Below are positions 1 through 33,307 of a stretch of 33,307 nucleotides of DNA, piece after piece. Under the pieces are notes generated by a model. It was not told where the DNA came from, searched no databases, and was given only the letters and a program-made list of their open reading frames with translations. The stretch's first letter is position 1. Every line of letters begins with the position of its first letter. The stretch covers positions 1 to 33,307 of the forward strand of contig JAFWTG010000027.1 of assembly GCA_017519005.1 (NCBI GenBank), written 5' to 3'. A program made the position numbers and the translations under genes. The stretch comes from Oscillospiraceae bacterium (GTDB taxonomy: Bacteria > Bacillota > Clostridia > Oscillospirales > Oscillospiraceae).

Positions 1-398
<398 letters not shown>

Positions 399-409
399 GC
401 GTCCAGCGC

Positions 410-453
410 AGCGAGAAAAAGCTCCGTCCGGAAGGACGGAGCTTTTTCTCGCT
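410..453. terminator. Perfect 20-bp hairpin terminator between gap and the YolD-like gene
   Basis: Arms at 410-429 and 434-453 are exact reverse complements around a GGAA loop. Each arm carries a run of five A or T, so the hairpin has a U-tract in both directions. It can end gap on the plus strand and the convergent YolD-like gene, whose stop lies at 458-460, on the minus strand. Confidence 0.93.
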
Positions 454-457
454 GAAA

Positions 458-871
458 TCAGAGCAAGCGCAGGTTCAGAATCGCGTCGATGGGAATGACG
501 GAGCGGTCCTCCAGCTCCAGCAGGCGGTAGACCGGGTCCACCCGGCGGACGCTGAGGGTCTGCGTCCGGTATTCTCCGCCCAGCTTCAGCGCGTCCGGCT
601 CGAACCAGGTCAGCTCCACCGCGGCCGATGCGCCGGCGGGCTCGGTCAGCTCCGCCAGGCGCTTCAGATCCTCGTTGAGCAGCTGCAGGGCGTCCTCATC
701 CAGCTCGATCTGCCGGGCGGTCAGCCTGGCCGCCTCCCGGATGACCCCCTCGTAGCCCGTCAGAGCCGCAAAGGGGGAGAACTGGGCCGCCCGTTCCTCC
801 ATGGGCATGGGCGGATGCCGCCGCGAGACAGGGCGCTCCAGATGGATGATGTCGTCGTATTTCCCGGCCAT
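458..871 (-). CDS. YolD-like family protein
   Basis: A 137-residue protein with the layout of YolD-like proteins of Firmicutes: the N-terminal block PMPMEERAAQFSPFAAL, then GYEGVIREAARLT, a helical segment rich in Leu and Glu (about residues 50-75), and a C-terminal beta-rich half ending in IPIDAILNL. YolD proteins often lie beside Y-family DNA polymerases (UvrX/ImuB type) and are thought to belong to the damage response, but their biochemical role is not settled. No polymerase is nearby here; the upstream gene on the same strand is the kinase-CYTH protein, 30 bases away, so the two probably form one transcript. The ATG at 871 is preceded by a GGAAG ribosome site. Family assignment is by recognised sequence pattern. 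Confidence 0.82.
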   Translation of the reverse strand: MAGKYDDIIHLERPVSRRHPPMPMEERAAQFSPFAALTGYEGVIREAARLTARQIELDEDALQLLNEDLKRLAELTEPAGASAAVELTWFEPDALKLGGEYRTQTLSVRRVDPVYRLLELEDRSVIPIDAILNLRLL

Positions 872-901
872 GGCGGGGCTTCCTTTCGGCTGCTGCCGGG
901 C

Positions 902-2011
902 TCAGAGGGACTGACGCCTGGCCAGGGTCCGGTTTTTGTATTCGTAGTCGCCGGTGACCTCCCGCAGGACCTGAATCTCCGGCGGCAGCTCCACCGCGTC
1001 CTCGTCGTTGCCGGCGTAGGCGAACATCACGGCCCGCTCCCGGGAGAAGGGATAGACGTCGATCTCGAAGCGCTCCCGCCCCCAGTTGAAGCGGTACTTG
1101 ACCTTGTGCACCGGCTGCAGTTCCTGCTCCACCTCCAGGAGATACTTCTTGTACTCCTTGAAGGAAATGGGCCGCTCGGTGTCCCACATGGTTCCGTCCT
1201 CCATGCGGTGCTTCTCCGTATAGAAGTAGAGGTAGTCGGAGCCGTTCTTCTGCTTGCGGACCCGGCGCTCGATGTTGGGATTCGTCATCACCAGATAGTC
1301 CTGGGTCATCTCGAAGGGCACGGCGCCGTACTTCACCACCAGCTGGTTCATGTCCGGCATGGCGATCAGGTACTTGTGCTTCTTGTCCATGGGCTCGGGG
1401 CGGCCCACGATGCGGAAAATCTCCCGCATGGCCCGCTGGATCTTCTTCTCGAAGTTCACGTCGTTGTCCACGATTTTCAGATTGGGGTGAGCGCTCCAGG
1501 CCCGGAGGGTCCGGTCGTCCATCTCCACGGCGGAGTCCAGGCTCTCGGTGCGGGCGTTGTTGTCCAGATTGTAGGCAAACTCCGCCCCCTTGGCGCAGGT
1601 GACCAGGTGGATCACCGCGTCGTATTTTGCCATGACGGTCTGGGTGGTGAGGCCGAAGCGGCGGATCACCTGCTCAAACTCCTCGTCGGTGATGTAGGCC
1701 TTGTCGTCCAGCAGGGCCCGGTCGTAGACGATCAGCACGTTGGGCTCCGGCACGGCCTCGGCGGCCTGGAGGGCCAGCTGCTCCTTGTGGAGCTGGTCGG
1801 CCACCACGTAGTCCTGGAACTCCAGCATGGACAGGCAGTTGCCGAAGGGCTTGATGCCGAAGCCGGAGATCAGATCCGTGGCCGTCTCGGGGATGGTGAT
1901 GACCCGCCAGCCCTCGTCCTGCTTGAATTCCTTCAGAATGCGGGAGATCAGCGTCGTCTTGCCCGCCGCGGGTCCGCCGGTGAGCACGATTCTGACGATT
2001 TTCTTATCCAT
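902..2011 (-). CDS. P-loop NTPase/kinase fused to a CYTH (triphosphate-tunnel) domain
   Basis: A 369-residue protein with two parts. Residues 1 to about 180 are a P-loop NTPase: Walker A is GGPAAGKTT at 12-20, followed by VITIPETATDLI and a DRALLDDKAYI segment, as in AAA_28/NadR-type small-molecule kinases. Residues about 205-365 look like a CYTH domain, with alternating charged strands such as ERRVRKQ, YLYFYTEKHR, PVHKVKYRF and FEIDVYPF that would line the triphosphate tunnel. This pairing resembles the eukaryotic TTD14 protein (NTPase plus CYTH-like domain). The classical ExExK opening of CYTH is not obvious. The substrate is unknown; a nucleotide or polyphosphate-like ligand is inference. 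The ATG at 2011 has an AAAGGCGG ribosome site. It lies upstream of the YolD-like gene and is probably cotranscribed with it. Confidence 0.82.
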   Translation of the reverse strand: MDKKIVRIVLTGGPAAGKTTLISRILKEFKQDEGWRVITIPETATDLISGFGIKPFGNCLSMLEFQDYVVADQLHKEQLALQAAEAVPEPNVLIVYDRALLDDKAYITDEEFEQVIRRFGLTTQTVMAKYDAVIHLVTCAKGAEFAYNLDNNARTESLDSAVEMDDRTLRAWSAHPNLKIVDNDVNFEKKIQRAMREIFRIVGRPEPMDKKHKYLIAMPDMNQLVVKYGAVPFEMTQDYLVMTNPNIERRVRKQKNGSDYLYFYTEKHRMEDGTMWDTERPISFKEYKKYLLEVEQELQPVHKVKYRFNWGRERFEIDVYPFSRERAVMFAYAGNDEDAVELPPEIQVLREVTGDYEYKNRTLARRQSL

Positions 2012-2044
2012 AATCCATGCCGCCTTTCGTTTGTTTCTGGGTCT

Positions 2045-2073
2045 ATTTTAGCACAGCTTTTCCCGCTTTGCAA
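2045..2073 (-). promoter_or_regulatory. SigA-type promoter for the kinase-CYTH gene
   Basis: On the minus strand TTGCAA (2073-2068), a 17-base spacer and TAAAAT (2050-2045), with TGC just before the -10 box (extended -10). The start codon is 34 bases downstream. The REPIN-like repeat at 2102-2173 lies directly upstream of the -35 box. Confidence 0.68.
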
Positions 2074-2101
2074 CAGCAAATCGGGATTTGTCCAGCTGCT
2101 T

Positions 2102-2173
2102 CGTAGGGGCCGATGCCCACATCGGCCCTCCCGCCGACCGGGGAAAGGGCCGATGTGGGCATCGGCCCCTACG
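2102..2173. repeat. REPIN-like inverted pair of GTAG hairpins
   Basis: Two 28-base arms (2102-2129 and 2146-2173) are perfect reverse complements around a 16-base loop. Each arm also folds on itself: GTAG, then GG, then GGCCGATG, a CCCA loop and CATCGGCC. A GTAG tetranucleotide in front of a short palindrome is the hallmark of REP elements mobilised by RAYT (TnpA-REP) proteins, and a close inverted pair is the REPIN arrangement. No RAYT gene is in the window, so mobilisation in trans would be needed. It lies just upstream of the kinase-CYTH promoter. Confidence 0.8.
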
Positions 2174-2341
2174 TGATCCAAATCCGAATCGGGAGCTTTC
2201 ACAAAAAACCGGGAGATATGCAAAAAATGGCGTTACGTCAACTATTTTCGCGCCGCCGGAGAAACGCTGACTTCGATTGCGGGCTTTCCACACGGCGGGG
2301 GGAAACGCCCGCAAACCGTTGCGTCAGCAGGCCTCGCGGAC

Positions 2342-2371
2342 TGTGGAAAACCCTGTGGAAAATGTGCATAA
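2342..2371 (+). promoter_or_regulatory. Three tandem DnaA-box-like 9-mers
   Basis: TGTGGAAAA (2342-2350), TGTGGAAAA (2354-2362) and TGTGCATAA (2363-2371) lie in the same direction within 30 bases. Each differs by one base from TGTGGATAA, the reverse complement of the DnaA box TTATCCACA; the last fits the looser consensus TGTGNATAA. They sit in the 2174-2417 spacer between the pseudouridine synthase and kinase-CYTH genes, where I see no gene. DnaA binding is inference. This is not a typical oriC, since dnaA/dnaN are absent and no AT-rich unwinding region stands out. Confidence 0.4.
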
Positions 2372-2417
2372 CTTTTATTCGCAGGAAATATTCAGGCGTT
2401 TTTTGTAAACCGCCTTG

Positions 2418-3377
2418 TTATCTGCCCGGGAAGAACTCCTCCACGAAATCCACCTTTTCCACGGTGAACTCCCGGCCGTTCAGATAGGCCAGCGCGCCAG
2501 CGTCTGTGGTAAAGGCGAACTTCAGATAATAGGAATAGAGCGCCTGATACTTCCGGTCGAAGCGCTTGTCCAGCCTGCCGTACTTGCCGTCCCCCAGCAG
2601 GGGAGTCCCGGCGGCGGCCATCATGGCCCGGATCTGGTGGGTCCGGCCGGTAATCAGCTCGCACTCCACCAGGGAAAGGCCGCCCCGGCTCTCCAGGGTC
2701 CGGTAGCGGGTCACGGCGGTCTTGGCCCCGGGCTGGGGCTTCTCGGTGACGTAGACCCGGTTTTGCTTCGCGTCCTTGAAGAGATAGCCCTCCAGGGTTC
2801 CGGCCCGGGGCTTCGGGGTCCCGTGAACCACGCAGAGGTACTTTTTCTCCAGCTCCCGGTCCTTGATCTTCTGGTTCAGAATCCGCAGGGCCTCGGCGGT
2901 CTTGGCGGCGATGACGATGCCGCCGGTGTTCCGGTCGATGCGGTTGCATAGGGCGGGGGTGAAGCTGTTTTCCGCCCGGGGCTTCCATTCGCCCCTGGCG
3001 TAGAGGTAGGCCTGGATGTGGTCGATCAGGGTCTTGCCGTACTCGGCGCCGTCGTGGGGGTGGACGGCCAGGCCGGGCCGCTTGTCCACCAGCAGCAGGT
3101 TTTCGTCCTCATAGACGACGTTCAGCTTCGGGGCCGTGACGGTCAGATAGGCGTTTTCCGGCCTGGGCTCGTCGAAGAACTCGTCGTTGATATACAGTTG
3201 CAGGACGTTCCCCTCGCAGAGCCGGGTGTCCCGCTCGGCCCGTTTGCCGTCCAGCTTGATGCGCTTCAGGCGGATGTACTTCTGGGCCAGGGAGGCCGGC
3301 AGCAGCGGCACGGCCTTGGCCAGAAAGCGGTCCAGCCGCTGCCCGGCGTCGTTTTTGGTAATCGTGATTTCTTTCAT
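2418..3377 (-). CDS. RluA-family rRNA/tRNA pseudouridine synthase
   Basis: A 319-residue enzyme of the RluA/RluC/RluD family, which isomerises uridine to pseudouridine in structured RNA. Residues 1 to about 65 form an S4-like RNA-binding domain. The catalytic domain follows, with VDKRPGLAVHP (about residue 97) and the active-site motif NRIDRNTGG near residue 145, whose Asp is the catalytic nucleophile. GRTHQIRAMMA near residue 245 is the conserved RTHQIR block. The usual family HR(L/I)D appears here as NRID. The length is normal for the family. The ATG at 3377 has a GGAGGTG ribosome site. The exact target position cannot be read from sequence, so no symbol is given. Its probable promoter lies upstream of a REPIN-like repeat, which would therefore fall within the mRNA leader. 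Confidence 0.92.
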   Translation of the reverse strand: MKEITITKNDAGQRLDRFLAKAVPLLPASLAQKYIRLKRIKLDGKRAERDTRLCEGNVLQLYINDEFFDEPRPENAYLTVTAPKLNVVYEDENLLLVDKRPGLAVHPHDGAEYGKTLIDHIQAYLYARGEWKPRAENSFTPALCNRIDRNTGGIVIAAKTAEALRILNQKIKDRELEKKYLCVVHGTPKPRAGTLEGYLFKDAKQNRVYVTEKPQPGAKTAVTRYRTLESRGGLSLVECELITGRTHQIRAMMAAAGTPLLGDGKYGRLDKRFDRKYQALYSYYLKFAFTTDAGALAYLNGREFTVEKVDFVEEFFPGR

Positions 3378-3422
3378 GAAGCACCTCCGGCAGAGACGGA
3401 AATCGGGGTTTGGCGATTTGAA

Positions 3423-3494
3423 TGTAGCGCGGGCAATCTGCCCGCCCGACCCGCTTCAGCGTGCCGAAATTGCGGGCAGATTGCCCGCGCTACA
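3423..3494. repeat. REPIN-like inverted pair of GTAG hairpins (second type)
   Basis: Arms at 3423-3445 and 3472-3494 are exact 23-base reverse complements around a 26-base centre. Each arm reads TGTAGC followed by a self-palindrome GCGGGCA-ATC-TGCCCGC. It has the same plan as the element at 2102-2173 but an unrelated stem. If the minus-strand promoter at 3574-3546 is right, this structure is in the 5' leader of the pseudouridine synthase mRNA, about 45 bases before its start codon. Confidence 0.8.
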
Positions 3495-3545
3495 GACGCA
3501 CAAATCCGAATTTGGCAAACCGGCGCCTGATCGCCGCCTGTTATC

Positions 3546-3574
3546 ATCATACTCGATTTCCCTTCGTTCCGCAA
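3546..3574 (-). promoter_or_regulatory. Candidate promoter for the pseudouridine synthase gene
   Basis: On the minus strand TTGCGG (3574-3569), a 17-base spacer and TATGAT (3551-3546). The -35 box is weak, so this is a moderate call. It diverges from the strong yceD promoter 35 bases away. Confidence 0.45.
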
Positions 3575-3608
3575 GCCAAACTTTTTTGCAAAAAAAAGAA
3601 AAAAGTGT

Positions 3609-3637
3609 TTGACAAACGGCCGGTTCGCCGCTATAAT
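3609..3637 (+). promoter_or_regulatory. Consensus SigA promoter for yceD-rpmF
   Basis: A perfect TTGACA (3609-3614), a 17-base spacer and a perfect TATAAT (3632-3637). This is the best promoter in the window, fitting for a ribosomal-protein operon. The start codon of yceD is 33 bases downstream. Confidence 0.92.
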
Positions 3638-3670
3638 ATTCCAGCATGACTATGAGATTAGGAGAAAGCG

Positions 3671-4174
3671 ATGCTGCTGAACGTATCTGTCCTGAAGGAC
3701 CATCCCGGCGGCTCGATCCCTTTTGAGGTCGTTCTTGATCTGCATGAGCTTGCATTCGGTGGATGCTGTCCCGCGACCGAGCCTGTTACGGCGGTGGGAG
3801 AGGTCCGGAATACCGCCGGCGTCTACGTGCTGAGCGGCACGGTGCGCACGACCCTCCACGGGCCCTGCGACCGCTGCGCCAGGGACGTGGACAAGCCTGT
3901 GGAGTTCCCGCTCCACGCCATTCTCGCCCCCGAGCTCTCCAACGACGACGGGGAGGAGGACCCCTGGCTCTTCCTGCTGGAGGACGGCTGCGCGGATCTG
4001 GACGACATTGTCACCACCACGTTCGTACTGAGCATGGACAGCAAGTTCCTCTGCAGGGACGACTGCAAGGGACTCTGCTGCCGCTGCGGGAAGGATCTCA
4101 ACGACGGGCCCTGCGGCTGCGAGCCCGAAGCGGATCCGAGACTGGCTGTGTTACAACAGCTTTTGAAGAAGTAA
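3671..4174 (+). CDS. yceD: YceD/DUF177 family protein
   Basis: A 167-residue DUF177 protein, the family linked in bacteria and plants to accumulation of 23S rRNA and almost always encoded just before rpmF, as here (40-base gap). The central segment has the typical strand pattern with LHGPCDRCARDVDKPVEF. The C-terminal region is Cys-rich: CRDDCKGLCCRCGKDL followed by GPCGCE, which suggests a metal site; the first pair CDRC near residue 74 may take part. Some DUF177 members lack these cysteines, so zinc binding is inference. The ATG at 3671 follows AGGAGA. It is driven by the consensus promoter at 3609-3637 and cotranscribed with rpmF. Confidence 0.93.
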   Translation: MLLNVSVLKDHPGGSIPFEVVLDLHELAFGGCCPATEPVTAVGEVRNTAGVYVLSGTVRTTLHGPCDRCARDVDKPVEFPLHAILAPELSNDDGEEDPWLFLLEDGCADLDDIVTTTFVLSMDSKFLCRDDCKGLCCRCGKDLNDGPCGCEPEADPRLAVLQQLLKK

Positions 4175-4214
4175 TATGTTGCCTTAGAGGCATTCAGACC
4201 GAGGAGGTGTCACC

Positions 4215-4400
4215 ATGGCTGTTCCTAAGAGAAAGGTTTCCAAAGCAAGACGCGACAAGAGACGCAGCTCCCACTGGAAGCTGTCCGTTCCCGGCGTGGT
4301 CGCTTGCCCCCACTGCGGCGAGGCCCGTCTGCCCCACAGAGCCTGCAAGGCTTGCGGCTACTACAACGGTCGTCAGGTCATCGAAGTTGCTGCGGAGTAA
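4215..4400 (+). CDS. rpmF: 50S ribosomal protein L32
   Basis: A 61-residue protein with the L32 signature [20 protein letters not shown] and a four-Cys zinc ribbon, CPHCGE plus [10 protein letters not shown], so this is the Cys-containing (zinc-binding) form. Length is normal. A very strong ribosome site, GAGGAGGTG, precedes the ATG by five bases. It is the second gene after yceD and is followed 17 bases later by a terminator, so the two form a closed operon. Confidence 0.98.
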
Positions 4401-4417
4401 TTTCATGTGGAATGAAA

Positions 4418-4459
4418 GCTGAGAGGAAGGCGTTGGACGACCTTCCTCTCGGCTTTTTT
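4418..4459 (+). terminator. Rho-independent terminator after rpmF
   Basis: Arms 4418-4430 and 4441-4453 pair over 13 positions with one G-U pair, around a 10-base loop, followed by six T (4454-4459). Confidence 0.93.
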
Positions 4460-4500
4460 CCGCAGTTGTGCGGAATTTACAATTTTTTTCCAAATACCGA

Positions 4501-4529
4501 TTGAAAACCCCTGCCGATTATGGCATAAT
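4501..4529 (+). promoter_or_regulatory. SigA-type promoter for der-plsY
   Basis: TTGAAA (4501-4506), a 17-base spacer and CATAAT (4524-4529). The AAAGGAGG ribosome site (4545-4552) and the ATG of der follow at once, giving a leader of roughly 20-25 bases. Confidence 0.78.
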
Positions 4530-4558
4530 AGAGGGGACCTCTGGAAAGGAGGCTGACT

Positions 4559-5887
4559 ATGTCCAAGCATTACGTCGCCATCGTGGGCAGGCCCAACGTG
4601 GGCAAGTCCATGCTCTTCAACAAGCTCACCGGCCAGCGCACGGCCATCGTGGAGGATACTCCCGGCGTCACCCGGGACCGGATCTACGGCAAGTGCGAGT
4701 GGAACGGTCGGAGCTTTGAGCTCATCGACACGGGCGGCATCGAGCCGTCCACCAATTCCGAAATGCTCCAGTTCATGCGCCGCCAGGCGGAGATCGCCAT
4801 CGAGACCGCCGAGGTCATCATCATGGTGACCGACGTGAAGGTGGGCGTCACCGCCGCCGACATGGAGGTGGCCGCCATGCTGAAGCGGAGCAAAAAGCCC
4901 GTGGCGGTGGCCGTCAACAAATGCGACGCCGTGGGTCCCGTGAACCCCGAGGTCTTTGAGTTCTACGACCTGGGCCTGGGGGATCCCGTGGAGACCTCCG
5001 CCATCCACGGCCACGGCACCGGCGATCTGCTGGATTTCATCACCGAGCATCTGTCTCCCGACGACGGGGAGGACGAGGACGACGAGGTGGTGAAGGTCGC
5101 CATCGTGGGCAAGCCCAACGTGGGCAAGTCCAGCCTGCTCAACAGGATCCTGGGCGTGGAGCGGGTCATCGTCTCCGACGAGGCCGGCACCACCCGGGAC
5201 GCCATCGACAGCTATTTTGAGAACGAGCACGGCAAGTACCTGTTCATCGACACCGCGGGCATGCGCCGCAAGTCCAAGGTGGACGACGCCATCGAAAAGT
5301 ATTCCAATATGCGCTCCATCGCGGCCATCGACCGGGCGGACGTGGTGCTGATCCTGATCGACGCCAACGAGGGCGTCACCGAGCAGGACACCAAGATCGC
5401 CGGCCTGGCCCACGAGGCAGGGAAGGCCTCCATCCTGGTGATCAACAAGTGGGACCTGGTGGACAAGGACACCCACACCATGGACAAGATGACCGAGGAA
5501 ATCCGCCAGGGGCTCAGCTATATGCCCTACGCGCCCATCCTCTTCATCTCCGCCAAGACCGGCCAGCGGGTGGACCGGCTCTATGAGCTCATCAACTACG
5601 TCAACGAGCAGGCCGCCCTCCGGGTCACCACCGGCATGCTCAACAGCCTGCTGGCCGACGCCACGGCCCGGGTCCAGCCTCCCACCGACAAGGGCCGCCG
5701 GCTGAAGATCTTCTACGCCACCCAGGCGGGGGTCAAGCCGCCGCACTTCATCTTCTTCTGCAACGACGCCAGACTGTTCCACTTCTCCTATCAGCGCTAT
5801 CTCGAAAACCAAATACGGGCGGTGTTCGGCCTGGAGGGGACTCCGGTGAAGATCACGGTCCGCCAAAGGAGTGACAAGGAAGAATGA
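4559..5887 (+). CDS. der: Ribosome-assembly GTPase Der (EngA)
   Basis: A 442-residue protein with the two tandem GTPase domains and C-terminal KH-like domain that define Der, which acts in late 50S subunit assembly. Domain 1 has GRPNVGKSM (10-18), DTGG (57-60) and NKCD near 120. Domain 2 has GKPNVGKSS (about 184-192), DTAG near 231 and NKWD near 296. The KH-like part covers about 350-442 and contains the family block PPHFIFFCN. An acidic linker (DDGEDEDDE) separates the GTPase domains. Length matches the family. The ATG is placed by AAAGGAGG six bases upstream. Its stop overlaps the plsY start by four bases (ATGA), which indicates translational coupling. Confidence 0.97.
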   Translation: MSKHYVAIVGRPNVGKSMLFNKLTGQRTAIVEDTPGVTRDRIYGKCEWNGRSFELIDTGGIEPSTNSEMLQFMRRQAEIAIETAEVIIMVTDVKVGVTAADMEVAAMLKRSKKPVAVAVNKCDAVGPVNPEVFEFYDLGLGDPVETSAIHGHGTGDLLDFITEHLSPDDGEDEDDEVVKVAIVGKPNVGKSSLLNRILGVERVIVSDEAGTTRDAIDSYFENEHGKYLFIDTAGMRRKSKVDDAIEKYSNMRSIAAIDRADVVLILIDANEGVTEQDTKIAGLAHEAGKASILVINKWDLVDKDTHTMDKMTEEIRQGLSYMPYAPILFISAKTGQRVDRLYELINYVNEQAALRVTTGMLNSLLADATARVQPPTDKGRRLKIFYATQAGVKPPHFIFFCNDARLFHFSYQRYLENQIRAVFGLEGTPVKITVRQRSDKEE

Positions 5888-6555
5888 TCGTATTCTGGTT
5901 TGCTGTCTGCGCCCTGGCCGGCTATCTGCTGGGCAGCTTCAACGGCGCGATTCTGATTTCCCGCTGGTTCCGCAAGGAGGACATCCGCACCAAGGGCAGC
6001 GGCAACGCTGGCCTGACCAACTTCTACCGCAACTACGGCGGCCTGGACACCCTGCTGGTCCTGCTGATCGACGTGGGCAAGACGGTCCTGGCCTGTTTCG
6101 TGGGCGGCTGGATCATCAAGGCGGCGGGCTTCGCCTCCGCGGACTTCCGCTTCGACTGGACCGACGAGGCCCAGATGCTCTGCGGCGGCTTCTCCGTCAT
6201 CGGCCATATTTTCCCCATCTGGTTCGGCTTTAAGGGCGGCAAGGGCATCCTGACCTGCGGCACCCTGGCGGCCTTCGTGGACTGGCGCATCATCATGACC
6301 CTGCTGGTGGTCTTCATCGCCGTCGTGCTGATCACGCGCTACGTCTCCCTGGGCTCCATCATCGCGGCCGTGGTCTATCCCTTCCTCTTCTGGATCCGCT
6401 ACCCCATCCACCAGAACGTCAGCGAGGGCACCGTCATGATGACCATTCTGGCCTTCTGCCTGGCGGGCATCGCCATCTACATGCACCATGGCAATATTGT
6501 CAGGTTACGAAACGGCACAGAAAGCAAGTTCAGCTTTCACAAGAAAAAGGAGTAG
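5884..6555 (+). CDS. plsY: Acyl-phosphate:glycerol-3-phosphate acyltransferase PlsY
   Basis: A 223-residue membrane enzyme that transfers an acyl chain from acyl-phosphate to glycerol-3-phosphate, the first step of phosphatidic acid synthesis in most Gram-positive bacteria. The three active-site motifs are visible: GSGNAGLTNFYRN near residue 39, GHIFPIWFGFKGGKG near 110, and HHGNIVRLRNGTE near the C-terminus. About five hydrophobic spans fit the known topology. The C-terminal tail FSFHKKKE is basic. The downstream gpsA supplies its substrate. The TAG stop lies inside the GTAG head of a REP-like hairpin (6552-6571), so the repeat insertion touched the gene end. Confidence 0.96.
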   Translation: MIVFWFAVCALAGYLLGSFNGAILISRWFRKEDIRTKGSGNAGLTNFYRNYGGLDTLLVLLIDVGKTVLACFVGGWIIKAAGFASADFRFDWTDEAQMLCGGFSVIGHIFPIWFGFKGGKGILTCGTLAAFVDWRIIMTLLVVFIAVVLITRYVSLGSIIAAVVYPFLFWIRYPIHQNVSEGTVMMTILAFCLAGIAIYMHHGNIVRLRNGTESKFSFHKKKE

Positions 6556-6607
6556 GGACGGCACTCTGCCGACCGCTCCCCGCTCGTAGCGGCGCACATT
6601 GTGCGCC
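6552..6607 (+). repeat. Two GTAG-headed REP-like hairpins in direct orientation
   Basis: The first has GTAG at 6552-6555 (containing the plsY stop) and stem CGGCA-CTC-TGCCG at 6559-6571. The second has GTAG at 6586-6589 and stem GGCGCAC-ATT-GTGCGCC at 6591-6607. Each is followed by the same 11-mer GCTCCCCGCTC (6575-6585 and 6612-6622), which suggests a duplicated unit. The stems are unrelated in sequence, but the plan is the same as at 2102 and 3423. They open the repeat-filled spacer 6556-7033, in which no gene is seen. Confidence 0.7.
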
Positions 6608-6628
6608 ACGTGCTCCCCGCTCCGACGA

Positions 6629-6656
6629 GGCATCAGGCAATAGGCATCAGGCATCA
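6629..6656 (+). repeat. Heptad array, unit GGCATCA x4
   Basis: Four 7-base units: GGCATCA, GGCAATA, GGCATCA, GGCATCA. Read on the minus strand the unit is TGATGCC, the same as the array at 6945-6972. The two arrays therefore face each other across 290 bases of repeats. Confidence 0.78.
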
Positions 6657-6669
6657 GGGGACGGGGGAC

Positions 6670-6706
6670 GCGGATTGCCACGGGCCGTACCGGCCCTCGC
6701 AATGAC
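6670..6706. repeat. Short dispersed-type palindromic element
   Basis: Outer complementary pentamers ATTGC (6674-6678) and GCAAT (6699-6703) enclose an inner hairpin GGGCCG-TAC-CGGCCC (6682-6696). From memory this shape (GGATTGCCAC...TCGCAATGAC) is a common intergenic repeat in clostridial genomes; that is recollection, not a search. Confidence 0.55.
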
Positions 6707-6773
6707 AGAAACGGGATGTTTCCCGCCGGAGGAGGCGGCGTCCTCGACGCCCCGCGCGGTCCCGTCCGCAAAA

Positions 6774-6814
6774 CCTCCCCTGCCAAGGGGAGGGGGACCG
6801 GCCGCAAGGCCGGT
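6774..6814. repeat. Tandem double-hairpin element
   Basis: Hairpin one is CCTCCCC (6774-6780) with GGGGAGG (6787-6793). Hairpin two is ACCGGCC (6797-6803), a GCAA loop and GGCCGGT (6808-6814). They lie three bases apart. Neither is followed by a T-tract, so this is not a normal terminator. Confidence 0.6.
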
Positions 6815-6841
6815 GGAGGGGTCTGCTCCCGCCCGGACGAA

Positions 6842-6895
6842 TGAATAATGAATAGTGAATAGTTGTGGAATCGTTCAAATAGCCATTTGAACGAT
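6842..6895 (+). repeat. Heptad array TGAATAR x3 followed by an 11-bp hairpin
   Basis: Units TGAATAA, TGAATAG, TGAATAG (6842-6862), then TTGTGGA and a perfect 11-bp hairpin (6870-6880 with 6885-6895, loop AGCC) built on TTCAAAT/ATTTGAA. Each unit carries TGA and, being 7 bases long, shifts it by one frame, so stops occur in all three frames. The same order, heptads then TGYGG then a TTCAAAT hairpin, recurs at 18131-18188 and in weaker form at 29655-29709. Confidence 0.75.
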
Positions 6896-6913
6896 GGAAA
6901 TGAAATGGACGCG

Positions 6914-6936
6914 GCCGGCAGATTGCCGGCGCTACA
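6914..6936 (-). repeat. Single REP-like hairpin, minus orientation
   Basis: On the minus strand: TGTAGC then GCCGGCA-ATC-TGCCGGC. Against the arm at 3423-3445 it differs only by one swapped base pair in the stem (G to C on one side, C to G on the other), which keeps the fold. Confidence 0.75.
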
Positions 6937-6944
6937 GGCGGGTC

Positions 6945-6972
6945 TGATGCCTGATGCCTGATCCCTGAACTC
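6945..6972 (+). repeat. Heptad array TGATGCC x4 (degenerating)
   Basis: Units TGATGCC, TGATGCC, TGATCCC, TGAACTC. It ends 61 bases before gpsA. It is the inverse of the array at 6629-6656 and shares the TGATCCC unit with the array on the tilS stop (32444-32464). I see no clear promoter for gpsA in 6973-7033, only an AAAGGA ribosome site. Confidence 0.75.
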
Positions 6973-7033
6973 GAAGAGTCACGAAGTATGCCTTTTATCA
7001 ACCTTCCATTGCAAAGAAAGGACGTATCGAATC

Positions 7034-8041
7034 ATGCAAATCGCCGTCGTCGGCAGCGGCGGATGGGGCACGGCCCTGTCCATGCTGCTGCATGAAAACC
7101 GTCATGAGGTCACGCTGATTTCCTGGTCCGAGGAAGAGAGCCGGAATCTGGCCGAGACGCTGGAGAACCCCTTTCTGCCCGGCGTGAAGCTGCCCGAGGA
7201 TATGGGCTACACCGCCGACCCCGCCGCCGTGGCGGAGTGTACGCTGGTGGTGGTGGTCCCGCCCTCCTTCGCCATTCGCTCCACCGCGGAGCGCATCGCC
7301 CCCTATCTGCGCCCCGACGCGATCCTGGTCTCCGCCACCAAGGGCATCGAGCCCGACACCGGCAAGCGGATGTCCGAGATCGTCTCCGAGGTCACGGGGA
7401 AGAAGGTCGTGGTCCTCTCCGGCCCCTCCCACGCGGAGGAGGTCAGCCGCCGGGTGCCCACCGGCGTGGTGGCGGCCTGCGAGGACCGGCTCCTGGCGGA
7501 GATCGTCCAGGAGGTCTTTATGAACGACCACTTCCGGGTCTACACCTCCTCCGACCCCCTGGGCGTGGAGCTGGGCGCGGCCATGAAGAACGTCATCGCC
7601 CTCTGCGCCGGCGTCTGCGACGGCCTGGGCTACGGCGACAACACCAAGGCCCTGCTGATGACCCGGGGACTCACCGAGGTGGCCCGGCTGGGCATGAAGC
7701 TGGGCTCCCGGACCGACACCTTCGCCGGCCTTACCGGCATCGGCGATCTGATCGTCACCTGTACCTCCATGCACTCCCGCAACCGCCGGGCGGGTATTCT
7801 GATCGGCAACGGCATGAGCCCCGACGCCGCCATGAAGGAGGTCGGCGCGGTGGTGGAGGGCTACTACGCCACAAAGGCCGTCAAGCTGTTGGCGGACCGC
7901 ATCGGCGTGGACATGCCCATCACCCAGGCCGCCTACAAGGTCCTCTACGAGGGCGCCCCCGTGGGCTCCGCCCTGGCCTCCCTCATGACCCGCAAGAAGG
8001 GCCGCGAGATCGAGGACGCCGGCTGGACTCCCCGCCCGTAA
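7034..8041 (+). CDS. gpsA: NAD(P)H-dependent glycerol-3-phosphate dehydrogenase
   Basis: A 335-residue enzyme that reduces dihydroxyacetone phosphate to sn-glycerol-3-phosphate for phospholipid synthesis. The N-terminal Rossmann fold opens with VVGSGGWGTALS (residues 5-16), followed by ATKGIEP near 100 and LSGPSHAEEV near 135. The helical C-terminal domain carries AAMKNVIALCAG, whose Lys (about 184) is the catalytic lysine, then GDNTKALLMTRGL. Length matches the family. The ATG is preceded by GAAAGGA at 12 bases, a slightly long spacing. It follows der-plsY, so acceptor supply and acylation are neighbours, but the repeat island probably separates the transcripts. A terminator follows 22 bases after the stop. 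Confidence 0.97.
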   Translation: MQIAVVGSGGWGTALSMLLHENRHEVTLISWSEEESRNLAETLENPFLPGVKLPEDMGYTADPAAVAECTLVVVVPPSFAIRSTAERIAPYLRPDAILVSATKGIEPDTGKRMSEIVSEVTGKKVVVLSGPSHAEEVSRRVPTGVVAACEDRLLAEIVQEVFMNDHFRVYTSSDPLGVELGAAMKNVIALCAGVCDGLGYGDNTKALLMTRGLTEVARLGMKLGSRTDTFAGLTGIGDLIVTCTSMHSRNRRAGILIGNGMSPDAAMKEVGAVVEGYYATKAVKLLADRIGVDMPITQAAYKVLYEGAPVGSALASLMTRKKGREIEDAGWTPRP

Positions 8042-8063
8042 AGGCGCGGAAAGAACAAGGACC

Positions 8064-8104
8064 CCGGGCCCGCATCGCAAAAACGCGATGCGGGCCCGGC
8101 TTTT
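8064..8104 (+). terminator. Terminator after gpsA
   Basis: A perfect 15-bp GC-rich stem (8064-8078 with 8085-8099), six-base loop, then CTTTT. It lies between convergent genes; the minus-strand gene ends at 8142. Confidence 0.9.
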
Positions 8105-8141
8105 CATGCGGCGGCACGAATTGTAAGTTTTTCAAGCCGGG

Positions 8142-10598
8142 TCAGGGTACCGGCGCGTCGGGGGGAGGCAGCGCATCGGGATAGGCCTCCAAAGCGTCCC
8201 AGCTTTCGACTGAGATCTCAATCCCGCCGAAACCGTTCAGATAGATCATGCCGGTTTCCGGGTCCTCCCAGTTAAAGAAGAGGCAATACCGGCCGTCCCG
8301 TTCCGCGGAATAGACCGCCCGCTCCCCGCCGGGCTGCCGGAAGCAGACGGCGCCCTCTTTGAGGGTATAGGCCTGGCCTCGCGTTTGCTCCGCAAGCTCG
8401 ACCAGCCCCTGCAGCCCGGCCTCGGCAGCGACGCCGTCCATGGTGACCGTCAGCAGCCTGCAGTCCTTGGTGAACCAGCAGAGCTTGGGCGTGGGGTCAT
8501 CCGTCTCAAAGTGGCGCGGCCCGAGACGCTTCGTCAGCGCCTCCGCGGAAAGCCCAAGCAACTCGGCGGGCTTCGGCGCTTCAATGGCCTCGATGCCCTG
8601 CATGGCGCAGAAATACGTTCCGTCCTGCAGGGGCTCCCAGCGCAGCAGACCCGTCACCGTCACGCCGTTTTCTGTGACCGCGGCGAAGACCCGCTGCCCG
8701 GCTGTGGGAACGGAGGAGCCCGTGACCTGGGGCCAGACCAGGCAGGCGCTGGCGTACAGAGGCAGACGGGGGATACCGCTCTGGGCGGCTGCCTCCCGGG
8801 CGATTGCGTTTATCTCCGTGAAGGAGCGGCCGTACCAGGTCCATTCCGGCCCGCCCCAGAGCTCGCAGCCCTCGGGCAGTGCGCCGCCGTTCAGCAGCAG
8901 CTCGCCGTCCTGAAGGGATACGGAAAGGATCTGCTCCGCCTGGGGGACGGTGCTGCCCGCCGCCGGGTCGAAGCGCTGCGGGGTATAGTGGAGCAGAACC
9001 CTTCCGCCCTCCTCCGCCAGCCGCAGCTCGCCCCAGGTCAGAGTGTAGATCTGGGCGGCCTTCAGAACCGGCCAGCCCGCCTCCAGGCCGTAGACGCAGA
9101 GCCCCGCGGTGAAGAGGCCCGAGGTGGGACCGTCGCACCAGTAGACCAGCTCCCGGAAGCCGTCTCCGTCCAGGTCGGCCCAGACCGGGTCATGAAGCTC
9201 GCTGCCCATGTAGAGCAGAGCCTTTACGGCCCCGGCGGGTCCGGCGATCCGGGGCGTTCCCTCCGCGTCCCGGCCCGCCGGCATGGGCTGATAGCCGTCC
9301 GGGGGCTGTGTCGGCTCCGGCTCGGTCTCCGTCGGGTCCGTGGCCTCGGATACGGGCTCCGTGGTGCTCTGCGGCAGCTTGGAGCGGGGGAAATCCGCCA
9401 GCCAGGCGGAGTCCACCGCCGGCACCAGGACGGCGGTGCAGTCGGTGTACAGGGCAATGTTCCAGTTGTCGGGCACCCAGAAGCGGTAGAAGGGGAGCAG
9501 GGTATCCCGGGAATCCGCAGGCAGATAGACCAGCTCGGCGAGCTCCAGGCTCTCCGGGGCCGGCGCGAGCAGACTGCCCCGCTCGCACAGGTAATTTCCC
9601 TCCAGGACCATGCTCCGGGCCTCCTCCACGGAGATGATGGGATACGTGCCCAGCAGCTCGAAGTCCGGCGGCACGGCGCTGTGCGCGCCCGGCTGGGGCA
9701 GCCGGTCCCAGGCCAGGGCCGTGACGTGCGTGCCGTCTGCGGTCAGCAGGCGGACGGCCTCGTAGCGGCGGGACAGCAGCTGCTCCGCCGGGTCCTCCCG
9801 GACGGGATAGAGCAGGTAGCTCTGATAAGCGCCGGAAAGGCTGCTCCAATCGTCGCAGACCGCCGGATGGCACTTGGGCAGCTTCAGCATGGCCTCCACC
9901 TGCTCGCCGCAGAGGACCATGACAGCGTCCCGGTATTCCCGCTCCATTTCCTCCACGGTCAGCTCCTCGGCGAAATCCAGCTTGACTTCGGCGCTGAGCT
10001 GATGCTCCTCGTTGAAGAACACCGTAATCCCGCCCTCCAGATCGACGGTAATGAGGCCCAGCGCAGTCTGCGCCTCATAGCTTTCAGTATACAGCTTTTC
10101 GACGTCATGCCTCGGGAGAATCTCCTCCGGCGGCGCGGTTCCCAGCCGGACGGCCGCGTCCCGCACCATGGACTTCAGCTCCGCCTCCGACCAGCGGCTC
10201 CAGCCGAGCACAGGGGGATAACGCATGGGATTGCCGTAGACCGGCAGGGCTTTCGCGCCGGTTTCCAGCGTCCAGCGGTCCACGGCCAGGGAACGCGCCG
10301 GATCGTCCAGCTTGCGGACCGCCTCGTCGGCATAGCTGCCCACGGAGAGCAGGGGCAGCCCGCCCTCCGGGGCTGGCGTCAAGGCGGTGTCGGACGCCCC
10401 GGGCAGGGCGGGGGATCTGCCGGCGAGCATCTGTTTCAAAAGCAGGAAGCCGCCCAGGCCCACGGCCAGGACCAGCACGGCCGCCGCGGCGGCCCCGATC
10501 CAGGGGCGGCGTTTCCGGACCAGGACGTTCTGATCGGCGGCGGCCAGCAGATCCTCGCCCACCTGGTCCAGACTGTCGAGCAATTCTTCGGGTTTCAC
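8142..10598 (-). CDS. Large membrane-anchored protein, probable anti-sigma factor partner
   Basis: An 818-residue protein starting at GTG 10598, overlapping the sigma-factor stop by four bases (GTGA) with GAGGAGG upstream. An in-frame ORF continues far upstream, but only as a shadow of the sigma gene. Layout: a 30-residue cytoplasmic head (EELLDSLDQVGEDLLAAA), one transmembrane helix (about 33-55) preceded by RKRR, a long extracytoplasmic part, a Thr/Glu/Pro-rich linker near 440-470 (TEPVSEATDPTETEPEPTQP), then an FG-GAP/VCBS-like calcium-loop motif DLDGDGFRELVYW near 510 and an unrecognised C-terminal region. A short head plus one helix coupled to an ECF gene fits clostridial anti-sigma factors. 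The sensor function of the ectodomain is inference; I recognise no ligand domain. Confidence 0.75.
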   Translation of the reverse strand: MKPEELLDSLDQVGEDLLAAADQNVLVRKRRPWIGAAAAAVLVLAVGLGGFLLLKQMLAGRSPALPGASDTALTPAPEGGLPLLSVGSYADEAVRKLDDPARSLAVDRWTLETGAKALPVYGNPMRYPPVLGWSRWSEAELKSMVRDAAVRLGTAPPEEILPRHDVEKLYTESYEAQTALGLITVDLEGGITVFFNEEHQLSAEVKLDFAEELTVEEMEREYRDAVMVLCGEQVEAMLKLPKCHPAVCDDWSSLSGAYQSYLLYPVREDPAEQLLSRRYEAVRLLTADGTHVTALAWDRLPQPGAHSAVPPDFELLGTYPIISVEEARSMVLEGNYLCERGSLLAPAPESLELAELVYLPADSRDTLLPFYRFWVPDNWNIALYTDCTAVLVPAVDSAWLADFPRSKLPQSTTEPVSEATDPTETEPEPTQPPDGYQPMPAGRDAEGTPRIAGPAGAVKALLYMGSELHDPVWADLDGDGFRELVYWCDGPTSGLFTAGLCVYGLEAGWPVLKAAQIYTLTWGELRLAEEGGRVLLHYTPQRFDPAAGSTVPQAEQILSVSLQDGELLLNGGALPEGCELWGGPEWTWYGRSFTEINAIAREAAAQSGIPRLPLYASACLVWPQVTGSSVPTAGQRVFAAVTENGVTVTGLLRWEPLQDGTYFCAMQGIEAIEAPKPAELLGLSAEALTKRLGPRHFETDDPTPKLCWFTKDCRLLTVTMDGVAAEAGLQGLVELAEQTRGQAYTLKEGAVCFRQPGGERAVYSAERDGRYCLFFNWEDPETGMIYLNGFGGIEISVESWDALEAYPDALPPPDAPVP

Positions 10599-11149
10599 AG
10601 CAAGCCCTCCTCTTTCAGGTAGTTTCTCAGGCGTTTCCGGGTTCGGGACAGAATCACGGAGACCTGGGCGGCCGAAATGCCGAAGCGGGCGGCAATCTCC
10701 GTCCGTTCGTCCAGGAAGTAGTAACGCCGCAGGAAGACGTTTCGGGCCGTCTCGGGCTGGGTCCGCAGAAAGCGGTCCACAGCCTGACCCAGCTCCTGGG
10801 CCAGGACGCCGCTCTCCACGCCGCCCCGTCCCGTCACCTGCTCCAGCTCGTCCAGAGAGAGCGTCACGGCGCGGCCGCCCCGCTTGGCGCTGCCCTCCCG
10901 CCGCAGCCGATCCAGACAGAGGTTCCGCAGGATCCGGGTCAGATAACTGCTCAGAGAGGCGGGACGCTCCGGGGGAATGCGCTGCCAGAGCCGCAGATAG
11001 CCGTCGTTGACGCATTCCTCCGCGTCCTCCCGGCTGCTCAGAATCCGTCGGGCCAGGCTCCGGCAGAGGGCGCCGTAGGCCCGGTCCGTCTCCTCGACGG
11101 CCCGCTGGTCCCGCGCCCAGTAGAGCGCGATGATCTGTTCGTCCTGCAA
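10595..11149 (-). CDS. ECF-type sigma-70 family RNA polymerase sigma factor
   Basis: A 184-residue protein with sigma region 2 (about 10-75, with EDAEECVNDGYLRLWQRIPP and LSSYLTRILRNLCLDRLRR) and region 4 (about 125-180, with YFLDERTEIAARFGIS and a helix-turn-helix continuing VSVILSRTRKRLRNYL). Regions 1.1 and 3 are absent, as expected for ECF sigma factors. The start is TTG at 11149, chosen because GGAGG lies eight bases upstream and no better start exists. It is translationally coupled to the membrane protein downstream, so it is probably held inactive at the membrane. The regulon and signal cannot be read. Its own promoter appears to be SigA-like rather than autoregulated. Confidence 0.92.
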   Translation of the reverse strand: MQDEQIIALYWARDQRAVEETDRAYGALCRSLARRILSSREDAEECVNDGYLRLWQRIPPERPASLSSYLTRILRNLCLDRLRREGSAKRGGRAVTLSLDELEQVTGRGGVESGVLAQELGQAVDRFLRTQPETARNVFLRRYYFLDERTEIAARFGISAAQVSVILSRTRKRLRNYLKEEGLL

Positions 11150-11216
11150 GGCGACCGCCTCCTTCCTGGTCTTCTCACCCTATCAGACGCAAACAAGGGA
11201 AAAAGCTTGCAGGTAT

Positions 11217-11245
11217 AGTTTATCATTTTTCCCCGCTTTTTTCAA
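11217..11245 (-). promoter_or_regulatory. Candidate promoter for the sigma/anti-sigma pair
   Basis: On the minus strand TTGAAA (11245-11240), a 17-base spacer and TAAACT (11222-11217). The leader to the TTG start is about 60 bases. The -10 box is imperfect. Confidence 0.5.
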
Positions 11246-11254
11246 GATTCACAC

Positions 11255-11283
11255 TTGTACAGGAGCAGAAAGCGTGGTAGAAT
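11255..11283 (+). promoter_or_regulatory. Promoter for the DUF362 gene
   Basis: TTGTAC (11255-11260), a 17-base spacer and TAGAAT (11278-11283) with TGG directly before it (extended -10). It diverges from the sigma-factor promoter only 10 bases away, so the two could interfere with each other. Confidence 0.65.
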
Positions 11284-11335
11284 ACAGGAAATTCGGATTG
11301 TTCCGTCTTGATGATATTTTGTGAGGTGTCGTCCT

Positions 11336-12484
11336 TTGAAGCAAGCCGACGTTGTCGTCGTCCCCTGCGCCGATTATGAACCCGCCAGCGTGCGCCCCGC
11401 GCTGGAGGCGCTGATCGAGCGGGCCGGCGGCCTGGCCTGGCTCCGGCCCGGGATGCGGGTGGGGATCAAGGCCAATCTGGTGGCCGCCATGGCTCCGGAT
11501 ACCGCCGCCACCACCCATCCGGCGCTGCTGGCCGCTCTGGCGGAGCTCCTCCGCGAGCACGGCGCGGAGCCCGTGGTGGGGGACAGCCCCGGCGGACTCT
11601 ATAACGGGGCCTTTCTCAGCCGCGTCTACGCCGCCTCCGGCATGAACGCCGCGGGTCTGCCCCTGAATCACGACTTCTCCACCCGGGAGATCGAGCTGCC
11701 CGAGGCCAGGCTCTGCAGGACCGCCGCCGTCACCGGCTGGCTGCTGGACTGCGACGCCGTGATCAACTTCGCCAAGCTGAAATCCCACGGCATGATGGGC
11801 CTCTCCGCCGCCGCCAAGAACCTCTTCGGCACGATTCCCGGCACCATGAAGCCCGAGTACCACTTCCGTTTCCCGAAGCCCGCCGACTTTGCCGATATGC
11901 TGGTGGACCTGGACGAATTCTGGAAGCCGCGCCTGCACATTGTGGACGCCGTGGTGGCCATGGAGGGCAACGGTCCCACCGCCGGGACCCCGCGGCCCCT
12001 GGGCTGCCTGCTGGCCGGGCAGAACCCCCATCGCGTCGATCTGATCTGCGCGCGGCTCATCGGTCTGGACCCGGCTGACGTTCCCACCCTGCGGGCGGCC
12101 CAGCGCCGGGGGCTCTGCCCGGAGACCGTGGACGCGCTGGCGATCGACGGCCCCTGGCGGGAGTTCGTGGCTGAGGATTTCCGGATCATCACCGAGCGCA
12201 GCGGTCTGCAGTTCCAGAACGCCATGGGCGGCGGGAAGCGGGGCGCTCTGTTCAGCAAATTCCTCAACCGGAGCATCGCGGCCCGGCCCGGCGTGGAGAA
12301 GGCGCTGTGCGTGGGCTGCCGCAAGTGCGAGCAGGTCTGCCCGGCGAAGGCCATCACCATGAAGAAGCGCCGCCCGGCAATCGACCGGAAGGCCTGCATC
12401 CGCTGCTTCTGCTGCCAGGAGTTCTGCCCCAAGGGGGCCATGAAGGTGCGCAGACCGCCGCTGGCGAGACTTTTGGCGCGATAA
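11336..12484 (+). CDS. DUF362 protein with C-terminal 2x[4Fe-4S] ferredoxin domain
   Basis: A 382-residue protein if started at TTG 11336, which has GAGGTG seven bases upstream; an earlier in-frame GTG at 11321 overlaps that site and is less likely. Residues 1 to about 300 are the DUF362 domain (VGIKANLV, VGDSPGG, NFAKLKSHGMMGLSAAAKNL, VDAVVAMEGNGP). The C-terminal part has two ferredoxin clusters, CVGCRKCEQVCP near 325 and CIRCFCCQEFCPKG near 354, eight cysteines in the classical spacing plus one extra. DUF362 proteins are common in anaerobes and are presumed redox or metal-centre proteins; the reaction is unknown. It stands alone between its promoter and the palindrome at 12510. Confidence 0.9.
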   Translation: MKQADVVVVPCADYEPASVRPALEALIERAGGLAWLRPGMRVGIKANLVAAMAPDTAATTHPALLAALAELLREHGAEPVVGDSPGGLYNGAFLSRVYAASGMNAAGLPLNHDFSTREIELPEARLCRTAAVTGWLLDCDAVINFAKLKSHGMMGLSAAAKNLFGTIPGTMKPEYHFRFPKPADFADMLVDLDEFWKPRLHIVDAVVAMEGNGPTAGTPRPLGCLLAGQNPHRVDLICARLIGLDPADVPTLRAAQRRGLCPETVDALAIDGPWREFVAEDFRIITERSGLQFQNAMGGGKRGALFSKFLNRSIAARPGVEKALCVGCRKCEQVCPAKAITMKKRRPAIDRKACIRCFCCQEFCPKGAMKVRRPPLARLLAR

Positions 12485-12509
12485 ACCGGGGCGTTTTCGC
12501 GAATAAATG

Positions 12510-12558
12510 GGTATGACGCAGGAAATTGCTTGCAATTTCCTGCGTCATACCATATAAT
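12510..12558 (+). promoter_or_regulatory. Promoter embedded in a perfect 20-bp inverted repeat
   Basis: Arms 12510-12529 and 12532-12551 are exact reverse complements with only TT between them. The -35 box TTGCAA (12530-12535) starts in this loop, the 17-base spacer is the right arm, and the -10 box TATAAT (12553-12558) begins two bases after it. RNA polymerase would thus bind over the palindrome. It could be an operator for a dimeric regulator, or the remnant of a terminator for DUF362 (no T-tract follows). A small hairpin TGTTGC-GAA-GCAACA (12564-12578) follows in the leader. Confidence 0.72.
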
Positions 12559-12596
12559 AGAAATGTTGCGAAGCAACAGACAAAGAGAAAAGCGAG

Positions 12597-14333
12597 ATGA
12601 ATTACCATATGGGTATTTCCGCACAGGCCCCCTGGCTGAAGTTTTACGGCGACACGCCCCGGCATCTGGACTATCCCCGGCTGACGATCTATCAGATCGT
12701 CCGGCAGACAGCCCGGGAGCATCCCAACCTGGTGGCCTACGAGTTTATGAATAAAGAGACCACCTACGCGCAGTTTATGCAGCGGATCGACAGCACCGCC
12801 CGGGCTCTGAAGGCTCTGGGCATCGGCAAAGGGGACCGGGTCACCATCTGCATGCCCAACTGCCCCCAGGCCCTGGACACCTTTTACGCCCTGAACCGCA
12901 TTGGCGCCGTGTCCAACATGATCCATCCCCTTTCCGCTCCGGCGGAAATCGCCTTTTATCTGAACTTCTCCCATTCCAAGGCCATTCTGACCCTGGACCA
13001 GTTCTATCCCAAGCTGGAGGAGATCCGGGACCAGCTGGAAAACCCCGTGAAGGTGCTGATTGCCTTCATCAAGGACGAGCTGCCGGCCCCCCTGAATCTG
13101 CTTTACCCCATGACCAAGGCGGCCCGGAAGGTGCCCAAGCTTCCCAAAGGGGGCGACTACATCCTCTGGCGCGACTTCCTGCGAGGCGCGGGGAAGATAG
13201 ACGAGCTGCCCCCGGAGGACGTGATGCAGAGCCGGGAGGGCGCCTCCATCCTCTACTCCGGCGGCACCACCGGCACCACCAAGGGCATTCTGCTCTCCTC
13301 CGACAACTTCAACGCCACCGCCCTGCAGACCATCGCGGCCTCCGGCCTGCCCAGCATCGTCAACAAGAAGATGCTGTCCGTGATGCCCGTATTCCACGGC
13401 TTCGGCCTTGGCATCGGCATCCACACCGCTCTGGTGGGCGGCGCCCGCTGCATTCTGGTACCGCAGTTCAACGTGAAGACCTACGCCCAACTGCTGGTGA
13501 AGAAGAAGCCCAATCTGATCCCCGGGGTCCCCACCCTCTTTGAGGCGCTGCTGCGGACGGATCTGCTGGAGGGGACGGATCTGAGCTTCCTGGACGGCAT
13601 GTTCTCCGGCGGCGACTCCCTCTCCATCGAGCTCAAGCGCAAGGTGGACGCCTTCCTGAAGGCGCACAAGGCGAAGATCCAGATTCGCGAGGGCTACGGC
13701 ACCACGGAGTGCGTCACCGCCTCCTGCCTGACCCCCAAGGACTACGCCCGCTCCGGCTCCATCGGCGTTCCCTTCCCGGACACGTATTATAAGATCGTCA
13801 CCCCCGGCACCGAGGAGGAGATGGAGCCCAACATCGAGGGCGAGATCTGCATCTCCGGGCCCTCCGTCATGATGTGTTACGTGGACAACCCGGAGGAGAC
13901 CGCCCAGACCCTTCGCCGCCACGCGGACGGGCGGATCTGGCTCCACACCGGCGACCTCGGCACCATGGACGCGGACGGCTTCGTCTACTTCCGCCAGCGC
14001 ATCAAGCGCATGATTATCACCTCCGGCTACAACGTCTACCCCAGCCAGCTGGAGAATATCATTGACGGCCACGAGAAGGTCCTGCTGTCCTGCGTCGTGG
14101 GCGTCAAGGACAAGTACAAGATGCAGAAGGTCAAGGCCTTCGTGGTCCTGCGGCCCGGCTTCGAGCCCACGGACGAGGTCCGCGGCGAGCTCATGGATTA
14201 CTGCCGGAAGCGCATCGCCAAGTATGCCATGCCCTGCGAGATTGAGTTCCGGGACGAGCTCCCCAAGACCCTGGTGGGCAAGGTGGCCTATCGGGTCCTG
14301 GAGGAGGAGGCCAACGCCCAGGCCGACACGTAA
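12597..14333 (+). CDS. AMP-forming acyl-CoA synthetase (ANL superfamily)
   Basis: A 578-residue adenylate-forming enzyme that activates a carboxylic acid as acyl-AMP and passes it to CoA. Core motifs: YSGGTTGTTKG (A3, about 220-230), EGYGTTEC (A5, near 366), LHTGDLG and RIKRMIITSGYNVYPSQLE (A7-A8), and the C-terminal PKTLVGKVAYR with the A10 lysine near 562. The A8 hinge and length fit fatty-acid or aryl-CoA ligases; the substrate cannot be read. The start ATG follows GCGAG, a weak ribosome site. It is the first gene after the palindromic promoter and probably heads the 12597-18146 operon with two acyltransferase-like proteins. A ligase feeding those enzymes is plausible but inferred. Confidence 0.93.
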   Translation: MNYHMGISAQAPWLKFYGDTPRHLDYPRLTIYQIVRQTAREHPNLVAYEFMNKETTYAQFMQRIDSTARALKALGIGKGDRVTICMPNCPQALDTFYALNRIGAVSNMIHPLSAPAEIAFYLNFSHSKAILTLDQFYPKLEEIRDQLENPVKVLIAFIKDELPAPLNLLYPMTKAARKVPKLPKGGDYILWRDFLRGAGKIDELPPEDVMQSREGASILYSGGTTGTTKGILLSSDNFNATALQTIAASGLPSIVNKKMLSVMPVFHGFGLGIGIHTALVGGARCILVPQFNVKTYAQLLVKKKPNLIPGVPTLFEALLRTDLLEGTDLSFLDGMFSGGDSLSIELKRKVDAFLKAHKAKIQIREGYGTTECVTASCLTPKDYARSGSIGVPFPDTYYKIVTPGTEEEMEPNIEGEICISGPSVMMCYVDNPEETAQTLRRHADGRIWLHTGDLGTMDADGFVYFRQRIKRMIITSGYNVYPSQLENIIDGHEKVLLSCVVGVKDKYKMQKVKAFVVLRPGFEPTDEVRGELMDYCRKRIAKYAMPCEIEFRDELPKTLVGKVAYRVLEEEANAQADT

Positions 14334-14334
14334 A

Positions 14335-14362
14335 CGAAAAATGAAAAGCGAAAAACGAAAAA
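14335..14362 (+). repeat. Heptad array CGAAAAA x4 overlapping the next gene's start
   Basis: Units CGAAAAA, TGAAAAG, CGAAAAA, CGAAAAA begin one base after the TAA stop of the acyl-CoA ligase (14331-14333). The ATG at 14341 of the next gene lies across the first two units, so its N-terminal residues (KSEKRK) are encoded by the repeat. Confidence 0.8.
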
Positions 14363-15090
14363 CCGAGGAACCGATTACCGGGATTTCCAGGGGGCGGATT
14401 TGGGAGATTGACGCGATCCGGGGCCTTCTGATCCTCTGCGTCATCGCGTCGCATACTCTCTTTTACGCCGCCAACATCCTGCGGCGGATCAGCCTGCCCC
14501 AGAGCATCGTCTTCATCATGCAGTACGGCGGCCTGCTCTTCGTGGTGCTCTCCGGCTTCTCCGCCACCCTGGGCCGCCGGAGCCTCCGCCGCGGTCTGCT
14601 GGTCTTCGCCGGTGGAATGATCCTGACCCTGGGCTCCGTGCTGGCCGTTCACTTCGGCTGGCTGACGGAGGATATGATCATCCGCTTCGGCGTTTTGCAT
14701 CTGCTGGGCCTGTGCATGATGCTCTACCCGCTGCTGAAGAAGCTGCCCACCCCGGCCCTGCTGGGCCTGGGGCTGGCGGTGGTCGCCGTGGGCTACTGGT
14801 GGGAGCTGAAGAGCGTCACGGTGGAGGCAAAGTACCTCTTCCCCCTGGGTCTGCGCTATCCGAACTTCAGCTCCGGCGACTACTTCCCCCTGGCGCCCCA
14901 CCTGGGCTGGTTCTGCCTGGGCGCGGTCCTGGGCCGCAGCCTCTACGCGGAGAAGAAGACCCGGCTGCCGCAGATCAATCCCGAGACGCCGGTCCTCCGC
15001 TTCCTCCGCTGGTGCGGCCGGAATTCCCTGTATATCTTCATTTTGCATCTCCCTGTCGTCGGCGGCGTGATGATGCTGCTTTCCACGTAG
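14341..15090 (+). CDS. DUF1624/HGSNAT-like membrane acyltransferase
   Basis: A 249-residue integral membrane protein with about seven hydrophobic spans. It opens with RIWEIDAIRGLLILCVIASHTLF (about residues 20-42), the first-helix signature of DUF1624/heparan-alpha-glucosaminide N-acetyltransferase-like proteins, with the conserved His in or near the first helix. The end, GRNSLYIFILHLPVVGG, is also typical. In the family an acyl group is passed across the membrane to a sugar amine; the bacterial substrate is unknown. The start is ATG 14341; no good ribosome site is visible because the upstream DNA is the heptad array, so the first ~18 residues may be an acquired extension. The same frame runs open further upstream, inside the ligase gene, but that is a shadow. 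Confidence 0.85.
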   Translation: MKSEKRKTEEPITGISRGRIWEIDAIRGLLILCVIASHTLFYAANILRRISLPQSIVFIMQYGGLLFVVLSGFSATLGRRSLRRGLLVFAGGMILTLGSVLAVHFGWLTEDMIIRFGVLHLLGLCMMLYPLLKKLPTPALLGLGLAVVAVGYWWELKSVTVEAKYLFPLGLRYPNFSSGDYFPLAPHLGWFCLGAVLGRSLYAEKKTRLPQINPETPVLRFLRWCGRNSLYIFILHLPVVGGVMMLLST

Positions 15091-15142
15091 CGCCGGGACG
15101 GAAGAGGCGCTCCCCAAAAAAAGAGAAAAAGAAGGAAAAAAC

Positions 15143-16054
15143 GTGTCGAAACGAGAAAAAATCCGCCGGGGAGATCGGCGGGACGGCGTCTGGCTGCGGG
15201 AAGAACCCGCCATGAATCAGTTCACGGCCTATCTCTACCCCAACCGGGCCGATAACGAGGCCTACATCAACGAGGAAATCGATCTGCGGCCCATCGAGGC
15301 CTATCTGGCGAAGAAAAACGAGGGCCGGACCCAGGACAAATATACCTATTTTCACGTCATCTGCGCCGCCGTGGTGAAGGCCTTCGTCCTGCGGCCCAAG
15401 ATGAACCGCTTCATCTCCGGCAACCGCCTCTATCAGCGCAATTATCTCTCCGTGGCTTTCGTGGTGAAGAAGAAATTCTCCGACCGCTCCGAGGAGGGCC
15501 TGGCCTTCCGCAAGTTCGAGGCGGACGCCACCATTGACAAGCTTCACGACAGCCTCTGCCAGGAGATTCACACCCAGCGCAAAGAGAGCCAGGTGGACAA
15601 CTCCACCTACTTTATGGGCAAGCTGCTGAAGCTGCCCCGCTTCGTCCTGCGGCAGATCATGAAGCTTCTCTTCAGCCTGGACCGGAAGGGCAAGGTTCCC
15701 TACGAGCTCATCAAGGAGGACCCCAACTATTCCTCCATCTTCCTGACCAATCTGGGCTCCATCGACCTGAGCTGCGGCTATCATCACCTCTCCAACTGGG
15801 GCACCTGCTCCTGCTTCGTGGTGATCGGCAAGCGGCATCTGGCGCCGGAGTGCCATGAGGACGGCTCCGTCACGGTCCGTCCCGTCATCAACATCGGCAT
15901 CACCCTGGACGAGCGCATCGCCGACGGCTACTACTACTCCAAGACCATGAAGCTGGTCAAGCATCTGCTGGCCCACCCCGAGCTGCTGGAGCTCCCCGCC
16001 GGCGAAGAGGTAGACTATCTGCCCAAGGACGACAGGCGCTTCACGAAGGAATAA
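15143..16054 (+). CDS. Stand-alone 2-oxoacid dehydrogenase E2-like (CAT-fold) acyltransferase homologue
   Basis: A 303-residue protein resembling the catalytic domain of dihydrolipoyl acyltransferases (chloramphenicol-acetyltransferase fold). There are no lipoyl or peripheral-subunit-binding domains, and no E1 or E3 genes nearby, so it is not part of a pyruvate-dehydrogenase-type complex. The start is GTG 15143 after AAGGA. FHVICAAVVKAFVLRPKMNRF (about 70-90) and SIFLTNLGSIDL are family landmarks. The active-site motif, HRxxDG in true E2 enzymes, reads DERIADGYY here (about 255-263), so the catalytic His is replaced by Glu. The protein may use other chemistry or be non-catalytic. It probably works with the ligase and membrane acyltransferase upstream; this is inference. 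Confidence 0.82.
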   Translation: MSKREKIRRGDRRDGVWLREEPAMNQFTAYLYPNRADNEAYINEEIDLRPIEAYLAKKNEGRTQDKYTYFHVICAAVVKAFVLRPKMNRFISGNRLYQRNYLSVAFVVKKKFSDRSEEGLAFRKFEADATIDKLHDSLCQEIHTQRKESQVDNSTYFMGKLLKLPRFVLRQIMKLLFSLDRKGKVPYELIKEDPNYSSIFLTNLGSIDLSCGYHHLSNWGTCSCFVVIGKRHLAPECHEDGSVTVRPVINIGITLDERIADGYYYSKTMKLVKHLLAHPELLELPAGEEVDYLPKDDRRFTKE

Positions 16055-16119
16055 GTAAGAAGTAAGAATTAAGAATTAAGAAATATCGACACGTTTACCT
16101 GTTCCTTATTACCTGTTCC
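16055..16119 (+). repeat. Heptad array GTAAGAA/TTAAGAA x4 plus 14-base repeats
   Basis: Starting on the base after the TAA stop (16052-16054): GTAAGAA, GTAAGAA, TTAAGAA, TTAAGAA (16055-16082), so TAA recurs every 7 bases and falls in all three frames. Further on, TTACCTGTTCC occurs twice (16095-16105, 16109-16119) with a 14-base period, again a multiple of seven. Confidence 0.8.
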
Positions 16120-16153
16120 AAATTTTTAATTCCCTGACGATAGGTGTGATAAT

Positions 16154-16861
16154 ATGAAGCTTTCCCTGATCATCCCTATGTACAACGAATCGGCGATCAT
16201 CGCCGAAACTGCCAAAACCTATTTTCAATATTTATCCTCCCATTTCGAGGACTTCGAGCTGATTTTCGTAGACGACGGCTCCACGGACGACTGCGCCGCC
16301 CGGGTGGAGGCGCTGCGCCTGCCCTGCGTGCAGGTGCTGCGCTATACGCCCAACCAGGGCAAGGGCAACGCCGTGAAGACCGGCATGCTGGCGGCGACAG
16401 GAGACGTGCGCATGTTCCTGGACGCCGACGTGGCCTACGGCACCGAGGTCATCGGCCGGGCCGCGGCCCTCTTCGCGGAGCATCCGGAGGCGGATCTGGT
16501 GATCGGCTCCCGGCCCCTGCACCCGGAGGGCTACGCGGGCTACACCCTCCTCCGCAAGCTGGCCTCCGAGACCTACATCAAGGTGCTGAACGTGACGGGG
16601 GGCTTCCGCCTCTCCGACTCCCAGTGCGGCTGCAAGGCCTACCGGGGTCCCGTGGCGGAGCTGATCTTCGCCCGCACCGAAACCAAGGGCTTTGCCTTCG
16701 ACTTTGAGACCATCCTCTGGGCCCAGAAGCTGGGCTGCGGCATTGTGGAGATGCCCGTCAAGATCATCAACCACAGGGCCTCCAAGGTCCACGTCTTCCG
16801 GGATACCTTCCGGATGCTGAAGGAGCTGCGAGCCATCAAGAAGCGCGTGATGAAGGAATAA
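16154..16861 (+). CDS. Family 2 glycosyltransferase (dolichyl/polyprenyl-phosphate sugar synthase-like)
   Basis: A 235-residue GT2 enzyme of the DPG-synthase-like group. Landmarks: SLIIPMYNES at the start, FVDDGSTDD near residue 39, NQGKGNAVKTGM near 68, MFLDADVAYGTE near 89 (the DxD-type metal site), IGSRPL, and DSQCGCKAYRG near 155 followed by FDFETILWAQKLG. It lacks C-terminal membrane helices, so it is probably peripheral. Such enzymes move a sugar from a nucleotide donor to a polyprenyl-phosphate or similar lipid. The ATG follows GGTGTGATA, a modest ribosome site. The next gene starts five bases after its stop, so the two are cotranscribed. Confidence 0.92.
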   Translation: MKLSLIIPMYNESAIIAETAKTYFQYLSSHFEDFELIFVDDGSTDDCAARVEALRLPCVQVLRYTPNQGKGNAVKTGMLAATGDVRMFLDADVAYGTEVIGRAAALFAEHPEADLVIGSRPLHPEGYAGYTLLRKLASETYIKVLNVTGGFRLSDSQCGCKAYRGPVAELIFARTETKGFAFDFETILWAQKLGCGIVEMPVKIINHRASKVHVFRDTFRMLKELRAIKKRVMKE

Positions 16862-16866
16862 ACGCC

Positions 16867-17433
16867 ATGCACCCGATCAAGCATTTCAAGACCATCACAA
16901 AGCACCGCCACCTGGTCATGGGCTATTGCATCCGCGTGGGCCTGGTCCGGCAGGGCCTCTGCCACGATCTGAGCAAGTACAGCCCCACGGAGTTCTGGCA
17001 GGGGGCCAAATACTGGCAGGGCACCCGCAGCCCCAACGCCAGGGCCCGGGAGGCGGAGGGCTATTCCACCGCCTGGATGCACCATAAGGGCCGCAACAAG
17101 CACCATTACGAATACTGGACGGACGTGCCTCCCGGCGAACACGACTACAAGCCCGTCCCCATGCCCACCCGCTATCTGGTGGAGTCCGTTCTGGACCGGA
17201 TCGCCGCCTCCAGGGTCTACCGGGGCAGGGACTACGCCGACGGCGACGCCCTGGCCTATATGGCCCGGGAACGCGCGCAGGAAAAGCTCCATCCGGAGAC
17301 CTACGCGAAGATACACTTCCTGCTGACGCTGCTCCGGGACAGGGGAGAGGATGCGCTCTTCCGCTTCCTCCGGGAGGTCGTGCTGAGAGAGGTCCCCTAC
17401 GGGCAGTGGGAGGAAAGGAAGAAGCAGATCTGA
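16867..17433 (+). CDS. DUF5662 family protein
   Basis: A 188-residue protein matching the DUF5662 pattern: an N-terminal HFKTITKHRHLVM, then GLCHDLSKYSPTEF (about residues 36-49), HHKGRNKHHYEYW near 76 and a C-terminal helical region (KIHFLLTLLRDRGE). The clustered His and Asp residues resemble metal-dependent HD-type phosphohydrolases, but I cannot show the full motif, and the function of the family is unknown. It starts five bases after the glycosyltransferase stop, and its TGA overlaps the next ATG (TGATG), so it is tightly coupled on both sides. Confidence 0.82.
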   Translation: MHPIKHFKTITKHRHLVMGYCIRVGLVRQGLCHDLSKYSPTEFWQGAKYWQGTRSPNARAREAEGYSTAWMHHKGRNKHHYEYWTDVPPGEHDYKPVPMPTRYLVESVLDRIAASRVYRGRDYADGDALAYMARERAQEKLHPETYAKIHFLLTLLRDRGEDALFRFLREVVLREVPYGQWEERKKQI

Positions 17434-18146
17434 TGATCACCATCAAGCTCGCCGGCGTCAACGTCGGGATTGAGAATCGAAACGATTTTACACACAGAGT
17501 CCGGGACTGGCTCACGGAGGCGCAGCCGGATTTCACCGTCCGGGTCAGCCCGGAGGAGCTGGCGCGGGAGGATCATGGTCGGGGTCTGCCCGAAAACTAT
17601 CTGGAATACGTCTGCGCCTATCGTCACATCGCGGAGCGGATGCCGGACTATGATGCCTTCGTCTTCCACGGAGCCGCCGTCGTGGTGGACGATCTGGCGT
17701 ATCTCTTCACCGCGCCCAGCGGCACCGGCAAGACGACGCACGTCCGGATCTGGCGCGGCGTCCTGGGCCAGAAGGCCTGGATTCTGAACGGCGACAAGCC
17801 CATCCTGCGCCGGACGGACGCGGGCTTTACGGTCTGCGGGACCCCCTGGCGCGGCAAGGAGAAGCTCGGCGAAAACGCCGAACGGCCCGTCCGGGGCATC
17901 TGCCTGCTGCGGCGCGGCAGCGAGAACCGCATCGTGCCGGCCGAGCCTGCCGAGATGGTCAGCTTCCTGACCCGCCAGATCTACATTCCGCAAGCTCGTG
18001 AGCAGGCGGATAAGCTGCTGGGGCTCCTGGATGAATGCTGCCGGACCGTCCCAATCTGGTCCATGCGCTGCACCCGCGAGCCGCAGGCCGCCAACGTGTC
18101 CTACGAAGCCATGCGGCCCGCTTCGCGAATGAAAAATGAAGAATGA
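17433..18146 (+). CDS. HPr-kinase-like P-loop protein (ScmC/PEPCK-like)
   Basis: A 237-residue protein with a central P-loop, FTAPSGTGKTTHVRIW (about 93-108), placed after FHGAAVVVDDLAYL, and followed by ILNGDKPILR. This order is that of HPr(Ser) kinase-like and PEPCK-like proteins (ScmC/PqqD-associated type) rather than of a true HprK, since the HprK N-terminal domain and signature are missing. The start is taken at ATG 17433 with GGAAAGGAAG upstream and a TGATG overlap; an in-frame ATG at 17406 would lie in the previous gene. The last residues (KNEE) and the stop codon are encoded by a heptad repeat array, so the natural C-terminus has probably been replaced. Substrate unknown. Confidence 0.8.
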   Translation: MITIKLAGVNVGIENRNDFTHRVRDWLTEAQPDFTVRVSPEELAREDHGRGLPENYLEYVCAYRHIAERMPDYDAFVFHGAAVVVDDLAYLFTAPSGTGKTTHVRIWRGVLGQKAWILNGDKPILRRTDAGFTVCGTPWRGKEKLGENAERPVRGICLLRRGSENRIVPAEPAEMVSFLTRQIYIPQAREQADKLLGLLDECCRTVPIWSMRCTREPQAANVSYEAMRPASRMKNEE

Positions 18147-18188
18147 AAAATGAAAAATTGCGGAGTTTTCAAATTGCCATTTGAAAAC
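18131..18188 (+). repeat. Heptad array GAAAAAT x4 with 10-bp hairpin
   Basis: Units GAAAAAT, GAAGAAT, GAAAAAT, GAAAAAT (18131-18158), then TGCGGA and a perfect 10-bp hairpin (18165-18174 with 18179-18188, loop TGCC) built on TTCAAAT/ATTTGAA. The upstream gene ends inside the second and third units (TGA at 18144-18146). It has the same composite plan as 6842-6895. Confidence 0.82.
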
Positions 18189-18217
18189 GTGGAAAACGGG
18201 GGCGGAAACGCCTCGCA

Positions 18218-18248
18218 TAAAAAACGGACGCGCTTTCCGGCGCGTCCG
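18218..18248 (-). terminator. Terminator for the helicase-loader genes
   Basis: A 9-bp GC stem (18225-18233 with 18240-18248). Reading on the minus strand it is followed by a T-run (complement of A at 18219-18224). It ends the dnaD-like/dnaC-like transcript, 23 bases after its last stop. Confidence 0.85.
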
Positions 18249-18271
18249 CGTTCTTTATACAAATGTATGTG

Positions 18272-19246
18272 TTATTTTTTCATCCGCCGGATATCGTCGC
18301 CCAGAAAGTAGATCACCCGATAGCTTCCGACGAGGCGGGAGGCGATCTGGCCGCCGTAGCGGGCCTCCAGGTCACGCTCGTTCAGGTTTGTGGAGATCAG
18401 CGTGGTCTTCTGGCCCAGCAGCCGGGAGTTCACCAGCTCGTAGAGGGCCGCCTTGACGAACTCCGTGGTCATCTCGGTACCCAGGTCGTCCACGATCAGC
18501 AGCTCGCAGTCCCGGTAGTCGCGAAGGCTGTCCGCCTCGGCCCGCTCAAATTTGACAGCCTCGTAATCGGAGAAGAGCTTCCCCGCCGTTACGTAGACGA
18601 CGCTGTGGCCGCTCTCCGCCGCCTGCCGGGCGATGCAGGCCGAGAGAAAGGTCTTCCCCAGGCCGGTTGCCCCGGAGAAGAGCAGGCTGCGGGCACCGGG
18701 CTGGAACTCCTGCGCCCAGCGTTTGCAAAAGCTCAGATTTTTCTGCATCAGCTGCCGGGCGGAGCAGCCCAGCTCGGGGTAGAAGCGCTCCGGATAGAGA
18801 TCCAGGGAGAAATGCTCAAAGCGCTCCCGTCCGCTGGGCAGCAGGACCGCCAGCTCCCGCTTCTGCTCCTGACGGCAGAGCTCCTGCAGGCACTCGCACA
18901 TCCTGGAGCCGACGTAGCCGGAGCCTCCGCAGAGGGAGCAGACGGGGCTGTCGTCCAGATAGTCGTCGGGCAGCTCCGCTTCGTCCAGAATCCACAGGCG
19001 TTCGTTCTGCAGCGCTTCGTTCTCGGCCCGGAGCCGGGCCAGCTCCGCCTGGGGGTCTCCGTCCCGCTGGAACACCAGCATGGCTGCGCGGGCGGCGGTG
19101 CTCCGCAGGCTGCGGTCAATCTCCCGCAGGCGGGGGCGCAGGGCGTAGGCTCTGGAGAGATGGTCCTCATATTCCGCTCGCTTGCGCTCGTTCTCCTGGC
19201 TGAGCCGGGCTCTTGCCCGGTTCAGAACGGTGTTGGTGTAGGCCAT
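18272..19246 (-). CDS. DnaC/DnaI-like helicase loader (AAA+ ATPase)
   Basis: A 324-residue AAA+ protein that loads the replicative helicase DnaB. The N-terminal third is a charged coiled-coil-like region, followed by a Cys cluster, CSLCGGSGYVGSRMCEC (about residues 100-116), the zinc element of clostridial and Bacillus DnaI-type loaders. The AAA+ domain has Walker A GATGLGKTFLSA (about 190-201), Walker B LLIVDDLGTE near 252, and an arginine-finger region ASRLVGSYRVI. The start is ATG 19246 with GAGGAGG seven bases upstream; a TTG six bases earlier is in frame but too close to that site. It follows the DnaD-like gene by two bases, in one transcript. Confidence 0.92.
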   Translation of the reverse strand: MAYTNTVLNRARARLSQENERKRAEYEDHLSRAYALRPRLREIDRSLRSTAARAAMLVFQRDGDPQAELARLRAENEALQNERLWILDEAELPDDYLDDSPVCSLCGGSGYVGSRMCECLQELCRQEQKRELAVLLPSGRERFEHFSLDLYPERFYPELGCSARQLMQKNLSFCKRWAQEFQPGARSLLFSGATGLGKTFLSACIARQAAESGHSVVYVTAGKLFSDYEAVKFERAEADSLRDYRDCELLIVDDLGTEMTTEFVKAALYELVNSRLLGQKTTLISTNLNERDLEARYGGQIASRLVGSYRVIYFLGDDIRRMKK

Positions 19247-19248
19247 GC

Positions 19249-20133
19249 TCAATCCTCCTCCAGCATCTGCTTCGCGGCGTCGAGCATGGCGGGGCTCGGC
19301 GCTTCCCCGTGGCGCTGATAACCGCCCTTGCGGGCCGCGGCGGCGGGCTTGCGGTCCAGGGCCTTCACCTGGTCGGCGGTGTAAAGCCCCTGGGCGTTCC
19401 AGCGCTCCAGGATGCTGTTCATGTACTTCCAGGTCAGGCCGCCGGTGTTTTCACAGGTTTTCTCGTAGGCCAGCTCCACCGCGTCGTCGGCGAAGCCCAT
19501 ATCCGCCCAGCTCTGGAGCCAGCGCTCCTCGGCGGCGGTCAGGCGGCGTCCCGTGAGACCCAGCAGGCGGCAGAGCTCGCCCTGCCGTGTGTTTTTCTTC
19601 GTCTCATTCTGCATATAGGCCGCGGCCTTCTCCAGCGTGTCGATTCGCTCGTCCGCCCAGCGATAGGCCTCCTTCTCGATCATCCGCATGGAGGGCATCC
19701 GGCCCGCGCCGCGCGCGCGGCTCCGCTCTACGCAGTAGTGGACCAGGACGTTCACGACCTCCCCGGGCAGCCCCAGGTACTCCACAACGGCCAGCAGAAT
19801 TTTCAGCTCCTCCGTGTTCAGAACCCGCCCCATGCAGCGCTGGACCTCGCCCACCAGCGGCCGGAAGCCGGAGCGGGGCAGCTCCATCTGTCGGCGGACG
19901 TCCTCCTCGGTGTATTCGGGCCGCTGCGCGGGCTGCTGAAACCGGGGATTGGCGCTCTCGTCCAGGCCCAGCTGCCGCAGCAGGGCCGCGGCGCATTCCA
20001 GCCGCGCCTCGTTGAAGCCCGTCGCCACGTCGCTGAGCTCCGCGGCCCGACAGAGATACAGCAGCGCGCTGTCTCCGTTGCCGGCGGCCAGCAGCTTCCG
20101 GATGCTCTGGCTGGACAGTATTACCTCAGACAT
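19249..20133 (-). CDS. DnaD-domain replication initiation protein
   Basis: A 294-residue protein with the DnaD/DnaB2 arrangement of Firmicute primosome proteins: an N-terminal region up to about 130, then two helical DnaD-type repeats. The block LEYLGLPGEVVNVLVHYC (read here as VEYLGLPGEV...) near 130 and the YMNSILERWNAQGLYT block near 250 are the hallmark; the latter matches the YxxxILxxW motif of DnaD domains. It should act at oriC or at stalled forks to help the DnaC-like loader place DnaB. The ATG at 20133 is preceded by GAGAGGTGG; an upstream in-frame ATG lacks a ribosome site. The dnaC-like gene follows at once. Confidence 0.88.
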   Translation of the reverse strand: MSEVILSSQSIRKLLAAGNGDSALLYLCRAAELSDVATGFNEARLECAAALLRQLGLDESANPRFQQPAQRPEYTEEDVRRQMELPRSGFRPLVGEVQRCMGRVLNTEELKILLAVVEYLGLPGEVVNVLVHYCVERSRARGAGRMPSMRMIEKEAYRWADERIDTLEKAAAYMQNETKKNTRQGELCRLLGLTGRRLTAAEERWLQSWADMGFADDAVELAYEKTCENTGGLTWKYMNSILERWNAQGLYTADQVKALDRKPAAAARKGGYQRHGEAPSPAMLDAAKQMLEED

Positions 20134-20202
20134 TTCCGATCCACCTCTCAATCTGCGCAGGGGCAGGCAGCCCCTGTTCAGCAATCAACGACAGTAAAAA
20201 AC

Positions 20203-20231
20203 ATTATATCACACAAACGCCGTCCGGACAA
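20203..20231 (-). promoter_or_regulatory. Promoter for the dnaD-like/dnaC-like operon
   Basis: On the minus strand TTGTCC (20231-20226), a 17-base spacer and a perfect TATAAT (20208-20203) with TGA before it. The leader is about 65 bases. Confidence 0.72.
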
Positions 20232-20346
20232 GACGCTGACTTACCTGAACTTCGCACAAAAAAACGGGTCGATTTTTGGAGGCCTGCCATATTTTGTGGC
20301 AAGCTGCGAAGGCCGCCCCAATTTACAGAAAATTTGCTTTTTTGCG

Positions 20347-20375
20347 TTGAAACTTTCAAAGAATTGTGGTATCAT
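20347..20375 (+). promoter_or_regulatory. Promoter for the parvulin foldase gene
   Basis: TTGAAA (20347-20352), a 17-base spacer and TATCAT (20370-20375) with TGG directly before it (extended -10). The start codon is 49 bases downstream. Confidence 0.75.
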
Positions 20376-20424
20376 ACAACTATTGTATTTCACTGCGAAA
20401 CAACACAGAAAGGGAAGTAACAAT

Positions 20425-21765
20425 ATGAAACAGAACAAAACTCTCGTGCTGATTATCGGCATTCTGCTGGCTGCCGTTCTGGTGGTGGCGCTGATTCTCG
20501 GCATCCGCGCGCTGGTCAAGCCCTCCGGCACCCCCACCGCAGCCGAAACCGCCGCCGGGACCGGTGCGCCTGCCGGCTCCACCGAGGCCGCACAAGGCGG
20601 CGAGGTCCCCGCCAGCGGCGAGACCGCGGAGCCGGCTTCTTCCTCCGCCCCCGAGGAGACCATGGAGGAGACGCCGGAGATGGCCGCCGCCAGGACCAAG
20701 GACGCCTACACCCTGGACGAGCTCGGCGCTGACGATCCCAGGCTGGACCTGACGGTTGGCGTCAGCGGCGACGCGGAGCTGAGCAATCGTCAGCTCCAGG
20801 TCTACTACTGCATGCAGTTCTTCAGCTTCATGAACCAGTACGGCGGCTATGCCTCGATGCTGGGGCTGGACGAAACCAAGCCCCTGCGGGATCAGCCTTC
20901 CACCGTCGGCAAGCTGACCTGGGAGCAGTACTTCCTGATGACGGGCATTGAGCAGTTCCGGCAATATTCCGCCGTAGCCGCCAAGGCCAGGGCGGAGGGC
21001 TACACGATGACCGAGGAGGAGCAGGAGCAGCTGCAGAAGGCAATCAGCGGCATGGAGGAGGACGCCAAGGCCCAGGGCATGGAGACGGAGGCCTATCTCC
21101 AGAGCTTCTTCGGCCCCACGGTCCGGATGCAGGACTACGAGCAGTACATGCAGACCTATTTCCTTGCCATGTCCTATGAAAACAACCTGTACGAAAACCT
21201 CAACCTGACGGACGCGGAGCTGGAGAAGTATTTTGACGAGCACCCCGACGAATTCACGGGCATCGACAAGACGCTCCGCAACGTCAACGTCCGTCACGTG
21301 CTCTTCCTCTCCGACGCCGACGGAAACAACGAGGTCACCGACGAGGAGAAGGCCGCCGCCAAAGAAAAGGCCGAGGCCCTGCTGGCCGAATTCCGGAAGG
21401 CGCCCTCCGAGGAGGCCTTTGCCGCGCTGGCGAAGGAGCAATCCGAGGACCCCGGCTCCAAGGAGGAGGGCGGTCTCTACGAGGACGTGTATCCCGGCCA
21501 GATGGTGCAGAGCTTCAACGACTGGTGCTTCGACGCCGCCCGGCAGCCCGGCGATACCGACGTGGTGGAAACCGAATACGGCTTCCACGTGATGTATTTC
21601 GTCGCCCAGACCGACGAGTACTACTGGAAGAGCCGCGCGGAGGAAAACTGCGCCGTGGAGCGGATGCAGAAGCTGATCGACGAGATCGTCTCGGCCCAGA
21701 GCCTGGAGCTCCGCTACGAGGACGTGGTCCTTGCGCCGATCCCCATCCCCGAGGCAGAGGAGTAA
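20425..21765 (+). CDS. Membrane-anchored parvulin-type peptidyl-prolyl isomerase (PrsA-like)
   Basis: A 446-residue extracytoplasmic foldase. Residues 5-28 are one transmembrane anchor (LVLIIGILLAAVLVVALILG) with no lipobox Cys, unlike the lipoprotein PrsA of Bacillus. A low-complexity Ala/Thr/Gly/Glu linker (about 33-92) follows, then a helical SurA-like region, and a parvulin domain at about 290-392: RNVNVRHVLFLSD, AKEQSEDPGSKEEGGLYEDV, and ETEYGFHVMYFV. The domain should catalyse cis-trans proline isomerisation in secreted proteins. The ATG follows AAGGGAAG. A longer open frame runs upstream through the dnaD-like gene but is a shadow. It is monocistronic, with its own promoter and terminator. 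Confidence 0.92.
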   Translation: MKQNKTLVLIIGILLAAVLVVALILGIRALVKPSGTPTAAETAAGTGAPAGSTEAAQGGEVPASGETAEPASSSAPEETMEETPEMAAARTKDAYTLDELGADDPRLDLTVGVSGDAELSNRQLQVYYCMQFFSFMNQYGGYASMLGLDETKPLRDQPSTVGKLTWEQYFLMTGIEQFRQYSAVAAKARAEGYTMTEEEQEQLQKAISGMEEDAKAQGMETEAYLQSFFGPTVRMQDYEQYMQTYFLAMSYENNLYENLNLTDAELEKYFDEHPDEFTGIDKTLRNVNVRHVLFLSDADGNNEVTDEEKAAAKEKAEALLAEFRKAPSEEAFAALAKEQSEDPGSKEEGGLYEDVYPGQMVQSFNDWCFDAARQPGDTDVVETEYGFHVMYFVAQTDEYYWKSRAEENCAVERMQKLIDEIVSAQSLELRYEDVVLAPIPIPEAEE

Positions 21766-21770
21766 TTGTA

Positions 21771-21817
21771 AAACAGAATCGGGAGCCGGTACAGCCCGGC
21801 TCCCGATTCTGTTTTTT
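21771..21817. terminator. Terminator after the foldase gene
   Basis: A perfect 19-bp stem (21771-21789 with 21796-21814), six-base loop, and six T ending at 21817. A-runs on the left arm let it also serve the convergent minus-strand gene, whose stop is at 21838. Confidence 0.95.
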
Positions 21818-21837
21818 CGCGGCGCGTGCTGCCTGCC

Positions 21838-24423
21838 TCAGCGTTTCCGCGCATAGGGCGTGTCCGCCAGGGGGAGGCTGGTGCGGCGTTGGCCGTCGCG
21901 CTGATAGTAGGCCTCCGCGATGGCGGGGGCGGTGGGGATGGAGGTAATCTCGCCGATGCCGATGGCCCCGTTGGCGTAGGGCAGGCCCGGCTTCTCCACC
22001 ACGACGGCCTTGATCTCCGGGATCTGGTCCGCCTTGAACAGGCCCAGGGTGCCGAATTTGCCGGTGGGCCTGCAGTTGTCGTCGATGGGGTAGCGCTCCG
22101 TCAGGGCGAAGCCCATGGACATCACCATGCCGCCCTCGATCTGCCCCTCGCAGGAGAGGGGATTGACGGCCTTGCCCACGTCGTGGACGCCGACGAGCTG
22201 CTTGATCCGGCCCGTTTCCCGGTCCAGGACGCAGAGCTGGGTGGCGTAGCCGTAGGCCACGTGGCTCACGGGGTTCGGCACGTCTGCTCCCAGCCGGTCG
22301 GTCTTGGCCAGGTATTCCCCGTAGAACTCCTGTCCCTTCAGCTCGGCAAGAGTCTTGCCCACCATCGCTGCGCGCAGCTTTTCGCAGGCCCGGCGCACGG
22401 CCTCGCCGGTGATCAGGGTCTGGCGGGAGCCGGAGGTGTCGCCGGAGTCCGGGGCGATCCAGGTGTTGGAGCGTTCGTAGACGATCTGCTCTGGCTTCAG
22501 CCCCGCGTTGGTGACCACCATCTGGACCAGCACCGTCCCCAGGCCCTGGCCGATGCAGGAGGCGCCGGAGTAGACGTGGAGCTTCCCGTCGTCCTCGACG
22601 ATCAGCTTGGCCCGGCCCCAGTCCGGCAGGCCCACGCCCACGCCCGCGTTCTTCATGGCGCAGGCCAAGCCCACGGGCTCGCCGGCGGCAAGGGCCGCGT
22701 CATAGTAGGGCTTTGCTGCCTCCAGGGTTTCCACCAGGCCCGTCTCCGGGCCGACGATCTGCCCGTTGGGCAGGACGCCGCCGGGCCGGATGGCGTTTCG
22801 CATCCGGATCTCCCAGGGGGAGATGCCCACAATTTCTGCCATCTCGTTCAGCAGGCTTTCAATGGCGAAGCAGGTCTGGGTCACGCCGAAGCCCCGGAAG
22901 GCCCCGGCGGGGGGATTGTTGGTGTAGTAGGCGGTGCCATCGATCTCAAAGTTCTCATAGGCGTAGGGCCCGGCCGCGTGGGTGCAGGCCCGCTCCAGCA
23001 CGGGGCCGCCCAGGGAGGCAAAGGCTCCCGTGTCGGAAATCACCCGGGCCTTCACGCCCTGGATGACGCCGTTTTCATCGCAGCCCAGGGTGAAGTCCAT
23101 GGAGAAGGGGTGGCGCTTGGGATGGACCAGAATGGACTCGGCCCGGCTCAGCTTCACCTTCACGGGCACCCGCGCCAGGTAGGCGATCAGGGCCGCGTGG
23201 TGCTGGACCGACATGTCCTCCTTCCCGCCGAAGCCGCCGCCCACCAGCATGTTTTCCACCAGGCAGTGCTCGTAGTCCACGCCCAGCATGGCGGCGCACT
23301 CGTGGAGGGTGGTGTGGGCGCTCTGGTCTGTGGTCAGCAGCTTGACGCCGCCGTTCTCCAGGGGCAGGGCCACGCAGCACTCGGGCTCCAGGAAGGCGTG
23401 CTCCGTCCAGGGCGTTTCAAAGTGCCGGGTGATGACGTGGGCGGAGCGGGCGATGGCCCCCGCCGCGTCGCCCCGGCTGACGTGCCGGTAGGCCTGGACG
23501 TTGCTCTCGTCCCCGTCGAAGACCAGGGGCGCGTCCGGCGCGGCGGCCTCCGCCGGGTTGTGGACCGCGGGCAGGACCTCGTATTCCACCTTCACCAGCT
23601 TCTTGGCGGCCTCCAGGGTTTCCCGGTCCCTGGCGCAGACCAGGGCCACGGAATCGCCTAAGTAATGGGTCAGCTCCCCGACGCCGATCAGGGTGGGCTG
23701 GTCCTTTTTGATATGGCCCACGTTGACCTGGCCGGGGATATCCTTTGCCGTCAGCACGCAGACCACCCCGGGCAGGGCTGCGGCCTCCGCCGTGTCGATG
23801 GAGAGGACCCTGGCCCGCGGGTAGGCGCTGCGCACCGCGGAGCCGTAGCACATTCCCTCCACGTACACGTCGTCGGGATACCGGCCGAAGCCCTGGACCT
23901 TCTCCGCCACGTCGATGCGGGCGGCCCGGCTGCCCACCTGATACGGGCTGTCGGCCTCCGGCGGCAGCTTCCCCGCCCGGAGATAGTCAGCCGCCAGCAG
24001 GATGCCGTCGATGATCTTCACGTAGCCGGTGCAGCGGCAGATGTTGTTGCGGATGGCGTAGCCGGCCTCCGCCCGGGTGGGATTGGGGTTCCCGTCCAGC
24101 AGGGCCTTGGCCGCCATCACCATGCCGGGAATGCAGAAGCCGCACTGAACCGCCCCGGCCTCGCCGAAGGCCCGGGTGAACACGGCCTTTTCAAAGTCGG
24201 AGAGGCCCTCCACGGTCAGAATGCGCTTGCCCGCCAGCTTGTCGGTCATGGGCACGCAGGCCTTGGTCAGCTTCCCGTCGATCAAAACGTGACAGGTTCC
24301 GCAGGCACCCTCGCTGCAGCCGTCCTTGACGCTGGTGAGCCGCAGCTCGTCCCGCAGAAAGCGAATCAGCTTTTGGTTCTTTGAGGGGGTGACTTCCGTT
24401 CCGTTGACGATCAACGAGGCCAT
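21838..24423 (-). CDS. Molybdenum hydroxylase: fused 2Fe-2S and molybdopterin subunits (xanthine dehydrogenase-like)
   Basis: An 861-residue enzyme of the xanthine oxidase family. Residues 1-75 form a plant-type 2Fe-2S domain (CSEGACGTC near 36), residues about 80-150 the second 2Fe-2S domain (QCGFCIPGM and ICRCTGYVKI), and the rest the molybdopterin-binding part, with GGGFGGKEDM near 394, GAFRGFGVTQ near 525 and the catalytic-base motif GAIGIGE near 820. There is no FAD domain and no FAD-subunit gene next to it, as in Desulfovibrio aldehyde oxidoreductase and the clostridial selenium-dependent xanthine dehydrogenase group. The substrate (purine or aldehyde) is not certain, and selenium dependence is inference from family resemblance. 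The ATG follows GGAGGAGAT; it has its own promoter. Confidence 0.88.
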   Translation of the reverse strand: MASLIVNGTEVTPSKNQKLIRFLRDELRLTSVKDGCSEGACGTCHVLIDGKLTKACVPMTDKLAGKRILTVEGLSDFEKAVFTRAFGEAGAVQCGFCIPGMVMAAKALLDGNPNPTRAEAGYAIRNNICRCTGYVKIIDGILLAADYLRAGKLPPEADSPYQVGSRAARIDVAEKVQGFGRYPDDVYVEGMCYGSAVRSAYPRARVLSIDTAEAAALPGVVCVLTAKDIPGQVNVGHIKKDQPTLIGVGELTHYLGDSVALVCARDRETLEAAKKLVKVEYEVLPAVHNPAEAAAPDAPLVFDGDESNVQAYRHVSRGDAAGAIARSAHVITRHFETPWTEHAFLEPECCVALPLENGGVKLLTTDQSAHTTLHECAAMLGVDYEHCLVENMLVGGGFGGKEDMSVQHHAALIAYLARVPVKVKLSRAESILVHPKRHPFSMDFTLGCDENGVIQGVKARVISDTGAFASLGGPVLERACTHAAGPYAYENFEIDGTAYYTNNPPAGAFRGFGVTQTCFAIESLLNEMAEIVGISPWEIRMRNAIRPGGVLPNGQIVGPETGLVETLEAAKPYYDAALAAGEPVGLACAMKNAGVGVGLPDWGRAKLIVEDDGKLHVYSGASCIGQGLGTVLVQMVVTNAGLKPEQIVYERSNTWIAPDSGDTSGSRQTLITGEAVRRACEKLRAAMVGKTLAELKGQEFYGEYLAKTDRLGADVPNPVSHVAYGYATQLCVLDRETGRIKQLVGVHDVGKAVNPLSCEGQIEGGMVMSMGFALTERYPIDDNCRPTGKFGTLGLFKADQIPEIKAVVVEKPGLPYANGAIGIGEITSIPTAPAIAEAYYQRDGQRRTSLPLADTPYARKR

Positions 24424-24475
24424 GCTCCATCTCCTCCGTTCGATGTCATTCGTTGTATATACATTCTATCAAATA

Positions 24476-24504
24476 ATTATAACACAGGGCAGACCGGTTT
24501 TCAA
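24476..24504 (-). promoter_or_regulatory. SigA-type promoter for the molybdenum hydroxylase
   Basis: On the minus strand TTGAAA (24504-24499), a 17-base spacer and a perfect TATAAT (24481-24476). It lies directly downstream of the ispE terminator. The leader is about 45 bases. Confidence 0.85.
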
Positions 24505-24510
24505 TCGCTT

Positions 24511-24551
24511 CCAAGGAAAAAACGAGCCCCAGGGGCTCGTTTTTTCCTTGG
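24511..24551 (-). terminator. Terminator after ispE
   Basis: Arms 24511-24530 and 24532-24551 are perfect 20-base complements about a single A, so the real loop will be a few bases wider. Six A at 24517-24522 give the U-tract for minus-strand transcripts. It ends DUF1015-ispE. Confidence 0.93.
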
Positions 24552-24558
24552 AATGAAG

Positions 24559-25425
24559 TTACGGCGCTGATACCGCCTCGGCCAGATAGACCTCGGGGCA
24601 GAGGTCCCGGAGCTCCAGGGCGGTGGAGAGGGCCTTGAACTTGCTGCAGAAGAGGCCGAAGACCACGGAGCCGGTACCCGTCAGCCGGGCGCCCACGGCC
24701 TCGTGGGCCAGCATGACGCCCCGCAGCCGCTCCACGATGGGATACTGCCGGGCCACCAGCGGCTCGAAAGCGTTTTCCAGGCAGGCGCCGATGGCGTTCC
24801 GGTCTCCGCGCCGGATGGCGTCGAGCATGGCTGGGGTGTCGGGGCGGACGCTGACGCCGGCAGCGTCAAGCTCCCGGAACAGTGCCGGGGTGGAGACGGA
24901 GAATTCCGGCTTAGCCAGCACGAAATACAGCTCTCCCGGCAGCGGCGGCAGGCGGCTCAGCAGCTCGCCCCGGCCCCTGGCCAGCGCGACGCCGCCAAAG
25001 AGACAGTAGGGGACGTCGCTGCCCACCCGCAGCCCCAGCTCCCGGAGCTGCTCGGCGGAGAAGCGGCCGTAGTGCCGGTTGAGGGCGCGCAGCACGGCGG
25101 CGGCGTCGCTGCTGCCGCCGGCCATCCCGGCCTGGGCGGGAATCCGCTTTTCAACGTGGATCGACAGGCCGTCCGGATCGACCCCGGCGGCCTCGCAGTA
25201 GATCCGCGCGGCCTTCCAGCAGAGATTGTCCTCCCCGGCCGGGATGCCCGGACAGTCGCAGAGGACCGCCCAGGGTTCTCCGGTGCCCAGCTCCAACGTG
25301 AGCTCGTCGGCCAGGGAGACGGAGATCATCACCATCTCCAGCTCGTGATAGCCGTCGGGCCGCTTTCCGCGTACGTCCAGCGTCAGATTCAGCTTGCCGT
25401 ACGCGGTTTCACACAGCCGGATCAC
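24559..25425 (-). CDS. ispE: 4-(cytidine-5'-diphospho)-2-C-methyl-D-erythritol kinase
   Basis: A 288-residue GHMP-family kinase of the MEP isoprenoid pathway, phosphorylating CDP-methylerythritol. It starts AYGKLNLTLDVRGKRPDGYHEL (residues 8-29), the conserved IspE opening with the substrate-binding Lys and Asp, and has the ATP loop PAQAGMAGGSSDAAAVL at about 95-111, then GSDVPYCLFGG near 135 and the C-terminal GARLTGTGSVVFGLF. Length is normal. Its start overlaps the stop of the DUF1015 gene by four bases (ATGA), which shows translational coupling. The pathway implies synthesis of isoprenoids by the MEP route. Confidence 0.96.
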   Translation of the reverse strand: MIRLCETAYGKLNLTLDVRGKRPDGYHELEMVMISVSLADELTLELGTGEPWAVLCDCPGIPAGEDNLCWKAARIYCEAAGVDPDGLSIHVEKRIPAQAGMAGGSSDAAAVLRALNRHYGRFSAEQLRELGLRVGSDVPYCLFGGVALARGRGELLSRLPPLPGELYFVLAKPEFSVSTPALFRELDAAGVSVRPDTPAMLDAIRRGDRNAIGACLENAFEPLVARQYPIVERLRGVMLAHEAVGARLTGTGSVVFGLFCSKFKALSTALELRDLCPEVYLAEAVSAP

Positions 25426-26663
25426 TTGATTTTCCGGGCTTCCAGATAGTAGCGCTTCTCGCGGGCGTGGCCCATGGAGAAGGTCTTTCTGGGGAGAATG
25501 CCGTCGGCAATGACGCCGCGGAAGAGCTGGCTCTTCTCCATGGCGGGCAGCAGGAAGCCGATGGCCTTCGGCTTCTTCGCCAGGTCGATGAGCACGTCGT
25601 CATCGTGGATATAGTCGATCTCGCCGTCGTGATCCTTCAGATACTTGTCCAGGAAGCTCTGCAGGGCGCCCACGGCCAGCTGGCTCTTCGCTCTGTCCAG
25701 ACAAATGGTGCCGGACTTGTCTCCGATGAACCACTTGACGGGGAAGCCGCCCTCGGCGCACCAGCTGTCCTCCAGCTCCTTCAGCAGCTCCTCGGGCTCC
25801 GTGTTGAAGATGACCCGGTGGATGGGCTCGAAGACCTGGGCGGGATCGTGGATGTTCTCCAGCTCCACCAGGGCGAAGCGGGCGGGGTGATTGCTCAGGT
25901 CCACGCCGGGATTCTTGGCCTTCAGCTCCTCGTAGCAGCTCTTGGCGGTGGCGAGGCTGTGGTTGCCATCGCCCACGGCGAAGACCATGGGGACGCCGGG
26001 CAGCCCCTCGTACTTTTTGCCCACGTTGGCGGTGTAGTCGGTGAGGCGCTGCTCAAAGGCCCTGACCTCCTCGCCGTCCACCAGCCAGCCGGTGATATGG
26101 CCGCCGCCCTCCATCAGATCGAAGTCGTAAAGCTTCCGGAGGCCGTCCTTCTTCGCGGCGATGGGCTCGATCAGGACCTTGTCGTGGTCGTCGGCCAGCA
26201 TCAGGATGTGGGGCAGCTCCAGAGGCGCGTCGCGGCGGACCCGCTGGCGGGGCGGGATGCGCTCCACAACGGTCTTCTCGGTGGCGCGGATGGCGGAGCT
26301 GGAGCCGGTGGAGTAGTCGTAGGCGTCCAGATCCACCATGCCCATCAGGCCCAGGCGGACGGAGCCGTTTTCCAAGGTCCGCTCCACCAGCACCAGGCTG
26401 TGGGGATAGCAGGCGAAGACGTCGTTTCTCAGATATTCGCCCATGGTCTTATTGATCAGCGCGGTGTGCTCCGCCTCCTTGGGCGTGCCCAGCTCGGCCT
26501 CGGGCAGAATCAGATTGATGGTGGAGGGGCTGCCTGCCGCGTTGGCGCGGACCCGGTCCCAGTACTTCTGGTCGGAGGTGAACTGGTCGCAGGCGATGAC
26601 GGCCCACTTCTCCATGGGAACGTCGCGGGGCAGCAGAATGTCAGCGGGTAAGAAAGCGTTCAT
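25422..26663 (-). CDS. DUF1015 family protein
   Basis: A 413-residue protein with the DUF1015 layout: FLPADILLPRDVPMEKWAVIACDQFTSD at the N-terminus, NLILPEAE near 50, a middle region with GLMGMVDLDAYDYS, and the hallmark FAVGDGNHSLATAK near residue 225 (DGHHR-like in other members, DGNHS here). The function of the family is not established; a nucleotide-binding or serine-metabolism role has been suggested on context in other genomes, but nothing here supports it, since its partner is ispE. The ATG follows AAGGGGG. It is the first gene of a two-gene operon with its own promoter. Confidence 0.88.
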   Translation of the reverse strand: MNAFLPADILLPRDVPMEKWAVIACDQFTSDQKYWDRVRANAAGSPSTINLILPEAELGTPKEAEHTALINKTMGEYLRNDVFACYPHSLVLVERTLENGSVRLGLMGMVDLDAYDYSTGSSSAIRATEKTVVERIPPRQRVRRDAPLELPHILMLADDHDKVLIEPIAAKKDGLRKLYDFDLMEGGGHITGWLVDGEEVRAFEQRLTDYTANVGKKYEGLPGVPMVFAVGDGNHSLATAKSCYEELKAKNPGVDLSNHPARFALVELENIHDPAQVFEPIHRVIFNTEPEELLKELEDSWCAEGGFPVKWFIGDKSGTICLDRAKSQLAVGALQSFLDKYLKDHDGEIDYIHDDDVLIDLAKKPKAIGFLLPAMEKSQLFRGVIADGILPRKTFSMGHAREKRYYLEARKIK

Positions 26664-26697
26664 GGATCAAATCCCCCTTATGGAAATAGGTAAGTAA

Positions 26698-26726
26698 ATT
26701 ATAACAAATTTGTCCGGCTTTTGCAA
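26698..26726 (-). promoter_or_regulatory. SigA-type promoter for DUF1015-ispE
   Basis: On the minus strand TTGCAA (26726-26721), a 17-base spacer and a perfect TATAAT (26703-26698). The leader is about 30 bases. Confidence 0.82.
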
Positions 26727-26821
26727 CCGGAAACTGTAAATTTTTATCAAAAAGGCCGCGAATAAAACGCGGGAAATACGGGCATACTGAAAGCGAAGTA
26801 AAAATATAAGGAGGCAAAACA

Positions 26822-27025
26822 ATGGACACTGCCGCGTTGCTGCTGGTGATTATCGGCGCGCTGAACTGGGGGCTGATCTCCCTGTTCCAATTCGATCTCG
26901 TCGCCTGGATCGGCGGGGGCCAGGGAGCTCTGCTGAGCCGGATTATCTACGGCGTCGTCGCCCTGGCCGGCGTCTGGTGCATTACCCTGCTGTTCCGGGA
27001 CAAACGGGAAGCCCTGACCGAGTGA
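26822..27025 (+). CDS. DUF378 family small membrane protein
   Basis: A 67-residue protein with two hydrophobic helices, joined by WIGGGQGALLSR, in the DUF378 pattern: LLLVIIGALNWGLISLFQFD then RIIYGVVALAGVWCITLLF. The family is widespread in bacteria and its function is unknown. A strong ribosome site, AAGGAGG, precedes the ATG by six bases. I see no convincing SigA promoter upstream; CATACT at 26783-26788 lacks a matching -35 box, so an alternative sigma factor is possible. Confidence 0.88.
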   Translation: MDTAALLLVIIGALNWGLISLFQFDLVAWIGGGQGALLSRIIYGVVALAGVWCITLLFRDKREALTE

Positions 27026-27054
27026 TCCCGCCGGCCTTCGGCCCGGCAAATTTG

Positions 27055-27122
27055 ATATGCTGCACAAAAATCAAAAAATATTTGATTTTTGTGTAGCATA
27101 TTTTGTTTTTATCTGCTATAGT
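27055..27122 (+). promoter_or_regulatory. AT-rich 21-bp inverted repeat and -10 element upstream of gdpP
   Basis: Arms 27055-27075 and 27081-27101 pair at 20 of 21 positions (the odd pair is G-U), with a five-base loop. An extended -10 box, TGC followed by TATAGT (27114-27122), lies 15 bases after the right arm; no -35 box at normal distance is seen. The element could be a terminator for DUF378 (T-rich right flank) or an operator for gdpP. In this GC-rich DNA its AT-richness stands out. Confidence 0.6.
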
Positions 27123-27184
27123 GTATGGTACGATATTATAACTGTAGCCAAAACCGGCTGCGGGACATCATCTGGGGTGAGGAA

Positions 27185-29161
27185 ATGGAACGTTCGGTCA
27201 AGCGTCTGCTGCGCAACGAGGCCTATATGTTTGCCGCGGCGCTGGTGATTTTCGGCGGCGTGGCCGCCGCCCGGAGGGACTACTGGTTTGCCGCCGCCCT
27301 GGCTGCCGCCGCGGTGACGATTCTGCTGATCAGCATTGCCGTTTCCCGGCAGCGGGTGAGAAGCGTCGCCGCCAGCGTTCAGTCCGCGGTGGACAATCTC
27401 AGCCGCTCCGCCTCCGTCACAGCCCCCTGGCCCATGGCGGAGGTCCGGATGCTGGACGGTGAGATCCTCTGGCACAACCACCAGTTCCAGAAGGCCCTGA
27501 ACACCGTGGAATCCCGCGTGGGAGAGCCCATCGGGCAGGTGCTCCCCGGCCTGCGGCTGGACTGGCTGAAGTCCGGGCAGACCGAGGCCCCCGAGGAGCA
27601 GCAGATCCGGGAGCGGCGCTTCCGGACCCTGGGCTTCGTGCCCAGGCACGACAACGGCCCCGAGGCCGTCGCCCAGCTGCTTTGGATCGACAGCACCGAG
27701 CTCCTGGAGACCCGCGACGAGTATCTGCGCTCCCGGCCGGTGGTCTCCATCATTCTCATCGACAACTACGACGAGCTCACCAATAATCTCAACGATTCCG
27801 GCGTCTCCAATCTGAACGCCGCGCTCAACGAGCGCATCAGCGCCTGGGCGGAGAAGATCGGCGGCCTGTTGCGGAAGCTGGAGCGCAACCGGTTCCTCTT
27901 CATCTTTGAAGCCAAGGACCTCTTCCGGATCACCGAGGGCAAGTTCTCCCTGCTGGAGAGTGCCCGGGAGGTGACGAGTCCCAGCGGCATCGCGGCCACC
28001 ATTTCCTTCGGCGTGGGCAAGGACGGGGCCAACATTCAGGAGAACTACGATTTCGCGGCTCTGGCCCTGGAAATGGCCCTCTCCCGCGGCGGCGATCAGG
28101 CTGTCATCAAGGACAAGTACGACTTCAGCTTCTACGGCGGCCGCGCCGTGGAGACCGAGCGCCGCAGCAAGGTCAAGTCCCGGGTCATGGCCTCCTCACT
28201 GACGGCCCTGATCCAGCAGGCCAGCCGGGTCTTTCTCATGGGCCACCGAAACGCCGACGCCGACGTGATCGGCGCGGCCTGCGGCGTTGCGGCGCTCTGC
28301 CGGAGTCTGGGTAAAAAGGCCAATATCGTGGTGGACCGCTCTGCCAACTCCGCCCCGAAGCTGCTGGACCTGATCCAGAAGGAGCCCCAGTACGAGGACG
28401 TCTTCCTCTCCGGCCAGGACGCGCTGATTCTGGCGGACGCCAAGAGCCTGCTGGTGGTGGTGGACACCAACCGCCCCGAGCAGGTGGAGAGCCGGGAGCT
28501 GCTGGACTCCATCAGCCGGGTGGCGGTCATCGACCACCACCGTCGGGCCGCCGACTACATCTCCAACGCGGCGCTGAACCTCCATGAGCCCTTCGCCTCC
28601 TCCGCCAGCGAGCTGGTGACGGAGCTGCTGACCTACACGGTGGACGCCAAGACCATCCTGCCCTGCGAGCTGGCGGCTCTGATGGCGGGCATCGTGCTGG
28701 ACACCAAGAACTATACGGTCCGGGTCAACAGCCGGACCTTCGAGGCCGCGGCCTTCCTCCGCTACCAGGGCGTGGACCCGGTGGACGTGAAGCGCCTCTT
28801 CCAGAGCGGCTTTGAGGAGACGGTCCGCCGCTACCGGGTGATCGAAAACGCCCGGGTCTACCGCGGCGATATCGCCATCACCGCCGCCGACGAGGAGGTC
28901 AGCCGGCCGATGGCGGGCCAGGCGGCGGACGAGCTGCTGAGCATCGACGGCATCCACGTCTCCTTCGTCCTCTTCCGCCAGCAGGACGCGGTCTTCATCT
29001 CCGCCCGCTCCGTGGGCACGGTGAACGTCCAGGTCATTCTGGAGTCCCTGGGCGGCGGCGGCAACGCCGTCACCGCCGGCGCCCAGCTCAAGGGCGTCAG
29101 CATGGACGAGGCAAAAGCCAGGCTGATTACAGCCATCGACAACTATTTCAACGAGGAATAA
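27185..29161 (+). CDS. gdpP: Cyclic-di-AMP phosphodiesterase GdpP
   Basis: A 658-residue membrane protein, almost exactly the length of Bacillus GdpP/YybT. Two transmembrane helices (about 10-55) are followed by a PAS-like domain (about 75-145), a degenerate GGDEF domain (about 165-300) and the DHH/DHHA1 hydrolase. The metal-binding motifs are [14 protein letters not shown] near 352, VVDTNRPEQ near 423 and [11 protein letters not shown] near 447; DHHA1 ends with [11 protein letters not shown] near 622. It should cut c-di-AMP to pApA and so set potassium, cell-wall and osmotic balance. The start is ATG 27185 after GGGGTGAGG; an in-frame ATG at 27125 lies too close to the -10 box. It precedes rplI-dnaB, a common Firmicute order. 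Confidence 0.95.
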
Positions 29162-29210
29162 CCCAGCGGAGACCGGTATCGTCTGGCTCCGCACAGAAAG
29201 GAGAATATCT

Positions 29211-29657
29211 ATGAAAGTGATACTGACGCAGGACGTTCGCGGCCAGGGAAAGAAGGGCGAGATGATCAACGTCTCCGACGGCTACGCCCGGAACTTCCTC
29301 TTCCCCCGCAAGCTGGCCCAGGAGGCCACTGCGGATAATATCAACACCATGCGCATGAACGACAAGGCCAAGCGCGAAAAGGAGCAGCGGGCCCGCGAGG
29401 AGGCCGCGGCCATGGCCGCGAAGCTGCGGGAGCTGACGCTGACCGTGGAGGCCAAGGGCGGCGGCGCAGGCCGGCTCTTCGGCTCTGTCACCAGTCAGGA
29501 GATCTCCGACGCCCTGAAGGCCCAGGAGAAGCTGGACCTGGATAAGCGCAAGATCGTCATCGACGAGCCCATCAAGACCGTGGGCCTCTACACCGTCAAG
29601 GTCAAGCTGGGCTTCGGCATCGACGCGCCCCTCAAGGTCGACGTGAAAGAAAAGTAA
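29211..29657 (+). CDS. rplI: 50S ribosomal protein L9
   Basis: A 148-residue L9 with the family opening [20 protein letters not shown] and [15 protein letters not shown], the long connecting helix (about 40-75) and the C-terminal domain with [12 protein letters not shown] and the end VKVKLG. Length is normal. The ATG follows AGAAAGGAG. It sits 49 bases after gdpP; that gap can form an imperfect hairpin (GCGGAG at 29166-29171 with CTCCGC at 29187-29192). The stop codon is part of a heptad array. Confidence 0.97.
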
Positions 29658-29709
29658 AAACGAAAAAGGAAAAACGAAAAACTGTGGTGTTTTTCAAATT
29701 TCGTTTTTC
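29655..29709 (+). repeat. Heptad array (GAAAAAC-type) x4 with possible hairpin
   Basis: The rplI stop TAA opens the first unit: TAAAAAC, GAAAAAG, GAAAAAC, GAAAAAC (29655-29682), then TGTGG and TTTTTCAAATT. GAAAAACGAAA (29669-29679) is exactly complementary to 29699-29709, so the array folds back on the following T-rich stretch just before the dnaB ribosome site (GAGGTG). Confidence 0.78.
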
Positions 29710-29721
29710 CGAGGTGATAAC

Positions 29722-31071
29722 ATGCCAGATTATGAAGAATTGACGTCGAGACAACTCCCCCAATCCCTGGAGGCCGAGCAGGCCGTGCTGGGCTCCATGC
29801 TGATCGACAGCCGCTGTGTGGGCGACGTGGTGGGCATCCTGAAGCCGGAGGATTTCTACCTGCGGCAGAACCAGGAGATCTACGAGACGATCTACCGGAT
29901 GTTCAGCTACTCCCAGCCCATCGACGTGGTGACGGTGCTGGGGAAGCTGAAGGAGAACGGCTACTACGAGGAGGCCACGACGCCAGCCTACATGCGGCAG
30001 CTGATGGAGATCACGCCCACTGCCGCCAACGTCAAATACTACGCCAACATCGTCCGGGACAAGGCCCTGCTTCGCGCGCTGTGCCGAACCTCCGCGGAGA
30101 TCGGCGAGATGGCCGTCAAGGAAGAGGGGAGCGCCTCCGCCATTCTGGATAACGCCGAGCGCAAGGTCTTCGGCCTGCGCCGGGGCAACGCGGACGACGA
30201 GCTGGAGCGGATCGGCACCATCATGGTCAAGCTCTTCGGCCACCTGAACGAGCTGTCCCAGTCCGATGCGGACTTTCCCGGAGCGCCAACGGGCCTGCGG
30301 GATCTGGATAAGAAAATCAACGGTCTGAACCGGTCCGACCTCATTATCATTGCCGCCCGCCCCGGCATGGGCAAGACCACCATCGCCCTGAATATCCTGG
30401 CCAACGTGGCCAAGGCTACCCGGAAGACCGTGGCCTTCTTCTCCCTGGAAATGTCCCGGGAGCAGCTGGCCTCCCGCCTGCTCTCCTGCGAGAGCGCGGT
30501 GGACAACCACAAGCTCTCCACCGGCCGCCTGGAGCCGGAGGACTGGGAGAAGATCGGCCTGGCCTCCGCGGCCCTGGCCCAGACGGATATCCGGGTCTCC
30601 GACAACCCGACCATCTCCGTCACGGAGATGAACGCCCTCTGCCGCCGCCTGGACAATCTGGGCCTGATCATCGTGGACTACCTTCAGCTGATGACCCGGG
30701 CCGACAAGGACAGCCGCAGCGCGGAAAACCGGGTCAACGTGGTGGCGGAGATTTCCCGGGCGCTGAAGATCATGGCAAAGGATCTGGACGTTCCCGTCAT
30801 TTGTCTGAGCCAGCTTTCCCGCGCCTCCGAGAGCCGCACCGACAAGCGGCCCCTGCTCTCCGACCTGCGCGAATCCGGCGCCATCGAGCAGGACGCCGAC
30901 CAGGTCATCATGCTCTACCGCGACGATTACTACAATCCCAACAGCGCGGAGAAGAACGTCTGCGAGTGTATCGTGGCGAAAAACCGCCATGGAGAGCCCG
31001 GCACCGTCAAGGTCCAGTGGATGCCGCAGTTCTTCTCCTTCTCCGACCTGGACACGGTCCACGGGGAATAA
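29722..31071 (+). CDS. dnaB: Replicative DNA helicase DnaB
   Basis: A 449-residue hexameric helicase. The N-terminal domain begins LPQSLEAEQAVLGSMLID (about 10-27), the linker follows, and the RecA-like domain has Walker A RPGMGKTTIALNI (about 214-226), SLEMSREQLASRLLS, LIIVDYLQLM (Walker B, near 315) and LSQLSRASESRTDKRP, then DLRESGAIEQDAD. All DnaB signatures are intact and there is no intein. The ATG follows CCGAGGTG. It lies after gdpP-rplI as in Bacillus; its probable loaders are encoded about 10 kb away at 18272-20133 on the other strand. Confidence 0.98.
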   Translation: MPDYEELTSRQLPQSLEAEQAVLGSMLIDSRCVGDVVGILKPEDFYLRQNQEIYETIYRMFSYSQPIDVVTVLGKLKENGYYEEATTPAYMRQLMEITPTAANVKYYANIVRDKALLRALCRTSAEIGEMAVKEEGSASAILDNAERKVFGLRRGNADDELERIGTIMVKLFGHLNELSQSDADFPGAPTGLRDLDKKINGLNRSDLIIIAARPGMGKTTIALNILANVAKATRKTVAFFSLEMSREQLASRLLSCESAVDNHKLSTGRLEPEDWEKIGLASAALAQTDIRVSDNPTISVTEMNALCRRLDNLGLIIVDYLQLMTRADKDSRSAENRVNVVAEISRALKIMAKDLDVPVICLSQLSRASESRTDKRPLLSDLRESGAIEQDADQVIMLYRDDYYNPNSAEKNVCECIVAKNRHGEPGTVKVQWMPQFFSFSDLDTVHGE

Positions 31072-31075
31072 TCGG

Positions 31076-31110
31076 GAATTCGGAATTGAAAATTGAGAAT
31101 TGAGAATTCT
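31076..31110 (+). repeat. Heptad array GAATTGA x5 between dnaB and tilS
   Basis: Units GAATTCG, GAATTGA, AAATTGA, GAATTGA, GAATTCT start four bases after the dnaB stop and end three bases before the tilS ATG. TGA recurs every 7 bases, in all three frames. The array takes the place where the tilS ribosome site would be; only GAG/AGAA-type pieces of the repeat are available. Confidence 0.85.
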
Positions 31111-31113
31111 ATT

Positions 31114-32460
31114 ATGGAAGAAAAGGTCTTTCGGTATATCCGGGAGAACGCTTTACTGGAGGCGGGCGACGACGTGACCGTGGCTCTGTCCGGCGGGGCG
31201 GATTCCGTGGCCCTGCTCCGGGTGCTGCGGGTACTGGCCCCCAGGCTGGGGATTACGCTGCGGGCGGCCCACTTCCACCACGGCATCCGGGGCGCGGAGG
31301 CGGACCGGGACGCGGCGTTCTGCCGCGCCCTGTGCGTCGGCTGGGAGATTCCCTTTTCCCTGGGCCGGGGCGACGCGCCCGCCCGGGCGAAGCAGAGCGG
31401 CGAGAGTCTGGAGGAGGCCGCCCGGATCCTGCGCTACGAATTTTTGCAGCAGACCGCGCCCGGCAAAATCGCAACGGCCCACAACGCCGACGACAACGCG
31501 GAAACCCTGCTGCTGCATCTGATTCGGGGGACCGGCCCCCGGGGTCTGGGCGGCATCCCGCCCCGGCGGGACCGCATCGTTCGCCCGCTGCTGAGCTGTA
31601 CCCGGGCCGAGATCGAGGCCCTGCTGGAGCGGGAGGGCCTGCCCCACGTGGAGGACGGCTCCAACGCCTCCGACGACTGCCTCCGCAACCGCCTGCGCCA
31701 CCGGGTCCTGCCCCTGCTGCGGGCGGAGAATCCCGGTCTGGCCCGGACCCTGGGCCGGACTGCCGCGCTGGTCCGGGCGGAGGACGAGTACCTGTCCCGC
31801 CTGGCCGCCGCCGCGGCGGCGGCCTGCAAATCGGAGGCGGGCTGGTCCTGCGGGCAGCTGCTGGCCCTGGACCCGGTGCTGCGCCGCCGCGTTCTGCTGG
31901 GCATGCTGCGGGAGCTGGGGTTGGAGAACCCCTCCTCCGTATACGTGGAGGCTCTGGAGGAGCTGCTGCGCGGGGGACCCTCCGCGCAGCTCCGGCTGCC
32001 GGGCGCCGTGACAGCCTTCCGGGAATACGACCGCCTTCGCTTCGGACCCGCAAAAGCGCTTCCGGCTCTGCCCCGGACGCCGCTGGCAATCCCCGGCAGG
32101 ACGGTCCTGCCCGGCGGAATGGGGGAAATCTCCTGTACCGTTACAAAAAATTCATATTTCGGCAAAAAAAACCTTACCACCTTCGCCCTGAAGTGTGATA
32201 TGATATCCGGGCGTGAGATCTGTGTCCGGGGCAGAGCCCCCGGCGACCGGCTCACGCTGCCCGGCGGCTCCAGGTCTCTGAAGGCCCTGATGATCGACCG
32301 GAAGCTCCCGGCCCGGCTGCGGGCCGCCGTTCCGGTGCTTGTCGCGGAGGACCGGCCCATCGCCGTCTTCGGCGTCGGCGCGGACCCCGCCTGGACCGCC
32401 TCCCCCGACGAGGAAGCCCTGACCGTCCGTTATCACGGTCCCCTGATTCCCGATCCCTGA
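31114..32460 (+). CDS. tilS: tRNA(Ile)-lysidine synthase TilS
   Basis: A 448-residue enzyme that adds lysine to C34 of tRNA-Ile(CAU), so that it reads AUA instead of AUG. The ATP-pyrophosphatase loop [15 protein letters not shown] is at 24-38 (SGGxDS motif), followed by [20 protein letters not shown] near 55 and [21 protein letters not shown] near 125, typical of TilS. The C-terminal domain (about 370-448) is present. The ATG at 31114 is preferred to an in-frame TTG at 31093 inside the repeat. The last residues and the stop lie in another heptad array (32444-32464). ftsH follows directly; the hpt gene often found between them is missing. Confidence 0.95.
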
Positions 32461-32464
32461 TCCC
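32444..32464 (+). repeat. Heptad array TGATCCC x3 over the tilS stop codon
   Basis: Units TGATTCC, CGATCCC, TGATCCC. The third unit contains the TGA stop of tilS (32458-32460), so the final residues LIPDP come from the repeat. It shares the unit TGATCCC with the array at 6945-6972. Confidence 0.72.
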
Positions 32465-32489
32465 TTTACTGATAGAGAGGAAGACGCCC

Positions 32490-33307
32490 ATGAACCCGAA
32501 AAAACCGCAGACCTCCCGGCGCGGGCCAGTCATCATCTACATGGTCCTGATGCTGTTGATGCTCTTTACCCTTTACAAGCTGGTGGACTCCGCCAGCGAC
32601 GTGGACCTCAAATACTCCGACGTGCTCAACCAATTCCGCAGCGGCAACGTGGAGGCCTTCGAGATCCAAAGCAACACCCTGAAAATGAAGGTGAAGGAGG
32701 AATTCCGGGGCCAGACCGTACTGAAGTACCGGCTCTATGATTTCTCCCTCTTCTACGCCGACCTGGGCGACACGATTACCGAGCAGCTCAAGAGCGGGAC
32801 CCTGAAGGAATACGACGTGCTGCCGGAGTCCCAGGGCGCCTGGCTGCTGACCAGCCTGCTGCCCATCGTCGTCATGGGGGGCATCTTCATCGTCGTCATG
32901 ATGGTGCTGATGAACCGCATGGGCGGCGGCGCGGGCGGCGCGATGAAGTTCAGCAAGGCCAACGCCAAGGTGGGCAAGCCCAACCGCAAGGTGACCTTTG
33001 CCGACGTGGCGGGCGCGGACGAGGAGAAGGCGGAGCTCCAGGAGATCGTGGAGTTCCTGCGGGATCCCGCCAAATATACCCGCCTGGGGGCCAAGGTCCC
33101 CAAGGGCGTGCTGCGGGTGGGCCCTCCGGGCACCGGCAAGACCCTGCTGGCCAAGGCCGTGGCCGGAGAGGCGGACGTGCAGTTCCTCTCCATCTCCGGC
33201 TCCGACTTCGTGGAGCTCTACGTGGGCGTCGGCGCGGGCCGTGTCCGCGACCTCTTTGACCAGGCCAAGAAGATGGCGCCCGCCATTATCTTCATCGACG
33301 AGATCGA
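32490..33307 (+). CDS. ftsH: ATP-dependent zinc metalloprotease FtsH, N-terminal part
   Basis: The first 272 residues of FtsH, the membrane-bound AAA+ protease that removes misfolded and regulatory membrane proteins. It runs off the window. Two transmembrane helices (about 12-30 and 112-136) flank the extracytoplasmic domain, followed by a Gly/Met-rich stretch ([17 protein letters not shown]), the [16 protein letters not shown] entry to the AAA domain, Walker A GPPGTGKT near 211-218 and the start of Walker B (IIFIDEI) at the edge. The pore loop reads [17 protein letters not shown], where FVEMFVGVGASRVRDLF is usual. The ATG at 32490 follows AGAGAGGAAG. The protease domain with HEXXH is beyond the window. 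Confidence 0.96.

Follow-up and report, generated by a model that had tools for sequence, protein, structure and literature searches.

Heptamer arrays in the window

The window (the whole 33,307-nucleotide stretch of Oscillospiraceae DNA analysed here) carries nine short tandem arrays with a period of seven nucleotides, which sit between protein genes and not within 23S rRNA (Table 1). The preliminary description, made from the letters alone, had listed nine, and TRF finds each of them at, or a few bases from, the place given there, with starts at 6628, 6842, 6944, 14332, 16045, 18128, 29656, 31083 and 32441. Our own scan, at a threshold of 10, counts eight, since the array at 32441, the weakest of the nine, scores below that threshold. 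At the same threshold dinucleotide shuffles yield 0.75 arrays per 367 kb of DNA from the same genome, or fewer than 0.1 per window-sized stretch. Six of the arrays had been placed at stop codons: five do touch or span one (14332, 16046, 18128, 29656 and 32441), but the sixth (31084) starts 12 nt after that of dnaB, or about 5 nt when a degenerate first unit, recognised by eye, is included.

The units had been described as different, but not all are unrelated: the arrays at 6628 and 6944 (6944-6968) are reverse complements of each other and form an inverted pair with array 2 in between. This pair is the only clear one in the window, where some other elements show a single arm. The array 2 element recurs, with variants, in relatives L002 and L003, and a similar array lies at the tilS junction of array 9 in L078. 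A class I core was looked for 3' of array 4 (14332..14363) and none was seen; the core 3' of array 7 is not among the rows of the core alignment described below. No Rfam family reached its own cut-off in the window, and a known RNA family was accordingly set aside as the identity of these arrays.

Table 1. Heptamer arrays and adjoining features of the window
Feature	Position	Strand	Detail	Source
Array 1	6628..6658	+	unit AGGCATC, ~4.4 copies; probable outer arm of inverted pair	TRF, own scan
Array 2	6840..6863	+	unit TGAATAG/AATAATG; nested within 6628/6944 pair	TRF, own scan
Class I core 3' of array 2	6864..6895	+	TGTGG motif and hairpin ATCGTTCAAAT/ATTTGAACGAT, stem 6870-6880 with 6885-6895	
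Array 3	6944..6968	-	unit AGGCATC on minus strand; arm opposite array 1	
Array 4	14332..14363	+	unit AAAAACG; starts inside stop codon of AMP-binding enzyme gene 12597-14333	
Array 5	16046..16082	+	unit AAGAAGT/AAGAATT; spans stop codon 16052-16054 of gene 15212-16054	
Possible degenerate arm opposite array 5	16097..16119	-		by eye
Array 6	18128..18158	+	unit AAAAATG; encloses stop codon of gene 17433-18146	
Class I core 3' of array 6	18159..18188	+	TGCGGA motif and hairpin GTTTTCAAAT/ATTTGAAAAC, 18165-18174 with 18179-18188	
Array 7	29656..29682	+	unit AAAAACG; begins in rplI stop codon (29655-29657)	
Class I type motif 3' of array 7	29683..29710	+	TGTGGTG and possible opposite arm (GTTTTTC, CGTTTTTCC)	by eye
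Array 8	31084..31108	+	unit AATTGAG; 12 nt past dnaB stop	
Array 9	32441..32465	+	degenerate unit CCCTGAT; spans tilS stop (32458-32460)	TRF score 36

Frequency in the genome and position at gene ends

Genes and arrays were called in further stretches of the same genome by purpose-written scripts, which place gene starts only roughly. Nine of the first 20 stretches, from eight contigs, had been picked for pattern hits (L051, L052, L053, L061, L064, L065, L066, L069 and L070); the blind counts leave out these and the window. The remaining 367 kb, blindly chosen, hold 45 arrays of period 7, compared with 0.0 in 20 shuffles, and 38 of the 45 are intergenic in DNA that is 17% intergenic: dispersed intergenic tandem 7-mers of the STRR type, far above chance.

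Stop codons are favoured about 1.8-fold. Of the arrays sampled in gaps that adjoin a stop, 69 in all, 21 are at the stop against 11.6 expected, a number that none of 2000 placements reaches; with the window left out the count is 17 of 61 (9.1 expected, p 0.0055). The window alone gives no significant enrichment (4/8 against 2.45, p 0.14); that gene ends are favoured beyond it, as the preliminary description implied, holds in the blind set as a moderate and real effect (11/38 against 6.5, p 0.036).

Inverted pairs, cores and dispersed copies

Analyses of neighbouring pairs, cores, dispersed copies, unit order and copy number draw on all stretches, including the nine pattern-picked ones. Neighbouring arrays match in unit, in inverted orientation, in 19 of 42 pairs (null mean 2.65, maximum 7 in 500 draws); the 6628/6944 pair is missing from these 42 because array 2 sits between its arms. 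Direct matches are also above chance (10/42; null mean 3.1, maximum 11), which means that many arrays of this genome (G000), the GC-rich ones most, stand in direct ladders. The neighbouring inverted arrays of L133 and L146 repeat the order of their variant units exactly, at 31 of 31 and 30 of 30 positions (counts taken without a null); element L109, on the other hand, has unlike units on its two arms. Unit sequence varies between elements, and the period is mostly 7.

A 100-bp element is present as five copies at five loci and an element of ~230 bp as a pair, 74% identical; homology stops in both cases at or near the outer edges of the arrays. Like MITEs, these copies are short, non-coding and dispersed and end in inverted repeats. 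The stem of the hairpin core covaries (0.319 against 0.139, sd 0.017) and both sides change in 9 of its 11 pairs, so that the changes are compensatory, in an alignment of 24 distinct rows that were hand-picked for the hairpin core, six of them representing two hairpins of one element and one a 17-base stub (L124). Counted by pair types, the stem does not exceed its shuffles (14 against 12.9; 160/500).

Presence and absence between species

At the rplI-dnaB junction array 7 is present in 1 of the 16 same-genus genomes read and absent from the other 15, and the dnaB-tilS junction (array 8) has an array in 4 of 17. In the three carriers of the latter besides the window, the dnaB stop lies inside the array in two and directly against it in the third. 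The junction of array 5 has an array in 2 of the 8 same-genus genomes in which it is readable. Elements come and go between species at orthologous junctions, and this, together with dispersed copies that have common ends, bears out the early suggestion of mobile sequences. In relatives the empty sites appeared too divergent for target-site duplications to be read clearly.

IVP genes between heptamer arms

The IVP is the 23S rRNA intervening-sequence protein (Pfam PF05635), a four-helix bundle; the fold is assigned here from sequence matches to 2gsc and 2rld, and a profile of 22 IVPs searched against the PDB matched these two and not Avd. To our knowledge the family has no established role, and we know of no catalytic residue in it. 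There is no IVP gene in the window. The genome's three are on other contigs and all three lie between inverted arrays, one pair being of period 8. Two of these IVP elements (L124 and L125) contain the class I core known from the short elements, L126 is without it, and short AGGCAAT elements have a stretch inside the array (AGGAGAACGG, by eye) in common with AGGCAAT IVP elements. No link of heptamer arrays to the IVP was found in the literature among the matches listed.

The association was followed through 31 of 77 IVP matches in the genus, 25 plasmid loci, 5 of the 30 records of a second plasmid search and 30 loci of the phylum. There is dependence among these loci, which include three near-identical Nostoc and three Planktothrix plasmids as well as three genus junctions that are each seen in three species. 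Matched inverted period-7 arrays enclose the gene at 17/31 genus, 15/25 plasmid and 12/30 phylum loci; permuted partners give 1.3, 2.0 and 1.0, control genes 1/447 and shifted windows 0/59. This strict test is failed by 14/31, 10/25 and 18/30 loci, respectively, and its plasmid matches are all cyanobacterial, the arms of other plasmids being seen by alignment only. Heptamer arrays are absent within 250 bp at six genus loci (L139, L140, L149-L152), at several of which hairpin-ladder repeats are discernible by eye. An array-free test of inverted flanks places 78 of 91 IVP loci above the 99% level of shuffles (22/31 genus, 24/25 plasmid, 5/5 second plasmid search, 27/30 phylum), compared with 9/393 control genes, 2/59 shifted windows and 10% of non-partner flanks (those above 11.5: 10% overall, 20% among plasmids). 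The 99% level of permuted partners is high (34.6) and is exceeded by only 4/91. The association between IVP genes and heptamer arms in inverted orientation extends over more than one phylum.

Array density and IVP number show no correlation in the nine readable genus genomes besides G000; the four stretches of G009, unreadable at a GC of 0.00, were left out. G000 has ~12 arrays per 100 kb and 3 IVP genes; in samples of 28 to 80 kb the corresponding figures are 2.0 and 12 for G006, 3.7 and 8 for G033, and 3.7 and 7 for G007, while G032 (7.2) and G034 (2.5) have arrays and no IVP found, and G018, G016, G001 and G013 gave neither. Across 27 non-redundant loci (L128, L141, L142 and L161 being left out as mis-framed, truncated or broken), IVP sequence and unit sequence are correlated, with a Mantel r of 0.21 (p 0.0024) and 0.27 (p 0.0004). 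Within subgroups p runs from 0.025 to 0.29, so that ancestry and composition may account for the correlation, and iteron-like recognition of the unit by the IVP was set aside. A search for the IVP in phages returned two weak hits.

Known repeats of period seven

Among the known systems nearest to these elements are the 23S rRNA intervening sequences (IVSs) that carry an IVP (S23p) ORF. That of Coxiella burnetii, according to PMC4990558, has the same protein family, a length of ~430-500 bp, terminal inverted repeats and, before the ORF, tandem heptamers (GACAGAT) whose copy number varies between strains. Stem-forming terminal inverted repeats are likewise found here, in the 19 sample pairs and in the flanks of IVP loci; in contrast to the IVSs, the present elements lie between protein genes, have each their own unit and are abundant as gene-less copies.

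Cyanobacterial STRRs and the GGGGATT repeats of Nostoc are also intergenic, of period 7 and variable in unit. STRRs have been described as tandem repeats without a surrounding element. The IVP genes of Nostoc, Anabaena, Calothrix and others lie between STRR-like heptamer arrays, which supports the kinship with STRRs that had been proposed; the changing unit does not set the present arrays apart, as had been thought, since the unit changes from locus to locus around the Nostoc, Anabaena and Calothrix genes as well. Nor does the position at gene ends: the Xanthomonas GGGAATC arrays treated in PMC4692102 are said there to lie close to or over stop codons. As far as that source goes, Xcc has 186 such arrays, four units being preferred, with 70 inverted pairs; it interprets the single unit type studied as a G-quadruplex former, and reports few inverted pairs among Nostoc G-rich heptamers and none of the type on the plasmids of the strain studied. 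The Xanthomonas arrays resemble the present ones in inverted pairing and stop-codon position and differ in the single unit type studied. The Xcc IVP XCC0516 (PDB 2gsc) matches L129 at 1.4e-22. The TAACTGA direct repeats of Beggiatoaceae are spacer heptamers too, some of them over stop codons, and mobility has been considered; by what PMC4679880 relates, they differ in having one unit, a place mostly upstream of start codons and a single inverted repeat.

MITEs and REPINs are short, non-coding, palindromic and dispersed between genes. The present elements differ from them in ending in heptamer arrays of changing unit. PF05635 has been said to resemble Avd of diversity-generating retroelements (so PMC10053308); the genome's one reverse transcriptase gene is, in contrast, without arrays, and no such gene is annotated closer than 700 bp to any of the 25 IVP genes on plasmids (annotation incomplete).

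Interpretation and alternatives

The arrays are probably the ends of IVP-type fold-back insertions, with the gene-less copies as MITE-like derivatives. In its anatomical part this explanation can be put forward with considerable confidence: the IVP elements and the short elements may well have the same ends and, in part, the same core. The IVP itself may be the mobility protein, and its action on the arrays we would put at a little under an even chance. A full element, of ~500 bp, consists of a heptamer array, a short core, the IVP gene, a core and the reverse-complement array; insertions of this kind would lodge between genes, in many cases immediately at a stop codon. Many short copies, those of the window included, would have lost the IVP gene or never had it; they have the look of MITE-type derivatives. 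The IVP would bind or process the folded arms, driving the spread or upkeep of the element, and would act in trans on gene-less copies. Insertions at gene ends would survive because the reading frame upstream is closed after a short distance and the operon is left undamaged. A fixed period with a free unit may have a geometric cause, such as IVP subunits arranged in a ring and each in contact with one unit; slippage and hairpin-guided copying would renew the units.

Selection on RNA is an unlikely alternative, to be given some weight: arrays and hairpins would serve as 3' or intercistronic elements of mRNA (terminator, RNase III site, stability hairpin), a function in keeping with their nearness to stops, with stem changes that compensate each other and with the presence of heptamers at the RNase III site in the 23S insertion of Coxiella (as PMC4990558 has it). 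The rplI-dnaB and dnaB-tilS junctions nevertheless differ between close species, so that genes elsewhere do without the arrays, and the window holds no Rfam family at cut-off. Somewhat less likely still is a REP/REPIN or MITE moved by a Y1 (RAYT) or ordinary transposase or an integrase, with the IVP as passenger. Such a mover would fit short, palindromic, dispersed elements, the genome does have three Y1 transposase genes, and an integrase, transposase or HNH gene is close to some plasmid IVP genes (L159, L161, L164, L179). Yet no heptamer array with a score of at least 9 is present at the three Y1 loci (0/3) or at the single reverse transcriptase locus (0/1), and both enzymes were dropped as movers; at most plasmid IVP loci the gene table, itself incomplete, lists no mobility gene in the nearest 700 bp, and the inverted flanks go with the IVP.

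Plain replication slippage, in which heptamers expand at short matches in spacers and seven is a step favoured by the polymerase, is disfavoured as sole cause and, we think, improbable. It was among the early suggestions and can explain the multiplication of units; copy numbers are short and variable (median 4.3), and a polymerase footprint of ~7 nt has been suggested, according to PMC4679880. It leaves unexplained the matched inverted pairs, the common cores with their covarying stems, the shared borders of the dispersed copies and the association with IVP genes. Another early suggestion, a three-frame translational stop protecting spacers, fares worst and is very improbable indeed. Several units do contain TGA or TAA, some host genes end within an array, and stops in all frames are somewhat commoner in sense (20 of 65 arrays) than in antisense (13 of 65); the sense figure is nevertheless no more than unit composition gives, column-shuffled units having led us to expect 22.5.

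Heptamer repeats have so far been described several times over as separate curiosities, and recognizing them in a rumen bacterium as the ends of small hairpin insertions may tie together repeat puzzles that have been studied apart. If heptamers and the IVP do form one system, what PF05635 does, where the 23S IVS comes from and why period 7 is in excess become a single question that can be tested, and the mobile element would be of an unusual type, with a fixed period but free sequence at its ends and a single small protein, able to settle inside essential operons as well as between cas1 and cas2. A bolder proposal, which we consider less likely than not, is that a single selfish fold-back family coded by the IVP could account for cyanobacterial STRRs, Xanthomonas GGGAATC, 23S IVSs and the heptamer excess of bacterial genomes. 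A pentameric ring would then read the spacing of 7 and the shape of the fold, and not a fixed sequence, so that each element could carry its own unit; movement would be in trans, and insertion at stop codons would make for harmless entry into essential operons. IVP elements are found between cas1 and cas2, and others lie in what we take to be essential operons, their neighbourhoods resembling gyrB, murG and asd (names suggested by the reading frames). The Azospirillum plasmid relative L279, finally, is a true insertion in 23S rRNA, with heptamer arms on both sides.

Period-7 arrays and stop codons

The nine period-7 arrays that the preliminary description had listed in the window, six of them at stop codons and with a unit changing from one array to the next, are all returned by Tandem Repeats Finder (9/9), and the observation stands. 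The window corresponds to contig C28 in a draft assembly of 2.29 Mb and 141 contigs. The glycerol-3-phosphate dehydrogenase encoded there shares 84-95% identity with those of a group of assemblies labelled Oscillospiraceae, Ruminococcaceae or Clostridia, many of which carry a rumen origin in their names. Pfam names the window's genes as plsY, gpsA, rplI, tilS and ftsH types, among others.

Forty further stretches were sampled, 9 of the first 20 having been chosen for pattern hits; the 31 that remain without those nine (366,694 bases) form the blind set. At a score of 12 it holds 45 period-7 arrays, where 20 dinucleotide shuffles give 0.0. No array there has period 5, 10 or 11, periods 6, 8, 9 and 12 yield 7, 4, 3 and 10, respectively, and periods 14 and 21 appear as multiples of 7. 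Although intergenic DNA makes up 17% of the blind set, 38 of its 45 period-7 arrays are intergenic. Arrays typically hold 3 to 4 units (median 4.3 in 103 arrays; four units in 47 and three in 35).

An array starting between 20 nt before and 5 nt after a stop codon was counted as near-stop, with random placement in the same gaps as the null. Near-stop arrays make up 21 of all 69 sampled in gaps beside a stop (11.6 expected), 17/61 with the window removed (9.1 expected, p 0.0055) and 11/38 in the blind set (6.5 expected, p 0.036). The preference for stop codons is genuine and of moderate size; the window from which it had been proposed does not establish it by itself (4/8 against 2.45, p 0.14). 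The further proposal, that the arrays serve as stops in all three frames, fails: such stops are found in 20 of 65 arrays in the sense direction and in 13 in antisense, and shuffling the columns of the units gives 22.5.

Anatomy of the short elements

Inspected with their flanks, many arrays prove to be paired in inverted orientation, with units that complement each other and a core in common. Forty-two pairs of neighbouring arrays lie within 600 bp of one another; with a unit match set at 6/7 or better, 19 match in inverted and 10 in direct orientation, against 2.65 (maximum 7 in 500) and 3.1 (maximum 11) for random partners. After many of the AT-rich units come a TTGTGG- or CGGAG-type motif and a hairpin. 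GC-rich units are frequently set in direct ladders with a spacing of ~50 bp. A 100-bp element is present in five copies at five loci, and a pair of ~230-bp elements is 74% identical; in both, homology is lost at or near the outer edges of the arrays. One AGGCAAT element bears extra outer repeats.

The core was aligned in 25 rows (24 distinct), picked for having it. In these rows 89.3% of the hairpin stem cells pair and both sides change in 9 of 11 pairs; the covariation score of 0.319 stands against 0.139 (s.d. 0.017) for shuffling and no more than 0.088 for sliding, and the number of pair types (14) lies within what shuffles give (12.9). At two loci (L133 and L146) adjoining inverted arrays keep an identical order of variant units (31/31 and 30/30 as raw counts), which suggests that one array may there have been copied from its inverted neighbour; the other inverted pairs lack such an identical order.

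Presence and absence at orthologous junctions

The preliminary description had entertained mobility of the arrays. The occupancy of orthologous junctions (see the table) varies among genomes, and the elements therefore come and go. At the junction with tilS, the dnaB stop lies inside the array in two of the three other carriers and directly before it in the third. The plsY-gpsA spacer is 16-48 bp long in eight relatives.

Features of the window and arrays at the corresponding junctions of relatives
Feature	Positions	Junction	Array present
plsY-gpsA spacer; several hairpin-like cassettes, GC-rich, nested around AGGCATC arms	6560-6945	plsY-gpsA	2/31 loci examined, window not counted
Gene	17433-18146	<=160 nt downstream	3/5, three different units
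Gene taken to be dnaB by known gene order, with rplI on one side and tilS on the other	29785-31071	rplI-dnaB	1/16 same-genus genomes read (the window's own)
		dnaB-tilS	4/17 same-genus genomes read
Glycosyltransferase gene		upstream	2/8

By eye, the plsY-gpsA spacer of two relatives (L003 and L005) apparently contains one more small ORF, some segments of which resemble membrane proteins, and rplI-dnaB junctions of five relatives (L078, L079, L080, L081 and L085) contain a different repeat, ladders of short hairpins joined by a ATGAAGTA-like linker.

IVP genes in the genome and genus

At one locus (L070) an inverted pair of arrays, 436 bp apart, surrounds a small ORF, which we take to encode a four-helix-bundle protein. 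A search of the window's own genome with PF05635, the family of the 23S rRNA intervening-sequence protein (IVP), returns three genes, all three between inverted arrays (one pair having period 8) and two (L124 and L125) with the class I core, a TGTGG-type motif and hairpin beside the array. The family is found in 17 of 24 genus genomes, with 77 matches, 31 of which were examined as loci. A period-7 array lies within 250 bp at 24 of the 31 (on both sides at 18), and a matched inverted pair is present at 17, against 1.3 (maximum 6) for permuted partners and 1/447 genes called in the own-genome sample. The units vary: AGGGATC, TAGGCAA, TTAGTCA, GTTCAGA and AAGTGAC, among others. Six of the loci (L139, L140 and L149-L152) lack a heptamer array within 250 bp; several of them have hairpin-ladder repeats by eye. 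Ladders like those of the rplI-dnaB junction also adjoin, by eye, the IVP genes of L140 and L151.

The arms have period 8 at L125, L276 and L278, where the element is otherwise alike. What is apparently the same gene junction (presumably ftsW-murG) is occupied in two species (L126 and L146) by IVP elements whose units differ, suggesting either a hot spot or replacement.

IVP loci beyond the genus

A first search of plasmid proteins gave 25 IVP records, all examined. Period-7 arrays lie within 250 bp of the IVP gene in 24 of them, flanking it in 22; a strict inverted match, present in 15, is confined to cyanobacterial records and compares with 2.0 for permuted partners. A draw of 299 genomes across the phylum found the family in 60; arrays lie within 300 bp at 20 of the 30 loci examined, on both sides at 16 and matched at 12 (permuted partners 1.0, shifted windows 0/59). 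A second plasmid search, run with the other IVP clade, gave 30 records. Among the five examined, two have period-7 arrays and two period-8 arrays (one weak); the fifth, from Azospirillum, has its IVP gene inside 23S rRNA (Rfam RF02541), with arms for which period 7 is best (18/27 and 18/24 matches; next best 14/30 and 10/27).

Inverted flanks can also be sought without reference to arrays, by reverse-complementing one flank and aligning it locally with its partner. Alignments above the 99% shuffle level are found at 22/31 genus, 24/25 plasmid, 5/5 second plasmid and 27/30 phylum loci, against 9/393 control genes, 2/59 shifted windows and 241/2420 non-partner flanks. Flank alignments were obtained for IVP loci of Treponema, Bernardetia, Monoglobus, Chlorohelix and Gemmatirosa.

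Nature of the elements and a possible role of IVP

Most likely, the arrays are the ends of fold-back insertions, gene-less kin of a widespread IVP element. Against this reading it counts that array density does not track IVP number, that the strict arm match fails at many IVP loci, that direct ladders are common and that integrase or transposase genes lie near some plasmid IVP loci.

STRR repeats occur in Calothrix. Heptamer repeats are known from Xanthomonas and Nostoc (excerpt of PMC4692102) and Beggiatoaceae (excerpt of PMC4679880), and a Coxiella insertion has heptamers at its 5' end and inverted ends (excerpt of PMC4990558). Among the matches listed, and preprints aside, Coxiella is the sole published case of heptamer arrays joined with an IVP gene; the new part is the link between the two.

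IVP relatives of known structure include 2gsc (XCC0516) and 2rld. The Xanthomonas IVP has been reported to form a pentamer, a ring of four-helix bundles (excerpt of PMC4990558), and the family has been likened to Avd (excerpt of PMC10053308). We hypothesize that IVP acts on the arrays: its ring would hold the folded arms, with each subunit contacting one unit or in some similar geometry. Such an arrangement would account for arrays whose period is fixed and whose unit sequence is free. The correlation between IVP sequence and unit is weak (r 0.21-0.27); it would fit a protein that recognizes the sequence as well as one that does not, and proves neither.

Neighbours of IVP genes

On cyanobacterial plasmids an IVP gene lies between cas1 and cas2 (L169 and L170) or adjoins cas1 (L178). 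By annotation, the neighbours at L172 and L174 are DISARM drmD and methylase or MmeI-type genes; at L173 the IVP gene has an hsdS type on one side and an hsdR type on the other, and at L276 it is flanked by cas10 and a cmr3-type gene. Four plasmid loci (L159, L161, L164 and L179) have a gene annotated as an integrase, an HNH endonuclease or a DDE transposase near the IVP gene, none of these being common to all four. One contig (C150) of genome G311 carries four consecutive IVP genes, ~1.3-1.6 kb apart, a row that suggests tandem growth of the element.
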